Positions 1 through 64,000 of a DNA stretch of 64,000 nucleotides are shown one piece after another. The notes beneath the pieces are model-generated. The model saw nothing but the letters and a program-made list of their open reading frames with translations, was not told where the DNA came from and searched no databases. The translations under genes were made by a program, and so were the position numbers. Source of the stretch: Streptomyces sp. 846.5 (GTDB taxonomy: Bacteria > Actinomycetota > Actinomycetes > Streptomycetales > Streptomycetaceae); contig NZ_SOBN01000001.1 in the NCBI RefSeq assembly GCF_004365705.1, positions 2,000,555 to 2,064,554 of the forward strand. The letters are read 5' to 3'. The first letter of the stretch is position 1. Each line of letters opens with the position of its first letter.

Positions 1-3
1 ATC

Positions 4-1740
4 ATGACAACCACACCGACGACCGGCCACCGCACCCCTGACCGGAACGCCGCCACCACTCCCCCACAGCCGCTGATCAGTCCTCCACTGGTCCACCCGA
101 CCGCGGAGGTCGAACCGGGCGCCTCCGTCGGAGCCGGCACCCGCATCTGGCACCATGCCCAGGTCCGCGCAGGCGCGGTCATCGGCCTGCAGTGCGTGCT
201 CGGCAAGAATGTCTTCGTCGACGACGGGGTGGTCGTCGGCGATCTGGTCAAGATCCAGAACAATGTCTCGCTCTACCGTGGCGTCCAACTGGCCGACGAG
301 GTCTTCGTCGGCCCCGCCGCAGTGTTCACCAACGATCTGCGTCCACGCGCAACCGGTCCCTGGCAGGTCCTCGCCACCAAGGTGCACCAGGGAGCCTCCA
401 TCGGGGCCAACGCCACGATCGTGTGCGGCATCGAGATCGGTGAGCGGGCCATGGTCGGCGCCGGGGCAGTGGTCACCCGGCCGGTGCTCCCGCATCAGCT
501 GGTCGCCGGAAACCCCGCCCGGCCTCGGGGCTGGGTCTGCGGCTGCGGCACGGTGATCTCCCGCGCCGCGACGCCGCCCGCGCGCCTCGACTGCGACAGC
601 TGCGCCACGGATGCCGCGAACCCGCCGGCCCGCAAGCGGAACCGCATCCGCATGGGCATGCCCCAACTGGGCACCGAGGAGGAGTCGGCCGTGCTCGCGG
701 TCATCCGGTCGGGCCGGCTGACCTGCGGTCCACGGGTGGAGGAGTTTGAGCGGGCCTTCGCTGCCGCGCACGGTGCCGCCAACGCGGTCGCGGTCAGCAA
801 CGGCACGATGGCGCTCGTCGCGGCGCTACGCGCACACGGCATCAGCACCGGTGACGAAGTGATCACCAGCCCGCTGACCTTTGCCGGGACGCTGAGCGCG
901 CTGCTGGAGGCGGGCACCACGGTGCGCTTCGCCGACATCGGGGACGACTTCCTGCTGGATCCGGGGGCTGTCGCCGCCGCGATCACACCGCGGACCCGGG
1001 CCGTCATGCCGGTCCATCTGTACGGCTTGCCCGCGGACATGACCGCGATCACTGAGCTGGCCGAGCAGCACCGGATCACAGTGATCGCGGACGCCGCGCA
1101 GGCGCACGGCGCGCTGGTTGCCGGGCGGTCCGTCGGCGCCGCCTCGACAGCGGCGTTCTCCCTGTACGGCAGCAAGAACATCACCTGCGGCGAGGGCGGC
1201 GTCGTCACCACCACGGACGACGAGGTCGCCGACCGGCTGCGGCTGATCCGCAATCACGGAATGCGGGGCCGGTACGAACACCTGATGCCGGGCTCGAACT
1301 ACCGCCTCACCGAGCTGCAGGCAGCGATCGCCACCGTCCAACTGGGCCGGCTGCCCGAGATCAACCGGCGGCGGGCCGCACACGCGGCCCAGCTCACCGC
1401 CGGTCTGGCAGACCTCCCAGGGCTCATCACTCCGCGGCAGCCCGCGGACCGCCTGCACGCTTGGCACCAGTACACGGTCCGGCTCACCGGCGAGGCGCAG
1501 ATCGGACGGGACGCCCTGATCACTGCGCTGGAGCGCGACGACATCGAGGCCAGCGTGTTCTATCCCAGGCTGGTCTTCGACTACGACTGCTACCGGGAGC
1601 ATCCCCGGATCGTGCGCGACGCCGTGCCGCGGGCAGAGCTGGCCAGTACTCAGGTACTCTCCCTCCCCGTCCACCCGGGACTGACCACCGCGGACCTCGA
1701 CCGAGTGGTGATCAGCGTGCGGCGCGCACTGGGCGGTTGA
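4..1740 (+). CDS. Bifunctional sugar N-acetyltransferase / DegT-DnrJ-EryC1-StrS aminotransferase fusion
   Basis: The 578-aa protein joins two enzymes. Residues about 30-175 are a left-handed beta-helix acyltransferase with hexapeptide repeats, ending in the usual VAGNPAR turn. A short Cys segment follows (CGCG, then CDSC about 17 residues later), suggesting a small zinc-binding knuckle. From about residue 215 a PLP-dependent DegT/DnrJ/EryC1/StrS aminotransferase begins; the Schiff-base lysine is Lys391 in SLYGSKN, followed by a glycine-rich stretch. Together the domains would transaminate a nucleotide keto-sugar and then acetylate the new amine, as in UDP- or dTDP-acetamido sugar synthesis, in the cytoplasm. 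The two activities are usually separate genes. The ATG is three bases into the window, so an earlier start cannot be excluded. The downstream DUF4012 and sortase-type genes are convergent and fit a surface-glycan context. Confidence 0.85.
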
Positions 1741-1794
1741 AGACCTCGAACCACCCGGCTGAGCCCTCACCCCCCACCCACCGGTCCGGCGCGC

Positions 1795-3600
1795 TCACGA
1801 GCACCGGGCGGCGACCACCTGGGTGGTCTGCGGCCGCACAAGCGGCTGGACCGGAACCGCCGGGGACAGGGCCGAGGCCGGCTCGCGCAGATGAAGGTCC
1901 ATCTCCCGGGCCTGACCTGGAATCAGTTCGACCTGCGCGGACAGCAGGAGATGACTGCGCTCCACGCTCGGCGACATCAGCAGCGGGCGGCCGTCCAATT
2001 CGGCGTTCCACAACTGCGCTCCCACGCTCGCGTAGAGCGAGACCCAGACGAGGGTGGAACCGGGCGGGTGCGCATGCGTGGGGTCGTCGGAGCGCAGCGT
2101 GATGTCGCCCGGCAGACCCGATGTCGGCGCATGGCTGGTGAGCCTGATCCGGACGGTGCTTGTCCGGTAGCCGCGCGCGCATGGGCCGAGCTCATAGCGC
2201 AGCCTGCGGTCGAGGTAGTAGTCGAGCTTGTTGCCGGCGGAGTTGTTCACCACCAGTGCCGCGTACGGTCCTGGCCGTTCGGACACGGCACCCGACAGTG
2301 CGGTGCCCTCCAGCGCGCCCTGGGTGCGGGGGTCCGCACTCCACATCCGCAGCCGACCGTCCGCCCTGAGGTGGTCCACGACCCGCAGCAGGGCGAGCGG
2401 TTCACGATGGCCGTGCAGGAGTGCCTCGCTGACCGCCTGCGCGACCTGCACCAGGAAGTGCTTGCGGGTGGCCGTGTCGGTGTAGCGGGCGTACGCGGTG
2501 CTTTCGGTGAGTGCGACAGTGTTGGCCGCGGTGAGCTCCTCGCCGTTCGGCAGCGGTACCGGGCCGGTCGCTTGCAGGAGCTGGGCCAGACCCACCGGAT
2601 CGGTGGCGATCGCCCCGTCCAGCCGCTGACCGGTGTGCCGGCGCCACAGGCCGGTCCAGATCTGCGCGGCGTACGGGAAGTGCGCGGACAGGTTGGAGTT
2701 GGCGAGCAGTCTGCTGCTCGCGGCTGCGCCGTAGCGGTTTTCGAACGCCGGGCCGAGGTCGGCCACGGGCGCGGGGGCGGCCAACCAGTCGTCGGAGGAC
2801 AGGTCATGCACGGTGATCCGGCCGTGGTCGGCGGTCAGGACCCCGTAGGCGCCGACCAGGCCGCCAGTGCCGCGCGCCTCGGCGTTGGTCTGGAAGGCCA
2901 GGAAGTACGACCGCGGGCCCGACGCGCCCAGCGCCGGCACCAGCAGTCCCACCGCCGTTCGTACTTTCGCGACCCGCCCGGTGAGACCGGTGACGACACG
3001 GGACAGCCGGGCGCGGGCGTCGTCCACGCCACCGATGCCGTTGGCAGCGGGCAGCGCGTCCAAGCCTTGACGGACTTCGGTGAGGCTGGTCTCGATCCGC
3101 TGCAACACCGGATCAGCCGCCACCAGCGACGCCAGGTCGATGCCGCCGTCCCGGCGAACCAGGGTTGCCGGGCCGGCCACCTGGCGTAGCGTCACCACCT
3201 GTGGCATCACCCGCGTTGCCAACTCGTCAGCGGCTACGGCGATGCCGTGCGCGGTTCTGAACGGACGTCCCGCCAGGGGGAGGTGAGCCGTCGCGGTCCA
3301 CCACACACCGGATGTCGCCCGGCGCGCGGCTGCCGTCTGCTCCCGGAGACGGGCCAGCTCCTGCTGACCGGGCTCGGCTCCGGCGAGGGTCTCGGTGCGG
3401 AGCCGAACCATCGTCACCTGAGCCGCGGAGAGACGGGCTTGCGCCGTTCGGGCCTGGACCGTCAGCCATGCGGCCAGCACGGCCAGCGGCACGCAGGCCA
3501 GCACGGCGCCGAGGAGCAGGCGACCGCGCCTGCGGCGACCGCGCGGCCCTACCGGCCGCTCGCACGGGTCGGCCGGGCCGGCGCAGGGCTCAGCGTGCAC
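1795..3600 (-). CDS. DUF4012 domain-containing membrane-anchored protein
   Basis: 601 aa. An Arg-rich cytoplasmic start is followed by one hydrophobic segment (about residues 27-48), then a long extracytoplasmic region. The body carries features I associate with DUF4012: a coiled-coil-like Ala/Arg/Gln stretch (about 50-95), the core with YFLAFQTNAEARGTGGLVG near residue 230, and a C-terminal beta-rich part. The function is unknown; DUF4012 genes commonly sit in actinobacterial polysaccharide clusters, which suits the amino-sugar fusion gene next door. The GTG start overlaps the 3' end of the upstream gene by 11 bases, so the two are probably co-transcribed and translationally coupled. Confidence 0.8.
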   Translation of the reverse strand: MHAEPCAGPADPCERPVGPRGRRRRGRLLLGAVLACVPLAVLAAWLTVQARTAQARLSAAQVTMVRLRTETLAGAEPGQQELARLREQTAAARRATSGVWWTATAHLPLAGRPFRTAHGIAVAADELATRVMPQVVTLRQVAGPATLVRRDGGIDLASLVAADPVLQRIETSLTEVRQGLDALPAANGIGGVDDARARLSRVVTGLTGRVAKVRTAVGLLVPALGASGPRSYFLAFQTNAEARGTGGLVGAYGVLTADHGRITVHDLSSDDWLAAPAPVADLGPAFENRYGAAASSRLLANSNLSAHFPYAAQIWTGLWRRHTGQRLDGAIATDPVGLAQLLQATGPVPLPNGEELTAANTVALTESTAYARYTDTATRKHFLVQVAQAVSEALLHGHREPLALLRVVDHLRADGRLRMWSADPRTQGALEGTALSGAVSERPGPYAALVVNNSAGNKLDYYLDRRLRYELGPCARGYRTSTVRIRLTSHAPTSGLPGDITLRSDDPTHAHPPGSTLVWVSLYASVGAQLWNAELDGRPLLMSPSVERSHLLLSAQVELIPGQAREMDLHLREPASALSPAVPVQPLVRPQTTQVVAARCS

Positions 3601-4237
3601 TTGTCAGCCGACGGCGTCCGCGCACCAAGAGCAGGGTCAGGGCACTGGCGCCGATCAGAACGCCGCCGGTGACCTCGATTGCGGTGATCCCGGAGGCACC
3701 TGTGCTGGCCAGCAGGTCGACCCCGGGGGTACCCGACGCGTCGTTCGCCGATGCCCCGGCGGAGCCGTGGTCGTCGTCCGCGACGATCTGGATCGTCGCC
3801 TCCAGCCGCCGAACCGAACCGTCAGGGTTCCTTCCCGTCAGCCGGATGGTGTGCGTCCCCTCTTCGACTCTACGGGGAATGTGCACCCGTGTCCTCACCG
3901 TGCCGTTGCCCTCCGTCTCCACGGTCTTCAGGTGCACGACCTTGCTCAGGAGGTCGATGGAAACCGACGACTCAGAGGCGAAGCCCGGGCCGGTGACGGT
4001 CAAGTAGCCGTCCTCGGGCACCACTGTGGAGCTCAGCGAGACCGTGCACTGAGCAGGCGGATAGCTACCCGGCGTGCAGTCTGCGGCCCGCGCCGTCGGC
4101 GCGGCGACGAACGTTGCGCCCAGCACCACGAGGGTGACCGCCGCCTTCTGTACAAAGCCGCGGCGGCGAGTCCCTGGCCCCCGCGGAACAACCGGGGTAG
4201 GGCGTTCGTCCTGCGCTGCGGCAGATCCGTCATTCAT
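3590..4237 (-). CDS. Secreted surface protein with LAXTG sortase signal
   Basis: 215 aa. The ATG at 4237 is chosen over the longer frame (4372) because GGAAGGA lies about 8 bases upstream. A signal peptide (basic GTRRRGFVQK, hydrophobic core, cleavage after ARA near residue 50) is followed by a single Ig-like beta-sandwich. The C-terminus has LASTG, a hydrophobic segment and a basic tail (RGRRR), which is the cell-wall sorting layout. LAXTG rather than LPXTG is the signal recognised by the class E sortases of Streptomyces. The protein is likely anchored to peptidoglycan or held in the membrane. No sortase gene is in the window. Its end overlaps the DUF4012 gene. Confidence 0.7.
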   Translation of the reverse strand: MNDGSAAAQDERPTPVVPRGPGTRRRGFVQKAAVTLVVLGATFVAAPTARAADCTPGSYPPAQCTVSLSSTVVPEDGYLTVTGPGFASESSVSIDLLSKVVHLKTVETEGNGTVRTRVHIPRRVEEGTHTIRLTGRNPDGSVRRLEATIQIVADDDHGSAGASANDASGTPGVDLLASTGASGITAIEVTGGVLIGASALTLLLVRGRRRLTSAR

Positions 4238-4879
4238 CGATGCATCCTTCCGACTCTCAGCTGGCATGGCCGGCAACGAGCGCACGATGGCTGACAGCGT
4301 TGCCGGAACAAGTGGTCCCGCAGCGCTACAACCACGAAGTGCGCATACGGACCCCTTTTCTGCGCTGCGCAATCGAATGACTACGCATGGTTGTCACGAG
4401 CATATGAGAATCGCCGAACGGCCTCGACTCAACGACTTCCCGCGTGGCGCGCCCTGGGGCTCCACCAATCCCCCGGCGCCATCCAGGCATGCCCGCTGCC
4501 GCGATGACGACGGTGCACACGAGCCGCGTCCGGCGAAGCGGTGGACACCGTCGCGGGCCGACGGCCGGTGCGCGGACTTCGGCCACCACCCTTCTTGAAG
4601 AAAAAGGGAATTGGGGTTCTGCACGTGGATTTCCCGCTGGTCCGGCGGCAGTTCGCCGCACCTGAGCCGGGGCAACCCACGCAGTGGGCCATGCCCGCCT
4701 TGCACGGCAGCGGAGTTGAGCCGTTCCGCCGACAGTCCGACCGTCCGACAAGCGCACGGTGGAGCGCCACTGCCGGCGGGGTGCGCAGCCGTCCCGGGCC
4801 GCCCCGTCCAGGGACGGCGATACGTGTACCTCGGCGATCCGTGCACCAGCCGCGAGCGCCGCGAAGCGCGGAATGCGGG

Positions 4880-5070
4880 TCGGCGTCCGGGCGACAGCGC
4901 TCACCGAAAACGACCGGCGGGCGGCGCTGAATCGGACTTTCGCTGCAGTGGCCCCACCGGTGGGGTTTCACCAGCGCCTCCCACTTCAGCCGGATGTTCC
5001 GGGCGGCGTTCAGGTTGACTCCTGTGGATTGGCGGGACTCCGCGGTGCGCGGGTCTCGCGCACCCTCGGG
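4880..5070 (-). pseudogene. Possible C-terminal remnant of an IS200/IS605 OrfB (TnpB)-like protein
   Basis: A minus-strand frame around 4950-5050 reads STGVNLNAARNIRLKWEAL. The NLNAARNI part resembles the last RuvC motif of TnpB-type proteins (D/N-x-NAA-NI). There is no start, no zinc ribbon and no other TnpB motif, so at most this is the final few dozen codons. The rest of the 4238-5085 gap shows no gene that I recognise on either strand. Confidence 0.25.
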
Positions 5071-5087
5071 GCCGATACCGGCGTGGT

Positions 5088-5460
5088 TTGGCTGACCGAG
5101 CAGGGCCGGACCGCGTCAGCAACGAGGTCAACAGCCGGGGCGAGAGGAAGCGCACCACGCGCCGCCGCTCGGGATTCTCCAGCCGGGCCAAGGCCGCGCA
5201 GGCGCTGCGGCTGTTCCTGCTGGGGGAGGCCACCGGCGTCTACGCCGACCCCGACGAGAGCGTGTCCCAGTACCTGGAGCACTGGCTCGCCACCAAACAG
5301 GAGCGGCTCAAGGCGGCGACTTTCGTGCAGTACCGCGACTACATCGCCAAGGACCTCGCGCCCGCCTTCGGCGCGCTGCGGCTGGACGACCTGCGCACCC
5401 GCCACATCGAGCACGGGCAGCTCGCCCAGCTGCGGGCCGGTCGCGGCCGCACCTTGTTCG
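5088..5460 (+). pseudogene. Tyrosine integrase, N-terminal fragment
   Basis: The frame encodes a typical core-binding (SAM-like) segment of actinobacterial tyrosine recombinases: a basic start, then VSQYLEHWLATKQERLK, FVQYRDYIAKDLAPAFG and LRLDDLRTRHIE. Homology stops near 5455, where the frame runs into unrelated sequence (FDMEWLLGF onward). The catalytic domain is absent. A separate piece of an integrase catalytic domain lies 1.7 kb away on the same strand (7185-7440); the two could be parts of one broken gene, but this cannot be shown from the sequence. It is a non-functional relic of an integrative element. Confidence 0.7.
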
Positions 5461-5683
5461 ACATGGAGTGGCTCCTTGGTTTCGAATTTCTTCGGTGTGG
5501 TTTCCCCTTGCGCTTCCATCCTGCGAATCAGCCACCTGGGCAGCGTTGTCCGATCGGCCCCTCAGGGGGATGAACGGTGCCGGCCCACCCGCCCACGGCC
5601 CCGGAACCTCGGCGACGACACCCTGTTTCCGTGAACTTGCGGAACCTGCACCGAATTCCAACGTGTACGGAGATCCGGGAGGC

Positions 5684-6868
5684 TCAGGACTGGTCGGTGG
5701 CCGAGCCGTAGACGTTCCTCGGGCTGATGACCTGGGTAATCGCCCGGCCGAGCAGGGTATGGGGGTTCTCGTTGTCCGACCTGATGTCGGTGTTCAGCAG
5801 GATCACCAGCGTCGCCCGTTGGCCAGGCAGGTAGATCGTCAGGCTCTGGTAGCCGGGCAGGGAGCCCGCATGGCCGATCCACCCGTGGTTGATGTCGATG
5901 CCCAGTCCGTACGCGTCTCCCGGGCCAGGGGTGGGGAGCGCCTTGAGGCGCTCCGCCTGGGTCTGCGGCTTCAGCAGCCGTCCGGTCGCCACGTTCACCG
6001 CCCAGGAGTGCATGTCCTCCAGGTCCGAGATCATGGCGCCGGCCGCCCAGCCCCAGCTGGGGTTGAAGTCCGTCGCGTCCGCCTCGGCGCCGGTCGGCGT
6101 CTCGTCGGTGTAGCCGTGAGCGTGTGGCCGGGGGAACTCCGCGGCCCTCGGCAGGAAGGTGTGGTCCAGGCCGCTCGGCCTGGTGATCATGGACCGGAAG
6201 GCGTCCCGCAAGGGGCGGTGCGTGACCTTCTCGACGACCAGGCCGAGCAGGACGGTGTTGCTGTTGGAGTAGTCGAACCGCGCGCCCGGTGCGAACTGGT
6301 TCGGGTGCGCGAAGCCGAAGCGCAACAGCTCCCGGGGGGTGTATCGGCGGCGCGGCTCGGTCTGCAGCAGGTGTTGGAAGGCCTTGTCGGCGCTGTAGGA
6401 GAACAGGCCGCTGCGCATCCCGGCGAGCTGACGCAGCGTGATGTGGCGCCCGTCGGGGACGCCCGGCACGTATGCCGAGATCGGGTCGTCCAGGCCCACG
6501 TCGCCGCGATCGACCAGTTGCAGCAGCGCGGTGACCGTGAAGGTCTTGGTCTCGCTGCCGATGCGCATGAACAGGTCGGGCCGCATCGGGCCGCAGTCGC
6601 TCTTGTCCGCGATGCCGAACGCGCGCACGTAGCGCTGGTGTCCGGGCCGCCAGATGCCCACGATCACCCCAGGGACGCCGGCGCGCGTGGCCGTGTCCTG
6701 GATGACCTGGTCGAGACTGGCCGGTGTGTCGGCCGCGGGCTGCGGTGCGGCGGGGGACGATGCCGCAGGCGGTGGCGCGGCGGGAGCCGATGCCGCGGGC
6801 AGGACGGACGCGAGACAGGCGGCGGAGACGATTGTCACGGCGGTGCGCAGGCCGGTTCGGAGAGACAT
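5684..6868 (-). CDS. Secreted class C beta-lactamase-related serine hydrolase
   Basis: 394 aa from the ATG at 6868, which directly precedes a signal peptide ending in an Ala/Pro-rich stretch. The catalytic SxxK motif is GSETK (Ser about 101), the second motif is DYSNSN (Tyr about 197), and the third, HAG in GHAGSLPGY (about 330), replaces KTG. This set marks the serine beta-lactamase / D-Ala-D-Ala carboxypeptidase family (Beta-lactamase, class C-like), which includes DD-peptidases and esterases. The natural substrate cannot be told from sequence. The gene stands alone among mobile-element remnants and looks intact. Other starts in the same frame lie upstream but would put the signal peptide inside the protein. 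Confidence 0.85.
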   Translation of the reverse strand: MSLRTGLRTAVTIVSAACLASVLPAASAPAAPPPAASSPAAPQPAADTPASLDQVIQDTATRAGVPGVIVGIWRPGHQRYVRAFGIADKSDCGPMRPDLFMRIGSETKTFTVTALLQLVDRGDVGLDDPISAYVPGVPDGRHITLRQLAGMRSGLFSYSADKAFQHLLQTEPRRRYTPRELLRFGFAHPNQFAPGARFDYSNSNTVLLGLVVEKVTHRPLRDAFRSMITRPSGLDHTFLPRAAEFPRPHAHGYTDETPTGAEADATDFNPSWGWAAGAMISDLEDMHSWAVNVATGRLLKPQTQAERLKALPTPGPGDAYGLGIDINHGWIGHAGSLPGYQSLTIYLPGQRATLVILLNTDIRSDNENPHTLLGRAITQVISPRNVYGSATDQS

Positions 6869-6929
6869 GCTCCATCGATAATCCCCTCCGGGCCCGTAAG
6901 CCCCCGCCACGCCCCCCGAGTCGCCAGGA

Positions 6930-7190
6930 TCAACCCGAACGGGTCTGTCCATCCTTGTCAGCGGACGGCATCCGGGGGCAGCAGCCCGCGAAGCGTCGGC
7001 TGAGGCACAGCATCTGAGCAGGAGTCATGTGCCGGAGGAAGGCCCTGCCGATCGCGTTGGCGATGGCAGGCAGCTGGGCCGGATCGGGGCAGGCCATGAG
7101 CAGCGGCAGGTGGATGGGCTGGAACTTCGCCTTGAAGGCGAGCAGGGAGCGGAAGCCGTAGGCGGCGACGCCGGCGACAACCAGCTCCTG
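6930..7190 (-). pseudogene. C-terminal fragment of an MprF-like (DUF2156) lysyltransferase
   Basis: The last about 85 codons of a minus-strand frame contain YGFRSLLAFKAKFQPIHLPL followed by a P-D-P-A-x-LPAI-x-x-AIGRAFL pattern. This matches the end of the phosphatidylglycerol lysyltransferase (DUF2156/MprF) domain as I recall it. Homology stops near 7185, exactly where plus-strand integrase sequence begins, so the N-terminal part was lost at a recombination joint. The fragment has a normal stop but no start. Confidence 0.5.
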
Positions 7191-7440
7191 GCCCTCAACC
7201 CGGTCCGCCCGCACCGCCGCGGACGCGGACGCACCCAACCCCAGCCCGAGAAAGCCTGGGCCACCGGCGAACAGGTCCACACCATCGCCGCCCGCATCCT
7301 GACCCTCGCCGGACCCACCCAAGCCCTCCTGATCATCACCGCCGCATACACCGGCATGCGCTGGGGCGAACTCGCCGGCCTGCGCCGCGAACGCTGCCAC
7401 CGCAGTGGAGCGGATCCGTTCCGACGCAGGGGTGGGTTGA
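7185..7440 (+). pseudogene. Tyrosine integrase, fragment of catalytic domain
   Basis: The plus frame encodes ALNPVRPHRRGRGR, EKAWATGEQVHTIAARI and LLIITAAYTGMRWGELAGLR. TGMRWGEL is box I of the tyrosine recombinase catalytic domain and carries the first catalytic Arg. The HxxR and Tyr motifs are missing; the frame ends at a stop just before the next ATG. It may belong to the same lost gene as the N-terminal piece at 5088-5460, with the serine hydrolase and MprF tail lying between the pieces. Confidence 0.65.
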
Positions 7441-7443
7441 ACG

Positions 7444-7947
7444 ATGGACTGGTTCACCCCGAGCCCCGACGCGGCACCCGGCTCGCCCCGGCTGTTCTGC
7501 TTCCCGCACGCGGGCGGCTCCGCCTCCTTCTTCCGTCCCTGGCGCGAAGCACTGCTGCCCCGTCTCGACGTCTGCCCGATCCGGCTGCCCGGCCGGGAGG
7601 GGCGTTCCGGTGAGCCGCCGTACACCAGCATGGACGTGCTCGCTGCTGACCTGGTCGACGCCATCGGACCGCAGACCGACAGGCCGTACGCGCTGGCCAG
7701 CGCCGAAGAGATCGCCATCTGGGCCCGCGGCCACTGGGTCATCGAGAACTCCGTGCACTGGGTCCGCGATGTGACCTTCGGCGAGGACGCCCGCCAGATC
7801 CGCACCCACAACACGCCCGCCGTGGTCGCCACCCTGAGCGACATCGTCCGCAGCACCCTGAAAGCCGTCGGCTGGGCCAACACCGCCAGCGCCCGACGCG
7901 CCCACACTGCCCCCCACTCGATCCTCAAGCTTCACGGCATCACATGA
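7444..7947 (+). pseudogene. In-frame chimera: type II thioesterase N-terminus joined to ISAs1-like transposase C-terminus
   Basis: An open 167-codon frame with two origins. Residues 1-83 look like the start of a type II thioesterase of PKS/NRPS clusters: LFCFPHAGGSASFFRPW, IRLPGREGR and the MDVLAADLVDAI helix. The fold breaks just before the expected nucleophile motif GHSMG. From residue about 84 the protein is the C-terminus of an ISAs1-type transposase: WARGHWVIENSVHWVRDVTF, EDARQIRTHN and a C-terminal HGI. Neither half can be active: the thioesterase lacks Ser and His, and the transposase lacks most of its catalytic domain. The joint suggests an IS landed in, or recombined with, a biosynthetic gene cluster that is otherwise gone. 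Confidence 0.7.
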
Positions 7948-8136
7948 TCAAATCGGACTTCCAGGGAACACTCCGGGGCCGTGGGTCGAGCCCGGGCCGG
8001 CCAAGGACGTCAGCGTCGGGCTCGGCACGGGCTCGGCGATCCGTATTGGATTCGGTGGGGTGTTCTGGCTCGCCATCAGACGTCTGTGTTCCGATGCCTG
8101 GTGAATGCCCCGGGCGGCGCTGTGTTCCATCCTCGT
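7948..8136 (+). other. Intergenic spacer, no feature recognised
   Basis: About 190 bases between the chimeric transposase end and the convergent beta-helix gene. No open frame, hairpin or repeat stood out. Confidence 0.5.
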
Positions 8137-9162
8137 TCAGTGCAGTGGTATCGACTTATTTCCGCTGATGGTGATACTGGTGAACGGATAGGTTGAATTC
8201 GCGTCATAGATGACGAATTGCGTATATGTTGACGCCGGCATGGAGCGGCCGAGTGATTGCATCACCTGGCGCCAGTAGGCGAGGTCAAGCTGTATCGAAT
8301 TTTGCGTGATTGTTACGTTATGAAGACTTGGTGCGGTGATCGACCAGAGGTCGACAACGTTCGCGGAGGTGTATACGTAGTTGTTTGAGAGGGTAGTGTC
8401 GGAGGCTACGATATTGACCCCTCGATAGTAGCCACTTATCTTGTTGCTGCTTATGTTTACCTGATCGCCGTGTACCTCAATGGCCGCCGCAACGGCGGCA
8501 TTGCCGTTGAATGTATTGCCGTAGATCTCCGTCCCGGTGCCGGACGTGTAGACGGACGAGTGATCATGCCAGGGAGTGTCTACGGTCGAGAAGGTGTCGT
8601 AGGACACGATGACATTATGGGTTGCGCTTCCCGTGACGATTGTGTTCGTGTTGTTGGTGTTAACGAACACATCCCCGGTTATGGTTATCCTTGTGCCGGA
8701 GAGCAGAGCGAGAACAAACCGAGGCGAGGCCGGCGACAGGCAGTTTCCCGACGCAGTCGAGGCACAGGTGCCGGAAATTTGATTGCCTGACGAATTCTGA
8801 TCGAAGACAACGCCCCTGATCGTGAGGCCGGAAAGGTCTGTGCTTGCCGGAGCTGTAAGAACGGCACGGTAGTTGCCGTAATTGTTCATGACCCTGAGCG
8901 TCGTACCGCCCCCGTTGATCAGCTCGCCTCGCGGGATTGTGAGCCCGGGCCTGATGATGAACGGGTTGGAAGGAGGGCGGTATGGCAGGTTCACCACCCC
9001 GTTGACGGGGTTGCTGAGAAGCTGCTGGATGTAGCCCGTGTCATCTGCTGCGACCACCTGTGGGGCTTTCTGCGCCGCGGCCACCGATTCCGCCATCGAC
9101 GGGACGAGCAGAATTGAGAGCGCCGCCATCGCTGCGAGCATGGTCACCCACAGCCTGAGCAT
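8137..9162 (-). CDS. Secreted right-handed parallel beta-helix protein, low GC
   Basis: 341 aa from the ATG at 9162, which starts a signal peptide (hydrophobic LWVTMLAAMAALSILLVP, then SMAESVAAAQ). The frame is open to 9423 (GTG), so the start is uncertain; the ribosome site near 9162 (GAGGG) is very close to the codon. The mature part is rich in Asn, Thr, Ser and Gly, with repeated beta-helix rungs such as NVIVSYDTFS, TEIYGNTFNG and VNISSNKISGYYRGVNI, as in pectate-lyase-like and phage tailspike folds. No catalytic residues could be assigned. The DNA is clearly poorer in GC than its surroundings, with many A/T-ending codons, which points to recent acquisition. Confidence 0.7.
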   Translation of the reverse strand: MLRLWVTMLAAMAALSILLVPSMAESVAAAQKAPQVVAADDTGYIQQLLSNPVNGVVNLPYRPPSNPFIIRPGLTIPRGELINGGGTTLRVMNNYGNYRAVLTAPASTDLSGLTIRGVVFDQNSSGNQISGTCASTASGNCLSPASPRFVLALLSGTRITITGDVFVNTNNTNTIVTGSATHNVIVSYDTFSTVDTPWHDHSSVYTSGTGTEIYGNTFNGNAAVAAAIEVHGDQVNISSNKISGYYRGVNIVASDTTLSNNYVYTSANVVDLWSITAPSLHNVTITQNSIQLDLAYWRQVMQSLGRSMPASTYTQFVIYDANSTYPFTSITISGNKSIPLH

Positions 9163-9423
9163 CCCTCGATATTGCCAGCGGTGGGAATCTGGCGAGGGGG
9201 CCTGGGATCGGTGACGCGGTGTCAGCGCTGTCGGACCTTCTGCACGAAATGGCATGCGGTAGGCGAATCTGTGCTTCGGGTTCGAAATCCGGCGGAACCG
9301 AACGATTCCAAGCGCCTGCCGAAGGCTTTGCAGGATCTTCCTTACCAGGGGTGCCGTATGCACAATGAAACCTCTCGCTAATAAGACAAATCCGTTGAAT
9401 TCGCTGGGCGCCGCCAGGATCAC

Positions 9424-10431
9424 TTCCTGTTCACGGCCGGCCGAGACTTCTGCCGACAGGGCCCGAAAAGGCTAAAACCCACGGCCTTCTGATTGACCGT
9501 CAGCTCGGTAGGGCACCCCGCAATCGCTGACCTCGATTCGTCAGCGGCCCGTGCTCAGTGATCGAATCGGCGTTTCGCTGGAATATCCAGAGCCGTTCGG
9601 GTAAGCCATGGCTCAGCCCTGCAGGGACGCCCGACCTTGCACGATCCTGGTGGATCTCCTGATTAGGTCTGGCTGTTGGCCAAGGGTTGGTCAGGCGCCG
9701 GGTACTGGAGGGCGACCGGACCGAGCCCCCGCCTACCGGTCGACCCGTACCGCGCAGGCCGGTGACCACTCGAACGCGGCGCGAGCATGCCCGCCGCGCT
9801 GTGGGTGGGAACAACCCTGGCGACGGTGTGCCCGGTGGTGAACTCGCCGGTGCAGCAAGCCTGTTGGCTACTTCTCACCAGACATGGGGCAATGATGTCG
9901 CGGGGAGACGTGAAGCACATCGAGAAAAGCCCCTCGAAAGGGCGCAGAAGTGCCCGCGGAGATGAGAGTTGAGGAGACGCCGCCGTGCGCACGGGCCTGG
10001 AAATGAACCGCCGGTTCGATGCCCTCGCCCCGCGCATCCCGGCCCAGACATAGCGTCGACTGTCTCAGGGCGCCTCAGCGCCGACCACCACGTTTGGTAA
10101 CCAAGTACCTGGCCCCCAGCATTGCCGCACCGATCACACTGGGTCAAGGAAACTTGTCGTGTATCTGGTGTCTTCACGCAAAACTCGTGCATATGCGGGG
10201 GTGCTCGGGCTCTTCGGATTCACTCGGAGTCTCCACCGGGCTACACGACGCTACTAAGAGCTACTCAGGGCTCCTCAGTCTGAACTCGCGTGTTTCGCAC
10301 GGAGGTGACAGCGGGTGGCTCTGGCGTGCGATTGGGGCCGATGTCAATCCCCTGGTTACAGAGCTGAGTCATGATCGTTGACCTGTTCGTCGTGTGCTGA
10401 TTGACCATGACGGTGGGGGTGCAGTGTGGGT
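9424..10431. other. About 1 kb without a recognisable gene
   Basis: Only short overlapping frames are present and none reads like a known protein. Base composition is mixed. I found no tRNA, convincing terminator or long repeat, only a weak run of related GCTACT/CTCCTCAG words near 10246-10280. The right edge abuts the start of an IS701 transposase remnant, so part of this stretch may be the IS end. Confidence 0.5.
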
Positions 10432-10645
10432 ATGGACCTACAGGCCATGTCCGCCGTGGATGCGGACCTCGCGGAGTTCAGCGGAGACGTCTTCAAGCAC
10501 ATGTCTATGTGGGCCAACGCGGCTACGGCCAGCAGTACTTGCGCGGGTTGATGCTCGACGGCAAACGCAAGTCGGTGGAACCGATGGCGTCCCGCCTGGG
10601 CATCCCGCCGCAGAACCTGGGCCACTTCGTCGCCCAGTCCACCGA
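10432..10645 (+). pseudogene. IS701-family transposase, frameshifted N-terminal fragment
   Basis: Starting at an ATG, one frame reads VDADLAEFSGDVFKHM; a neighbouring frame continues with QQYLRGLMLDGKRKSVEPMA, SRLGIP and LGHFVAQST. Together these are the opening of an IS701-type DDE transposase (DVF, YLRGLLLDGRRKS, MAxRLG, FV-x-S). A shift near 10500 breaks the frame. The homology ends near 10645, where an rve-type transposase begins. Confidence 0.65.
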
Positions 10646-10662
10646 ACACTCCGGGGCCGTGC

Positions 10663-11004
10663 CCCGGCACCCTCCTTGCCTGGCACCGCAGACTGATCGC
10701 GAAGAAGTGGGACTACTCCACGCACCGCCGCCACACTGGTCGACCACCGACAGCGGCCAACCTCAAACGGCTGGTGCTGCGCCTGGCGAACGAGAATCCG
10801 CAGTGGGGCCACCGCCGGATCCAGGGCGAACTCGCCCGACTGGGACATCCGATAGCGCCGTCCACGGTCTGGGAGATCCTGACCGCCGCCAGCCTGGACC
10901 CCGCCCCGCGCCGATCCGGACCCAGCTGGCGGAAGTTCCTGACCGCCCAGGCCGAGGGCATCATCGCCGCGGACTTCTTCCACCTCGACACCGTGGCGGC
11001 ATAG
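10663..11004 (+). pseudogene. rve-type (integrase core) transposase, internal fragment
   Basis: An uninterrupted frame encodes PGTLLAWHRRLI, WDYSTHRRHTGRPP, LRLANENPQWGHRRIQGELA, RLGHPIAPSTVWEIL and finally AEGIIAADFFHLDTV, then stops. This is the helix-turn-helix part plus the first catalytic Asp of the same family as the complete transposase at 39225-40292. The start and the second Asp and Glu are missing. It is a close relative of the fragment at 13242-13740. Confidence 0.75.
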
Positions 11005-11017
11005 TGCTGCTTCCGGT

Positions 11018-11413
11018 ATGGAGTTTTCTTCCTCGATCCAGGTGAGGCATCCCTTCCATCCTCTGCGGGATGAAGTGCTGCGGGTCGAGCGTGTCAGCGA
11101 GTGTGGCGGGGTGAGGGTCTTCCTCTGCGAGGGCGGACCGCTGGGGCGCATCCGAATTCCTGAGGCGTGGACCGAGCACGGGGGCGCGCCGCTGGACCAC
11201 CGGCTGGCAGCCGAAGCGTTCGTTGCACTGCGTGCGCTGCTGAACGCTCTCACCTGCCCTTGCGGCGGAGGCCCGGACACCTGCACTTTGAACCATGCGG
11301 GAACAGGTGCAAACGGAGGAGCCACTGGCGGGGACGGGGGATCCGATACGAGCAGGCGACCTGGTCGTGGTGCTCGCGAACATGGCCCTGGCCGCGCTGG
11401 GAGGACGCCGTGA
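11018..11413 (+). CDS. Small DUF5372-like protein, often linked to IS elements
   Basis: 131 aa. The N-terminal half (VRHPFHPLRDEVLRVERV, then FLCEGGPLGRIRIPEAWTEH and LAAEAFVALRALLNAL) resembles the DUF5372 family, small proteins I recall being encoded next to transposases and recombinases. Function unknown. The C-terminal 45 residues are low-complexity Gly/Arg/Thr and may be read-through after a lost stop. It begins just after the truncated transposase. Confidence 0.45.
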   Translation: MEFSSSIQVRHPFHPLRDEVLRVERVSECGGVRVFLCEGGPLGRIRIPEAWTEHGGAPLDHRLAAEAFVALRALLNALTCPCGGGPDTCTLNHAGTGANGGATGGDGGSDTSRRPGRGAREHGPGRAGRTP

Positions 11414-11456
11414 ACGGCGACATGAAGGTGACCCGGACACACCGGGACCGCCTGGC

Positions 11457-11600
11457 CGTGACGGTGAAGACGGTCGCGCTCCACCGTGATTCGTCCGGGA
11501 GCCGGACCTCGATGTCGATGTTGCACACGGTGTCCAGATCCTGGCCGTCGTTGGGCAGGAAAGACGCCACGAACCCGTCTGTACCCAGCCTTCCGTCGTA
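11457..11600 (-). pseudogene. Remnant of a small actinobacterial protein of unknown function
   Basis: Within a minus-strand frame the segment GFVASFLPNDGQDLDTVCNI followed by DIEVRLPDESRWSATVFTV reads like natural protein, resembling small Streptomyces proteins with a beta-hairpin RLPDGSRWSAT motif. The flanking sequence is low-complexity and no start or stop fits. Probably a piece of a decayed gene. Confidence 0.3.
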
Positions 11601-11822
11601 CCGGAAGGCGCATCGCCGGTCATCCCGCGAGTATCCCGGCCCGGGCTTCCGGCGCTCAACCGAATTCCCGTGCCCGTCCACCGTGGCGCGTCCGCGCATC
11701 CGCGCCGCGGTCTCGCCGAGCAGGCCCCGCGATGCGCGCGGCTCATCGGCGGACGACCGATGAGTTTTGGCCGGACGGGGAGTCGGTACTTCCGTAACGG
11801 CACCCGACCGCCCGGAGGCATC

Positions 11823-12524
11823 GTGTCCCCCAGTAATAACGCTCATGCCCTGCCGCCCGTCGTCGACGTCTCCACCTGGGAGAAGGAGCTGGCCGCCCTG
11901 CGCGTGCGGGAGAAGGTCGCCACGCGCGAGCTCGACGCCATCGCGGCGCAGCGCCGTCGGCTGCCGATGGTGGAGATGCCCGACTACATGCTGGAGGGCG
12001 AAGGCGGCCCTGTCCGGCTAGCGGAGATTTTCGGGGAGCATCCGCAGCTGATCGTCTACAGCCACATGTGGCATGAGGGCGCAGAGTGGCAGTGCGGCGG
12101 CTGTACCGGCTTCACCTCGCAGTTCACCCGGCTCGCGGGCCTGGAGAAGTTCGACGCCCGGTTCGTGATCGTCACCCAGGGCCCGATCGGCGAGGCGCTC
12201 GCGTACAAGCGCAAGGTGGGCAACACGATGGCGTGGTACTCGACGGCGAACAGCCCGTTCGGCACCGACGTCGGCGCCCCGCCGAACGGCGGCTTCGCGG
12301 TCAATGTCTTCCTGCGCGACGGCGGCAAGGTCTACCGCACCTGGCACACCGACGGTCGCGGCACCGAGCAGCTCAGCCATCTGTTCCCCCTGGTCGACGT
12401 CCTGCCCTACGGACGCCAGGAGGAATGGCAGGACTCCCCGCAGGGCTGGCCGCAGTCACCGACCTACAGCCGGTGGGCGTCCTCCCAGGAGATCGCTGCG
12501 GCGTACGGTGAGGACGCCGGCTGA
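11823..12524 (+). CDS. DUF899 family thioredoxin-fold protein
   Basis: 233 aa from a GTG preceded by GGAGG six bases upstream, which decides this start over the longer open frame. The family pattern is clear: an N-terminal VVDVSTWEKELAALRVREK helix, RRRLPMVEMPDYMLEG, then a thioredoxin-like core with YSHMWHEGAEWQCGGCTGF. The CGGC pair sits where DUF899 proteins usually have their Cys. The C-terminal part carries GGFAVNVFLRDGGKVYRTW. DUF899 proteins are cytosolic, DsrE/thioredoxin-related, with no firmly established reaction. The gene is intact and monocistronic among IS remnants. Confidence 0.85.
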   Translation: MSPSNNAHALPPVVDVSTWEKELAALRVREKVATRELDAIAAQRRRLPMVEMPDYMLEGEGGPVRLAEIFGEHPQLIVYSHMWHEGAEWQCGGCTGFTSQFTRLAGLEKFDARFVIVTQGPIGEALAYKRKVGNTMAWYSTANSPFGTDVGAPPNGGFAVNVFLRDGGKVYRTWHTDGRGTEQLSHLFPLVDVLPYGRQEEWQDSPQGWPQSPTYSRWASSQEIAAAYGEDAG

Positions 12525-12714
12525 CGGGCGGCAAGACCCCGCGCGGGCGCCAGCCCCGTTACGCCGCCTTTCCTTAACCTGGCGGCGGACGAGTTCGAGG
12601 CCAGGGGGGATCACCACGTCGACGAGTACCCGCTATCTCCATAATGAGGGCCTCCTGCCCTTCGGGCTGGACCAGGTCGCCCTCAGACGCTCGGCGACAT
12701 CCGCGACCGCGGAC

Positions 12715-13212
12715 ATGAGCGAGCGGGTGGAGAGCGAGACTCGCCACTTCCGAAGCGATGTCCAAGAGGAGTTCTACACACGGCTGCGGGCAGCGCTGAC
12801 CGAGATCGGACAGGCCTGGGCGCGGATGATGGACGGCTTTCTGCTCTCCCACCCGGGGGACGTCGTCGCGATCTTCGACGAGCACAAGCTCTCCGTGTCC
12901 TGGGATCTGCAGTCGATCCTCGCCTCGGTGCTGCCCTGCGCACGGCTGCTTACGGCAGAGTTCTCCTGGTTGGCTGGCCGTGTCCCCGCGATCCTCTCGC
13001 TGTTCCTGCAGGAGAGGGACAAGGGCCTGGTCGGGCTGGTCCTGGAGACCGAGCACACGCAGACCTTCAATGCGGAGCAGGCAGCCCTGCTCATGCGCAA
13101 CTTCGTCCGCCTGCTCGACCGGCCGGCGCTCCTTGACCGCGTCGCGGAGTGCGGCGCCGAACCCTGTACCGCTCGGAAAGTCATCGCTGCAGGTGAGCGG
13201 TACTGCCCGTGA
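12715..13212 (+). CDS. Hypothetical helical protein
   Basis: 165 aa from the ATG at 12715; no good ribosome site is visible. The same frame stays open upstream without ATG or GTG back into the DUF899 gene, so the true start may be lost or non-standard. The sequence is alpha-helical and charged (VESETRHFRSDVQEEFYTRL, IGQAWARMMDGFLLSHPGDV, FNAEQAALLMRNFVRLLDRP). I do not recognise the family. Its end touches the start of the next frame, a transposase remnant. Confidence 0.4.
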   Translation: MSERVESETRHFRSDVQEEFYTRLRAALTEIGQAWARMMDGFLLSHPGDVVAIFDEHKLSVSWDLQSILASVLPCARLLTAEFSWLAGRVPAILSLFLQERDKGLVGLVLETEHTQTFNAEQAALLMRNFVRLLDRPALLDRVAECGAEPCTARKVIAAGERYCP

Positions 13213-13241
13213 CTATCGGCGGTGACTGGGATGCTGACCGG

Positions 13242-13740
13242 ATGACCGTGTCGCTGCTGTACCGCGCCGCCCGCACCCTGCTGTCCATACCGGGGGTCCT
13301 GCTGCGCCGGGACACCGCGAAGGACGCCGAACTCCCGGTGCTGCGACACGAGAACGCGGTACTGCGCCGTCAGCTCACGGGACCGGTCCGCTACGAGCCC
13401 GCCGACCGCTTCTGGCTCTCCGCCCTGTCCTCACTGATCCCCCGCCAACGCTGGTCGAACATCTTCCCAGTCACACCCGGCACCCTGCTGGCCTGGCACC
13501 GCCGGCTCATCGCCAACAAGTGGGACTACTCCGCCCGCCGGGGGCGCAACGGTCGACCACCAACAGCCGCCGCGCTCAAGAAACTGGTGCTGCGCCTGGC
13601 GAACGAGAATCCCCACTGGGGCCAACCGCCGGATCCAGGGCGAACTCGCCCGCCTGGGACACCCGATCGCCCCGTCCACCGTCTGGCAGATCCTGACCGC
13701 CCCCGGCCTCGACCCCGCCCCACGCCGATCCGGACCCAGC
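13242..13740 (+). pseudogene. rve-type transposase, frameshifted and truncated
   Basis: Begins with MTVSLLYRAARTLLSIPGVL and LPVLRHENAVLRRQL, like the complete copy at 39225. Near 13624 one extra base (GGCCAACCGCC for GGCCACCGCC) shifts the frame; the correct reading HRRIQGELARLGHP continues in the next frame as far as RRSGPSW. The element stops at about 13740, directly against a Ser/Thr kinase fragment on the other strand. The catalytic DDE residues are all lost. Confidence 0.75.
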
Positions 13741-13743
13741 TGG

Positions 13744-13827
13744 CATGCCCCCACGGCCCAGGAGATCGTTCAACCGGTACCGCCCAGCTACCAGCACCCG
13801 CTCATCCCTCTCCTGGAATCGCCGCAC
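13744..13827 (-). pseudogene. N-terminal stub of a PknB-type Ser/Thr protein kinase
   Basis: The minus strand encodes DERVLVAGRYRLNDLLGRGG and Met, i.e. the start of a bacterial Hanks-type kinase up to the glycine-rich ATP loop (GRYxL-x-LLGRGGMG). It is cut there by the transposase remnant. A GTG near 13827, or one a few codons later, would be the start. The rest of the kinase is not in the window. Confidence 0.5.
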
Positions 13828-14032
13828 CGAGCCAGCACGGAACAGTCCTCTACAGGGGGCGTTCAGCTCCGGGGCGCGGCGTCGCCCCACGGTACAGAAC
13901 CGGACTCGGGCCAGGTCGCAGCCCCCGCGGCGCTCAACGGTCAACCGCCCGCCGAGCTGCGCCGATCCAGCGTGGACGACGACCTCCGGATCCGCGACGG
14001 AGGACCCGCCCGACCTCGCGCCGCCTGCGGCG

Positions 14033-14689
14033 TCACCGAGCCGTCCCACCCATCCGATCGGCTGCCTGATCCAGCCAGGCCACGACTTCGTCGTCCGAGG
14101 TCTGCGTGAAGTCCTGGTAGAACTGTCCGATCCCGAAGAAGTCGGCCGGCGTGTCCACGCACACCAGTTCGTCGGCCACATCCCCCAGCCTCGTACGCCA
14201 CTCGCTCGGCGCCACCGGCACAGCGAGCACCAACCTGGCCGCCCCCTGCGCGCTGGCGATCAGGCAGGCGACCCGGGCCGTCGAGCCGGTGGCCACGCCG
14301 TCGTCGACCACCACCACCGTCCGGCCGCTGAGCTCGACACGGGCTCGCCCGCTCCGGTACCGCCCGGCGCGACGCTCCAGCTCGACGCGTTCCCGCTGCT
14401 CCACCCCGGCCAGCTCATCCACGGAGGTCCGGGTCGCCCGCTGCACCGCTTCGTCGATGACACGCACTCCGCCCTCCCCGATGGCTCCCATGCCCAGCTC
14501 CGACTGGGACGGCACACCGAGCTTGCGCACCACGATCACATCCAAGGGCGCGCCGAGCGCTTCCGCGACCGCCGCCGCCACCGGAACCCCGCCGCGCGGT
14601 AGACCGAGAACGACCACGTCCGCGTCCCGCAGATACGCCAGCCGCTTGGCCAGCCGCCGCCCCGCATCGAGACGATCAACGAAGTACAT
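14033..14689 (-). CDS. Phosphoribosyltransferase family protein
   Basis: 218 aa from the ATG at 14689, with GAGGAG eight bases upstream. The PRPP-binding loop is VVVVDDGVATGSTA (about residues 120-133). The N-terminal DRLDAGRRLAKRLAYLRDAD and VLGLPRGGVPVAAAVAEALG, and the flexible-loop region RKLGVPSQSELGMGAIGEGG, are typical of the COG1926-type phosphoribosyltransferases common in actinobacteria, whose substrate is not established. It is cytosolic. About 170 bases upstream on the same strand lies a TPP riboswitch, which is not an expected partner for this family. Confidence 0.85.
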   Translation of the reverse strand: MYFVDRLDAGRRLAKRLAYLRDADVVVLGLPRGGVPVAAAVAEALGAPLDVIVVRKLGVPSQSELGMGAIGEGGVRVIDEAVQRATRTSVDELAGVEQRERVELERRAGRYRSGRARVELSGRTVVVVDDGVATGSTARVACLIASAQGAARLVLAVPVAPSEWRTRLGDVADELVCVDTPADFFGIGQFYQDFTQTSDDEVVAWLDQAADRMGGTAR

Positions 14690-14859
14690 GGCCAGAACTC
14701 CTCGGGAGGGCGGAACTCCGCCGCGGCCCCCAGGCAGACAGTCAACGTCCTGACGCGCATCCGGATACCCGCAGGCGACACCCATCCGGCGTCACGGAGG
14801 TTGTTCCGCGATCTGCCGCTCGCTCCGTGCCGGCGCGCAGCAAAGAACCTGCAAGGTGG
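14690..14859 (-). other. Leader between TPP riboswitch and phosphoribosyltransferase gene
   Basis: About 170 bases with no open frame that begins under the riboswitch. No obvious terminator hairpin with a U-run was seen. A thiamine gene expected here is absent. Confidence 0.4.
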
Positions 14860-14968
14860 GCTCCCTTCGCCGGCATTGTCCGGATCAGGTGATGGAGGTC
14901 GCCGTTGGGTCGTACCGACCCGTCCGGCCTCTCAGCAAGGTTGTCGAGACGACCTGAGCCGTGAGCCT
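14860..14968 (-). ncRNA. TPP (thi-box) riboswitch
   Basis: Read on the minus strand, the conserved TPP aptamer words occur in order: CACGG, a variable hairpin (AGGTCG/CGACAACCT type), GCTGAGAGG, a GGGTCG/CGACCC hairpin, then ACCTGATCCGG and AATGCCGGCGAAGGGA. CTGAGA and the ACCTGATC...GCCGGCGAAGGGA block are the two halves of the thiamine pyrophosphate pocket. In Streptomyces such elements precede thiC or thiamine transport genes. Here the next gene is a phosphoribosyltransferase about 170 bases on, so the element is either an orphan or controls an unexpected gene. Confidence 0.8.
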
Positions 14969-15079
14969 GAACCGAACCCACTGTCCCGGCCGCCGCAGCC
15001 GAACTCCCTCGCTCGCCCTGCAGGCCACTGTCCAGAATACGCCGGTTTCACCCCGATGCCAGGGTCAGCCGCACCCTCC

Positions 15080-15356
15080 TGCCACCTGCGCTACGAGGGA
15101 TGCCCCGCCTTCGGTGGGTCCCACGGCGTTGACCAGCGTGACCAGCAGCGAGGACACTCCGTCGAACAGCCCGCCGAGGTGCTGGAGCAGGAACTGGATG
15201 AGGTCGTTGATGTCTGCATGTCGCAGCGGATCAGCGGGTCCAGTGCACTGAACGGCTCGTCCATCAGCAGGATGTCCGCCTCGGCCTCGCCAGTGCGCGG
15301 GCGAGGCCGACCCTGCTGCATGCCGCCGGACAGCTCGTGCGGTAGGCGTCGGGTTC
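15080..15356 (-). pseudogene. Remnant of a proV-proW type transporter pair, internally deleted
   Basis: The minus strand first encodes [12 protein letters not shown], then [20 protein letters not shown]: the ABC signature and Walker B of a glycine betaine type ATPase, nearly identical to the intact gene at 15585 ([17 protein letters not shown]). At the CDMQ point the sequence jumps frame into [20 protein letters not shown], which looks like the amino end of a ProW-type permease. The rest of both genes is gone. It lies head-to-head with the intact operon. Confidence 0.65.
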
Positions 15357-15513
15357 GCGGACCGCCGCGCCATCGACCGCTCCAGGATCCGACTCCCATC
15401 GCCCCAGGCGCGGGATCGAAACCGGCAAATGGCGCAAGTAGCAACAGAGTAGAAACCTCCCAGTCATTGACGCGGTACCCAGAGGGCGCAATCCTGTTCC
15501 ACCAAGAGAATCG

Positions 15514-15532
15514 TATTGCGCAGTACGCAACA
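15514..15532. promoter_or_regulatory. Candidate IclR operator upstream of the betaine transporter operon
   Basis: The palindrome TATTGCG-N5-CGCAACA lies about 50 bases before the GTG of the ATPase gene. A near-identical palindrome overlaps the start codon of the iclR-type gene at the far end of the operon. Shared sites of this kind suggest control by that regulator. Confidence 0.5.
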
Positions 15533-15584
15533 CTTCTCGCACCGGCGAGTCGGCACCCGGGAACTACCCCCAGAGAGGTGAACC

Positions 15585-16748
15585 GTGGCCACACCCACCG
15601 AGCAGGTCATCGTGTCCAGCCCCGGCCGTACTGCAGTCGCGCCCGGGACGGGCGGTGATGCCGTCATCGACGTGCGCAACCTGTGGAAGGTGTTCGGCTC
15701 CAGGGCCAAGGCCGACCGGATACCCGGTTCGGCCGAGCTGTGTGCCCTGCCCCGCAGGGAGTTGATGGAGCGTACGGGCTGCGTGGCAGCCGTGCGCGGG
15801 GTGGACTTCACTGTCGCGCCCGGCGAGGTCTTCGTGGTGATGGGCCTGTCCGGCTCAGGGAAGTCCACCCTGGTCCGATGTCTTACCCGGCTGGTCGAAC
15901 CCACCGCCGGCGAGGTGCGGTTCAACGGCGAGGACATCCTCGGCGCGAGCCCCAAGGCGCTGCGCGAGCTCCGCCGCACCAAGTTCTCCATGGTCTTCCA
16001 GCACTTCGGCCTGCTGCCGCACCGCCGGGTGCTCGACAACGTCGCCTACGGGCTCGAGGTGCGCGGCACCGGCAAGAAGGAGCGTCTCGCCAAGGCCGCC
16101 GAGGTCACCGAGCTGGTCGGCCTCGCCGGTTGCGAGAACTCCTACCCCGATCAGCTCTCCGGCGGGATGCGGCAGCGGGTCGGTCTGGCCCGGGCGCTAG
16201 CCGTCGACCCCGAGGTGCTCTTCTTCGACGAGCCGTTCTCCGCGCTGGACCCGCTGATCCGCCGTGACATGCAGAACGAGGTCATCCGACTGCACCACGA
16301 GGTCGGCAAGACGATGGTCTTCATCACCCACGACCTCTCCGAGGCGCTCAAGTTGGGCGACCGCATCCTCATCATGCGGGACGGCGAGGTGGTGCAGATC
16401 GGCACCGGGGACGAGCTGGTCGGCGCACCGGCCGACGACTACGTGCGCGACTTCGTCCGCGACATCCCGCGCGCCAACGTGCTCACGCTGCGCTGGATCA
16501 TGCGGCCGCCGCGCCCTGACGACCCGATGGACGGCCCGGAACTCGGCCCGGACGTGGTGATCCGCGAGGCCGTGCGGGCGGTCCTCGCCGCGGAGAGGCC
16601 GGTCAAGGTGGTACGGGACGGTGAACTCCTGGGCGTGGTCGGCGACGAGGAGATCCTCGCCGTCATCGCCGAGAACGACACCGACAGCGCCGCCACCGTC
16701 TCCGCTGCCACCGACAGCGGCCGCGGCGCCGACACTGACGGGGCGTGA
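15585..16748 (+). CDS. proV: Glycine betaine/proline ABC transporter, ATP-binding subunit
   Basis: 387 aa; GTG start with AGAGAGGTG just upstream. The N-terminal region ([13 protein letters not shown]...) is typical of ProV/OpuAA. Walker A is GLSGSGKST (about residue 87), signature [15 protein letters not shown] (about 191), Walker [15 protein letters not shown] (about 207), and the H-loop [11 protein letters not shown]-terminal tail contains one CBS-like segment ([29 protein letters not shown]), the ionic-strength sensing element of this family. It powers uptake of betaine-type osmolytes at the inner face of the membrane. The fused permease follows within seven bases, then the binding lipoprotein: one operon. 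A damaged second copy lies just upstream on the other strand. Confidence 0.92.
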
Positions 16749-16754
16749 TGCGTC

Positions 16755-18755
16755 GTGGCCGACCTCGCCCTCACCCGTCCACTGCGCGGACGCCTGCACC
16801 GGGTCGACCGCCGTGCCGCCGTCGCGCTCATCGCCGTCGCGTGGCTGGTGCTCTTCACCGCGCTGCGCGGCCGTGACACCCTCTTCCTCGACACCTCCTC
16901 CGTCACCTCCCTGCACACCCACCTCAACAACCTCGACACCAGCATCGGCGCGCACCGCAACAGCAACCCGCTCTTCGTCTACTTCTTCAACGAGATCCAG
17001 CTCGGCACCACACACCTGGTGACGTTCTTCCAGTCGCTGATCTCGCAGCCCGCGGCCGGGCGCCCGCTGCCGCTGATCGGCTGGCTCGGCGTGGTCGCGC
17101 TGGCCACCTTCGTCTCCTGGGTGTTCGGCAACGGCAAGGTCGCGCTGCTGGCGCTCGGCGGGCTGCTCTTCATCGGCGCGCAGGGCCTGTGGCAGCCGGC
17201 CATGGACACCCTCGCGATGACCGTCGCCGCGGTGCTGCTGGCGCTGGCGATCGGCATCCCGCTCGGGGTGTGGGCGGGAGTCTCCCGCCGCTTCGAACGC
17301 CTGGTCACTCCGGTGCTGGACCTGATGCAGACGATGCCGACCTTCGTCTACCTCGCCCCGCTCACCCTGCTCTTCCTGATCGGCCCGGCGTCCGCGACCA
17401 TCGCGACCCTCATCTACGCACTGCCCCCGGTCATCCGGCTCACCGCGCACGGTCTGCGCGCGGTGCCCGCGGAGACCGTGGAGGCGGCCGAATCGCTCGG
17501 CTCGACCCGGACCCAGGTGCTGCTCAAGGTGATGCTGCCGATGGCGAAGCGAACCATCGTCATGGGCGTCAACCAGACCATCATGGCCGCGCTCTCCATG
17601 GCGACCATCGCCGCCCTGGTCGCCGCGCCCGGACTGGGACAGACCGTGGTCCAAGCGCTGGAGAGCCTCGACGTCGGCACCGCGTTCAACGCCGGGCTCG
17701 CCATCGTCGTACTCGCGGTGGTCCTGGACCGGGTCACCACGGCCGCCAGCGTGCGGGTGGAGACGGCTCGGCGGACGCCCTCGCGCCGAGCCGCCCGGCT
17801 GCGCCGCCCGCTGATCGTCCTCGGCGCGGTGGCCGTCACAGTCGCCGTCTACCTCTCCTACACCTTCGTCGCCTACGCCCAGTTCCCGACCGGGTTGGAT
17901 CTCGGCACACCGATCCAGCAGTTCGCGAGTTCGGCGACGAGCTGGGCGCAGAACAACCTGGCCGGCATCACCGGCGGGTTCAAGGATGCGACCACCTCCT
18001 GGGGCATCGACCCGCTGCAGACCCTGCTGGACAGCTCGCCGTGGTGGGTGACCTTCGCGGCGGTGGTCGGCATCGCGCTGGCCGTCGGCGGCCAGTGGGC
18101 GGCGCTGAGCGCGACCGTCTGCCTCGGCCTGATCATCGGCACCGGGCTGTGGCAGGACAGCATGGACACCCTGGCCGCCACGCTGCCCGCGACCGTCATG
18201 GTGATGGTCCTGGGGCTGGTCCTCGGCGTGTGGATGGGCCGCAGCAAGCGCGTCGACCGGCTACTGCGTCCACTGCTGGACGCGGCGCAGACGATGCCCA
18301 GCTTCGTCTACCTGGTGCCCTTCATCGCCCTCTTCGCCGCCTCCCGCTTCACCGGCGTGATCGCCGCCGTGTTGTATGCGGCACCGGCCTCCATCAAGAT
18401 CATCGCTGATGGCATCCGGGGCGTCCCCGAGGAGACGGTGGAGGCCGCCACCTCGGCCGGGTCCAGCCGCTGGCAGATCATCACCAAGGTCCAACTACCC
18501 ATGTCGGTACGCACCGTGGCGCTCGCCACCAACCAGGGCCTGATCTACGTGCTGGCCATGGTGGTGGTCGGCGGCCTGGTCGGCGGCGGTGCGCTGGGCT
18601 ACGACGTGGTCGCCGGCTTCTCGCAGACCAGCCTCTTCGGCAAGGGGCTCGCCGCGGGCGCCGCCATCGTCCTCCTGGGGATCATGCTCGACCGGATCAC
18701 CCAGGCCGCCGCCCGCCGAGCAGACGCGGGCGCGCACCTCAACACCGGCCACTGA
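16755..18755 (+). CDS. proW: Glycine betaine/proline ABC transporter permease, tandem fused
   Basis: 666 aa, about twice a normal ProW. Two homologous binding-protein-dependent permease domains (about residues 130-325 and 430-645) each have the EAA loop (AVPAETVEAAESLGSTRTQVL and GVPEETVEAATSAGSSRWQII) and the QTMPTFVYL / QTMPSFVYL segment. The two halves therefore arose by duplication and fusion, giving both permease subunits in one chain. GTG start seven bases after the ATPase stop. Integral membrane protein with about 12 or more helices. Confidence 0.92.
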   Translation: MADLALTRPLRGRLHRVDRRAAVALIAVAWLVLFTALRGRDTLFLDTSSVTSLHTHLNNLDTSIGAHRNSNPLFVYFFNEIQLGTTHLVTFFQSLISQPAAGRPLPLIGWLGVVALATFVSWVFGNGKVALLALGGLLFIGAQGLWQPAMDTLAMTVAAVLLALAIGIPLGVWAGVSRRFERLVTPVLDLMQTMPTFVYLAPLTLLFLIGPASATIATLIYALPPVIRLTAHGLRAVPAETVEAAESLGSTRTQVLLKVMLPMAKRTIVMGVNQTIMAALSMATIAALVAAPGLGQTVVQALESLDVGTAFNAGLAIVVLAVVLDRVTTAASVRVETARRTPSRRAARLRRPLIVLGAVAVTVAVYLSYTFVAYAQFPTGLDLGTPIQQFASSATSWAQNNLAGITGGFKDATTSWGIDPLQTLLDSSPWWVTFAAVVGIALAVGGQWAALSATVCLGLIIGTGLWQDSMDTLAATLPATVMVMVLGLVLGVWMGRSKRVDRLLRPLLDAAQTMPSFVYLVPFIALFAASRFTGVIAAVLYAAPASIKIIADGIRGVPEETVEAATSAGSSRWQIITKVQLPMSVRTVALATNQGLIYVLAMVVVGGLVGGGALGYDVVAGFSQTSLFGKGLAAGAAIVLLGIMLDRITQAAARRADAGAHLNTGH

Positions 18756-18770
18756 CGGCCGTCCCACGCC

Positions 18771-18792
18771 TCGCCCCCGGCTGCGGGGGCGA
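18771..18792 (+). terminator. Intercistronic hairpin between permease and binding-protein genes
   Basis: TCGCCCCC and GGGGGCGA form a perfect 8-bp stem around a 6-base loop, with no U-run. It lies within an operon, so partial termination or protection of the downstream lipoprotein mRNA is more likely than full termination. Confidence 0.5.
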
Positions 18793-18812
18793 ACGAGAGA
18801 AGGGTATCTTCG

Positions 18813-19835
18813 ATGGATCTCTCGAACACCGCGCGGCCGACCTCGCGCCGCGCAAGACGGCTGGCCGTGGCTGCCGCCGTGGCCACCGGCCTGCTGGTAC
18901 TGAACGCGTGCAGCGGCGCCAAGGTGGGCGCCTCGGCAGCCTCCGGGGGAGGGAGCAGCAGCGGCAAGGCCGCGGCCTGCGGGACGTTCAACCTCGCCGA
19001 CAACCCCTGGGTCGGCTACGAGGCGGACGTCGCCGTGGTGGCGTACCTCGCCAAGACCAAGCTCGGCTGCACCGTGAACGTCAAGCACATCACCGAGGAG
19101 GTCTCCTGGCAGGGCTTCAGCACCGGCCAGGTCGACGCGATCCTGGAGAACTGGGGCCACGACGACCTGAAGAAGCAGTACATCACCGGCACCCACGCGG
19201 CCGAGGAGCTCGGCTCGGACGGCATGCAGGGCGTGATCGGCTGGTACGTGCCGCCGTGGATGGCGCAGAAGTACCCCGACATCACCGACTGGAACAACCT
19301 CAACAAGTACGCGAAGCTGTTCCAGACCTCGGAGTCCGGCGGCAAGGGCCAACTGCTGGACGGCGACCCCTCCTACGTCACCAATGACGCCGCCCTGGTG
19401 AAGAACCTGAACCTCGACTACAAGGTCGTCGAGGGCGGCAGCGAGACCGCGCTGATCCAGAGCTTCCGCTCGGCGCAGCAGAACAAGACGCCGCTCCTGG
19501 CGTACTTCTACTCGCCGCAGTGGTTCTTCAACGAGGTGCCGCTGGTGAAGGTGAACCTGCCGAAGTACACGGCCGGTTGCGACGCCCAGGCGACGAAGGT
19601 CGCCTGCGACTACCCGCCCTACAGCCTCGACAAGATCGCGGCGACGACCTTCGCCAACTCCGGCAGCCCCGCCTACACCCTGGTGAAGAACTTCTCCTGG
19701 ACCAACGAGGACCAGAACACGGTGTCCAAGTACATCTCCGTCGACAAGCTGTCCGACGACGCCGCGGCCAAAAAGTTCCTGGACGCCCACCCCGAGCTGG
19801 TCAAGGCCTGGCTCGTGGGCACTGGCGCCAGCTGA
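18813..19835 (+). CDS. Glycine betaine/proline ABC transporter substrate-binding lipoprotein
   Basis: 340 aa. The signal peptide ends in the lipobox LNAC (Cys at about 30), so the mature protein is lipid-anchored outside the membrane. The rest is an OpuAC-type periplasmic-binding fold: FNLADNPWVGYEADVAVVAY, VSWQGFSTGQVDAILENWGH and NDAALVKNLNLDYKVVEGG. Aromatic residues of the betaine box (Trp in NPWVGYEAD, ENWGH and GWYVPPW) are visible. It delivers quaternary-amine osmolytes to the fused permease. Third gene of the operon, preceded by AGAGAAGG. Confidence 0.9.
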   Translation: MDLSNTARPTSRRARRLAVAAAVATGLLVLNACSGAKVGASAASGGGSSSGKAAACGTFNLADNPWVGYEADVAVVAYLAKTKLGCTVNVKHITEEVSWQGFSTGQVDAILENWGHDDLKKQYITGTHAAEELGSDGMQGVIGWYVPPWMAQKYPDITDWNNLNKYAKLFQTSESGGKGQLLDGDPSYVTNDAALVKNLNLDYKVVEGGSETALIQSFRSAQQNKTPLLAYFYSPQWFFNEVPLVKVNLPKYTAGCDAQATKVACDYPPYSLDKIAATTFANSGSPAYTLVKNFSWTNEDQNTVSKYISVDKLSDDAAAKKFLDAHPELVKAWLVGTGAS

Positions 19836-19867
19836 ACCGGAGTCGAACCCGGAGTTGGACGGAAGCT

Positions 19868-19906
19868 GCGGGCCGAGCCGGCGCCCCGTGCCGCCGCTCG
19901 GCCCGC
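19868..19906 (+). terminator. Strong hairpin after the betaine transporter operon
   Basis: GCGGGCCGAGC and GCTCGGCCCGC pair perfectly over 11 bp, 33 bases after the lipoprotein stop. There is no clear U-run, as is common for high-GC actinobacterial terminators. Confidence 0.65.
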
Positions 19907-19971
19907 CAGCCCGTCCGCGTCCTCACCCACCCCCAGAGCTACGGCGCAGTGGGGTCGCGCATCGAGGATAA

Positions 19972-19990
19972 TGTTGCGCTATGAGCAACA
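19972..19990. promoter_or_regulatory. Candidate autoregulatory operator over the iclR start codon
   Basis: TGTTGCG-N5-AGCAACA; the ATG lies inside the spacer. It matches the site before the betaine operon at 15514-15532 (TATTGCG-N5-CGCAACA), so binding would block both genes. Confidence 0.5.
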
Positions 19991-20766
19991 ATGCGATGGG
20001 CGAGTCGCCCGTCCAGTCCGTCGACCGTGCGGTGACCATCCTGGAGCTGCTCGCCCGCCAAGGGGAGACCGGTGTCACCGAGATCGCCATCAAGCTGGGC
20101 GTGCACAAGTCGACGGCCTTCCGCCTCACCGCCGCGCTCGAACTGCGCGGGCTGGTCGAGCAGGCGGGGGACCGCGGCAAGTACCGCCTTGGCATGGGCC
20201 TGGTCCGGCTGGCGGGCGCCGCGACCATGCGGATGGACCTGTCGCTGCAGTCCAGGCCGGTCTGCGAGCAGCTGGCCGCCGAGGTCGCCGAGACCATCAA
20301 CGTGGCCATCCTGGACGACGACGAGGCCGTCAACATCGACCAGGTGATGGGCCCTTCGGCCATCACCAGCCACAACTGGGTCGGCCAGCGCACCCCGCTG
20401 CACGCGACCTCCAGCGGCAAGGTACTGCTGGCGTACCTGCCGGATGCTGCCATTGACGCGCGGACGGCCGCGCTGAAGCGCTACACGGCGAACACCGTCA
20501 CCGACCCCGACGTGCTGCGCGCGCAGCTCTTCACCACGCGCGAGGAAGGCTATGCGTACACCATCGAGGAGCTCGAGGAGGGGCTGAACGCGGTTGCCGC
20601 CCCGATCTTCGCGCAGACGGGGCAGGTCTTGGGCGCCGTGAGCGTCTCCGGGCCGTCCTTCCGCCTGTACGCGCCCCGTCTGCTGGAAGAGGTGGCGCCG
20701 ATGGTGCGGCGGGCCGGGGAGGAGATCTCGGCGCGGTTGGGGTATCTGAGAGGGCGTTTGATCTGA
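19981..20766 (+). CDS. IclR family transcriptional regulator
   Basis: 261 aa. N-terminal winged helix (about residues 10-70: VQSVDRAVTILELLARQGE, GVTEIAIKLGVHKSTAFRLT) and C-terminal IclR effector domain (NVAILDDDEAVNIDQVMGP, RTPLHATSSGKVLLAYLP, GYAYTIEELEEGLNAVAAPIF). It probably controls the betaine transporter genes just upstream, since a shared palindrome lies before both. The effector is unknown; betaine or a breakdown product would be logical. Confidence 0.9.
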   Translation: MSNNAMGESPVQSVDRAVTILELLARQGETGVTEIAIKLGVHKSTAFRLTAALELRGLVEQAGDRGKYRLGMGLVRLAGAATMRMDLSLQSRPVCEQLAAEVAETINVAILDDDEAVNIDQVMGPSAITSHNWVGQRTPLHATSSGKVLLAYLPDAAIDARTAALKRYTANTVTDPDVLRAQLFTTREEGYAYTIEELEEGLNAVAAPIFAQTGQVLGAVSVSGPSFRLYAPRLLEEVAPMVRRAGEEISARLGYLRGRLI

Positions 20767-20785
20767 GTGAATTGCCCTTTATTCC

Positions 20786-21090
20786 CTAGTGGGTCCCTCG
20801 CCAGGTTGGTGTGGTCTCGTCCGTTATGCGCTTGGTGAGGTTGTCGATCGAGGCGATGTGGATCATGGCTACGGAGCTGGCGGGGAGGGTCTCGTAGTCG
20901 CGGGCGAGGCGCCGCCTCAACATGATCCACCCCAGGCTTCGTTCGACCACCCACCGCCTTTCACCACGTGAAATCCGGGGATGTCGGACTTCCGGTGGAC
21001 GACCTCGACGTCGATGCCGAGACTTGCTCCGTGCTCGACCATGGCGTTCTTGAAGCCAGTGTCGACCCAGCTATCACCGAACTGTCCGAG
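20786..21090 (-). pseudogene. IS5-family transposase, frameshifted C-terminal fragment
   Basis: The minus strand encodes GFKNAMVEHGASLGIDVEVV and HRKSDIPGFHVV, then after a frameshift RWVVERSLGWIMLRRRLARD and YETLPASSVAMIHIASIDNL, ending at a TAG. This is the usual C-terminus of IS5-type (DDE_Tnp_1) transposases, including the catalytic Glu in WVVER. The N-terminal two thirds are missing; the joint with an S1-domain fragment is at about 21080. Confidence 0.75.
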
Positions 21091-21225
21091 GAGGTCGTCT
21101 GCCACCCCGAGGACGCGCTCCGGGTCGGCGACGAGCTGACGGTCCGGATCCTCACCATCGACCGCCAACGCCGCCGGGTCTCCCTCTCCCTCAAACCACA
21201 TCCCACCGCGACCACCGACAGCTGA
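21075..21225 (+). pseudogene. Tail of an S1 RNA-binding domain protein
   Basis: A plus-strand frame ends with EEVVCHPEDALRVGDELTVR, ILTIDRQRRRVSLSLKPHP and a stop. This is the second half of an S1 domain (VGD-x-VxVxVLxID-x-xxRRVSLSLK). The region before it is antisense IS5 sequence, so the gene was cut by the IS. Confidence 0.55.
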
Positions 21226-21300
21226 CGCTGAGCAGCGTGGCAGTGCCAGGCAGCAGAAATCCGCCTGACAATGAGCCGGCGGGCGGGCACGCTGGCAGGT

Positions 21301-22698
21301 ATGTCCGACGTATCCGACGCCATCGACGCCCCACCTCCACCCGCTCCGCTCGCCGAGCTCTGCGCCTCGGTCCGCCTGCGCCGACGCCCGGAGGATGTGG
21401 CCGACCTGGTCCTGACCGTCCTCGACGGCCGGCTCTCGCGCGTCGAGCGCAGCCTGCTGACCGTGGCCGCGCGGGGCTCGCTGCGCCGGGCCTGGCACGG
21501 CTACACCTCCATGCTGGAGGAGTTCGCTCCCGTCGTCGGTGCACAGAACCAGGTCGCCACCGTCGCGGTGCTGTTTGATGCCATCGACCGCCTGGACGAC
21601 CAGGCGGCCGACGACCCGGCCGCTGTCGAGCAGGTGATCCGCACCGCCTGCGCCCAGATCGGAAAGCGCGTGGGTGGCAACGACTTCCTCACCGACCGCC
21701 TCAACCGTGAGCAGCGCGCGGCGGCCGGACTCGGGGAACTGTCCAAGCGGCACTACAACAAGCGCTTCCGGCTGCTCCAGCGACTGGAGGCCAAGCTGGC
21801 GACGATGGTGCGGGCCACCCTGGAACGCGACGCGATCATGCTCGGCAAGTCCGCGCTCGCCTCCCGCCTGGACCCGGTCCGGCTCGCCGCCGACCCGGAC
21901 ACCGCCTGCTTCATCGCCTACCTGACCGCGCGCAGCAACCTACGCAGCGAGTTCACCATCACCGGTCAGCAACGCCCCTACGACCAGATCGCCGACCTCC
22001 TGCTGCGCCGACTGCGCGGACGCGCCGGCACCGACTGGTGGGCGGTGGCGCACCTGCACCCCGTCCCCGAAGTCCTGGCCCAGCTCACCGACGAGCAGCG
22101 CGGCCGGCTCCTAGGCCACTGGTACGCCGAGCTCGGCAAGGCCGCCGACCTGCTGGAACGCGCCTACGGGCGGTGCCGGATGGACCGGGCGCGGATGGTT
22201 GTCCAGCGCGGGGACGACTCCTCCGCCTGGAACGCCGCCGCGTCAGCGTGGAACACCTCCCGCGCCCACTGGATCTCCGTACTGGAGGCGATTGACGCCA
22301 CCGAGATCCTGGACGCCGTCTGCCCCGGCAAGGTCCTCAAGCTCATGGCCGCCGACGTGGTCGCCTGGCACCTGGCCACCGGCGGCGAACTGCACCCGGA
22401 CACCCCCCTCTGGGCGGAACTCCCCCTGCCCTGGCGGGTGCTGCGCGGTCAGGAGCACTGCGACCGGGCCACGGTGGAGGCCGCCTGCGCCCGCCACGGC
22501 CGCGAGCCGGTCGCCGCCGGCTGGACGGCAGGCCGACGCCCACGCGGCGCCGCCCCGTTCCGGCCCACCCCGGAACTCGTCCACGGCGTCACCGTCGCCG
22601 ACCCCCTGCTCGCGCAACTCCTGCGCACCGCAGGGGTCTTCTCCGGTAAGCCGCTGCGCCCGGCCGCCTCTGAGCTGTTCGCCTCGGAATCCGGTTGA
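21301..22698 (+). CDS. Hypothetical actinobacterial protein, 465 aa
   Basis: I do not recognise the family. The protein is mostly alpha-helical with many Arg and Ala residues and no signal peptide or membrane segment. Visible blocks include ELCASVRLRRRPEDVADLVL, SLLTVAARGSLRRAWHGYTS, ELSKRHYNKRFRLLQRLEAK and WNAAASAWNTSRAHWISVLE. A Trp-rich C-terminal part follows. An ATG ten codons earlier is possible; neither has a strong ribosome site. It lies alone, just before two tandem tRNAs. Confidence 0.7.
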   Translation: MSDVSDAIDAPPPPAPLAELCASVRLRRRPEDVADLVLTVLDGRLSRVERSLLTVAARGSLRRAWHGYTSMLEEFAPVVGAQNQVATVAVLFDAIDRLDDQAADDPAAVEQVIRTACAQIGKRVGGNDFLTDRLNREQRAAAGLGELSKRHYNKRFRLLQRLEAKLATMVRATLERDAIMLGKSALASRLDPVRLAADPDTACFIAYLTARSNLRSEFTITGQQRPYDQIADLLLRRLRGRAGTDWWAVAHLHPVPEVLAQLTDEQRGRLLGHWYAELGKAADLLERAYGRCRMDRARMVVQRGDDSSAWNAAASAWNTSRAHWISVLEAIDATEILDAVCPGKVLKLMAADVVAWHLATGGELHPDTPLWAELPLPWRVLRGQEHCDRATVEAACARHGREPVAAGWTAGRRPRGAAPFRPTPELVHGVTVADPLLAQLLRTAGVFSGKPLRPAASELFASESG

Positions 22699-22732
22699 CC
22701 GGCCAGGGGCAGGGCGCCAGGATCAAGGTGCT

Positions 22733-22805
22733 TCCGGGAGTAGCTCAGCGGTAGAGCACCCGGCTCTTATCCGGGCGGACGCAGGTTCGAGCCCTGTCCC
22801 CGGAA
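22733..22805 (+). tRNA. tRNA-Lys(CTT)-like, atypical
   Basis: The D arm GCTC-AGCGGTA-GAGC, anticodon arm CCCGG-CTCTTAT-CCGGG (anticodon CTT) and T arm GCAGG-TTCGAGC-CCTGT are all well formed. The acceptor stem pairs imperfectly (TCCGGG against CCCGGA with a poor last pair and one extra base before the D arm). It may be a mobile-element tRNA or one that is decaying. Confidence 0.55.
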
Positions 22806-22825
22806 GCACCCCAACACGTCACGGC

Positions 22826-22897
22826 CGTGGTGAAGCTCCGCGGTAGAGCGCCCGGCTCGGGACCGGGTGGACGCAGGTTCGAGCCCTGCCGCCACGA
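22826..22897 (+). tRNA. tRNA-Pro(CGG)-like
   Basis: Acceptor CGTGGTG pairs with CGCCACG (one G-T), D arm GCTC-CGCGGTA-GAGC, anticodon arm CCCGG-CTCGGGA-CCGGG (anticodon CGG), T arm GCAGG-TTCGAGC-CCTGC, discriminator A. It lies 20 bases after the previous tRNA and shares its D, variable and T arms, so the pair probably arose by duplication. It is unlike the canonical tRNA-Pro at 40909-40982. Confidence 0.65.
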
Positions 22898-23263
22898 CCG
22901 TGACCCCCAGCTCCCCGCCACCAGGCCCGGTTGGTCTGCTTCCTGGGAGCAATGCGCTCCGAAGAGCTGGGGAGCGGCCGTTGACCTCTTTGACCACACG
23001 TCAGGCGGACACTCGCGAGCACAAAGACCCCCTGACCGACGACCCCCTTTGCGCTCCAGGCATAACCCAAAAGCACACCGAGTCACGTGCAGGTCAACCG
23101 GCGTATCCCCACCCCGCACACGCCCCCGCGGCGCAGAAAACTCCGCACCTCGACCCGATCGGGTGACGACCCATCACGCACCATTGACGTGGGAGCGCTC
23201 TGGGAGCAGAGGGCTCCCAATCCGCTCCCAGTTCCGCTCGCGCCGAGGAGCGCGAAAACGACT
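22898..23263. other. Spacer between tandem tRNAs and the left island boundary
   Basis: About 365 bases without a gene. Several GGGAGC/GCTCCC words recur (near 22938-22967 and 23190-23232), suggesting short inverted repeats of unknown meaning. Confidence 0.4.
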
Positions 23264-23299
23264 CAGGGGCCGTATCTGATGAATCAGATACGGCCCCTG
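23264..23299 (-). terminator. Perfect 17-bp hairpin beside the displaced tRNA-Pro 3' end
   Basis: CAGGGGCCGTATCTGAT and its exact complement flank a 2-base loop. It sits 27 bases downstream of the displaced tRNA-Pro 3' copy, where the tRNA terminator would be expected before insertion of the island, with TTTT a few bases further on. Confidence 0.75.
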
Positions 23300-23326
23300 A
23301 GCTGCGACTATGGACATATGTCCGAG

Positions 23327-23368
23327 TCGGGACGACAGGATTTGAACCTGCGACCTCCTGACCCCCAG
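23327..23368 (-). repeat. Displaced 3' end of tRNA-Pro (left attachment-site copy)
   Basis: 42 bases identical, apart from one C/T change, to 40909-40950, in the same orientation. It covers the anticodon loop, variable loop, T arm and 3' acceptor strand of tRNA-Pro(GGG). This is the hallmark of an att site left by a tyrosine-integrase element that used the tRNA gene. Confidence 0.85.
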
Positions 23369-23565
23369 CAATGGCGACATGCCCCTCTTGCACCGTGCCA
23401 CTCGGCGCCCTCCGACGGCCACTTCCCCGGCGCCGTCCGCACGGACGGACGGACGGTCGCGGTCGACCGGCTCCCCGGCTGGCCGCAGGTGATCCGGATG
23501 CGCTGGTGAGAGCCCCGGGGGGACGGGTCGTTAGACCCGTCCCCCCAGGGTGTCGGACGCGGGCG

Positions 23566-26500
23566 TCAGCCGCCGATGCCGAGGGCGAAGACGTGCAGGG
23601 CGCTCTGGCCGCCCGCGGCGCCATTGCCGATGTCCGGGAGGGTCACCGAGGCGACCGTCTTGCCGGCCGCCAGTGCCACGGTCTGCTCGTAGACGTTGAC
23701 GGTGGTGTGGTCCTGGATGTTGCCGGGTCGGTTGCGGTAGGCGCAGACGATGACCGCGTGCGAGCCGGCGGGGGCGCTGCCGTACCAGTCGGGGACGGAG
23801 AGGGTGAAGTTCTGGGTGGTTCCGTCCGTGTAGGTGATGAGGCCGCCGCCGGACGCGGGGCCGTAGGTGGCGGTGTCCAGGAAGCCGAGTTCGGCTCCCG
23901 AACCGGTCAGGTCGACGGTCTGGCCGCCGGCGGTCGCGTTGTCCGGTTGACCGCTCGCGGCGGTCGGCCAGGTGAAGCCGATCCCGCCGTAGGTCAGGGC
24001 GGCCCCCGGGGCGACCCCGGCTGCGGCCAGGGCCTGGGCGGACAGGCTGGACTGGGAGCCGTCGATGTCGGCCGAGCCGGTGGCGGTGTCGTCGGAGACG
24101 CCGGTGTTGTCGTAGGCCGCCGCCAGCGAGGGATAGGGCTGCTGCACCTGGATGCCGGTGGTCAGCACCGTTCGGCCCGTGCCTCGCGCACCGCGGTAGG
24201 AGGCGGTGACGGTCAGTGCGATCGGCCCCGCGGGCTGCAGCCCGGCCGGCGCGGTGACCGAGAACGTCGCGGTCCCGCTGCCGTGCGGCGGGACCGCCGG
24301 CGGCTGCGCCCGGCGGCTCACGGTCCAGCCCTGCGGCACGGACATCCCCAGCCGGACGCCGGTCAGCGCGATCGGGCCGGGATCGGCGACGGTCGCGGTC
24401 ACCGTGAACGCGGTGCCGGGGTGGAACGTCGTCGGTGCGCCGCTCACCCTCAGCGAGGGCATGGCCGGCACCTGGAAGGAGTCGACCGTCAGCCGGCCGG
24501 ATCCGGTGGCCACGACCTGGATCGTGTGCGGGCCGGGGGAGAGTCGGGTGTCGGTGAACACCGTCTGCCCGGTCTCGGGCGAGGCGGAGTAGGTATCGAC
24601 GGCCCCCCGCGAGACGCCGTCGACCAGGACCCGGGCGCTGCCCTGGTTCGGTCCCTCGGCGGCGACCAGTGCGACGCTGGTCCCGGTGAAGGCGAGGGAG
24701 ACCGTGGCACCCTGGGCGCTGGTGCTGTGCTGGTCGTCACCGCCGGGGGCGCCGGCCGCGGACCAGGTCCCGGTGTAGCCGAGCAGCGGGCTGTCGTTGC
24801 CGACGGTCCCAGCCGCCGGCGTGGCGGGCATGGGCCCGGCGCTTCGCATGACCGCCAGTGCGGCGGCGGGCCAGGCGCCGGCGGCGACCAGAGTGGGCGC
24901 GGTGTAGGCGATATCGGTGCCGTTGTCGTTGGTGTTCGGGTTGTCGGTGTAGTTGGTCGGGCCGACGGTGATGTTGTTGATCGTCGGCGTCCACATGCCG
25001 ATCCAGTCGTTGCCGCCCAGGCTGGTGACGTTGCCGAACGTGTCCCAGTAGGAGCTGCCCTCGTCCTGGTAGAGCATGTTGTTGGTGTGGTTGCCGACGG
25101 TCACGTAGTTGCCGGAGAAGACCGAGTCGATCCCGGCGCCGTCCTCACCCTGGCCGCCGTTGGTGTAGATCGGGCCGCCGTCGTACAGGACGTTCATCAC
25201 GTCGTGGATGAAGTTGTCGGTGATCCGGTTGCCGCCCGCGTAGTTGCTGCCCCGGGCGCAGGAGGAGATGCCCTGGGCCGCCTGCATGGAGCACGGCGAC
25301 GCCCAGCCCCAGCCCCAGCCGAGGGACATTCCGGAGTACGAGGTGTGTCCGATGTCGTTGTGGTCGACCCTCAGGTCCCGGGTGTAGCCGGCCCAGACGC
25401 CGACGGCGTCGGTGTAGACCTGGCCGACATGGGAGATGGTGTTATCGGAGACGGTATTGCCGGAATCCATCAGCGCCGGGTCGCGCTGGAAGTAGTCGTC
25501 CACGTCGCCGACCGAGATTCCGCCCGCCGCCGTGTCGGTGACGGTGCTTCCGGTGACCGTGGAGTTCCGCGTCCCGTCCGCCAGGTCGACGCCGGTCGCG
25601 CCGAGGTGGTTGAACGAGTCGCCGCTGAAGGTGATGTCGTCGCCGCGCGAGACCGCGACCGCGCCGGGGGTGACCACCGGGGTGGTCGTGGGCCCCGAAG
25701 TGTCCCAGAGCACGGCGGCCTGGTTGTCGATGTAGCCGGTGGTGACCGGGAGGTTCCAGGTCGAGTAGGCGAAGCCGATGCCCTGGAAGGCGATGTCGTG
25801 GACTGGCGCGACCGCCTGCGGCGTGGTCTCGAAGGCGTCGACAACCAGGTAGGCGCCGCCGGCCTTGGTCAGCTTCACCGTGTGGGTGCCGGGGGCCAGG
25901 CCCTGGACCGAGTAGAGGACCTGCTGTGCCATCCGGGTGCTGCCGTAGCCCGTCCAGTTCTTCCGGGTGTCGGCCACCCCGTCGACGGAGGCGTTGAAGC
26001 TGCCCTCGTCCGAGTTGGTCTCGCCGAGGACCTCAAGACCGCTGCCGGTGAAGGTGTAGCTGACCGAGTCGCCGTCAGTGGTGGCGTAGGCGACGTCGTT
26101 GCCGAGGTCGCCGGAGCCGCGTGCGGCGGAGGTGCCCCAACTGCTGCCTGCATAGTTCACGCCGGGGGCGTCCTGGTTGACCGGCACCAGGTGGCCCGGG
26201 GTGCCGTTGAGCGACACCAGGGTCTGCAGGACCGGCAGTTCGACGTCGGCGGCGTGCATGTCCTGGCCCGGACGCGGCAGGTAGTAGAGCCGGTCAGCCA
26301 CCTTGTCCAGGTAGAACTGGCCTGCCTGACCGAGCAGTTGGTACGCGTTCTCGACGTAGGAGACGCCGTCCATGCCGGGCAGCCCGGCGCCGTTGAAGGG
26401 GAAGCCGAGGTTGGGCACGTTGACGTGGTTGGCGGCCCAGCAGCTCGGCAGGACGTTGATGTCGGAGCCACCGGCCGGGTCGGCGGTGATGCTCTGCACC

Positions 26501-27105
26501 GGACAGCTCATATGCTTCCAGTCGTTGTCCTGCACGACCTCGATCTGCGACTGCTGGGTGAACCCGGCGTAGGCGGCGTCGGAGGTCCGGAAGCCGGTGG
26601 CGGTCGTCTGCAGGCCGGGCGGGCTGCCGGCGGAGCGGGCCAGGGTGGCCCTGGTGCCGTCGACGAAGAGCTGCTGGCCGGCGGTGGCGGAGGCCGGGAC
26701 CGGCGCCGACCAGAGTTCGGACCCCGCCACCTCGGTGAATCCGCTGACCCGGACCGCGCCGTTCAGCACCGGCTGCTGGTCGCGGACGGGACGGTAGACC
26801 ACCTGGAACCCGTTGCTGCCGGAGTCCTGCGGCCCGAGCTGCAGCGGAGCGGTCAGCCGGTAGTCCCCGCCGTACAGGTCGACGTCGATGTCCGCGGTCA
26901 TGTTCCGGTCGAGGGCGCGGACCCTGGTCGCGGCGGAGCCCAGGCTGCAGGGCGCGGCGGCGGTACAGGCACTGCCGTGACCAGTGGGGGAGGCGTACAG
27001 AGAGGTGGGACGGGGCTGCGTCGCGGCTCCGGCCGGGGCGGCGGTGACCCCGCAGACCGCCAGTCCGAAGCTGATAAGTGCCGCTAGCCGTACAGCAGTT
27101 GGCAT
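23566..27105 (-). CDS. Secreted multidomain beta-helix glycoside hydrolase-like protein (GH141-like)
   Basis: 1179 aa from the ATG at 27105 (AAAGG upstream). A signal peptide ends at AGA-ATQ. Residues about 30-310 resemble the front of right-handed beta-helix enzymes of the GH141 type (YASPTGHGSACTAAAPCS, GPQDSGSNGFQVVYRP, QLFVDGTRATLARS). A CBM-like beta-sandwich (about 315-425) interrupts the helix, which resumes at about 425-770 with clear rungs (DDITFSGDSFNHLGATGVDL, DAVGVWAGYTRDLRVDHNDI). Then come a second CBM-like sandwich (about 775-880), a NEW3-type domain (about 885-985) and a C-terminal module (about 996-1179) shared with the neighbouring GH20 protein. It probably removes a sugar such as fucose or xylose from complex glycans outside the cell; the specificity is inference. 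No membrane or sorting anchor. Confidence 0.75.
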   Translation of the reverse strand: MPTAVRLAALISFGLAVCGVTAAPAGAATQPRPTSLYASPTGHGSACTAAAPCSLGSAATRVRALDRNMTADIDVDLYGGDYRLTAPLQLGPQDSGSNGFQVVYRPVRDQQPVLNGAVRVSGFTEVAGSELWSAPVPASATAGQQLFVDGTRATLARSAGSPPGLQTTATGFRTSDAAYAGFTQQSQIEVVQDNDWKHMSCPVQSITADPAGGSDINVLPSCWAANHVNVPNLGFPFNGAGLPGMDGVSYVENAYQLLGQAGQFYLDKVADRLYYLPRPGQDMHAADVELPVLQTLVSLNGTPGHLVPVNQDAPGVNYAGSSWGTSAARGSGDLGNDVAYATTDGDSVSYTFTGSGLEVLGETNSDEGSFNASVDGVADTRKNWTGYGSTRMAQQVLYSVQGLAPGTHTVKLTKAGGAYLVVDAFETTPQAVAPVHDIAFQGIGFAYSTWNLPVTTGYIDNQAAVLWDTSGPTTTPVVTPGAVAVSRGDDITFSGDSFNHLGATGVDLADGTRNSTVTGSTVTDTAAGGISVGDVDDYFQRDPALMDSGNTVSDNTISHVGQVYTDAVGVWAGYTRDLRVDHNDIGHTSYSGMSLGWGWGWASPCSMQAAQGISSCARGSNYAGGNRITDNFIHDVMNVLYDGGPIYTNGGQGEDGAGIDSVFSGNYVTVGNHTNNMLYQDEGSSYWDTFGNVTSLGGNDWIGMWTPTINNITVGPTNYTDNPNTNDNGTDIAYTAPTLVAAGAWPAAALAVMRSAGPMPATPAAGTVGNDSPLLGYTGTWSAAGAPGGDDQHSTSAQGATVSLAFTGTSVALVAAEGPNQGSARVLVDGVSRGAVDTYSASPETGQTVFTDTRLSPGPHTIQVVATGSGRLTVDSFQVPAMPSLRVSGAPTTFHPGTAFTVTATVADPGPIALTGVRLGMSVPQGWTVSRRAQPPAVPPHGSGTATFSVTAPAGLQPAGPIALTVTASYRGARGTGRTVLTTGIQVQQPYPSLAAAYDNTGVSDDTATGSADIDGSQSSLSAQALAAAGVAPGAALTYGGIGFTWPTAASGQPDNATAGGQTVDLTGSGAELGFLDTATYGPASGGGLITYTDGTTQNFTLSVPDWYGSAPAGSHAVIVCAYRNRPGNIQDHTTVNVYEQTVALAAGKTVASVTLPDIGNGAAGGQSALHVFALGIGG

Positions 27106-27123
27106 GAGGGAACCTTTCGGCAC

Positions 27124-27402
27124 AACAGGGTGGATGGGAACGGTCGAAGGCAGTCGGTGGCGGTGGCGGGTGCCACCCGAGGGGTGCCATCGGCACCCAA
27201 GCGGAAGCTATACATCCGATGAATCATTGTCAATGTGCTTCGCATCAGCATTCAGTGACGGTGCGTCAGTTCATTTAGGGGGTGAAGTATCCCTTTATGA
27301 TGATGCTTGGCGATGCAGCAGGCGGGCCGAGGGGCCATGATGGGCGGGGTCCTGGACTCATACATCGGATGTCTGTACGGGAGTTGAATGCGACCGACGG
27401 CG
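27124..27402. promoter_or_regulatory. Upstream region of the 1179-aa protein with palindromic CATC-N-GATG sites
   Basis: CATCCGATG at 27213-27221 and ACATCGGATGT at 27362-27372 are short palindromes of the same type; a third CATCCGATG lies at 27671-27679, at the end of the next gene. A hairpin GGGTGCC-N3-GGCACCC lies at 27182-27198. These may be operators and a leader structure for the hydrolase gene. No binding protein can be named. Confidence 0.35.
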
Positions 27403-27525
27403 TCAGACTGTCTCCTTGGGCGGGGTGCCCTCTGAAGGGCTTCGCGTCCGGTTGCGGTTGATGATGTAGCTGTCGAGCTTGTCGATGAGGCCGTCACGCC
27501 TGGCGAACTCTTGAGCCGCCCCGGC
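27403..27525 (-). pseudogene. Possible C-terminal remnant of an NTF2/SnoaL-like protein
   Basis: A minus frame ends in EFARRDGLIDKLDSYIINRN followed by a polar tail and TGA at 27403. The RDGLI-x-x-LDSY pattern is like the final strand of SnoaL/NTF2-fold proteins. There is no start, and the frame is short, so this is a weak call. Confidence 0.3.
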
Positions 27526-27669
27526 CCCGTTCCGCGGATCCTGGTTTGACAGCAGGTCACGGCAGGGTCACCGAGGCGCCGTCCTTCAGCCGCGTAGACC
27601 GGCCGCACCGCGCAGCCGCATGGCTCTGTGAGCACAGACGGCCGCGCGAGCATCAGATGTCGTCCGAAG

Positions 27670-30600
27670 TCATCCGATGCCCATCGCGAAGATGTGAAGC
27701 GCGGACTCGGCCGAACCACCGGTGGCCATCGGCAGGGTCACCCCGACGAGGGTCTTGGCCGGATCGATCTTGATGGTCGACAGGTAGATGCTGCGGCTGC
27801 GCTCCACCGGGCCGGCGTGCCCGGCGAGGTTGTAGTACGCGCTGCTGATCGCCTCGGTGCCGCCGGACGGTCCGGCGGTCCAGTCTGGTGCGCTCAGGTC
27901 GGCGGTCTGCACGCTTCCGTCCGCATAGCGCACAGTCGCTGTCCCGCCGGCCGGTCCGAATCCGGCCGTGGTGAGCAAGCCCAGGGTGCTCCCGGATCCG
28001 CTCAGGCTGATCGTCTGGCCCTTCGCGACGACATTGTCAGGCGTTCCGGCCGTGACCGACGGCCAGGTGAACGTGATCCCGCCCCGGGTCAGCGAGTCTC
28101 CGGACGTGACGCCCGCTGCCGCGAGGGCTTGGGTGGAGAACGTCCCCTGATAGTCGTCGATGCCCGCGCCGAGGCCGGCCGGATCGGTGTTCGTGTCATC
28201 GGTGATGCCGACGTTGTCGAACGCGGCGGCGAGTGTCGGATAGGGAGCAGACACGGAGAGCGTGACGCTGTCGGCATCGACGCGCCGGCTCCCGTCGACC
28301 GCTGCCAGCTTGATCGGAATCTCGGTCGTCCCGGGCTTGGTGGCCTGTACGGACACCAAGATCGACGCCGTGCCGCCCGCGGGTACGTCGAGGACCCCGT
28401 CGGCAGGCGTCACGGTGACACCGGACCCGTCGGGTGGGACCGCCTTCCACGCGAGGTGGACGACACCGGCGGCGCTGTTGGCCACGGCCAGCCCGGCGGT
28501 CGCCGATCCGCCGAGGCGGTCGAGGGCGACCGAGGCCGGTGTCGCGGTGATCAGCTGCGGCAGAGCAGCGCTTCGAGTATCGGTGGCGGTCTGTGTCCCG
28601 GCACTCGACCCCGGCACGTCATAGCTCGCCCGGGCCTGGAAGTAGTACGTCCCGGCCGTGGCCTCGGCAGGGACCTGGATCGGCCAGGTCAGAATGCGGG
28701 CCCGGTGAGGCAGGATCACGGGAATCGTGACGGGTGCCGGTGACGCGAGCGTCGAGGCGTCAGTTCCGGAGAACGCATCGAGGCTGACGACGACGTTACG
28801 CAGAGGCGTGTTCCCGGTGTTGGTGACCGTGCCCGTCACCATGCTGCTCTGGAGCGCGTGCAGCTTGTCAGGGAAGGTCAGTTGGACTTCGGCGTCGGTG
28901 GCCGGGGCGGTGTAGAACTGGATGTCGGAGACCATGACGGGCTTGCCCGCGGCCCCGACGAAACGCAGCCACCGGAACTTCTGCGGCACCGTGACGGCCA
29001 ACTGGTTCCAGTCGTACATGGGGTGCCATTGGACCGGGGCGAGGTCGACGCATCCCGAGTCCGGCCCGGTGCTGCAGCCTTGGAACGTCCCGCCGACCAT
29101 GTTCAGCGTGTTGTCCAGGGCTCCGGGCTGGTAGGAGTACGGCCAGTTGGGATTGGGGTCGGGGACAGGGACGAACCGGATCTTGGTCACCCGGGCGGCG
29201 TGGCCCGCTCCGAGATCGATCCCGATCTCAGCGCCCGTGGTGCTCGTGGAGGCGTAGTAGGTGTCCGCACTGCCGTCGAACGCCGCACCGACCGTGTGCC
29301 CGCTGGAACCGAGGCTGCCGTACGCAGTGCCAGTGACCAAGCGGGCTTGTGACGGCACGGCGTCGGGGATCCCGGGGGCGCCGCCGATCCGGTCGAGGAC
29401 GTCTTCGAAGGCGAAGACGTTCGCCAGGCGCTGACCGCCCCAGGTCCGGTCGGCGACGACCGCGAAGGGGTTCCGTGCGAACCACTGGATCCGGTCCAGG
29501 GGAGGCAGGGCCCATTCCGGGCTCTCATACCCGAGCACGTTCTGGTTGGCGGCGTCGACCCACCAGTCGGATCCGGAATAGAGCCGGGAGTCCAGGGGCA
29601 GGTCGGGGTTGTCCGCCGCGGTGTCGGGCGAGATGTAGAGCCGGTAGTCGGGCAGGTTCTCGTCGGGCGCCGAGACTACGTGGTAGCCGAGGCCGGTGTA
29701 GTACGAGGCCGGGTTAGCGGACCAGGGCTCGATGACGAACGACTTGTCCGGGGCGATCGTGGCCCCGCCCGCGTTGTCCCACCAGTTCCAGATCTCCGGC
29801 TGCCGTCCGAGCGACTGCACGTAGCGCCCGAGCGTGTTCTGCCAGGCCACGTAGACGTCCTCGGTGCTCGCGAAGCCGTGCTGCTTCGCGTAGTCGACCA
29901 GCGCCGGACACTTCTGCTGGTCGGCCAGGACCGGGTACTCGTCGCCGCCGAGGTGGATCACCGGCGAGTCCGGGAACATCGCCGCCGTCTCCTTGAGGAG
30001 GCTCTCGACGAACTCGGTGGTGTGTGGCTTGGTGATGTCCAGGCCGCCGCAGGATGTGCCGAGGGAGGGGTCGAACGCGGTCAGCTCCCCGGAGTGTCCC
30101 GGCACGTCGACCTCGGGCAGCAGCACCACGTGGTACTGCGCCGCGTACCGGACGAGCTCGGCGATGTCCGCCGGGCTGTAGGACTGCGGACCGCTCAGAC
30201 CTGGATGCGCCGCGCTGGGCAGCAGGTAACCCTGGCCGTCGGTGAGGTGCAGGTGGATCTCGCTCAACTTGAGCCATGCCGACTGCCGGATCTGCTGCTC
30301 CAGATAGGCAACGGATTCGAAGTGCGCGGGAAGGTCGATCATGGTGCCCCGGGTCTTGACCGTCGGCCAGTCCTCGGCGTGACCGCGCGGTATCGCGGTC
30401 ACGCTCTGCAGCAACTGCTCGATGCTCTGCTCGCCGTAGAAGGCTCCCGTCACATCATGTCCGGTGACGACGACGGTACCGCCGACGTCAAGGCTGTAGG
30501 CCTGGTCCCGGGACGGAGCCGACGCTCCCAGGGTGAGAAAGAAGTCGCCCGGCCGCGGCCGCGGGACAGTCACGACGGGGAGGCGTCTACCGGTGATGGT

Positions 30601-32748
30601 GGCCAGGTCACGGCTGAAGGTGTCGGCGTCCGCGGCAAGTTGCGGCGCGTGGGCTGAGTCGACGGCCACCCTGCTGTCGAGACCGAGGCGGAACACACCG
30701 TCCTTTCCGGACCACTTTTGCAAAGACGGTACTACTGGCGGGGTGGCCGCGGGAGCCTGCGCTGTCGGCCCGCCGAGAGTGAGTTCGTAGAGCGCGAGAT
30801 CACCCCACTCAAGATTCGCCTTGCGAACCACGAGGCGAACCTGCGAGGAGGTGACCATGTGCGGCAGACGAATCGTCCGGAACTCCACGAGCGAGCTGTT
30901 CGAATCCCACGTGACGGGCGCTGCCGGGACCTGGGTCGCCCAGGCGTGGCCGGTCCAGGTCTGGACGTCAGCGCTCGTGATGCCCTGACCCTGGCCGAAG
31001 GCTGTCGCCAGGGACACCGAGTCGAAGGTCTGCGCGGTCCCGTAGTCGACGGTGACGGTGCCGGGGAAGGCGGTCCCGGTGGCGGCACTCGCCCACCCGG
31101 TCGAAGGCCGCTGATCAGCGATCGCGGCCGGCGAGGTGCCCTGCCCGCTCCGGTAGGAGGTGGTGACCGTCGTCTTCGCCGCGTCGGTCTGCAGTGCGCC
31201 GAGGTCGGGCGCCGTCGCCGGCAGCGGGGTGCCGACGAAGTCGCGGCCCCCGTCGCCGCTGCGCGTACCGGCGCCGATGGCCGGTGAGCCGGGCTTCAGA
31301 CGATAGCCGGTGAGATCGTCGATCGATGTCGCGGTGCCGGACGAGGCGAGGCGCGGATCGCCGGTGATCGCGGAGGAATCGGTCGGCGTCGGGCCGCCGA
31401 AGTAGAGGTTGTGCTGATAGGTGATGTTGCTCGTCGCGTCGTACGGGACCCCCAGCGGGTTCACGAACACGTTGTCGCGGAAGCCGATCTGGGTGTTGTT
31501 CGTCTCTCGGTAGACCATGGAGTAGAGCGGAACGTCGGCCGTGGACTTGGCCGCGTAGACGGTGTTGTTGTAGATGTCGACGTTCTTGGCGTTGTAGCAG
31601 GACAGGTAGAAGACGTTCCCGCCGTCGTTCTGGCTGACGTTGTAGCGGACGGTCGCCTCGGCCGGACCGGAGTCGGCGGAACAGGTCTCGAAGAACCCGC
31701 CGCCGTTGTCGTGGCTGAAGTTGTACTGCACGAGACTGCGGTAGGTGGACTCGTCAGAGTCAAAAGCGGTGTCGTCCAGTCCCCTGCCGTTGTTGTGCGT
31801 CGCGGAGACGTCGTTGTACTGCACGGTGGTGTCGTCCGCACCGGACCACCAGATCGCCGCGTTACCGTGGGCCTGCGCGGTCCGGGCGACCGTGTTGTGC
31901 TCGATCAGGGTCCCGACGACCTGGTTGGGGTTGATTCCGCCGTTGCCGATGTCGTGGACGTCGTTCCCACGGATGACGAGGCCGGTGCTCGGGGTGAACG
32001 CGCCGTACGCGGTGGCCGGCAGTCCCAGTTCGCCCCACAAGGCCTTCCAGCCGTCGCGCTGCATCCAGGTCGACCAGGTGACGATGCCGTACGCTCGCAC
32101 GTCGGCGACCTGGTTGTCCTGGATCACCATGCCCGTGTAATAGGTGGGCGTGGTATTGCCGTTGACGTGGACCAGGATGCCGCCGTGTCCGATGTTGACG
32201 ACGTACCCGGAGGGGCCGTCTATGTGATGGACGTAAAGGTTCTCCAGGGTGATGCCGGGCAACGCGCCGTCGTCCTGCGCGGCGACCTCGACCCCGTTCC
32301 GCCAGGACCCGTCGCCGCTGCTGTTGGTGACTTCGAGCCCGTCGACGGTGATGTCGTGCTCATTGGAAAGCAGGACGGCCGACACAGCGGTGCCGTTCCC
32401 TGCGATCACCGGCTTCGCGCCGGTTCCGTAGGTCGCCACCGTGATCGGTGCGCCGGCGCGTCCGGAGCCGTGCAGCGCCAGTTGCCCGGTCCAGGTGCCG
32501 CCGTCCTTGAACAGGACCCGGTCCCCGGGCCTGAAGGTCTGGGCGTTGACTTTCGCCAGACTCTGCCACGGAGTCGCAGGCGAGATACCGTTGGTGGTGT
32601 CGCTTCCGGCCGGGTCGACGTAGTACGTCGTCGCCTGCACGGCATGCGCGATCGCAGGAGGAACGGACAGTCCTGCCGCGGAAAGCAGGACCGCGATGGC
32701 CGCGACGGACAACCGGCGGGCGAATCGGGTTGTGCGATGGCGTTTCAT
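27670..32748 (-). CDS. Giant secreted beta-helix + GH20 beta-N-acetylhexosaminidase protein
   Basis: 1692 aa; ATG with GAAGGGA upstream; signal peptide ending at about residue 33 (AHA). Order: right-handed beta-helix (about 36-500; TYYVDPAGSDTTNGISPATP, FRPGDRVLFKDGG, many GNDVHDIGNGG-type rungs); F5/8 discoidin-like domain (about 535-665); GH20b-type domain (about 685-795); GH20 catalytic barrel (about 800-1130) with RGTMIDLPAHF, LTDGQGY and the catalytic Asp-Glu in HLGGDE (about 932-937); a second F5/8-like domain (about 1140-1280); a NEW3-type domain (about 1290-1370) and another sandwich; and a C-terminal module (about 1510-1692) homologous to that of the 1179-aa neighbour. GH20 enzymes use substrate-assisted catalysis to release GlcNAc, GalNAc or lacto-N-biose. 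Last gene of the transporter operon. The beta-helix-GH20 fusion is unusual. Confidence 0.85.
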   Translation of the reverse strand: MKRHRTTRFARRLSVAAIAVLLSAAGLSVPPAIAHAVQATTYYVDPAGSDTTNGISPATPWQSLAKVNAQTFRPGDRVLFKDGGTWTGQLALHGSGRAGAPITVATYGTGAKPVIAGNGTAVSAVLLSNEHDITVDGLEVTNSSGDGSWRNGVEVAAQDDGALPGITLENLYVHHIDGPSGYVVNIGHGGILVHVNGNTTPTYYTGMVIQDNQVADVRAYGIVTWSTWMQRDGWKALWGELGLPATAYGAFTPSTGLVIRGNDVHDIGNGGINPNQVVGTLIEHNTVARTAQAHGNAAIWWSGADDTTVQYNDVSATHNNGRGLDDTAFDSDESTYRSLVQYNFSHDNGGGFFETCSADSGPAEATVRYNVSQNDGGNVFYLSCYNAKNVDIYNNTVYAAKSTADVPLYSMVYRETNNTQIGFRDNVFVNPLGVPYDATSNITYQHNLYFGGPTPTDSSAITGDPRLASSGTATSIDDLTGYRLKPGSPAIGAGTRSGDGGRDFVGTPLPATAPDLGALQTDAAKTTVTTSYRSGQGTSPAAIADQRPSTGWASAATGTAFPGTVTVDYGTAQTFDSVSLATAFGQGQGITSADVQTWTGHAWATQVPAAPVTWDSNSSLVEFRTIRLPHMVTSSQVRLVVRKANLEWGDLALYELTLGGPTAQAPAATPPVVPSLQKWSGKDGVFRLGLDSRVAVDSAHAPQLAADADTFSRDLATITGRRLPVVTVPRPRPGDFFLTLGASAPSRDQAYSLDVGGTVVVTGHDVTGAFYGEQSIEQLLQSVTAIPRGHAEDWPTVKTRGTMIDLPAHFESVAYLEQQIRQSAWLKLSEIHLHLTDGQGYLLPSAAHPGLSGPQSYSPADIAELVRYAAQYHVVLLPEVDVPGHSGELTAFDPSLGTSCGGLDITKPHTTEFVESLLKETAAMFPDSPVIHLGGDEYPVLADQQKCPALVDYAKQHGFASTEDVYVAWQNTLGRYVQSLGRQPEIWNWWDNAGGATIAPDKSFVIEPWSANPASYYTGLGYHVVSAPDENLPDYRLYISPDTAADNPDLPLDSRLYSGSDWWVDAANQNVLGYESPEWALPPLDRIQWFARNPFAVVADRTWGGQRLANVFAFEDVLDRIGGAPGIPDAVPSQARLVTGTAYGSLGSSGHTVGAAFDGSADTYYASTSTTGAEIGIDLGAGHAARVTKIRFVPVPDPNPNWPYSYQPGALDNTLNMVGGTFQGCSTGPDSGCVDLAPVQWHPMYDWNQLAVTVPQKFRWLRFVGAAGKPVMVSDIQFYTAPATDAEVQLTFPDKLHALQSSMVTGTVTNTGNTPLRNVVVSLDAFSGTDASTLASPAPVTIPVILPHRARILTWPIQVPAEATAGTYYFQARASYDVPGSSAGTQTATDTRSAALPQLITATPASVALDRLGGSATAGLAVANSAAGVVHLAWKAVPPDGSGVTVTPADGVLDVPAGGTASILVSVQATKPGTTEIPIKLAAVDGSRRVDADSVTLSVSAPYPTLAAAFDNVGITDDTNTDPAGLGAGIDDYQGTFSTQALAAAGVTSGDSLTRGGITFTWPSVTAGTPDNVVAKGQTISLSGSGSTLGLLTTAGFGPAGGTATVRYADGSVQTADLSAPDWTAGPSGGTEAISSAYYNLAGHAGPVERSRSIYLSTIKIDPAKTLVGVTLPMATGGSAESALHIFAMGIG

Positions 32749-32832
32749 GGGCTTCCCTTCGCAAGGACGTGCGGGCTCACATGGACCAAGGCAGGCGGAG
32801 CGGGCCGGACTTCTCGATGGACGGGCGAACGG

Positions 32833-33705
32833 CTACCTGGTGACGCCGAGCGTCATCCCGTCCATGATCTTGCGGCCGAACCAGAAGAAGAGGACGACCA
32901 TCGGGGCGACCAGGATCGTCACTCCGGCGAACAGGCCGCCCCAATCGGAGGAGTACTGCATCGTCGAGTTCAGCTGGTTGAGCGCGGCCGGCAGGGTGAA
33001 CTTCGTCGGATCGCGCAGGATGACCGAGGCCAGCAGGAACTCGTTCCACAGCCCGATCGCGTTGAGGACGACGACTGTGCTGAGTCCGGGCCGCGCGACC
33101 GGCACCATGACCTTCCAGAAGGCGCGCGCAGGTCCGGCGCCGTCCAGGGCGGCCGCCTCCTCCAGCTCCGACGGCAGCGAGCGGAAGTACCCGGTCAGGA
33201 CGAAGACCGTGAACGGCATCGACACCGCGACGTTGCAGATCACCAGCGAGATGCGGTCGTCCCACCAGCCGGTGACCCAGTCGTTCATGAACTGGCTCAA
33301 CCCCTGGGCCAGGGTCTGGTACGGAATCAGCACCGCCTGCACCGGCAGCGCCAGCCCGGCCGCGAAGTAGGTGACCAGCGGCGCCGCCGACCTCCTTGTC
33401 GATCGCGCCAGCACGTAGGACGCCGGGGTCGCCAGGGCCATGAGGACGACGATCGAGGCCGAGGTGACCAGCAGGGTACTGATGAACGCCCCGGCGAAAT
33501 CGGCGGCGTGCCAGGCCCGCGCGTAACCGCCGAGGTTCAAGCCGTCCGCGCCCAGTGGATCGGACCACAGCGCCCGGGACGAGCGGAAGGAGCTGAGCAG
33601 CGTCCAGGCGAGCAGTGCCAGGTTGACGCCGGCTACCAGCCACAGCAGGACTTTGATGCCGCGCGGGACCGCGCGGTCGCCGAGGTACCGACCGATGGCG
33701 TTCAC
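32833..33705 (-). CDS. Carbohydrate ABC transporter permease (MalG type)
   Basis: 290 aa from the GTG at 33705, which overlaps the stop of the upstream permease as GTGA and has GGAG just before it; the longer frame to 33846 lies within the other gene. Six predicted helices and the EAA loop SLPSELEEAAALDGAGPARAF. C-terminal MDGMTLGVTR is typical of CUT1 MalG-type permeases. Pairs with the MalF-type gene upstream. Imports an oligosaccharide or sugar released by the two secreted hydrolases. Confidence 0.9.
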   Translation of the reverse strand: MNAIGRYLGDRAVPRGIKVLLWLVAGVNLALLAWTLLSSFRSSRALWSDPLGADGLNLGGYARAWHAADFAGAFISTLLVTSASIVVLMALATPASYVLARSTRRSAAPLVTYFAAGLALPVQAVLIPYQTLAQGLSQFMNDWVTGWWDDRISLVICNVAVSMPFTVFVLTGYFRSLPSELEEAAALDGAGPARAFWKVMVPVARPGLSTVVVLNAIGLWNEFLLASVILRDPTKFTLPAALNQLNSTMQYSSDWGGLFAGVTILVAPMVVLFFWFGRKIMDGMTLGVTR

Positions 33706-34694
33706 GAGATCTCCAGACGGTCGCCGCGCCCGAGCCGGCGCACCAGGACCACGAGCACGATGGTCAGCAAGGTGAGCAAGGTGGCCATGGCCGAGCCGTA
33801 GCCGAGTTCCGGGATCCCGCCGGTCCCGTTCCCGGCGCTGATCCACTGTTGGACCGCGTAGGTACGGGACTGCAGCGGCGGGGTTCCGGCCGAGCCGACG
33901 AAGCCGATGACGATGTCGAAGGTGCGCAGGCTGTTGGAGGTCCAGAGCACCGCCGCGATCGCGATCATGTCCCGGGACAGCGGGAAGGTGATGTACCGGA
34001 ACTGCTGCAGCCGCGTCAGCCCGGCCAGCTGGGCTTCCTCATACAGGTGCTTGGGGATCGCGTCGACCGCGGTCATCAGCAGCACGATGTAGAACCCCGA
34101 GGTCATCCACACGACGCCGACCAGGATGCACGCGAAGATGTGGTCCGGGTCCAGCCACGGCTGCTGGAGGGCGTGCAGCCCCAGGACCCTGAGCAGCTTG
34201 TTGACCACGCCGTCCGGGTTCAGCAGGAAACCGATCGAGGTGCCGACCGCGATCATCGAGATGATCGACGGCAGGTACAGCGCGGCCCGGACGAACGCCC
34301 GGCCGCGCATGTCGCGCAGCACGGCCATCGCCAGGAACGCCAGGCCGAACACACCCGCGCCGCCGACGAGCACGATCAGCAGCGTGTTGATGAAGGCCTG
34401 CCGGACCGCGTCGTCGTGGAGGATCCGGACGTAGTTGTGGAAGCCGATCCACGAACGGTCCGAGCCGGGTCCGGCCCACTTGCTGAACGAGATCACCACG
34501 CCGTAGACCGACGGGGCGAGGAACCCGAACGTGTAGACGAGGATGGCCGGCGTGGAGAACGCCCGGTAGATCCGGTCCCGGGGCGCGCGCTTCGCCCCGG
34601 CCCTCACCGGGTGGGCGGGACCGTCCCCGTGCGGGCCAGGGGCCGCTGCCCCCGGCCGGCTGGACGCCACGGCCTCAGCTGTTGGCGAGGACAT
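33702..34694 (-). CDS. Carbohydrate ABC transporter permease (MalF/UgpA type)
   Basis: 330 aa with an Arg/Ala-rich cytoplasmic N-terminus and six helices; the EAA-like loop is IPKHLYEEAQLAGLTRLQQF. The start overlaps the binding-protein gene by 20 bases and the stop overlaps the next permease, so the three are tightly coupled. CUT1-family sugar uptake. No ATPase gene is present in the locus; such systems in Streptomyces often share the multiplexing ATPase MsiK, encoded elsewhere. Confidence 0.9.
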   Translation of the reverse strand: MSSPTAEAVASSRPGAAAPGPHGDGPAHPVRAGAKRAPRDRIYRAFSTPAILVYTFGFLAPSVYGVVISFSKWAGPGSDRSWIGFHNYVRILHDDAVRQAFINTLLIVLVGGAGVFGLAFLAMAVLRDMRGRAFVRAALYLPSIISMIAVGTSIGFLLNPDGVVNKLLRVLGLHALQQPWLDPDHIFACILVGVVWMTSGFYIVLLMTAVDAIPKHLYEEAQLAGLTRLQQFRYITFPLSRDMIAIAAVLWTSNSLRTFDIVIGFVGSAGTPPLQSRTYAVQQWISAGNGTGGIPELGYGSAMATLLTLLTIVLVVLVRRLGRGDRLEIS

Positions 34695-36024
34695 CCGCGG
34701 TCTTCCTCCGCCCCTGCGTCACGAACTGCTCCGGGCTGATCTTCCCGCCGAGCAGCTGGTCGTCCAGCGGCAGGAAGACGTCGTTCCACCACTTGTTGTC
34801 CGCCGTCGCGCCGTCGTACGTCAGGTTCGTCTCGCTGGCGCCGGTGATCGCGTCCTGGGCCGCCTTCAGCGCCGGCGGGGCCGGGTCGTCGGAGCGCGCC
34901 GGGATGTTCAGCGCCTCGGTGCCGATCTTCGCGAGGTTCGCCTTGGTGACCATGTAGGTCAGGAACAGCTCGGCGGCCTCGACGTGCTTGGCCTTGGAGC
35001 TCACCGCCCAGCCGAGCGAGCCGACCTCGACGGAGTCGTGGCCGCCGTCGACGGACGGGAAGGGGAAACTGCTCGGCGCCGCGTCCGCCGGGGCCTGTGG
35101 GTGTGTCTCGGCCGGCAGCCAGGTGCCGTTGATGTTCAATGCCTCCTTGCCCTGGGCCCAGTCGTTCTGCGCCGCGGGGTACTTGGTCCCCATGTAGCCG
35201 TCCTGGAAGTACGGGATCAGCTGGGCCACGGCCTTGGCCGCCCTGAGGACGGCCGGGGCGTCCCAGTTCCTGGCGTCGGTGCTCAGGCCCGCGAGGCTGC
35301 CGGGGCCGCCGTAGCGCATCATCAGCTCGTAGAACCAGTAGGCGTTGTAGTAGTCGACCAGTCCGTCCTGGGCGATCGGGGTCTTGCCCGCCGCCTTCTC
35401 CCGGGCCAGCAGGGCGATGAAGTCCGTCCAGGTCTTCGGCGGGTTCGCGGCGATATCCGGGAAACGGGCCGCGTCGTACCAGATCGCGGTGGAGATGAGG
35501 GTGTTCGGGACGAAGTCGAGATGGCCGGAGGAGTCGGTGGCCGACTTCACGACATTGGGCGAGAGCACGTCGGCGACGGTCTTGCCGGCCTCGCCGGGGA
35601 CCGGCATCTTCAGGACTCCGTCCAGCGGTCGGGTCATCTTTTGTGCTTCGAACTCCGCGATGTGGTCGGTGGAGGTGTTGAACACGTCCGGCCCGTCGGC
35701 ACCGGCCACGTCCTGGGGCAGGCTCTTCTCGCCGTCCCGGCCGATGTACTTGATGTCGACCTTGATGCCGGTCCGGGCGGTGAAGTCGTCCGCGGCGGCC
35801 TTGAAGATCTTTGCCTGGGGCTCGGTCTGGGCCCACGTCGACCAGTACTCGACCGAACCTTCGGCCTTGGCCGCGGCCACGATGTCAGTGCCGTCTGTGG
35901 ACGAGGACGACGCGTCGTCCTTCTTGCCGACCTTGTTGCCGCACGCCGAGATGAGCATCAGCGCGACCAGAGACGCCGCGAGGCCGGCCTTCGTGGATAT
36001 GCGGACCTTGTTTCTTCGGTTCAT
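34675..36024 (-). CDS. Extracellular sugar-binding lipoprotein of ABC transporter
   Basis: 449 aa from the ATG at 36024 (AAGGAG ten bases upstream); the longer frame is rejected because it would bury the signal peptide. Lipobox ISAC (Cys at about 28). A CUT1 solute-binding fold follows: AEGSVEYWSTWAQTEPQAKI, GIKVDIKYIGRDGEKSLPQD, AKALNINGTWLPAE-type segment and AVSSKAKHVEAAELFLTYM. It binds the sugar or oligosaccharide outside the membrane and feeds the two permeases. Second gene of the operon. Confidence 0.9.
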   Translation of the reverse strand: MNRRNKVRISTKAGLAASLVALMLISACGNKVGKKDDASSSSTDGTDIVAAAKAEGSVEYWSTWAQTEPQAKIFKAAADDFTARTGIKVDIKYIGRDGEKSLPQDVAGADGPDVFNTSTDHIAEFEAQKMTRPLDGVLKMPVPGEAGKTVADVLSPNVVKSATDSSGHLDFVPNTLISTAIWYDAARFPDIAANPPKTWTDFIALLAREKAAGKTPIAQDGLVDYYNAYWFYELMMRYGGPGSLAGLSTDARNWDAPAVLRAAKAVAQLIPYFQDGYMGTKYPAAQNDWAQGKEALNINGTWLPAETHPQAPADAAPSSFPFPSVDGGHDSVEVGSLGWAVSSKAKHVEAAELFLTYMVTKANLAKIGTEALNIPARSDDPAPPALKAAQDAITGASETNLTYDGATADNKWWNDVFLPLDDQLLGGKISPEQFVTQGRRKTADVLANS

Positions 36025-36119
36025 GGGGAACGGGCTCCTTGACGAGGGGGTGAAAGCCGGGGTCCTCGTTCGGTGTCGAGGTGGTGTGTGCGGTGCCGCA
36101 GAGGCGTGTTCTGAGACCG

Positions 36120-37424
36120 TCATGCGAGGGCCAGGGTGACGACGGTGCCGGTGTTCCGGGCGCGTTCGGCGGCCCAGACGACCTTGTGGGACGCGAGCGA
36201 GCCGCGCGCGTCGGTGAGGACGAAGGACGGGTCACAGGTTGCGACCGCTGCGATGAAGGAGTCGACGAGCGCGTAGTCCCCCCCGCCGTGGCCATCGGCC
36301 GCCGACGCCCCCTCGTCGGCGCCGGTGTCGATGACGTCGGCGGTGTCGGTGAGGAAGTCGTGGACGTGCAGCCGGACGCCGTCGCCCTCGACGATGCCCT
36401 TGGTGCCGAAGATCCGGGTCTTCCGATGCTCCAGCTTGGTGAAGGCGACCATGGTGAAGGAGGCGGTGGCCCCGCCCTCGAACTCCATCGAGACCACCTG
36501 GTGGTCCACGACGTCGTTGCCGCCGTTGTAGACGCAGACCCCGTAGTCGCTGGTCTTCAGTGCCTCGCGGACGGACGCCTCGTCGAAATGGGTGGTCACC
36601 AGCGAAAGCGGCCACCACTGGCCAGCCGGATCGCCGAGGAACCGTGAGTAGATACGCGTCGCCGCGTAGGCGCACGTCGGCTCGACAGCGCAGTCGGTGC
36701 ACCGGCCGGCTGCGCCCTCGGGCTTGTTCTCCGGCCGGAAGTGCATCAGCGAGCCGAAGGACGAGACGCGTTCGGGGACGCGTCCCATGATGTGGATGAG
36801 CCAGTCGATGTCGTGGCTCGATTTGGCCAGGAGCATGGGCGAGGACTCGTGCTCGCTGCGCCAGTTCCCCCGGACGAAGGAGTGCGCCTGGTGCCACCAG
36901 CCGACCGGCTCCAGGTGCTCGATACTCGCGATCTCGCCGACCCGGCCGGAGTCGAGCAGGGCCTTGAGGGTCTTGGTGTAGCGGGTGTAGCGCATGACGT
37001 GACAGACGGCCAGGATGATGCCGGCCTTGTCGGCGGCGTCGGCGATGCGCTCGCTGTCGGCCTCGGTCGGCGCCATCGGCTTCTCCAGCAGGATGTGGTA
37101 GCCGAGTTCGGCGAAGCGGACGGCCGGATCGGCGTGCATCGAGTCCTGGGTCGCGATGACCACCGCGTCGGCCACCCGCTCGGCTTCGGCCAGCGAATGC
37201 CAGTCTTCGAAGACACCCTCGGGTGGCACGCCGAACTCCGCCGCCGCCGCCGCCCGAGCCTCGGGGCGGGGCTCGGCGATCGCGGCGATCCGGGCGTGGC
37301 CGCCTTGGACCGCCCGCCGCGCGTAGCCCAGACCGCGCATACCGGTTCCGACTATCGCCAGGGTCACCGGCACTCCACTGCCGGCCGCTGTTCTCACCTC
37401 CTTTACATCTACGTATGTGGTCAT
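36120..37424 (-). CDS. Gfo/Idh/MocA family oxidoreductase
   Basis: 434 aa from the ATG at 37424, preceded by GGAGATGAGG. The N-terminal Rossmann fold has VTLAIVGTGMRGLGYARRAV, and EKPMAPTEADSERI carries the conserved Lys-Pro of the family. The middle has a Cys cluster (CTDCAVEPTC at about 246-255), which I recall in a subset of this family and which may bind metal. It is an NAD(P)-dependent dehydrogenase for a sugar or derivative, cytosolic. First gene of the operon, suggesting it acts on the imported sugar; its substrate is unknown. Confidence 0.85.
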   Translation of the reverse strand: MTTYVDVKEVRTAAGSGVPVTLAIVGTGMRGLGYARRAVQGGHARIAAIAEPRPEARAAAAAEFGVPPEGVFEDWHSLAEAERVADAVVIATQDSMHADPAVRFAELGYHILLEKPMAPTEADSERIADAADKAGIILAVCHVMRYTRYTKTLKALLDSGRVGEIASIEHLEPVGWWHQAHSFVRGNWRSEHESSPMLLAKSSHDIDWLIHIMGRVPERVSSFGSLMHFRPENKPEGAAGRCTDCAVEPTCAYAATRIYSRFLGDPAGQWWPLSLVTTHFDEASVREALKTSDYGVCVYNGGNDVVDHQVVSMEFEGGATASFTMVAFTKLEHRKTRIFGTKGIVEGDGVRLHVHDFLTDTADVIDTGADEGASAADGHGGGDYALVDSFIAAVATCDPSFVLTDARGSLASHKVVWAAERARNTGTVVTLALA

Positions 37425-37757
37425 GACCTCATCTCCGTCAGCAGCCAGGGCATACGGGCTCACCTCGCGGCCTCCGCAAACATCCAGTCCATCCCGATAT
37501 GTGCTCATTCATCGGCTCCTGTTCGCGTCGGCCTGGCGGGCGCCACGATCGACGGCGGGGTCGGCGCGGCGTGTGTCCGCAGTGCGCCGGCGGTCCTGCT
37601 GCCCGTCGGGCAGATGGTGGTGCCACGGCGCCGAAGGGTGGTGGAATCGGGCCGGCGAGCCGTCCTGGTGGGGGTCGACGTGGCCCTCACCGATACGGAG
37701 GGAGGAGGTATGCCCGACATGGTCGCTCATCCGTTCGCCGGGGCGAGATTGCCTCAC
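37425..37757. other. Divergent intergenic region of the glycan locus
   Basis: About 330 bases between the oxidoreductase and ROK genes. It must hold the operon promoter; no convincing consensus promoter was picked out on the minus strand. Overlapping GC-rich frames here look like chance. Confidence 0.5.
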
Positions 37758-37784
37758 TTTAATAATTGTGCCAAAATTAATAAC
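37758..37784. promoter_or_regulatory. AT-rich candidate ROK operator / promoter
   Basis: A strikingly AT-rich stretch (TTTAATAATT then CCAAAATTAATAA) in very GC-rich DNA, 33 bases before the ROK gene start. Read on the opposite strand it matches the site at 38972-38996 in the pattern TTATTAA...ATTA. Probably an operator overlapping the rok promoter. Confidence 0.5.
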
Positions 37785-37816
37785 TAGAACGGTCCTGTGT
37801 CAAGAGGGGGAACATC

Positions 37817-39001
37817 ATGCGACAGACCAGTGGCGGCGACTCCACCGCGCTGCGCCGCATCAACACGGTGACGACGCTGCGGACGCTGCGGGTAGGGGAT
37901 CCCCCGACGCTGACCGAGCTCGCGAAGAGATCAGGGCTGTCCCGCCCGGCCGTGGAGTCGGCCATCGACGACCTGACGGAGGCCGGATGGGTCGCCGAAG
38001 TGGCGCCGCCCGCGGGCGAGCGCCCGGTCGGCCGCCCGGCCCGGCGGTTCCGGTTCCGCGGCGAGTCAGGCTACGTACTCGGCATCGACATCGGCGCCTA
38101 CAAGGTCCTGACCTGCCTGACGGACCTGGACGGCCGCCAAGTGGCCACCTACCGCGCCGATGCCGGCCCCGACGACGACCGCCAGACACGCCTGGCCGCC
38201 GTCCGCCACGCCGCGCGCCGCTGCCTGGCCGAGGCCGGAGTCTCCGACCAGCGGCTCTGGGCGGTCGGCGTGGCCTCACCGGGTGTCGTCGGCCGCGACG
38301 GCTCAGTCCTGTTCAGCTCCCTGACCGACTGGGCCGGCCAGAACCTGGCCGCCGAACTCGCCGCCGACTTCCCCTGCCCGGTCCTGGCCGAGAACGACTG
38401 CAACCTGGCGGCCTTGGCCGAACGCTGGCGAGGCGCAGTCCAAGGCTCCGACGACGTGGTCTACGTCCTGTCCGGCCTGCGAACCGGCGCAGGCCTGGTC
38501 CTCGGCGGCCGCCTGCACCGCGGCCACATCGGCGCGTCCGGCGAAACCGGCGCACTCCCCCACCTCGGCTGGGCGCGCACCCAGGACCATCTGCAGAAGT
38601 TCCCGGGACTCGCCGACGATGTGCCGGAGCAGCGCCGCGCCGAGCAAGTGTTCTCGCTGGCCCGGTCCGGAGACCACGCCGCGCTGGAAGCGGTCGACGC
38701 GTACGCGTCGGATCTCGCCATGGGCGTCGCCGCGATCGTCCTCACCGTCGATCCCGAGGTCGTCGTCCTGGGCGGCGGCCTGTGGCGAGCCTCTGACCTG
38801 CTACTGGAGCCGCTGCGACGACACCTCGAACCGCTGTGCCTGATCATGCCGCGGCTGGAGGTGTCGGTGCTGGGCGACGAGTCCGTCGCCCTCGGAGCCG
38901 TGCGGGTGGCGCTGACGCACTTGGAGGAACGGCTCTACGATCCCGACACCGCGGCGGTCCAGCCGCCTGGATTTATTAAGTCAGACTTGATTAATAGCTA
39001 A
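37817..39001 (+). CDS. ROK family transcriptional regulator
   Basis: 394 aa; GAGGGGG lies eight bases before the ATG. N-terminal winged helix (about residues 15-80; TLTELAKRSGLSRPAVESAI) joined to a ROK sugar-kinase-like domain (about 85-385) with YVLGIDIGAYKVLTCL, GVASPGVVGRDGS, AENDCNLAALAE and HRGHIGASGETGALPHLGW. The zinc-binding CXCGXXGC motif of ROK kinases and many ROK repressors is missing. Divergent to the sugar operon and very likely its repressor, responding to an imported sugar. The last codons overlap a second copy of its presumed operator. Confidence 0.9.
   Translation: MRQTSGGDSTALRRINTVTTLRTLRVGDPPTLTELAKRSGLSRPAVESAIDDLTEAGWVAEVAPPAGERPVGRPARRFRFRGESGYVLGIDIGAYKVLTCLTDLDGRQVATYRADAGPDDDRQTRLAAVRHAARRCLAEAGVSDQRLWAVGVASPGVVGRDGSVLFSSLTDWAGQNLAAELAADFPCPVLAENDCNLAALAERWRGAVQGSDDVVYVLSGLRTGAGLVLGGRLHRGHIGASGETGALPHLGWARTQDHLQKFPGLADDVPEQRRAEQVFSLARSGDHAALEAVDAYASDLAMGVAAIVLTVDPEVVVLGGGLWRASDLLLEPLRRHLEPLCLIMPRLEVSVLGDESVALGAVRVALTHLEERLYDPDTAAVQPPGFIKSDLINS
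38972..38996. promoter_or_regulatory. Second AT-rich candidate ROK operator at the rok 3' end
   Basis: TTTATTAAGTCAGACTTGAT then TAATA, inside the final codons of the ROK gene. The core AAGTC-A-GACTT is palindromic, with outer TATTAA/TTAATA. About 16 of 24 positions match the site before the gene on the other strand. Confidence 0.4.
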
Positions 39002-39146
39002 GACTGCGTCGCCCATGCCAGGGGCTCTGCCGGTGACCAACGTAAGCATGAGTGTCGTAGTTGCCGATGATGGTGGCTGCGACGGGGTCACCTTCAGTTC
39101 CTCGCATCTCACGTCCCTTCAGTTGCAGTTCGGTACCCGGTGCTCC

Positions 39147-40357
39147 CTGTTGGGTTCCAATACTGCCAAGAGGTGCTGAACTGCAGTTACATCGGCTGCT
39201 TCAACTGCGGCATGATCGAGTCTCATGGCGCTGCGACTGCTTTACCTGGTCTTCGTCCGGCTACTCGGCGGTCTGCTCCTGCTGGGCCGCTCCAGTCGGG
39301 CGAAAGACATCGAGATACTCATCCTGCGCCACGAGGTCGCCATCCTGCGTCGCCACTTCCCCAAAACCCACCTTTCCTGGGCCGACCGCGCCCTGCTCTC
39401 CGCGCTGACCCGCCGGCTGCCCCGAACCCTGCGCCGCCACCGACTGGTCACCCCCGCAACGCTGATGGACTGGCACCGCCGCCTCGTCCAGCGAAAATGG
39501 CGACAGCCAGCGGCAAAGCCGGGCCGACCACCGATCCCCGAAGAACTGCGGACGCTGATCCTGCGCCTCGCCGGCGACAACCCGAGCTGGGGATACACCC
39601 GCATCCAGGGCGAACTCCGCCGCCTCGGGCACCGCGTCGGCGCCTCCACCATCCGCCGCCTCCTGCGCAGCACCGGCCTGCCGCCCGCACCCCGCCGCGC
39701 CATCGAGCAGAGCTGGACCCAGTTCCTGCACACTCAAGCCGAAGGGCTGCTGTCCTGCGACTTCTTCCATGTGGACACCGTCACGCTCAAGCGCCTCTAC
39801 GTGCTCTTCGTGATGGAGGTCCGTACGCGCACCGTTCACGTGCTCGGCGTCACCGCCAATCCCACCGGCGACTGGGTCACTCAGCAGGCGAGGAACCTCC
39901 TGCTCCAGGTCGGCGAACGAGCACTGCAGTTCAAGTACTTGATTCGGGACCGGGACGCCAAGTTCACCCAGCCCTTCGACGCGGTGTTCACCGCCAACGA
40001 CACCCAGGTCCTCAAGACCGCCCCGCAAGCGCCCAGGATGAACGCCTACGCGGAGCGCTGGGTACGCACAGCAAGATCAGAGTGCACCGACCGCATGCTC
40101 ATCTACGACGAGCACCACCTGCGTCGCATCCTCGACCTGTACGCCGAGCACTACAACACCGGACGCGCCCACCGAGCCCTGGACCTCCGCGCCCCCGCCG
40201 ACGACCCGAAAGTCATCCCCTTCCCCGCACAGCGCATCCGACGTCAAAAAATCCTCGGCGGACTCCTCAGCGAATACCACCCAGCCGCCTGAGGCTCCAT
40301 CGGACCTTCGGGCAAATCAGCAGCTCAGACCATGCACGAGGGTTTTGGAACCCTACA
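39147..40357 (+). mobile_element. Complete insertion sequence with rve-type transposase
   Basis: Left end TGTTGGGTTCCAATAC and right end (reverse complement) TGTAGGGTTCCAAAAC form imperfect terminal inverted repeats (14 of 16), giving an element of about 1.2 kb around one transposase gene. No flanking target duplication was recognised. Fragments of the same transposase family occur at 10663 and 13242. Confidence 0.7.
39225..40292 (+). CDS. Transposase with integrase core (rve) domain
   Basis: 355 aa, intact. N-terminal hydrophobic start (MALRLLYLVFVRLLGGLLLL), helix-turn-helix region (EILILRHEVAILRRHF, GRPPIPEELRTLILRLAGDN, SWGYTRIQGELRRLGH), then the DDE retroviral-integrase fold: first Asp in CDFFHVDTV, second in IRDRDAKF, Glu in NAYAERWVRTARSE. 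It cuts and joins the IS ends. All catalytic residues are present, so the element may be active. Confidence 0.9.
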   Translation: MALRLLYLVFVRLLGGLLLLGRSSRAKDIEILILRHEVAILRRHFPKTHLSWADRALLSALTRRLPRTLRRHRLVTPATLMDWHRRLVQRKWRQPAAKPGRPPIPEELRTLILRLAGDNPSWGYTRIQGELRRLGHRVGASTIRRLLRSTGLPPAPRRAIEQSWTQFLHTQAEGLLSCDFFHVDTVTLKRLYVLFVMEVRTRTVHVLGVTANPTGDWVTQQARNLLLQVGERALQFKYLIRDRDAKFTQPFDAVFTANDTQVLKTAPQAPRMNAYAERWVRTARSECTDRMLIYDEHHLRRILDLYAEHYNTGRAHRALDLRAPADDPKVIPFPAQRIRRQKILGGLLSEYHPAA

Positions 40358-40852
40358 GGCAGATTACTGAGCACTACCGGGCCACGGACCTTCTGCAGCA
40401 AGGCATCACGCATCCGTGTGCTTTATCCAAGCCCGCCCCCGCCGCAGGTCGAACGTCAACACAGTACGAGAAGTCAGCCGAAGGAGTGAGACGGCACCTT
40501 GAGCACCCTTAAGGGGTCGGCCCAGCTCAACGCCCCGACGCCGACTGAGGTGGTCGCTGGGTGGTCGCTGGGTGGTCGCAACAAAGTGATCACCGCTCGG
40601 GCCCGACAACTGCGATTCCGGACAAAAAATCCGGACAAAGACCCGTCAAAGCCGCACTGCGTCCGAGAGCGTGGTCAACCGGCCATTCCAAGGGGTCACT
40701 CGATCGTGAAGGACGCCAGCACCGCGCCTACGGATCATTGGCAGCGGAGTGCGTCAACTGCCCAGCATTCCCAAGGGATTTACCCCACCGGGCCCCTCGG
40801 TCCCATCTGCGGGGATGCGACCATCCTGCGACCACCAGCCCGCGACACGCCG
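40358..40852. other. Gene-free right end of the island with a short tandem repeat
   Basis: About 500 bases with no credible gene. TGGTCGCTGGG is repeated at 40551-40561 and 40562-40572, with a partial third copy to 40579. Such repeats next to an attachment site could bind a recombinase or excisionase, but nothing shows this. Confidence 0.4.
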
Positions 40853-40888
40853 AAAAAGGCCGTCCCCGCCTTCCGGCGGAAACGGCCT
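40853..40888 (-). terminator. Rho-independent terminator of tRNA-Pro
   Basis: On the minus strand a two-part stem (AGGCCGT/ACGGCCT outside, CCGCC/GGCGG inside) is followed by TTTTT. It lies 20 bases after the tRNA 3' end and would have been brought in with the island. Confidence 0.75.
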
Positions 40889-40908
40889 ACGACCTGCACG
40901 AATGCTGG

Positions 40909-40950
40909 TCGGGACGACAGGATTTGAACCTGCGACCCCCTGACCCCCAG
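40909..40950 (-). repeat. Right attachment-site copy, within tRNA-Pro
   Basis: The 42-bp partner of 23327-23368 (one mismatch), spanning the anticodon loop to the discriminator base of the intact tRNA-Pro gene. Confidence 0.85.
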
Positions 40951-40982
40951 TCAGGTGCGCTACCAAGCTGCGCCACGTCCCG
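40909..40982 (-). tRNA. tRNA-Pro(GGG)
   Basis: 74 bases. Acceptor CGGGACG/CGTCCCG, D arm GCGC-AGCTTGGTA-GCGC, anticodon arm CCTGA-CTGGGGG-TCAGG (anticodon GGG), T arm GCAGG-TTCAAAT-CCTGT, discriminator A; CCA is not encoded. All stems pair. Integration site of the island. Confidence 0.95.
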
Positions 40983-41151
40983 AGGCTGCGGTGCCTTGCG
41001 GCTTTGCGGCCTGTTCCCGGTCGCCCGGGTACAGGAAGAACAATACAGCACGGCGGACCGTGCTCGCGCACGCCTTTCGGATCGGGTTCGGGGGGCGGAT
41101 GCACTGGTCAGAGGGGCGACGGGGCGCGGAGGGCTGCTCGGGGGCGGCGGC

Positions 41152-42528
41152 TCACGGGGTTGGGTGGCGGGAGTCGTAGCGGGCGAAGGAGGGGTAGCGG
41201 GCGGTGAGCAGGAGCATGACGGCGACGCAGGCGAGGCCGCCGCTCACTGCGGAGAACGTGGGCGAGGTGAGCTGGGCCACCGTGCCGGACTCGAAGTCGC
41301 CCAGGCGGGGGCCGCCGGCCACGACGACCACGAAGACGCCCTGGAGCCGCCCCCGCATGTCGTCCGGGGCCGCCGCCTGCATGATCGTGTTGCGGAAGAT
41401 CATGCTGACGGTGTCCGCCGCGCCCGCGACCGCGAGGAGCAGCAGGCCCAGCCAGAGCCGGCCGGACAGCCCGAACCCGGCGATCGACAGCCCCCAGGCG
41501 AGTACCGCGCAGACGACCGCGAGGCCGTGGCGGTGCACCCGGCTGACCCAGCCGGAGAAGAGCGCGCCCAGCAGCGCGCCGACCGCCGGGGCGGCGGCCA
41601 GCAGGCCGACGGTGCGTGCGTCGCCGTGGAAGAGGAGCACTGCGAGGGCTGGGAAGAGCGCGCGCGGCATGCCGAAGACCATGGCCGCCAGGTCGGCCAT
41701 GAAGCTCATCCGGAGGTTGGGGCGGTCCTTCAGGAAGCGCAGCCCGTCCAGGACGGAGGCGCGGGGGCGGCTGCCCTGTCCCTGACCCGCGCCGCCTCCG
41801 CTGCTTACCGGGCGCATCGACGGCAGCCGCCACATCGCGTAGAGCGAGGCGCTGAACGCGAGCGCGTCAACCAGGTAGGCCGCCTGGTAGCTCCACACAC
41901 CGATCAGCAGGCCGCCCAGCATCGGCCCGACCGTCAGTCCCAGGTTCATGCTCACCGTGGACAGCGCGTTCGCCGCCGGCAGCTGCTCGGCCGGGACGAG
42001 CCTGGGCACCATGGACGCCCGGGCCGGTGCGTTCAGCGCGAAGCACACCGCCTGCAGCGCCACCACCAGGTAGAGCACCCAGACCTGCCGCACACCCAGG
42101 AAGGCCTGGACCGCCAGCGCCGTCGACAGCACCGCCAGCCCCGACGCGCCGTAGAGACCGAGTCTGCGCCGGTCCATGGTGTCGGCGATCGCCCCGCCGT
42201 AGAGCCCGAAGACGACCAGCGGCACCAGTGAGCAGAGCCCGACCAGCCCGGTCGCGAAGGGCGATCCCGTCAGCGCGTACACCTGGACCGAGATGGCGAG
42301 GGCCGTCATCTGCTGTCCGACGGAGGAGACGCTCTGGCCGAACCACAGCCGCCGGAAGTGGGCGCTGGTCCGGAGCGGGGTGACGTCCGCGAGCGCTGAA
42401 CGTGCCAGGCGCCGCAGCCGACCCGGGGGAAGGTCCCGAGCGGGCTCGGCAGCGGGGACGGCCCGGGTGGGGGCTATGGACTCGGTCGGCGGGGGCTTCG
42501 CGGCGCTGCTGGTCTGTTCCTTGGGCAC
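41152..42528 (-). CDS. MFS transporter (MFS_3 / EntS-like)
   Basis: 458 aa with a long basic N-terminal tail, then 12 predicted helices. LWFGQSVSSVGQQMTALAIS, VGLCSLVPLVVFGLYGGAIA-DTMDRRR and VPRLVPAEQLPAANAL are typical of the MFS_3 group of exporters (related to enterobactin exporter EntS). It probably exports a small molecule using the proton gradient. The substrate is unknown. Single gene between the tRNA-Pro and the thioesterase gene, same strand. Confidence 0.85.
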   Translation of the reverse strand: MPKEQTSSAAKPPPTESIAPTRAVPAAEPARDLPPGRLRRLARSALADVTPLRTSAHFRRLWFGQSVSSVGQQMTALAISVQVYALTGSPFATGLVGLCSLVPLVVFGLYGGAIADTMDRRRLGLYGASGLAVLSTALAVQAFLGVRQVWVLYLVVALQAVCFALNAPARASMVPRLVPAEQLPAANALSTVSMNLGLTVGPMLGGLLIGVWSYQAAYLVDALAFSASLYAMWRLPSMRPVSSGGGAGQGQGSRPRASVLDGLRFLKDRPNLRMSFMADLAAMVFGMPRALFPALAVLLFHGDARTVGLLAAAPAVGALLGALFSGWVSRVHRHGLAVVCAVLAWGLSIAGFGLSGRLWLGLLLLAVAGAADTVSMIFRNTIMQAAAPDDMRGRLQGVFVVVVAGGPRLGDFESGTVAQLTSPTFSAVSGGLACVAVMLLLTARYPSFARYDSRHPTP

Positions 42529-42581
42529 GTGTCATCATCTCGCGGCCGCCACGCCACGCCGCCCCCACCCCCTGGTCCGGG

Positions 42582-43442
42582 CTATTCCGCGATCCGCCGG
42601 AAAAGCCCTTCCTGCATCACCGACACCACCAGCCGCCCCTGCCGGTCGAACAGCTGACCGCGCGCCAGCCCGCGTCCGCCGACCGCCACCGGCGACTCCT
42701 GCTGGTAGAGCAGCCAGTCGTCGGCCCGGAAGGGCCGGTGGAACCACATCGCGTGATCCAGCGAGGCCATGTCGAAGTGCCGCTTGCCCCACAGCGGCTC
42801 CACCGGGACCCGGACCGTGTCGAGCAGGGTTATGTCGCTCGCGTAGGTCACCGCACAGGCGTGCACCAGCGGATCGTCCGAGAGCCTGCCGTTGGTCCGC
42901 AGCCAGACCGCGCTGCGCGGCTCGACGCCCTCCAGCTCCTCCTCGGTCCACCGCAGCCGCTCCACATAGCGGATGTCGAAGGGCTGGCGGCGGCTGATGA
43001 ACGGCGGCAGCTCGCCCAGCACCGCGCCGACCTCCTCCAGCGCGGTCGGCAGCGACTCCGGGTCGGGCACCGACGGCATGGCCAGCTGGTGCTCGAACGG
43101 TGACTCCTCGGGTACGTGGAAGTCGGCCGTCAGCGCGAAGATGGTGCGTCCCTGCTGGACGCCGAGCACCCGCCGGGTGGTGAACGAGCGGCCGTCCCTG
43201 ATCCGGTCGACCTGGTAGACGATCGGCACTCCCGGGATCCCCGGCCGCAGGAAGTAGGCGTGCAGCGAGTGCACCGGACGGTCGGCCGCCACCGTGCGGC
43301 CCGCCGCGATCAGCGCCTGCCCGGCGACCTGGCCGCCGAAGACCCGTTGCAACGACTCCTCCGGGCTGCGCCCCCGGAAGATGTTGAGCTCGATCTGCTC
43401 CAGGTCCAGCAGATCGACCAGCTGGTCGACGGGGTTGCCCAT
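42582..43442 (-). CDS. tesB: Acyl-CoA thioesterase II
   Basis: 286 aa from the ATG at 43442, with GAGAGGA ten bases upstream; this is the usual length for TesB. Double hot-dog fold: first half IFRGRSPEESLQRVFGGQVA, RPVHSLHAYFLRPG and VDRIRDGRSFTTRRV; second half LLDTVRVPVEPLWGKRHFDMASLDHAMWFHRPF with the conserved Asp (SLDHAMW) and WLLYQQESP. It hydrolyses medium and long acyl-CoAs in the cytosol. A perfect palindrome lies in its leader. Confidence 0.92.
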   Translation of the reverse strand: MGNPVDQLVDLLDLEQIELNIFRGRSPEESLQRVFGGQVAGQALIAAGRTVAADRPVHSLHAYFLRPGIPGVPIVYQVDRIRDGRSFTTRRVLGVQQGRTIFALTADFHVPEESPFEHQLAMPSVPDPESLPTALEEVGAVLGELPPFISRRQPFDIRYVERLRWTEEELEGVEPRSAVWLRTNGRLSDDPLVHACAVTYASDITLLDTVRVPVEPLWGKRHFDMASLDHAMWFHRPFRADDWLLYQQESPVAVGGRGLARGQLFDRQGRLVVSVMQEGLFRRIAE

Positions 43443-43466
43443 GGGGTGTACGTCCTCTCGGTGCCC

Positions 43467-43480
43467 ACGCACATGTGCGT
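43467..43480. promoter_or_regulatory. 14-bp perfect palindrome upstream of tesB
   Basis: ACGCACATGTGCGT lies 25 bases before the tesB start, followed outward by a tandem TCTCGTGCGT repeat. A candidate operator for a lipid or acyl-CoA responsive regulator; not a known consensus to me. Confidence 0.4.
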
Positions 43481-43771
43481 TCTCGTGCGTTCTCGTGCGC
43501 TCTGGCGCCATTCTCCCCTGTGCTCGCCGCACCGCTCACCCGCAGCCTGCACACAGCATGATCACTGCCCGCCCACTGCCCGCTCACCGGCGACCGCGGA
43601 CCCCGCCTCCCCCCGACGCGAGCGTGCCCGGTATTGTGCACGCCCCCCGTCCGGGTGATTCCGCCCAAGGAGGTGACGTACGCCATCTGCGCAGGTCACA
43701 AGCATAAGAATGTGGAATGAACACCTTCCGATCCGGGCAGGAGCACCCATTTCGCATGTCATGATGCGGCC

Positions 43772-45679
43772 GTGCCTCTTGTCTCCCCTGTCAGCTCCAC
43801 CGGTGCGGGTTCGCCCGAGCCGGACGGGGCCGGGACCAAGCCCGCCCCGGGCTCGTCCTCCTCCCGGTTCCGCACCGACTTCCGCATCCCCGGCTGGCTG
43901 GGATCCAGCGCCGGCACCCTGCACCGGCCCCCGGAGCAGGTCAACCGGATGCTCACGGTGCTCGCCTGCTCCAGCATGCTGATCGGCGCCAGGGACGTCT
44001 GGAACCGCACGATCATCAACCAGCAGGTCCACGCCCTGGCGGTGATCCTCTACTTCGGCGCCATCGTGGTGCTCGGGGTACTGGCACTGTCGGTGCGCAC
44101 CCGCCGCGCGATGATCCTGGTGGACTGCGCCGCGCTGCTGGTGGCCGCGATGGAGTGCCTCAACCGCTTCTTCACCGTCACCGCGGCCAAGCCGACCACG
44201 GGTCCTTCCAGCCATGTCTACTACGGCACCGACGAGGGCTCACTCGTCGACATGGCGGCCAGGACCCTGCTGCACGGCGGCCACATCTACGGCACCCAGT
44301 GGCCGCAGATCTTCGGCCTGTTCCACGTGGGCACCACCCCGCTGATGAACGGCGGCGCCGCGACCGGGCTGGACTACCCCCCGCTCGGGCCGGTCTTCAC
44401 CGCCATCCCCATGTACCTGGGCCTCAGCCACCCGCCGGCCGGTCTCGCCGCCACCGCGATGCTGCTGCTGGCCTCGGTGGTGATGTTCCTGCTGCTGCCC
44501 GCGCCCTGGCGGTCGGTCTCCGTGATCGTCTGCTACGGCTTCGGCTGGCTGCCCGCCTACGCCCAGATGGGCTACCCCGGTTGCATGGAACTCCCGTTCC
44601 TGATGATCACCGTCGCCTACTGGCAGCGGACCGGACGCGGCGGGAAGCTCGGCCGCTGGGGCGTGCTCCGCGCGGTCTGTCTGGGCATCGCCATCTGCCT
44701 GCACCAACTCACCTGGTTCCTGGCACCGTTCCTGGTGGTCGGCCTCTATCTGATCCGGCGCGGCGAGATGCCGGCCCGCGACGCACTCCGGCTGGTGGGC
44801 CGGTACGTCGGGATCGCTCTGGGCGTCGCCGCCCTGATCAACCTCCCGTTCATCATCCAGGGCCCCTACGCCTGGCTGCAGGGGGTGTTCACCCCGCTGT
44901 TCCAGAAGGCCATCCCCAGCGGCCAGGGCCTGGTCGGGATCTCGTACTACTTCCGCGACGGCAGCGGCAACATCCACCTCTACAGCGAGGCCGGACTGCT
45001 GCTGGGCATGGCCATGCTGGTGCTGCTGGTGATCTTCCCGCGCCGGCTCGGCCTCGCCGTCACCGTGATGCCCTGGCTGGTCTTCTACCTGTCGGCGCGT
45101 TCCCAGGAGGACTACTTCGACCTGACGGTGCCGCTGTGGGTGCTCGCCGCCGCGACCGTCAGCTCCACCGACTTCGACCGCGCCTGGCACCCGCGGCCGG
45201 CACTGCTGCGGACCCGCACCGCCCGCGCACTGCTGGTGCCGGTGCTGCTGCTGCCCGCCGCGGCCGCACTGCTCGGCGCGATCCTCACTCCCCCTCCGCT
45301 GTCCATGGTGGTCACCGCGATCAAGTCCACGGACGGCCTCACCGGCGTCCAGGCGCTGGCGGGCACGGTGAAGCAGCTGCGGGTCAGCGTCGACAACGTC
45401 ACCGGGAGCACGCTCACCCCGCACTTCGCCACCAGCACCGGGGCCAACATCTCCGACTACTGGAAGGTGCTCTCCGGACCCGCCTCGCTGGCCCCGCACA
45501 CCAAGGCGGTGTATCTGCTGGCCGCCCCGCACGGCGGCGTGGGCGGCCCGGGCGTACGCGGAAAGTTCCTGCTCCGGGCGGTCACTCCGCAGCCGATGAG
45601 CCTGTCGACCGCGCTGATCGGTGTCGGACCGCCGCTGACGGCCAAGGCGCTGAAGCAGTTCAACTCACAGAACCAATGA
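43772..45679 (+). CDS. Polytopic membrane protein, GT-C glycosyltransferase-like
   Basis: 635 aa. A Pro/Gly/Ser-rich N-terminal tail of about 60 residues, then about 10-12 helices and a C-terminal extracytoplasmic beta-rich domain (about 500-635). The first outside loop has YGTDEGSLVDMAARTLLHGG and LDYPPLGPVFTAIPMYLGLS, the Asp-containing loop layout of polyprenyl-phosphate-sugar dependent GT-C mannosyltransferases. No firm family name. GTG start; an unusual hydrophilic tail precedes the first helix. Divergent from tesB. Confidence 0.6.
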   Translation: MPLVSPVSSTGAGSPEPDGAGTKPAPGSSSSRFRTDFRIPGWLGSSAGTLHRPPEQVNRMLTVLACSSMLIGARDVWNRTIINQQVHALAVILYFGAIVVLGVLALSVRTRRAMILVDCAALLVAAMECLNRFFTVTAAKPTTGPSSHVYYGTDEGSLVDMAARTLLHGGHIYGTQWPQIFGLFHVGTTPLMNGGAATGLDYPPLGPVFTAIPMYLGLSHPPAGLAATAMLLLASVVMFLLLPAPWRSVSVIVCYGFGWLPAYAQMGYPGCMELPFLMITVAYWQRTGRGGKLGRWGVLRAVCLGIAICLHQLTWFLAPFLVVGLYLIRRGEMPARDALRLVGRYVGIALGVAALINLPFIIQGPYAWLQGVFTPLFQKAIPSGQGLVGISYYFRDGSGNIHLYSEAGLLLGMAMLVLLVIFPRRLGLAVTVMPWLVFYLSARSQEDYFDLTVPLWVLAAATVSSTDFDRAWHPRPALLRTRTARALLVPVLLLPAAAALLGAILTPPPLSMVVTAIKSTDGLTGVQALAGTVKQLRVSVDNVTGSTLTPHFATSTGANISDYWKVLSGPASLAPHTKAVYLLAAPHGGVGGPGVRGKFLLRAVTPQPMSLSTALIGVGPPLTAKALKQFNSQNQ

Positions 45680-45686
45680 CGCCGGG

Positions 45687-47066
45687 TCACGGCCGGTAGG
45701 GCAGCGCCGGCACCTCGAAGCAGTCGGTGTCCATGTCCGGCACCTGGGTGACCCACCCGCCCCGCTCCCAGCGCGCCACGTCGAGGCAGGCCCGCTGCAA
45801 CCCGGTCGGCGGGTTGCGCTGCGGTGCGAACGAGGTGGGGACGAGCAGCCCGTGCGCCTCGTACGGCTGCGGCCGCTGCAGGTACCGGTCCAGGCAGCCG
45901 CGGTCGATCTGGGCCCCGCAGGACAGGGCGGCGTCGGCGAACCACTGCGCCGCGGCCCACCCCTCCAGCTCCCACTGCGACAACTGTCCCTCCCTGGAGG
46001 GGAAGTAGCGCTTCATCGCGGCACGGAACGCGGCCACGGCTGGATACTGGACGTCCGCGTAGGAACGGCTGGTCGCCGTCGCCCAGAGCGCGTTCAGGCA
46101 GCCGGGCACGGACTGGTAGTCGGCGCCGGTCTGCGCACCCCAGTTGAGCCCGGTCGTCACCTTCGCCGCGACGGTCACCCCGGCCGCCGCCATCGCCTGG
46201 CACAGCGCGACATTGCCCCGGGTGTCCATGGCGTCGAGCAGCAGTTGGCTTCCGTCGGCCTTCATCGCGGCGGCGACGGCGGCGAAGCCGGGCAGCGCGA
46301 AGTCCACGGTCTCGTTGAGCACGTGGTAGCCCTCCGCCTTGAGCCCCTGCGTGACCTGGGCGGCGTAACGGGACGAGTCGGCCTGGTCGTAGTTGACGAC
46401 GACGGCCCGGCTGAGGCCGATCTTCTGTTTGAAGTAGCGGTAGACCTCGGTGGTGAGGTACTCGGTGCCGTTCCAGCCGACGGCCCTGCCGTCGCGCGGC
46501 TCGGAACTCCCGTCGATCGAGTAGAGGTGCGGATAGCGGTCGTAGGCGGTGCCGATCGGCTCGCCGCCGATGTCCGGCACGCCCTGCGCGCTGACATAGG
46601 GGGCGCCCGCGTAGTCGAGTGCGCTGGTGGCGACCAGTGCGACCACATGGTCCTGGTCGATGATCTTGTGGACGCAGTTCTGGTTGCCGCTGCCGGTGCC
46701 GCCGTCGTCGCAGGTCACCACGTTGACCTGGCGGCCGCCCCGCCCGCCCACCGCGCCGAGCCCGCCGGCCGCGTCCAGGGCGCGGAAGAACGCCTGGGCG
46801 CCGTAGAGCGGCCCGCTGAAGGTCCCGCTGCCGAGCAGGCTGGTGACGGAGGTGACGATGCCGACGGTGACCGGCGGTCCGGAGGCGGCCCCGGACCCGG
46901 TCACCCCCGGGCCGCTGGCAGGTCCCGGCGCGACGAAGTCACGCTCCGGCAGCCGGCTCCCGCAGGCCGACAGGCACAGCACCAGAGCGGCGGCGAACAC
47001 CGCCGCCGCCCTCGCTCCCGCGCGACGCCGCCCCGCGGAACGCTCCCGCGTCCCCGCCCCCTGCAC
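45687..47066 (-). CDS. ABC transporter substrate-binding lipoprotein (branched-chain amino acid type)
   Basis: About 459 aa if it begins at the GTG at 47066; TTG (47090) or CTG (47084) overlapping the upstream stop are also possible, and no clear ribosome site decides. Lipobox LSAC, then a type I periplasmic-binding fold: VTVGIVTSVTSLLGSGTFSG, GAQAFFRALDAAGGLGAVGG, CDDGGTGSGNQNCVHKIIDQ and RAVVVNYDQADSSRYAAQVT. Expected to capture an amino acid, amide or similar solute for the Liv-type transporter encoded divergently at 48432-51770. Confidence 0.8.
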   Translation of the reverse strand: MQGAGTRERSAGRRRAGARAAAVFAAALVLCLSACGSRLPERDFVAPGPASGPGVTGSGAASGPPVTVGIVTSVTSLLGSGTFSGPLYGAQAFFRALDAAGGLGAVGGRGGRQVNVVTCDDGGTGSGNQNCVHKIIDQDHVVALVATSALDYAGAPYVSAQGVPDIGGEPIGTAYDRYPHLYSIDGSSEPRDGRAVGWNGTEYLTTEVYRYFKQKIGLSRAVVVNYDQADSSRYAAQVTQGLKAEGYHVLNETVDFALPGFAAVAAAMKADGSQLLLDAMDTRGNVALCQAMAAAGVTVAAKVTTGLNWGAQTGADYQSVPGCLNALWATATSRSYADVQYPAVAAFRAAMKRYFPSREGQLSQWELEGWAAAQWFADAALSCGAQIDRGCLDRYLQRPQPYEAHGLLVPTSFAPQRNPPTGLQRACLDVARWERGGWVTQVPDMDTDCFEVPALPYRP

Positions 47067-47080
47067 GGCCGCGGCGTCGC

Positions 47081-47707
47081 TCAGGGGCAACCCGGTACCG
47101 CCGCGCCGCCGCTGTTCAGCTTGACCAGCCCGCACAGGGTCGCGTCCGCGATCTTCCAGACACCGCCCTGCTGCACCGCCTTGCCCGCCGAGTTCGGCAG
47201 CACCGGCTGCCCGCCCTCGCACAGATTGAAGGTCACATCGGCCGCGGTGGCGCTGGTGAACGCCACCTTCTGCACGCTCACCGCGGCCTGCGCCGCCAAC
47301 GGGTTGCTGGCGAAGCTGGCCACCACAGGAGCGAAGGACGTCCCGTTCTCCAGCAGTCCGAGCTTGGTCGCCGCAGGCGTGGCCGGGTCGAAGAACTTCT
47401 GGTAGGCGGTGGCGACCTGGGTGCCGGCCGCCGCGGTGTCGGCCGGACCGCTGCCGCTGACCGCCGGGCTGGTGGTGGCCGCGCACGCCCCGGTCGCGGC
47501 GCCGCCACTCGCTGCCGCGCTGCTGGACGCGGCGGTCGCCGAGGCGCTGGGCGCCGCTGCGGTGGTGGCTGCGCCCGAGGTGACGGACGCGCCGGGTGAA
47601 GCCGTGCCGCCTCCGCTGCTGCTGCAGGCGCCGGCGAGGAGCAGGACCGCAGCGGCGACGCCGACGCGTGGAGCGAACCTCTGAAGGCCTGTGGAACCGT
47701 CGATCAT
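47081..47707 (-). CDS. Hypothetical lipoprotein (Mtb12-like)
   Basis: 208 aa. Signal peptide with lipobox LAGAC (Cys at about 28), a Ser/Thr/Ala linker (about 30-85), then a small domain: AYQKFFDPATPAATKLGLLE, FASNPLAAQAAVSVQKVAF and WKIADATLCGLVKL. The domain resembles the mycobacterial low-molecular-weight antigen Mtb12 group (NTF2-like). Its function is unknown; extracytoplasmic. The stop overlaps or closely precedes the start of the binding-protein gene, so the two form an operon. Confidence 0.7.
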   Translation of the reverse strand: MIDGSTGLQRFAPRVGVAAAVLLLAGACSSSGGGTASPGASVTSGAATTAAAPSASATAASSSAAASGGAATGACAATTSPAVSGSGPADTAAAGTQVATAYQKFFDPATPAATKLGLLENGTSFAPVVASFASNPLAAQAAVSVQKVAFTSATAADVTFNLCEGGQPVLPNSAGKAVQQGGVWKIADATLCGLVKLNSGGAAVPGCP

Positions 47708-47872
47708 GGAACCCTCACCGTCCGACTGAGCATCCGATCTGACTACGCGTCAGCTATCTTCCACGCTAGCGGTTACGGCGCATGATGGTCCTGTTGCTGC
47801 ACGCAGTCGGCGAAATCGATGAGGGAACGTGACCGTCCACCGGTCCGCCCCTCCGGCCCACCAGGGGGGACG

Positions 47873-48424
47873 ATGCCAGAACCGCGGGAGCCCGTACCGG
47901 AACCGCCGCGAACTGCGAGGACGGCCCTGCAGGCACTGCGGACGCATCTCGGCTGGGTCTGCTGTGCGGGCGGCGCGCTGCTCTGCGCCCTCGGCTGGTA
48001 CGGCGTGTCCGGCGAGCGCTACACCGCGCGGCAGATCCCCTATCTCGCCTCCGCGACGGCCCCCGGAGCCGCCCTGATCATCGGCGGCACGGTGCTGCTG
48101 GCCGCCCGTCGCCGCGATCTGCCGGCCTCGCCCGAGCAGCAGCGCGACCAGGAGCAGATGCAACGTCAACTGGCCGTGCTGTACCAGCTTCTGACGGACG
48201 CCGTGGGGACCGCCGAGGCCCCCTCCCGGGCGGACGACGACGCCGCCAGGGCCGGGGCCGACAGCTCCGCCGCCCTCCTCCTCGCCGTCCCCGGCGGCCG
48301 GACCTACCACCGGACCGGCTGCCTGCTGGTCCAGGGCCGCCAGGACCCGGAGCGGCTGCTCGACGGCGCCGCCTCCGAACGCGGGCTGCGCCCCTGCCCG
48401 TTGTGCGACCCGCCGGAGGTGTGA
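47873..48424 (+). CDS. Small membrane protein preceding the Liv-type transporter
   Basis: 183 aa from the ATG at 47873 with GGGGGGACG upstream. Two helices (about 24-43 and 58-80) with a short outside loop, then a cytoplasmic tail containing a coiled-coil-like Gln/Glu stretch (EQQRDQEQMQRQLAVLYQLL). The C-terminus GGRTYHRTGCLLVQGR...CPLCDPPEV has three Cys and a His like the metal-binding motif of Ada-type domains. It ends eight bases before the permease gene and is probably co-transcribed. Perhaps a redox or metal-sensing partner; function unknown. Confidence 0.6.
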   Translation: MPEPREPVPEPPRTARTALQALRTHLGWVCCAGGALLCALGWYGVSGERYTARQIPYLASATAPGAALIIGGTVLLAARRRDLPASPEQQRDQEQMQRQLAVLYQLLTDAVGTAEAPSRADDDAARAGADSSAALLLAVPGGRTYHRTGCLLVQGRQDPERLLDGAASERGLRPCPLCDPPEV

Positions 48425-48431
48425 GCGCACG

Positions 48432-50348
48432 ATGGCCGCTCCGCTCGCACTCCAACTCGCCGTGGCCGGACTCTCCGTGGGCAGCGCGGCCGCGATCACC
48501 GGCATCGGTCTGGTCGTCTGCCACCGCGCCACCGGCGTGCTCAACCTGGCCCAGGGCGCCGTCGCCATGGCCACCGCGTTCGCGCTGCGCCAGTGCGTGG
48601 TGGTCTGGCACTGGCCGCGGGCGCTCGCAGTGGCCTGCTGCGTCCTGCTGCTGGCACCCGGACTGGGTTACCTGATGGACCTGCTGGTGTTCCGGCGGCT
48701 GCAACGACGCCACGCGGGCACCGCCGAGACCCTGGTCGCCGGGCTCGGCGTGTTCGTCCTGCTCGTCGGCGCCGCCGCGCTGCTCTGGGGCACCACTCCC
48801 CATCCGGATGCGCCGGTGGTGGTCCCGGCGACGCCGCTGGTCGCTCCCGGCGGACTGCTGATCACCCTGGACACAGCGGTGGAGCTCGGTCTGGTGGTCC
48901 TACTGGCGGTCGGCGTCGGCGCGTTGAGCCGCTGGACCGCGTTCGGGACGGCGCTGCGTGCCGTGGTGGACAACCGACGGCTGGCCGAGCTCTCCGGCAT
49001 CGACGCCGACGCGGTGGCGTCCACCGGCTGGGCCTTCGGCGCCTTCACCGCCGGCCTCACCGGTGTCCTGCTGGCGCCGGCCCTGCGGCTGGACCCGTAC
49101 GGGCTACCGCTGTTGGTGATGGAGACCCTGGCGGTCGCGGTGGCCGCCGGACTGCGCAGCCTGCCGCTGGCGATCGGCACGGCGCTGCTGCTGGGCGTCG
49201 GCCAGAGCGAACTGACGATGCTTCACTTCTCCGGTACGGCGCAACCCCTGCTCCAGGCGCTGAGTTCGGGGCTGTTCGTGGTCGCGCTGCTCGCGGTGGC
49301 GCTGCTCCCCGGCCGCCTGGCGTCCGGGCTCAGCGCGCTGCCGCCGGCGCCGGCAGTCGCAGGGGTCACCCAAGGCCTGCGGCTCGGACGGCGCTGGGCC
49401 GCCGGACTGCTGCTACTCGCCCCGCTCGCCCTGCGCGGCGGCGACGTGCGCTCGCTGCTGCCCGGTCCCGGGCTGGCCCTGGTCCTGGTCTCGATCGTCG
49501 TCGTCACCGGCTACGGCGGGCAGATCTCGCTCGGCCAGGCCGGATACGCGGGCCTCGGCGCCCTACTCACCGGAGCGCTGGCGGGCGGCGCCGTCCCCGG
49601 GCTCCCCGCGTTGCCTGCACCCGTCGCGCTGCTGCTGGCCACGGCGGTGGCCGCGCCCTTCGGTCTGCTCGTCGGCTGGCCGGCCATCCGTCGCCGCGGC
49701 CTCGCCCTGGCGCTGACCACCTTCGCGGTCGGTACGGCGATGAGTCGATTCGTCTTCCAACAACCCCTGCTCACCAGCGGGCTGCGCCTGGACCGCACCG
49801 GCGCCTGGGCCGACGACCGGCTCTTCTACGCCATCGAACTCGCCGTCCTCGGCGTCGCCCTGCTGGCCGTACGCGCCCTGCGCCGGGGCGCCATCGGCCG
49901 GGCGCTCGGAGCCATGCGCGACCACGAGCCCGCCGCCTACGCCTCCGGCGTCGACGTCCCCCGGCTGAAGCTGCTGGCGTTCACCGCGGGTGCGGCCCTG
50001 GCGGCGCTCGGCGGCGGGCTGCTGGGGCTCGGCGCCCAGGCCTTTGACCCCAACGCCTTCGACCCGGTGCTCGGCCTGCTCTGGTTCGCCGCCGCGGTCG
50101 CCTTCGGCGCGGACAGCGCCTCGGCGGCCGTCCTGGGAGCCATGGTGCTCACCGCGCTGGACGCCTCCACCACCGCCGGGGTGTCGGCCGCCGCGATCGG
50201 CCTGCTGGCGCTGCTGCGCGGACGGATCGCCGGGGCGGCGCCGCTCGCAGCAGTGTTGACCGGAGAGGAGCAGCTACCCGCGCCGGCCGTACGGCTCAGC
50301 CCGTTCGGTGAACAGCTGGTCAAGCGGCTCAGAGGAGTCCCCGAGTGA
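48432..50348 (+). CDS. Fused LivH-LivM branched-chain amino acid type ABC permease
   Basis: 638 aa. The first half (about 1-290) is LivH-like: AITGIGLVVCHRATGVLNLA, LRAVVDNRRLAELSGIDADA. The second half (about 330-610) is LivM-like: GYGGQISLGQAGYAGLGALL, LGAMRDHEPAAYASGVDVPR. Both conserved EAA-like regions are present, so a single chain supplies the whole membrane channel of a HAAT-type importer. Normally these are two genes. The stop overlaps the next start. Confidence 0.9.
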   Translation: MAAPLALQLAVAGLSVGSAAAITGIGLVVCHRATGVLNLAQGAVAMATAFALRQCVVVWHWPRALAVACCVLLLAPGLGYLMDLLVFRRLQRRHAGTAETLVAGLGVFVLLVGAAALLWGTTPHPDAPVVVPATPLVAPGGLLITLDTAVELGLVVLLAVGVGALSRWTAFGTALRAVVDNRRLAELSGIDADAVASTGWAFGAFTAGLTGVLLAPALRLDPYGLPLLVMETLAVAVAAGLRSLPLAIGTALLLGVGQSELTMLHFSGTAQPLLQALSSGLFVVALLAVALLPGRLASGLSALPPAPAVAGVTQGLRLGRRWAAGLLLLAPLALRGGDVRSLLPGPGLALVLVSIVVVTGYGGQISLGQAGYAGLGALLTGALAGGAVPGLPALPAPVALLLATAVAAPFGLLVGWPAIRRRGLALALTTFAVGTAMSRFVFQQPLLTSGLRLDRTGAWADDRLFYAIELAVLGVALLAVRALRRGAIGRALGAMRDHEPAAYASGVDVPRLKLLAFTAGAALAALGGGLLGLGAQAFDPNAFDPVLGLLWFAAAVAFGADSASAAVLGAMVLTALDASTTAGVSAAAIGLLALLRGRIAGAAPLAAVLTGEEQLPAPAVRLSPFGEQLVKRLRGVPE

Positions 50349-51037
50349 ACCCGGCCCCGCGCCTGTCCGCCCGCGCCCTGGTCCGCCGTTTCGGCGGGGT
50401 GACCGCCCTGGACGAGGTCTCGCTCGACCTGCCGCCCGGCCGGATCACCGCCCTGACCGGCCACAACGGGGCCGGGAAGAGCACCCTGTTCCGCTGCCTC
50501 AGCGGCGCCGACCGCCCCGACAGCGGCCAGGTGCTGCTGGAAGGGCGCGACATCACCCACCTCCCCGAGTACACCCGCGCCCGGCTCGGCCTGGCCCGGA
50601 CCTTCCAGCAGATCGCCGTCTTCCCCGGCCTGACCGTCGCCGACAATCTGCGCGTCGGCGCCGAGCAGGCGGGCCGCCGGGGAGGGCTGGAAGCCGACTT
50701 CGCGGTCGCCCGCACCCTGCGGCTGCTCCGGCTGGAGCACCTCGCCGACCGGCACGCCGCCGGCCTGCCCACCGGCACCCTGCGATTGGTGGAGCTGGGC
50801 CGCGCGCTCAGCGCCGAACCGGGCGTCCTGCTGCTGGACGAGCCGGCGGCCGGCCTGGACCGGGCCGAGTCCGAGCGGCTGGCCGTGCTGCTCACCGCGT
50901 TGGCGGCGGACGGCCTGGCGGTCCTGCTGGTGGAGCACGACCGCGAACTGGTCGACCGGATCGCCGACCGGGTCCTCACTATGTCCGCCGGGCGGATCTT
51001 CCCGGCACTTTCGAACGGGTCCGCCGATGACGCTTGA
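50345..51037 (+). CDS. Branched-chain amino acid type ABC ATPase, LivG-like
   Basis: 230 aa; GTG start overlapping the permease stop by four bases. Walker A GHNGAGKST, Q-loop in RTFQQIAVFPGLTVADNL, Walker B VLLLDEPAAGL, H-loop VEHD. The ABC signature reads LPTGTLRLVELGRAL instead of LSGGQ, a notable change of the Gly-Gly pair. Probable ATPase half of the Liv-type importer, paired with the following gene. Confidence 0.88.
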   Translation: MNPAPRLSARALVRRFGGVTALDEVSLDLPPGRITALTGHNGAGKSTLFRCLSGADRPDSGQVLLEGRDITHLPEYTRARLGLARTFQQIAVFPGLTVADNLRVGAEQAGRRGGLEADFAVARTLRLLRLEHLADRHAAGLPTGTLRLVELGRALSAEPGVLLLDEPAAGLDRAESERLAVLLTALAADGLAVLLVEHDRELVDRIADRVLTMSAGRIFPALSNGSADDA

Positions 51038-51770
51038 GATCGCGCTCCTCGGCGCCCGGGTGCGCTACGGCCCGCTGGAAGCCCTGCACAGTATCGACCT
51101 GCCGGTCCCCCACGGCCGGCTGACCGTCCTGCTCGGCCGCAACGGCGCCGGACGCAGCACCGCGCTGCACGCCCTCGCCGGCGCCACCCCGCTCTCCGCC
51201 GGGCGGGTGCACTGGTACGGGGGCGCGTCCCGCGGGGCGGGCGCTGCCGTCGACATCACCGCGATGGGCGCCTACGCCCGCGCCCGGTTGGGACTCGCCC
51301 TGGTGCCGGCCGAAGGAGCGGTGTTCCCGTCGCTCACCGTCGACGACCATCTCTCCCGGCTGTCGGCGCCGGGGCGCGCCGCGGCGCTCGACCTCTTCCC
51401 CGAGCTGGGCCGGCTGCTCCCCCGCAGCGCCGGTACCCTCTCCGGCGGGGAGCAGCAGATGCTGGCGCTGGGCGTGGCGCTGTCCCGCCCGTACCGGCTG
51501 CTGATGCTGGACGAACCCGGGCGGGGGCTGGCCCCGGCCGTCCTGGAGCGGCTGCACGCCGCGCTCGCCGCAGCGGTGGCCTCCGGCCGCACCGTAGTCC
51601 TCGCCGAGCAGTCGTTGCCGACCGCGGCGACAGCGGTGGTCGACCTGGTCCATGTGCTGCACCGGGGCTCGGTGATCTTCTCCGGCGAGCCGGGGGAACC
51701 GGCGCTGGCCGGGATCACCGAAGCCGCAGCACCGTCCCCGCGTTCAGTCGGTTCGGATCCGGGCCGATGA
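51027..51770 (+). CDS. Branched-chain amino acid type ABC ATPase, LivF-like
   Basis: 247 aa, overlapping livG-like by 11 bases. Walker A GRNGAGRST (Arg for Lys is at the residue before Ser: GAGRST), signature LSGGEQQMLALGVAL, Walker B LLMLDEPGRGLAP, then LAEQSLPTA. The Walker A Lys to Arg change may reduce ATP hydrolysis; with the altered signature of the partner, the heterodimer may have one degenerate site. The last 56 bases overlap the end of the convergent Rpf gene. Confidence 0.87.
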   Translation: MTLEIALLGARVRYGPLEALHSIDLPVPHGRLTVLLGRNGAGRSTALHALAGATPLSAGRVHWYGGASRGAGAAVDITAMGAYARARLGLALVPAEGAVFPSLTVDDHLSRLSAPGRAAALDLFPELGRLLPRSAGTLSGGEQQMLALGVALSRPYRLLMLDEPGRGLAPAVLERLHAALAAAVASGRTVVLAEQSLPTAATAVVDLVHVLHRGSVIFSGEPGEPALAGITEAAAPSPRSVGSDPGR

Positions 51771-52551
51771 CGCTGCGGTTCAGCTGGTACAGCGCGGGCC
51801 AGCCGCCTGCGACACCGTAACGGGTGGCGATCCCCGCCAGGCTGTCACCGGCCTTGACGGTGTATCGGGCGGGACGGGGGGTGGGCGCGGCGGCGGGACC
51901 GGGCGTGGGGGCGGGAGTGGGCGTCGGCGTGGGGGTAGGCGTCAGTGTCGGCCACGGCTTCGGCGTCAGCATCGGCCTGGGTTTCGGACCGGGCTTGTAC
52001 GTCGGCCCAGCCGTCGGCTTGGGCTTCGGACCGGGCGTCGGCGTCGGCTTAGGTTTCGGCCCCGGCGTATGCGTCGGCCCAGCCGTCGGCTCGGGCGTCG
52101 GCGTCGGCCGGGGTTTCGGCCCCGGCGTCGGCCCAGGCTTCGGCGTCGGCCGGGGCGTCGGCTGGGGCGTCGGGCTCGGTCCCGGCGTGGGCTTCAGTAG
52201 CCCCAACTCTCGGGCGCACGAGGGCCACGCCTCCCACCCCTGCCAGCTGAGGATCTTCTCGGCCACCCTGATCTGCTGCCGCTTGGTCGCCTGGTCCGGC
52301 CGGGCCGCATACGCCCGGCCGCCAGCCTCGCGCCAGGTCTCCAGCGAGATCTGGACGCCCCCGTAGTAGCCGTTGCCGGTGTTGGTGTGCCAGTTCCCGC
52401 TGCTCTCGCAGGCGGCGAGCGCATCCCAGACGGCGGTGGTCACCCGGGCCGGCGCAGGCCCGATCGCCGCGCCGCTCCCGTCCGGTCTGGGCAGCGCCCA
52501 GAGCAGCAGCGTCGCTGTCGCCACCGTCAGCACATGTCTGCGTATGCCCAC
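51715..52551 (-). CDS. Resuscitation-promoting factor-like transglycosylase with Pro/Thr spacer and LysM
   Basis: 278 aa from a GTG. Signal peptide, then an Rpf domain (about 38-120; WDALAACESSGNWHTNTGNGY with the catalytic Glu of ACESSGNW), then about 100 residues of TPGPKPKPTP-type repeats, and a C-terminal LysM (YTVKAGDSLAGIATRYG, about 228-278). Rpf domains cleave peptidoglycan glycan strands and help spores or dormant cells resume growth; LysM binds the wall, the spacer spans it. The 3' end overlaps the ABC ATPase gene. Confidence 0.88.
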   Translation of the reverse strand: MGIRRHVLTVATATLLLWALPRPDGSGAAIGPAPARVTTAVWDALAACESSGNWHTNTGNGYYGGVQISLETWREAGGRAYAARPDQATKRQQIRVAEKILSWQGWEAWPSCARELGLLKPTPGPSPTPQPTPRPTPKPGPTPGPKPRPTPTPEPTAGPTHTPGPKPKPTPTPGPKPKPTAGPTYKPGPKPRPMLTPKPWPTLTPTPTPTPTPAPTPGPAAAPTPRPARYTVKAGDSLAGIATRYGVAGGWPALYQLNRSVIGPDPNRLNAGTVLRLR

Positions 52552-52645
52552 GGCGGATGACGCTACGTCCGATCAACACACCATCTGATGACCCAACAGC
52601 TCGGCGCGCCGTAGCCTCACCCGGTCGGCGGCAGGAGACGCCGAA

Positions 52646-52674
52646 GGCGTGGCACCCCGTGCGGGGGCCACGCC
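52646..52674 (-). terminator. Hairpin downstream of the second Rpf gene
   Basis: GGCGTGGC and GCCACGCC with an inner CCCC/GGGG pairing form a strong stem 25 bases after the stop at 52699. Confidence 0.6.
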
Positions 52675-52698
52675 GTTCGGTTCGAGCAGAGGCGGACG

Positions 52699-53724
<1,026 letters not shown>

Positions 53725-54001
53725 TTACCGGAAGTATCGATCATCGAAAGCCAGGCGATTGGCACCGATTGGGTCGATATGCGCAAGATCGACAAAGTAT
53801 TCCGTGGGGTGCGCCACACAGCCGACTGAGTGAACTGACCCACATTATCGACCGAGGGTCACCGCTGACCTGCAGGGAGTGAAATTTCGACCGGCCGTTC
53901 CCGTGCCCGAGCACCCTCAACCGTGACCTGGCGCACACCCGGTCCGTTTGTCATCACGGCTGGGGCAGCACCGCGCCGCCCCTGTGACCCAAGGAGTGTT
54001 C

Positions 54002-54937
54002 GTGCCGCGTTTGATCGACGTCAGCGACGAGGTCCGTGCCGAGATCGGCGACGACGAGGCGGACCGCCTGCTCACCGGAGTCACCGCCCCGGACCGATAC
54101 GACTGCACCTCATGCCGGGCTCCGGGCGATGTCACGGTGGAGCCGACGGCGACCGTGCTCTTCGTCGGCGAGGAGACCGCCGTCCTCGCCTTCGCCCATT
54201 CCCGCTGCATCCCCTCCCAGGTGGTACCGGTCGCCGAGGAGCAGCTGCTCGGCGCGGTCCGCAGCATCGGCCAGGCGGCCGGCGGCGCGGCCCCCGGAAC
54301 GCCCGGGCAGTCCCCGTACCCCTACCCGACAGAGTTCCAGCCGGAGTTCCCGAGCGAGTTCCAGCCCGCGTTCCCGCCCGCGGCACAGCCGCAGCAGCCC
54401 CAGGCCGCCGCGCCCTTCCCGACCGGCGTCCCCGCGCCCCGGCAGCAGGACGCCGCCGTCCTCGGCGTCACCTGCGGGCTGGTCCTCAGCCAGGAGGGCC
54501 CGTACGCCGGGGTCCCCCGGGCCGCGCTGGTGGTGGAGCCCACCGGGCCGGTCGGCCGTCCCGGCGACGAGTCGGGCGTGGACCATTTCGCCGAGATGCT
54601 GCTCGACCACGGCTTCGGACCGGTCGCCGACGTCGAGCAGGGACCGGTGTCGCTGCCGGGCTGGTCGGTGCTGATGGCGATGGGACAGCTGCACGCGATC
54701 CTGCAGCCGGCCCCGCAGGGCGGCGGCACCATCGCCTGGTGGCAGGCGCATGTGCCGCTCCAGGTCACCGAGGCCTGGCGGACCGCCGCCACCCAGCAGG
54801 GCGAGGTGCTGATGTACGCGGCCCCGGCCGGGAGCGTGGGCCGGCAGCCCCGGGAGGACCTGCTGCGGCAAGCCATGGACGAGGCGGCCCGGCGCGGGCT
54901 GCTGATCGGCGCGGTGCTGCCGCTGGCCGGGACCTGA
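54002..54937 (+). CDS. Hypothetical actinobacterial protein with Pro/Gln-rich linker
   Basis: 311 aa from the GTG at 54002, with AAGGAG five bases upstream, favoured over the longer frame. N-terminal domain (about 1-100): VPRLIDVSDEVRAEIGDDEA, CTSCRAPGDVTVEPTATVLF, with a CxxC pair. A Pro/Gln/Phe-rich linker (about 115-165) separates a C-terminal domain containing HFAEMLLDHGFGPVADVEQG. No signal peptide. Family not recognised by function; conserved-looking Streptomyces protein. Confidence 0.65.
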   Translation: MPRLIDVSDEVRAEIGDDEADRLLTGVTAPDRYDCTSCRAPGDVTVEPTATVLFVGEETAVLAFAHSRCIPSQVVPVAEEQLLGAVRSIGQAAGGAAPGTPGQSPYPYPTEFQPEFPSEFQPAFPPAAQPQQPQAAAPFPTGVPAPRQQDAAVLGVTCGLVLSQEGPYAGVPRAALVVEPTGPVGRPGDESGVDHFAEMLLDHGFGPVADVEQGPVSLPGWSVLMAMGQLHAILQPAPQGGGTIAWWQAHVPLQVTEAWRTAATQQGEVLMYAAPAGSVGRQPREDLLRQAMDEAARRGLLIGAVLPLAGT

Positions 54938-55002
54938 GCCCCACGGCCCAGCTGTCGGCCGCCGCCCCGCATCCCACGGGGCGTCCGGTCGTTGGCCATG
55001 AC

Positions 55003-55305
55003 GTGCAGACTTCTCGCTCCTTCCCTCCGCCGCGCTGGGCCACCGGCCATGTGCCGCCGAGCGCCCCGCTGATGCCCTCCCCGCGTTCGCACGAGGCCGA
55101 GCCGGCCTCCAGCACGCCCATCTACGACGCGCTGTACTCGGAGTTCCGGCGGCTCTTCCGGGCCCTGCCGGGGGACCGCTCCGGGGAGGAGGAGCTGCGT
55201 TTCACCGGCTTCGGCCACTACTACGCGGGCAGCCACGAGTACGCGACGCAGGGCGGGATGGGCCGCCACCGCAGCTACCTCTCGCTGCCGCCGGGCCGCA
55301 GCTGA
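55003..55305 (+). CDS. Small conserved Streptomyces-type protein
   Basis: 100 aa from a GTG at 55003 (an ATG at 55072 is also possible). The core STPIYDALYSEFRRLFRALP and GDRSGEEELRFTGFGHYYAG reads like small uncharacterised Streptomyces proteins that share the TPIYD-x-L-x-x-EFRRxFRALPGDRSGEE pattern. Polar, no membrane segment. Function unknown. It ends shortly before a strong bidirectional terminator. Confidence 0.5.
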   Translation: MQTSRSFPPPRWATGHVPPSAPLMPSPRSHEAEPASSTPIYDALYSEFRRLFRALPGDRSGEEELRFTGFGHYYAGSHEYATQGGMGRHRSYLSLPPGRS

Positions 55306-55336
55306 CCGAACTGCCGCCCGACCGGACCAAATGCGA

Positions 55337-55369
55337 AGGGGCCCCGTGCGGCAAGCGCACGAGGCCCCT
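55337..55369. terminator. Bidirectional terminator between convergent genes
   Basis: AGGGGCC-CCGTGCG and its complement flank a GCAA loop with one mismatch; it serves the small gene on the plus strand and der on the minus strand. Confidence 0.7.
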
Positions 55370-55380
55370 CGGTGACATCC

Positions 55381-56838
55381 CTACTTCTTGCGCCCGCGCT
55401 TCTCCCGCACCCGCACGCTGATCGAGATCGGCGTGCCGACAAAGCCGAACTCCTCACGCAGCCGGCGCTCGACGAAGCGCCGGTAGCCGGCCTCGATGAA
55501 GCCCGAGGCGAAGAGCACGAACCGCGGCGGCTTGGCGCCGGCCTGGGTGCCGAACAGGATGCGGGGCTGCTTGCCTCCGCGCACCGGGTGCGGATGCGCG
55601 GCGACGAGCTCGCCGAGGAAGGCGTTGAGCCGCGCCGTGGGGATCCGGGTCTCCCAGCCCTCCAGCGCCGTCTCGATGGCCGGGACCAGCTTCTCCATGT
55701 GCCGGCCGGTCAGCGCGGAGACGTTCACCCGGGGCGCCCACTGGACCTGGACCAGGTCCTGCTCGATCTCCCGCTCCAGGTAGTAGCGGCGCTCCTCGTC
55801 GAGCTGGTCCCACTTGTTGTAGGCGACGACGACCGCGCGGCCCGACTCCACGGCCATCGAGATGATCCGGGTGTCCTGCTCGGCCAGGGTCTCGCTGGCG
55901 TCGATGAGGACGACCGCGACCTCGGCCTTCTCCAGCGCGGCCGAGGTGCGCAGCGAGGCGTAGAAGTCGGCGCCGGCCGTCTGGTGCACCCGGCGGCGGA
56001 TGCCGGCGGTGTCGATGAACTTCCAGGTCTTGCCGCCGAGTTCGATCAGCTCGTCGACCGGGTCGCGGGTGGTGCCGGCCACCTCGTTGACGACGACCCG
56101 GTCCTCCTTGGCGACCTTGTTCAGCAGGCTGGACTTGCCCACGTTGGGCCGGCCGATCAGCGCGACCCGGCGCGGGCCGCCGAGCGGCTCGCCGCCGAAG
56201 GTCTGCTCCGGTGCGGGCGGCAGCTTGTCCAGGATGGCGTCGAGCAGGTCGCCGGAGCCGCGGCCGTGCAGCGCCGAGACCGCGTACGGCTCACCGAGGC
56301 CGAGCGACCACAGCATCGCGGCGTCGGCCTCGCCGGAGAGCCCGTCCACCTTGTTGGCGCACAGCACCACCGGCTTGCCGGACCGGCGGATCAGCTTGAC
56401 CAGCGCCTCGTCGGTGTCGGTCGCGCCGACGGTGGCGTCCACCACGAACAGCACCGCGTCGGAGTTCTCGATCCCCAGCTCAGCCTGTGCGGCGACCATC
56501 GCGTCCAGGCCGAAGACGTCGATCTCCCAGCCGCCGGTGTCGACCAGCCGGAAGCGGCGGCCGTTCCAGGTCGCCTCGTAGTGGACCCGGTCCCGGGTGA
56601 CGCCCGGCTTGTCCTCGACGACCGCCTCGCGGCGGCCGATGATGCGGTTGACCAGGGTCGACTTGCCGACGTTGGGTCGGCCGACGACAGCCAGCACCGG
56701 CAGCGGGCCGGCCTGCGCCAGGTCGCCGATCTCCTCGGCGTCGAAGCCCTCTTCTGCGGCGAGTGCCATGAACTCGGCGTAGTCCGCCGGATCCAGCTCG
56801 CCGTTGCCGGCGTTGCTGCCGACGATCTCGTTGCTCAT
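55381..56838 (-). CDS. der: Ribosome biogenesis GTPase Der (EngA)
   Basis: 485 aa from the ATG at 56838; the longer frame upstream lies in cmk. Two tandem GTPase domains: first GRPNVGKST (about 54-62), DTGGWE and NKVDG; second GRPNVGKSS (about 227-235), DTAGIR and YNKWD. C-terminal KH-like domain and a basic tail ending REKRGRKK. Der assists 50S subunit assembly. An acidic N-terminal extension (about 1-48) is usual in actinobacteria. The cmk gene lies just upstream. Confidence 0.95.
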
Positions 56839-56923
56839 GGTGCGGTGCCAACTCTCGTTCGTCAGACGCCCGGGAGGGGCGCGCAGTACTTCGGGAAATG
56901 CGGGGGCCGGGCCGGGTGCGGCG

Positions 56924-57649
56924 CTAGGCCCGGACGGTTCGGGCGCGCTGGGCCACCAGACCCATGATGTGGCTGATGACCTCTTCGGGGCCCATCTCGC
57001 TGGTGTCGACCTCGATCGCGTCGTCGGCCTTGGCCAGCGGCGAGGTGGCCCGCCCGGAGTCGGCGGCGTCGCGGCGCTCGATGTCCGCGAGGATCTCCGC
57101 CACACCGGCCGGGTCGGCCACCCCCAGCTGCGCGGCCCTGCGGGTGGCGCGGGTGGTGGCGGAGGCGGTGAGGAAGACCTTGAGGTCCGCCTCCGGGAAG
57201 ACCACGGTGCCCATGTCGCGGCCCTCGGCGACGATCCCGCGCGGGGCGGCGGCGGCCGAGCCGCGCTGCAGGTCGACCAGCCGGGTGCGCACCTCGGGGA
57301 CGGCCGAGACGGCCGAGACGGCGGCGGTGACCTCGGGGCCGCGGATCGGCCCGGAGACGTCCACCCCGTCGACGGTGATCGTCGGCCCGTCGGCGTCCGT
57401 GCCGGAGAGGATCACCGGCTTGGCCGAGGCGTTCGCCACCGCCTCGGCGTCGTCGACGTCCACGCCGTTCTGCAGCAGCCAGTAGGTCATCGCCCGGTAC
57501 ATCGCGCCGGTGTCGAGGAAGCTGAGGCCGAGCCTGCCGGCGATCTCGCGGGAGACGGTGGACTTACCGGTGCCGGCCGGGCCGTCGAGGACGACGATCA
57601 CCGGGGCACCCGAACGGTCGGCGCCGCTCGGCGCAGTGTGGTGGGCCAC
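56924..57649 (-). CDS. cmk: Cytidylate kinase
   Basis: 241 aa. P-loop [20 protein letters not shown] (about 22-41), then [17 protein letters not shown] (CMP-binding region) and [20 protein letters not shown] (RDMGT/V motif). Phosphorylates CMP and dCMP with ATP. Conserved neighbour of der in actinobacteria; tyrA lies 49 bases upstream on the same strand. Confidence 0.95.
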
Positions 57650-57698
57650 GGTGAAAGGTCCTCATTCTTCTCGATGCCGCCGGGGGTCTCCCTCAAGG

Positions 57699-58790
57699 TT
57701 ACCGGTCCGCGCGCACCTGCCAGCCCCGCTCCTGCAGCGCCTCGGTCAACCTGCCCACCGCGGAGGGCGCGACCATCAGCTGCACCAGCCCGACCTGCCG
57801 TCCGGTGGAGTGCTCGATCAGCACGTCCTCGATGTTGACCCCGACCCGCCCGGCCTCGGCGAACAGTCGCGCCAGCTCGCCCGGCTGGTCGCCGATGGCG
57901 ACCACGACCGTCTCGTACCGGGTGGGCGGCGCGCCGTGCTTGCCCGGGATCCGGGCCCGCCCCGCGTTGCCACGGCGCAGCACGTCCTCGACGGCGCTCG
58001 CGCCCTCCTCGCGCTTGGCCTCGTCCGAGGCCTGCAGCGCCCGCAGCCCGGCGACCGCTCCGCCGAGGTCGGCGGCCAGCTCCTCCAGGACGTCGGCGAC
58101 CATCCCGGCGTTGGCGCTGAGGATCTCCACCCACATCAGCGGATTGGATCCGGCGATCCGGGTGGTGTCCCTGATCCCGGGGCCGGCCAGCCGGACCGCG
58201 TTCTCCTCGGCGTGCTCCAGCCGCGCCGCGACCAGGCTGGCCAGCAGCTGCGGGGTGTGCGAGACCAGGGCGACGGCCCGGTCGTGCGCGGCGGCGTCCA
58301 TCACCACCGGGACGGCCCCGCACAGCGCCACCAGCTCCAGCGCCGCGTTGAGGGTGTCGGTGTCGGTCTCCGGGGTCGGCGTCAGCACCCAGGTCCGGCC
58401 CTCGAACAGATCGGCCCGCGCGGCCAGCGGCCCGGTCCGCTCGGCCCCGGCCATCGGGTGGCTGCCGATGTAGTGGACGGTGTCGCAGCCCAGCGCGGCG
58501 ATGTCCCGGCGCGGTCCCGCCTTCACGCTGGCAACGTCGGTGTACCAGCGGGCCAGGTTCTGCCGCTGGCAGTCGGCCAGCACCGGGGCGATCATCGCCG
58601 GCGGCACCGCGATGACCGCCAGGTCCACCGGCCCCTCCGGCTCCTCCACCGTCCCCGCCCCCAGCGACGCCGCGGTACGGGCCGCGTCGGGGTCGGCGTC
58701 CCGCAGGTGCACCGCTATCCCGCGGGCGCTCAGCGCGAGCGCGGCGGAGGTACCGATCAGTCCGGTGCCGATCACGGCGGCGGTGCGCAT
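57699..58790 (-). CDS. tyrA: Prephenate dehydrogenase
   Basis: 363 aa. N-terminal NAD-binding motif VIGTGLIGTSAALAL (about 5-19), prephenate dehydrogenase core (YIGSHPMAGAERTGP, with the substrate His, at about 113; GPGIRDTTRIAGSNPLMW), and a C-terminal ACT-like domain (about 290-363; GELARLFAEAGRVGVNIEDV). Converts prephenate to 4-hydroxyphenylpyruvate for tyrosine synthesis. Probable operon tyrA-cmk-der. Confidence 0.93.
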   Translation of the reverse strand: MRTAAVIGTGLIGTSAALALSARGIAVHLRDADPDAARTAASLGAGTVEEPEGPVDLAVIAVPPAMIAPVLADCQRQNLARWYTDVASVKAGPRRDIAALGCDTVHYIGSHPMAGAERTGPLAARADLFEGRTWVLTPTPETDTDTLNAALELVALCGAVPVVMDAAAHDRAVALVSHTPQLLASLVAARLEHAEENAVRLAGPGIRDTTRIAGSNPLMWVEILSANAGMVADVLEELAADLGGAVAGLRALQASDEAKREEGASAVEDVLRRGNAGRARIPGKHGAPPTRYETVVVAIGDQPGELARLFAEAGRVGVNIEDVLIEHSTGRQVGLVQLMVAPSAVGRLTEALQERGWQVRADR

Positions 58791-59020
58791 GGCGGGGTAC
58801 GTCCTCGGGTGGTGGAAGAGAAGAGGCGAGCCCCATGATTCCGTATCGCCGGGCCGCCCAGCGACTCCGTTCCGGCGCGTGCGGCCCGGGTCGGAGGCGC
58901 AGACCGACCCGGGCCGCCGGGCCGAGGGGACACCACAGGACGGTACGGGCGCTGCCGGCGCGCTGCCCCGGCGCCACGTCCTGCCGGGTCAGCCCAGTCC
59001 GGCCGCCCGCCACCCCGTGC

Positions 59021-60136
59021 TCACAGCAGGCGCAGCTCACGTGACGTCAGATTGAGGCGCTCGCCCCCGGTCTCCGTGCAGACCGCGATGTCCTCGATCC
59101 GGGCGCCGTGCAGCCCCGGGAGGTAGATGCCGGGTTCGACGGAGAAGGCCATGCCCGGCTCCAGCGGCCGGGCCGAGCCGGAGACGATGTAGGGCTCCTC
59201 GTGGGTCTCCAGGCCGATCCCGTGGCCGGTCCGGTGGATGAACCGTTCCCCGTACCCGGCCTCGGCGATGATCTCCCGGCCCACCGCGTCCAGCCGCTCG
59301 GCGGTGATCCCGGGACGGATCGACTCGCACTGCGCGGTCTGCGCCGCCAGCAGCACCTCGAAGGCCCGGAGGTAGTCCGCGGGCGCCTCGCCGACGCAGT
59401 AGTTGCGGGTCGAGTCGGAGCAGTAGCCCGAGGGCATGGTGCCGCCGATGTCGACCACCACCGGCTCACCGGCCCGGATCACCCGGTCGGACAGCTCATG
59501 GTGCGGGCTGGCGCCGTTGGGTCCCGAGGCGACGATCACGAAGTCGACCGTCTCGTGGCCGGCCGCGATCATGGCGTCGGCGATGTCCCTGCCGACCTCG
59601 CGTTCGGTCCGTCCGGGGCGCAGCCAGTCCCCCACCGCCCGGTGCACCGCGTCGATCGCCGCACCGGCCGCCCGCAGCGCCCGGATCTCGGCCGCGGACT
59701 TCCGCATCCGCAGCGCCCCGAGCACCTCACCGGCCAGCGCCTGCTCCGCCCCGGGCAGCGCAGCTCGCAGCGCCAGCGCCTTCTCGGCCCACATCCGGTT
59801 GTCCACCGCGACCCTGCGCGCGGATCCGCCGATCCGCTTCGCGATCAGCTCGTAGGGGTCCTCGGTCTCGCGCCAGCCGACGATCTCCAGGTCCAGGTCC
59901 CCGGCCGGGGAGGCCTCAGCGGCGGGCTGCTCCAGCAGCGGCACGACCAGGAACGGCTCCCCGCTCGCCGGCGCCACCAGACAGGTCAGCCGTTCCAGCG
60001 GCAGCGCCTGGTACCCGGTCAGATACCGCAGGTCGGGTCCGGGCGAGACCAGCAGGGCGTCCAGACCGGCCTCGGCGGCGGCCTTCTGCGCGCGGACGAT
60101 CCTGTCAACGGGGTACAGCTCAGCGTCATGGGCCAT
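59021..60136 (-). CDS. M24 family Xaa-Pro aminopeptidase/dipeptidase-like
   Basis: 371 aa. N-terminal creatinase-like domain (about 1-130; QKAAAEAGLDALLVSPGPDL) and C-terminal pita-bread catalytic domain. The five metal ligands are visible: Asp in VVVDIGG, Asp in CSDSTRN, His in GHGIGLETHE, Glu in SVEPGIY, Glu in ARIEDI. A two-metal peptidase of the PepQ/PepP group, cytosolic. Single gene. Confidence 0.9.
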   Translation of the reverse strand: MAHDAELYPVDRIVRAQKAAAEAGLDALLVSPGPDLRYLTGYQALPLERLTCLVAPASGEPFLVVPLLEQPAAEASPAGDLDLEIVGWRETEDPYELIAKRIGGSARRVAVDNRMWAEKALALRAALPGAEQALAGEVLGALRMRKSAAEIRALRAAGAAIDAVHRAVGDWLRPGRTEREVGRDIADAMIAAGHETVDFVIVASGPNGASPHHELSDRVIRAGEPVVVDIGGTMPSGYCSDSTRNYCVGEAPADYLRAFEVLLAAQTAQCESIRPGITAERLDAVGREIIAEAGYGERFIHRTGHGIGLETHEEPYIVSGSARPLEPGMAFSVEPGIYLPGLHGARIEDIAVCTETGGERLNLTSRELRLL

Positions 60137-60222
60137 GCGGCCCAGTCCACCATGCGGTCGAGTCCGCTGCCAGTCTGCGCAAGGGGTGATCCGGAGCGGC
60201 GGGGATCGGGTAGAAAGAAGAG

Positions 60223-60585
60223 ATGATTCTGCACCTGACGACGCTCGACGGCTGGCTGGCGCACCCCGACCGCCCCTACGCCACTGCCTCGCTGGCGTTG
60301 GAGGGCTTCATCCACTGTTCGCCCGACGAGAAGTCGGTGCTGGCGGTGGCCAACGACCGCTTCGCCCGGACCCAGGGACCGCTGATGGTCCTGCTGATCG
60401 ACGAGGACGCCCTGGACTCCCCGGTCCGCTGGGAGGCGGCGGCCCCCGCGCCGCCGCCCGGCACCCCGGGCACCACGCTCTTCCCCCACATCTACGGCCC
60501 GGTCAACCGCTCGGCGGTGGCCGGGATGCTGGAGGTCGAGCGCGACGCCACGGGCCGCTGGGCGACCTTCGCCGCCTGGAGCTAG
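60223..60585 (+). CDS. DUF952 domain-containing protein
   Basis: 120 aa; AAGAAGAG lies just before the ATG. MILHLTTLDGWLA, EGFIHCSPDEKSVLAVAND and LFPHIYGPVNRSAVAGMLEV are the hallmarks of DUF952, small cytosolic proteins with an ADP-ribosyltransferase-related fold and no settled reaction. Usual length. Divergent from the peptidase gene. Confidence 0.88.
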   Translation: MILHLTTLDGWLAHPDRPYATASLALEGFIHCSPDEKSVLAVANDRFARTQGPLMVLLIDEDALDSPVRWEAAAPAPPPGTPGTTLFPHIYGPVNRSAVAGMLEVERDATGRWATFAAWS

Positions 60586-60596
60586 GCGTTGAGGGG

Positions 60597-60917
60597 CTAG
60601 GCCGCTTCAGGTTCGAAGATGTGGATCGCCTCCGTCTCCCGCCCGTAGAGGATCACGCGGGCCGGCGGCAGCTTTCCCTCCCGTACGAAGTGGGCGTGGA
60701 TCTCGGCGAAGGCCCCGGAGAGCCCCGTCACCATCTCGGCGCTCGGCGGAGCGGTGGGAAGCCAGTGCACGGACAACTGCCACCGGCGACCGGTGTCGTT
60801 GTCGCGCGGCGCCGTCGGCTCGGCCTCCAGACCCACCGCGTCCAGGATGTTCAGCAGTGCGTTCATGTCGGCTCCGTCGATGCGGACGAAGTTCTCTTCC
60901 ACCAAGATCTCTGCCAT
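60597..60917 (-). CDS. Small hypothetical protein
   Basis: 106 aa from the ATG at 60917 with GGAG six bases upstream; the much longer frame is antisense read-through over the transporter gene. Sequence: VEENFVRIDGADMNALLNIL then a beta-rich part (WQLSVHWLP) and a helical GLSGAFAEIHAHFVREG. Function unknown. Confidence 0.6.
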   Translation of the reverse strand: MAEILVEENFVRIDGADMNALLNILDAVGLEAEPTAPRDNDTGRRWQLSVHWLPTAPPSAEMVTGLSGAFAEIHAHFVREGKLPPARVILYGRETEAIHIFEPEAA

Positions 60918-60994
60918 GCCCGCTCCATACCCGTTGCCCCGATGGCGAATCCGCCTGGACGGGGCCGACCGTTCCGGTGCGGATTGACGGAGCG

Positions 60995-62488
60995 TCACAT
61001 GTGTACGGCGGCCGGCGCGTCCGGGTCCACCGAGATCCGGCCGCGGCGGTAGAGCGCTCCGGTGAGGACCAGGCCGACCACGAAGAACCCGGCCGACCAC
61101 CAGTAGGCAGTGCTGTAGCTGTGCAGTTGGGCCTGGGCCAGCACCGTCGGGCTCGCCGTCCTCCCCACCATGTAGCTGGTGGCGGCGCTGGAGGCCAGGG
61201 TGTTGAGCAGCGCGGTGCCGATGGAGCCGCCGATCTGCTGCATGGTGTTGACGGTCGCCGAGGCGACGCCCGCGTCCGCCGGGTCGATCCGGTCGGTGGC
61301 CAGGCTCATCGCCGGGGGCATCACCAGGCCCAGGCCCAGACCGGTGATCACCAGCGCCGGAAGCACCGAGGTGGTGTAGCCGCTGTTCGCGCCGAGGCCG
61401 GTGAGCAGCACCATGCCGGCGGCCGCCAGGCCCATGCCCAGCGGGACCACCGGCTTGGGGCCGATCCGGGGGATCAGCACATTGGTCGCGATCTGCGCGG
61501 TGACGATCAGCGCGCCGATCATCGGCAGGAACGCCAGCCCGGTGCTGACCGGCGTGTAGTGCCGGGAGACCTGGAGGTAGTAGGTCAGGAACAGGAACAC
61601 GCCGAACATGCCCGCGCCGGAGATGCCGACGGCCAGGAACGAGGCGCCGCGGTTGCGGTCGAACAGCACCCGCAGCGGCAGCAGCGGGTGCTCGGCACGC
61701 GACTGCCACCAGCCGAAGGCGGCGATCAGCAGCCCGCCCGCGACCAGGAAGCCCCAGGTCATCGGGGAGGACCAGTGGTGCGTCTCGGCGTTGGAGAAGC
61801 CGTAGACCAGGCCGAAGAGGCCGGCGGTGACCAGCAGCGTGCCGGGGATGTCCAGCTTGGGGCGGTCGGCCGGGGCACCGGGCTTGAGCAGGATCAGGCC
61901 GCCGACGAGGGCGAGCACCGCGAAGAACAGGTTGACGTAGAGGGTCCAGCGCCAGCTGAGGTGCTCGGTGAGCAGCCCGCCGAGCAGCAGCCCCAGGCCG
62001 CCGCCGGCCCCGGCGATGGCGCCGTAGATCCCGAACGCCTTGGCGCGCTCCCTGGCGTCGGTGAAGGTGGTGTTGAGCAGCGAGAGGGCGGCGGGTGCGA
62101 GCAGGGCGCCGAACATGCCCTGCAGGGCCCGTCCGATGACCAGGACCTCGAAGTTGCCGGCCGCACCGGCCAGGGCCGAGGCGACCGCGAAGCCGACCAC
62201 TCCGACCAGGAACACGGTCTTCCGGCCGATCAGGTCGGCCAGGCGTCCGCCGATCAGCAGCAGGCTGCCGAAGGCCAGCGAGTAGGCGGTGATCACCCAC
62301 TGCCGGTCGCTGTCGTTGAAGCCCAGTGCGTGCTGGGCCGAGGGCAGCGCGATGTTCATGACGGTCGCGTCGAGCACGACCATCAGCTGGGCGAGGGCGA
62401 TGACGGCCAGCACCCACCAGCGGTGCGTGGAGGCGGGCTCTACGCCGGACGGGGTGTCGGTGCGGGCGCCGACGGTGGTCTGGGTCAT
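60995..62488 (-). CDS. MFS multidrug exporter, DHA2 (EmrB/QacA) family
   Basis: 497 aa, 14 predicted helices. WWVLAVIALAQLMVVLDATV has the conserved Asp and motif D1 (LDATVMNIALP), GGRLADLIGRK is motif A, and APAALSLLNTTFTDARERAKAFG belongs to the family. Proton-driven export of drugs or natural products. Between it and the tetR gene lie two palindromes with repeated CGAAAC half-sites, so it is almost surely TetR-regulated. Confidence 0.92.
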   Translation of the reverse strand: MTQTTVGARTDTPSGVEPASTHRWWVLAVIALAQLMVVLDATVMNIALPSAQHALGFNDSDRQWVITAYSLAFGSLLLIGGRLADLIGRKTVFLVGVVGFAVASALAGAAGNFEVLVIGRALQGMFGALLAPAALSLLNTTFTDARERAKAFGIYGAIAGAGGGLGLLLGGLLTEHLSWRWTLYVNLFFAVLALVGGLILLKPGAPADRPKLDIPGTLLVTAGLFGLVYGFSNAETHHWSSPMTWGFLVAGGLLIAAFGWWQSRAEHPLLPLRVLFDRNRGASFLAVGISGAGMFGVFLFLTYYLQVSRHYTPVSTGLAFLPMIGALIVTAQIATNVLIPRIGPKPVVPLGMGLAAAGMVLLTGLGANSGYTTSVLPALVITGLGLGLVMPPAMSLATDRIDPADAGVASATVNTMQQIGGSIGTALLNTLASSAATSYMVGRTASPTVLAQAQLHSYSTAYWWSAGFFVVGLVLTGALYRRGRISVDPDAPAAVHM

Positions 62489-62501
62489 GGTCTCTCTCCG
62501 A

Positions 62502-62516
62502 ACGAAACGGTTTCGT
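62502..62516. promoter_or_regulatory. TetR operator candidate, proximal
   Basis: ACGAAAC-G-GTTTCGT, a perfect 7+1+7 palindrome 14 bases before the MFS start codon. Confidence 0.6.
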
Positions 62517-62537
62517 ACTCGACCACCACCATAGAAT

Positions 62538-62573
62538 GCGGCTTATCGAAACTCAAGCGTTTCGATAAGCCGC
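62538..62573. promoter_or_regulatory. TetR operator candidate, distal (15-bp inverted repeat)
   Basis: GCGGCTTATCGAAAC and its exact complement around a 6-base spacer, 16 bases after the tetR stop. It carries the same CGAAAC/GTTTCG half-sites as 62502-62516. It could also act as the tetR terminator, but no U-run follows. Confidence 0.6.
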
Positions 62574-62588
62574 AGGTGTGACTGTGAC

Positions 62589-63173
62589 TCAGACGACACC
62601 GAGCGCGGGCAGGACCACCGCGTCGACATAACGGGACAGGTACTCGCCGTCGGCGAACTTGCCCTCCAGGAACTTCCGGGCGATCACCGCCCCCAGCACC
62701 ATGTGGGCGAAGAACTCCACGGCCGCGGCGTCGGCCGCGATCTCTCCCCGGTCCACCGCCCGCCGGACCATGGCGTCCAGCTTCGCCCGCTCCGGGTCGA
62801 TCAGCATCTCCTGCAGGGCGGCCGCCAGGTCCGGGTTGCTGCTCACGGCGTGGCCGATGGCGCCCATGAACGAGGTGTCGTGCTCGGCCGCGTCGCCGAC
62901 CTCGTCGGCCAGCCGGTGCAGGTCGCCGCGCAGGCTGCCGGTGTCCACGTCCAGGGTCTTCACCGGCCGGTTGTGCCGCATGGCGGCGGCCACCAGCTGC
63001 GGCTTGCCCTGCCACTGCCGGTACAGGGTGGCCTTGCTGGACCGGCTGCGGGCCGCGACGGCGTCCATGGTCATGGCCTCGTAGCCGACCTCGCGCACCA
63101 GCTCGATCACGGCCTGGTAGAGCTCGGCCTCCCGCTCACTGCTGAGCCGGGAACGGCGCACCGTCGCGGTCAT
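62589..63173 (-). CDS. TetR family transcriptional regulator
   Basis: 194 aa. N-terminal helix-turn-helix (about 15-60; ELYQAVIELVREVGYEAMTM, DAVAARSRSSKATLYRQWQG) and a C-terminal ligand domain of the TetR_C_16/AcrR-like type (ADAAAVEFFAHMVLGAVIAR). Located directly upstream of the drug exporter on the same strand, with operators in between; probable repressor released by the exported compound. Confidence 0.9.
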   Translation of the reverse strand: MTATVRRSRLSSEREAELYQAVIELVREVGYEAMTMDAVAARSRSSKATLYRQWQGKPQLVAAAMRHNRPVKTLDVDTGSLRGDLHRLADEVGDAAEHDTSFMGAIGHAVSSNPDLAAALQEMLIDPERAKLDAMVRRAVDRGEIAADAAAVEFFAHMVLGAVIARKFLEGKFADGEYLSRYVDAVVLPALGVV

Positions 63174-63189
63174 CGCTGCCCCCCGATCC

Positions 63190-64000
63190 CTACAGCCCGA
63201 CGGCCTTCATCAGCTGGCCGACCTCGGGGTTGGTGAGGCGGCGCAGCCAACCGGACTTCTGGTCGCCCAGCGCGATCGGGCCGAACTGCACCCGGACCAG
63301 CTTCTCGACCGGGTAGCCGGCCTCGGCCAGCAGCCGGCGCACGATGTGCTTGCGGCCCTCGTGCAGGCTCACCTCGACCAGGTAGTTCTTGCCGACGTTC
63401 TGGACCACCTTGAAGCTGTCGGCGCGGGCCCAGCCGTCCTCCAGCTCGACGCCCTTGGCCAGCTGCTTGCCCAGGTCGCGGGGGATCGGGCCCTGGATCG
63501 CGGCCAGATAGGTCTTGGTGACGCCGTACTTGGGGTGGGTCAGCCGGTGCGCCAGCTCGCCGTGGTTGGTGAGCAGGATGATGCCCTCGGTCTCGGTGTC
63601 CAGCCGGCCCACGTGGAACAGCCGGGTCTCCCGGTTGTTCACGTAGTCGCCCAGGCACTGGCGGCCGTCGGGGTCCTCCATGGTGGCCACCACGCCGGCC
63701 GGCTTGTTGAGCGCGAAGAACAGGTACGACTGGGTGGCGACGGTCAGGCCGTCCACCTTGATCTCGTCATGGGCGGCGTCGACCCGCTTGCCCTGCTCGC
63801 GCACCAGCTCGCCGTTGACCTCGACGCGGCCCTGCTCGATCAGCTCCTCGCAGGCGCGACGGCTGCCCATGCCGGCCCGCGCCAGCACCTTCTGCAGCCG
63901 CTCGCCCTCGGGCTCGCCGTGCGTCTTCGGCAGCTTCACGGCCGGCTTGTCGTGCCGGGCCCGCACCGCGTCCTCGACCTTGGCCTGCAGCTCGCGCGAG
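63190..64000 (-). CDS. RluB/RsuA-type pseudouridine synthase, 5' end outside window
   Basis: The frame is open to the edge of the window, and upstream codons (SRELQAKVEDAVRARHDKP) look like the usual N-terminal extension, so the start lies beyond 64000. S4 domain: GERLQKVLARAGMGSRRACE. Catalytic Asp in HVGRLDTETEGIILLTN; LNKPAGVV and EGRKHIVRRL motifs follow. It converts a specific uridine of 23S (or 16S) rRNA to pseudouridine. In Streptomyces such a gene typically sits between scpB and tyrA; here a TetR/MFS pair and others are inserted. Confidence 0.9.
   Translation of the reverse strand, partial: SRELQAKVEDAVRARHDKPAVKLPKTHGEPEGERLQKVLARAGMGSRRACEELIEQGRVEVNGELVREQGKRVDAAHDEIKVDGLTVATQSYLFFALNKPAGVVATMEDPDGRQCLGDYVNNRETRLFHVGRLDTETEGIILLTNHGELAHRLTHPKYGVTKTYLAAIQGPIPRDLGKQLAKGVELEDGWARADSFKVVQNVGKNYLVEVSLHEGRKHIVRRLLAEAGYPVEKLVRVQFGPIALGDQKSGWLRRLTNPEVGQLMKAVGL

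Follow-up and report, generated by a model that had tools for sequence, protein, structure and literature searches.

Gene content and boundaries of the 17.6-kb island

The window, a 64,000-nt stretch of the Streptomyces sp. 846.5 genome (contig NZ_SOBN01000001.1), contains an intact tRNA-Pro(GGG) gene and a copy of its 3′ end, and the 17.6 kb between the two carry a coherent operon (Table 1). The gene content given in the original prediction (a ROK regulator, an oxidoreductase, a sugar ABC transporter and two giant secreted hydrolases) agrees with the annotation. The bracketing repeat, predicted to be in the same orientation with one mismatch, is a 43-bp direct repeat with 42/43 identical positions, and its 29-bp core had no match in any of 100 shuffles. 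A 43-bp repeat of a tRNA end is typical of tyrosine recombinases. Two further tRNAs, overlooked in the original prediction, lie at 22732–22899, immediately to the left of the left core.

Table 1. Features of the island and its borders (positions in the window).
Feature	Position	Strand	Basis
Type A arm with GGGAGC/GCTCCC repeats and hairpin 23262–23301	23183–23325		
Left core, copy of the tRNA-Pro(GGG) 3′ end with one mismatch	23326–23368		Repeat comparison
1185-aa GH141-like beta-helix hydrolase with CE2_N and NEW3 domains	23566–27123 (start may be 26901)	−	
1692-aa secreted hydrolase; GH136-type domain about 31177–32649, GH20 domain about 29326–30768	27670–32748	−	
ABC permease 2	32833–33846 (start may be 33705)	−	
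ABC permease 1	33702–34694 (start may be 34607)	−	
Sugar solute-binding protein (SBP), NgcE/NagB-like	34675–36123 (start may be 36024)	−	
Gfo/Idh/MocA oxidoreductase	36120–37508 (start may be 37373)	−	
ROK family regulator	37817–39001	+	
IS481/IS3-like transposase (rve), where an integrase would be expected	39225–40292	+	Pfam; NCBIfam below curated cut-offs
Type B arm with hairpin 40857–40888	40695–40907		
Intact tRNA-Pro(GGG), target gene	40906–40982	−	ARAGORN
Right core, 3′ end of tRNA-Pro(GGG)	40908–40950		Repeat comparison

Each tRNA 3′ end is followed by a hairpin, as had been predicted. The folded stretch reached −44.6 kcal/mol at the left hairpin (z −8.7; equally stable shuffles 0/200) and −36.7 kcal/mol at the right one (z −4.6; 1/200). 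The left hairpin had been taken for the displaced original terminator. It does predate the 17.6-kb segment, but it is probably not the original terminator because a second copy of the type A arm lies at C1:1956545, and we dropped this assignment when that copy was found.

No tyrosine integrase and no integrase remnant were found inside the 17.6 kb in a six-frame search with an HMM built from seven relatives. The Pfam hits of the island's eight called genes include no transfer proteins. The absence of an integrase had been predicted, yet a transposase sits in the integrase position. This DDE gene was set aside as the integrase itself, given the 43-bp tRNA-end repeat and the situation in G009 and G023, where the gene is followed by what is left of a tyrosine integrase gene at its C-terminal end.

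The tRNA-Pro(GGG) site in this genome and in relatives

The genome contains three copies of the tRNA-Pro(GGG) 3′ end in the same orientation, which bound a 67.3-kb segment and the 17.6-kb segment (the outermost cores are 84.9 kb apart). The third core, which the original prediction overlooked, is identical and lies 67.3 kb to the left, beyond the window. The island had been described as inserted into tRNA-Pro(GGG), and it is indeed bounded by tRNA cores, but it is not a lone insertion because at least two segments stand in tandem here. Both internal cores have a type A arm, while tRNA-Pro has type B. Comparing 120 kb each of G010, G012 and G013 with the 200 kb to the left of tRNA-Pro did not reveal where the array ends on its outer left side; there were only scattered matches, to type A arms, copies of transposases and a few other sequences, and nothing collinear.

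Five relatives of the same genus (G002, G006, G007, G008 and G012) have the predicted empty state, in which an intact tRNA-Pro is followed directly by a left-type hairpin. Their type A-like arms have 75–83 identical residues in 104–106 aligned positions (last 100 bp), compared with 59–62 in 111–122 for three arms of other types. Among 14 genomes drawn from the genus, the present one included, 13 have at least two copies of a 31-bp core (up to two mismatches, anywhere in the genome). Arrays directly beside tRNA-Pro were seen in G001, G007, G012 and G013, and also in G005, where one copy has four mismatches.

The order in G001 is tRNA, a 15-kb segment with an integrase, core, type B arm with 1.2 kb, core and type A arm. 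The integrase of the 15-kb segment is confirmed by Pfam and its other genes look AICE-like on inspection. Over 258 bp, the right end of the island (type B arm, core included) matches an internal core of G001 with 96% identity. G001 shares only these about 258 bp of the right end, and the G001 segment with the type B arm carries no glycan operon. In G038 and G050, a type B-like arm likewise lies next to an intact tyrosine integrase (Pfam support for G050). As neither an integrase nor a remnant of one was found in the 17.6 kb, it is the arm that points to a former integrase.

Occurrence of the operon elsewhere and its predicted hydrolases

The operon is also present, at other locations, in two genomes of the family (G119 and G295) and in Catenulispora. 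No tRNA was found near these operons in the fetched 60, 20 and 16 kb, respectively. The operon is therefore not dependent on tRNA elements.

This recurrence of the operon suggests acquisition by horizontal transfer. The ROK regulator, Gfo/Idh protein, SBP and permeases 1 and 2 are 75, 66, 66.5, 84 and 82% identical to those of Catenulispora, and 49, 63, 68, 80 and 75% identical to those of G119 from the same family. A single chromosomal control protein was 55% identical in Catenulispora vs. 82% in G119, and this 55% match may be a paralogue because G119 and G295 have second copies with scores of 51 and 59%. The SBP is slightly closer to that of G119, as is the beta-helix protein (53% vs. 48% for Catenulispora), which speaks against transfer. 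A related-locus search with the 1692-aa protein, which may omit records near the window, gave one locus, that of Catenulispora.

A four-sequence profile of the GH136-type domain matches the structures 7v6m, 5gqc, 24mr, 7v6i and 6kqs (E 1e-41 to 4e-59), with similarity spanning the catalytic beta-helix. D325 and D332 of the 1692-aa protein, conserved in 4/4 sequences, align with the catalytic acid/base and nucleophile of ErLnb136, given as D568 and D575 in PMC7335108, using an inferred 2-residue offset between the structure chain and the numbering of the paper. The GH20 domain has a Pfam match and the D–E pair is present in the alignment. Bit scores of the GH20 half were 107.9 and 88.2 for the lacto-N-biosidases 8hvb and 4h04, and 84.5 for the hexosaminidase 3rcn. 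Judged by sequence, both domains appear nearest to lacto-N-biosidases. In G295, the GH20 gene next to the operon resembles hexosaminidases, which counts against this reading. The 1185-aa protein matched the GH141 enzyme BT_1002 (PDB 5mqp) over its beta-helix part (E 6e-38). AlphaFold prediction of residues 1–650 of the 1692-aa protein together with one homologue gave no usable model (mean pLDDT 46). A search for GH112 (PF09508) had no match in six genomes and was uninformative, since 14 control genomes had none either.

Origin of the island and relation to known systems

We consider it likely (probability roughly 0.7) that the 17.6 kb are a decayed, integrase-less, att-flanked and thus CIME-like layer of a tandem accretion at tRNA-Pro(GGG), with a probably horizontally acquired glycan operon. 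A site-specific element would have entered tRNA-Pro(GGG) at its 3′ end, probably with a tyrosine integrase like those that are intact in G038 and G050. After loss of the integrase it would have retained an att core on either side, and it would now stand in tandem with the 67.3-kb segment. In principle, the layer could be excised or carried along by another element that uses this core for integration. The operon probably serves to scavenge glycans that contain N-acetylhexosamine and are perhaps fucosylated. Extracellular trimming and disaccharide release might be followed by ABC uptake and intracellular oxidation by the Gfo/Idh protein, under control of the ROK regulator. A far-reaching version is that the cassette is a complete, transferable system for lacto-N-biose-type/fucosylated glycans, with a fucosidase-like enzyme, two unrelated lacto-N-biosidase folds in one polypeptide, uptake, and a Gfo/Idh route replacing the usual GH112 phosphorylase, still movable via the tRNA cores; this we regard as improbable.

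The operon may instead have entered an already decayed segment, because G001 shares so little of the island's right end. It would then have come later by transposition or recombination and never have been cargo of a tRNA-targeted element. The operons at other sites with no tRNA found nearby, the transposase inside the 17.6 kb, and the G001 segment with the same type B arm and no such operon would all fit this possible but rather unlikely course. Against it, no insertion boundary was found between operon and cores, and a repeat scan (minimum length 30) revealed no inside-out repeat around the operon.

That the whole 84.9 kb arrived as one composite element, with the middle core as the trace of an earlier fusion, seems distinctly unlikely. 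Type A arms at both internal cores vs. type B at tRNA-Pro do not fit such an arrival, nor does G001, whose type B layer has different contents, even though the three cores share their orientation and composite excision of tandem elements has been reported (PMC3218068). We do not favour a resident operon in which no element took part and the left repeat arose from the tRNA end by conversion or simply by chance. The lack of an integrase inside would agree with this, but it is made very improbable by the shuffles without a core match, the three cores in the genome, the arrays and empty sites in relatives, and an SBP search at E 1e-60 that found nothing in 12 of the other genomes of the genus (13 in all), the remaining one, G005, having only a 37% match on another contig.

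pSAM2 uses a tRNA-Pro site. As in pSAM2-type AICEs, the core in G001 is accompanied by an integrase, a small xis-like gene and, on inspection, traB- and prim-pol-looking genes, whereas such genes are absent from the 17.6 kb.

A decayed accretion layer, our preferred reading, resembles the CIMEs and the accretion of ICEs/AICEs in tRNA genes (PMC5704250, PMC9513070). In both, integrase-less att-flanked segments are stacked in one tRNA gene, relatives have an integrase-bearing element in front, and remnants lie between repeats. As in a CIME, attL and attR are retained (the two cores), and integration and transfer genes are lost, as seen with the integrase HMM and Pfam. The type B-like arm beside the G038 and G050 integrases is consistent with decay of an ICE or IME; no remnant genes were found inside the island. 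The present case differs in its site, tRNA-Pro(GGG), in a layer with a carbohydrate operon and in the transposase in the integrase position. Islands of this kind had been called rarely described for complex-glycan degradation in streptomycetes in the original prediction, but accretion at tRNA sites, remnants between repeats included, is already described in Streptomyces (PMC9513070). Stacking is thus a known process, but the cargo is unusual; one of its proteins has two unrelated sugar-cutting domains joined together. The accretion cases described in PMC9513070, PMC3218068 and PMC5704250 concern conjugative elements and what they carry in general. In the present genome an att-flanked layer contains a carbohydrate operon, and the site before and after the layer is visible in relatives.

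BT_1002 of GH141 has fucosidase activity, and the 1185-aa protein appears similar to it over the beta-helix part, but has additional CE2_N and NEW3 domains. LnbX is a GH136 lacto-N-biosidase. The 1692-aa protein shares beta-helix similarity and the conserved catalytic Asp pair with GH136 lacto-N-biosidases such as ErLnb136, whereas its GH136-type domain is fused to GH20. A GH136I/LnbY-type partner, required by the GH136 enzymes of PMC7335108, was not recognised here, though it was not the object of a specific search. GH20 lacto-N-biosidases (8hvb, 4h04) are the best PDB matches of the second half and share the D–E pair, but this likeness has a small score margin over hexosaminidases. The chain with GH136-type and GH20 domains offers a defined protein for activity assays. 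If the proposed substrate is right, lacto-N-biose-type foraging would extend from gut bacteria to soil-type actinomycetes, possibly by another breakdown route.

Cores and arms at the tRNA-Pro(GGG) site

The original prediction placed a 17.6-kb island between tRNA-Pro(GGG) and a copy of its 3′ end, each followed by a hairpin. Both features were recovered: the repeat is 43 bp long with 42 identical positions, and a strong hairpin follows each of the two tRNA 3′ ends. The 29-bp core of the repeat occurred 0 times in 100 shuffles and is thus not expected by chance. The source genome has three copies of the 29-bp core, all identical and similarly oriented; they delimit an array of a 67.3-kb and a 17.6-kb segment, and the latter, on the right, is the island. 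The G+C content is 68.5% in the island, 68.7% in the part of the window to its left and 72.6% in the right flank. A tRNA pair in the 67.3-kb segment, beside its right core, has model scores below most tRNAs of the source genome and is perhaps element-borne.

At least two copies of a 31-bp core (≤2 mismatches, anywhere in the genome) are present in 13/14 genus genomes, source genome counted. Arrays on the downstream side of the tRNA comprise three cores in G001, four within 101 kb in G012 (one with a mismatch) and two each in G013, G007 and G005 (one of the latter with four mismatches). The remaining genus relatives have a single core in the 19–20 kb examined (120 kb for G010); the stretch examined for G003 contains no core because it ends at the tRNA.

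The arms, meaning the DNA directly beyond the cores, can be grouped by type. Type A occurs to the left of the left core in the window, at the source genome's third core and at one internal core of G001. It is also found directly past the intact tRNA in G002, G006, G007, G008 and G012, with 75–83 identical of 104–106 aligned positions, compared with 59–62 of 111–122 for three arms of other types. As regards the 17.6-kb segment, these genomes represent the empty site expected in relatives. Type B forms the island's right end, where a 258-bp stretch that includes the core shares 96% identity with the sequence at an internal core of G001. Type B also resembles the arms adjoining an intact tyrosine integrase in G038 (79/104 identical) and G050 (72/103), while unrelated arms give 57–63 of 111–125. 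Reading from the tRNA, G001 has a 15-kb segment, a core, the type B arm plus 1.2 kb, another core and the type A arm; this order makes it probable that type A predates type B, and the contents of the type B layer differ between G001 and the source genome. The 15-kb segment has a Pfam-confirmed integrase, and its other genes look AICE-like on inspection.

Coordinates of features (window positions unless a genome, contig or locus is given)
Feature	Position	Remarks
Left repeat copy	23326-23368	
Right repeat copy	40908-40950	
29-bp cores, source genome	C1:1956545, C1:2023881, C1:2041463	
IS481/IS3-like transposase	39225-40292	Pfam rve_3; NCBIfam IS481 and IS3 matches score under the model cut-offs
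Broken copies, same transposase family	10660-14110	Pieces ~2.2 kb apart
Transposases beside tRNA-Lys(CTT)	G000:C1:5441371-5443823	tRNA 3′ end at C1:5441102
Tyrosine integrase fragment	5019-5570	Model positions 41-144
tRNA-Lys(CTT) and tRNA-Pro(CGG)	22732-22899	
Reading frame, 475 or 433 aa	21271-22698	Coding signal present; no Pfam or NCBIfam match
Lowest G+C among 2-kb bins of window	8000-10000	59.7%
Small gene pair, G001 1.2-kb segment with the island's right arm	L038:2803-3509	Resembles XRE-type antitoxin and RelE-like toxin (by inspection)
Other GH136-type genes between tRNA-Pro cores	G013:C1:5734691-5736403, G038:C2:1885952-1887898	

Integrase search and transposase

An HMM of seven intact integrases had no match within the 17.6 kb, in line with the predicted lack of an integrase, and its sole match across a 224-kb composite of the region was a fragment. 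A genome-wide Pfam search of the source genome placed no integrase in the array among the best 10 of 12 matches. The gene content originally described agrees overall with ours, except that it omitted an IS481/IS3-like transposase.

We surveyed 23 tRNA-Pro loci (source genome, G001–G013 and nine family genomes whose flanks matched well), using the stretch end in place of the core for G038 and G050. A full-length tyrosine integrase frame ending <1 kb from the core and pointing toward it was found at 7/23 loci, and a full-length transposase like that of the window in the same position at 7/23 (source genome counted), counts that are descriptive only because six of these copies served to build the transposase model. 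Of the remaining loci, transposase fragments are present in G007 and a split integrase in G026, and 7/23 have neither gene. After the transposase, both G009 and G023 carry a C-terminal piece of a tyrosine integrase gene.

Three more transposase copies in the source genome, two of them partial, adjoin a tRNA-Lys(CTT) 3′ end and point at the tRNA; another copy, nearly full-length, lies on C2 with no tRNA within the 4 kb examined. IS481-like transposases recur in one orientation in the integrase position beside tRNA 3′ ends, at the window and tRNA-Lys sites and at the fetched loci L096, L048, L049, L089 and L091. These genes are perhaps a transposon family preferring integrase genes or att regions.

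Cargo enzymes and origin of the operon

The 1692-aa protein consists of a beta-helix domain joined to a GH20 domain. A profile of four beta-helix sequences matched the structures 7v6m, 5gqc, 24mr, 7v6i and 6kqs (E 1e-41 to 4e-59), along with one alginate lyase at 1e-4. Four of these five structures, which we take to be GH136 enzymes, carry the name lacto-N-biosidase in the match listing. The GH20 half scores highest against the lacto-N-biosidases 8hvb (107.9 bits) and 4h04 (88.2 bits), followed by a hexosaminidase (84.5 bits). In the excerpted text of PMC7335108, the acid/base and nucleophile of ErLnb136 are D568 and D575; on the assumption that chain and paper numbering differ by 2 residues, these align with D325 and D332 of the 1692-aa protein, conserved in 4/4 sequences.

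G119 and G295 encode the beta-helix protein and a GH20 in two distinct genes of the same neighbourhood, and G161 has a GH20 domain similar to that of the window (E 6e-67) in a different frame, next to a GH136-type gene; because of this separation, the 1692-aa protein looks, by sequence, like a fusion. The G295 GH20 beside the operon is hexosaminidase-like, which speaks for an N-acetylhexosamine substrate without pointing to lacto-N-biose in particular. GH136-type proteins are not rare, with profile matches at E ≤1e-20 in 102/394 family genomes (source genome counted), many over part of the profile. The 1185-aa protein matches GH141 BT_1002 (6e-38), and the solute-binding protein (SBP) resembles chitin-oligosaccharide binders and NgcE, the latter at a score under the cut-off of the model.

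SBP matches at E ≤1e-60 occur in 13/297 family genomes, source genome counted, and only in G119 and G295 is a Gfo/Idh gene also nearby (~4-kb stretches round the matches). In Catenulispora the operon genes follow the same order, with an additional 654-aa gene, unassigned to any known family, separating ROK from Gfo/Idh. Identities to Catenulispora and G119, respectively, are 75 and 49% for ROK, 66 and 63% for Gfo/Idh, 66.5 and 68% for SBP, 84 and 82% vs 80 and 75% for the permeases, and 48 and 53% for the beta-helix protein. Thus the regulator, permeases and Gfo/Idh are closer to Catenulispora, and the SBP and beta-helix enzyme slightly closer to G119. A single chromosomal control protein gave 55% in Catenulispora vs 82% in G119; the Catenulispora match may be a paralogue, and second copies in G119 and G295 gave 51 and 59%. 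These identities and the one control favour, but do not prove, acquisition of the operon by transfer.

We infer both the mobility of the 17.6-kb layer and the substrate of its cargo. The structure is best read as tRNA-site accretion with a layer resembling a cis-mobilisable element (CIME); this is a known kind of structure, and its cargo is unusual.
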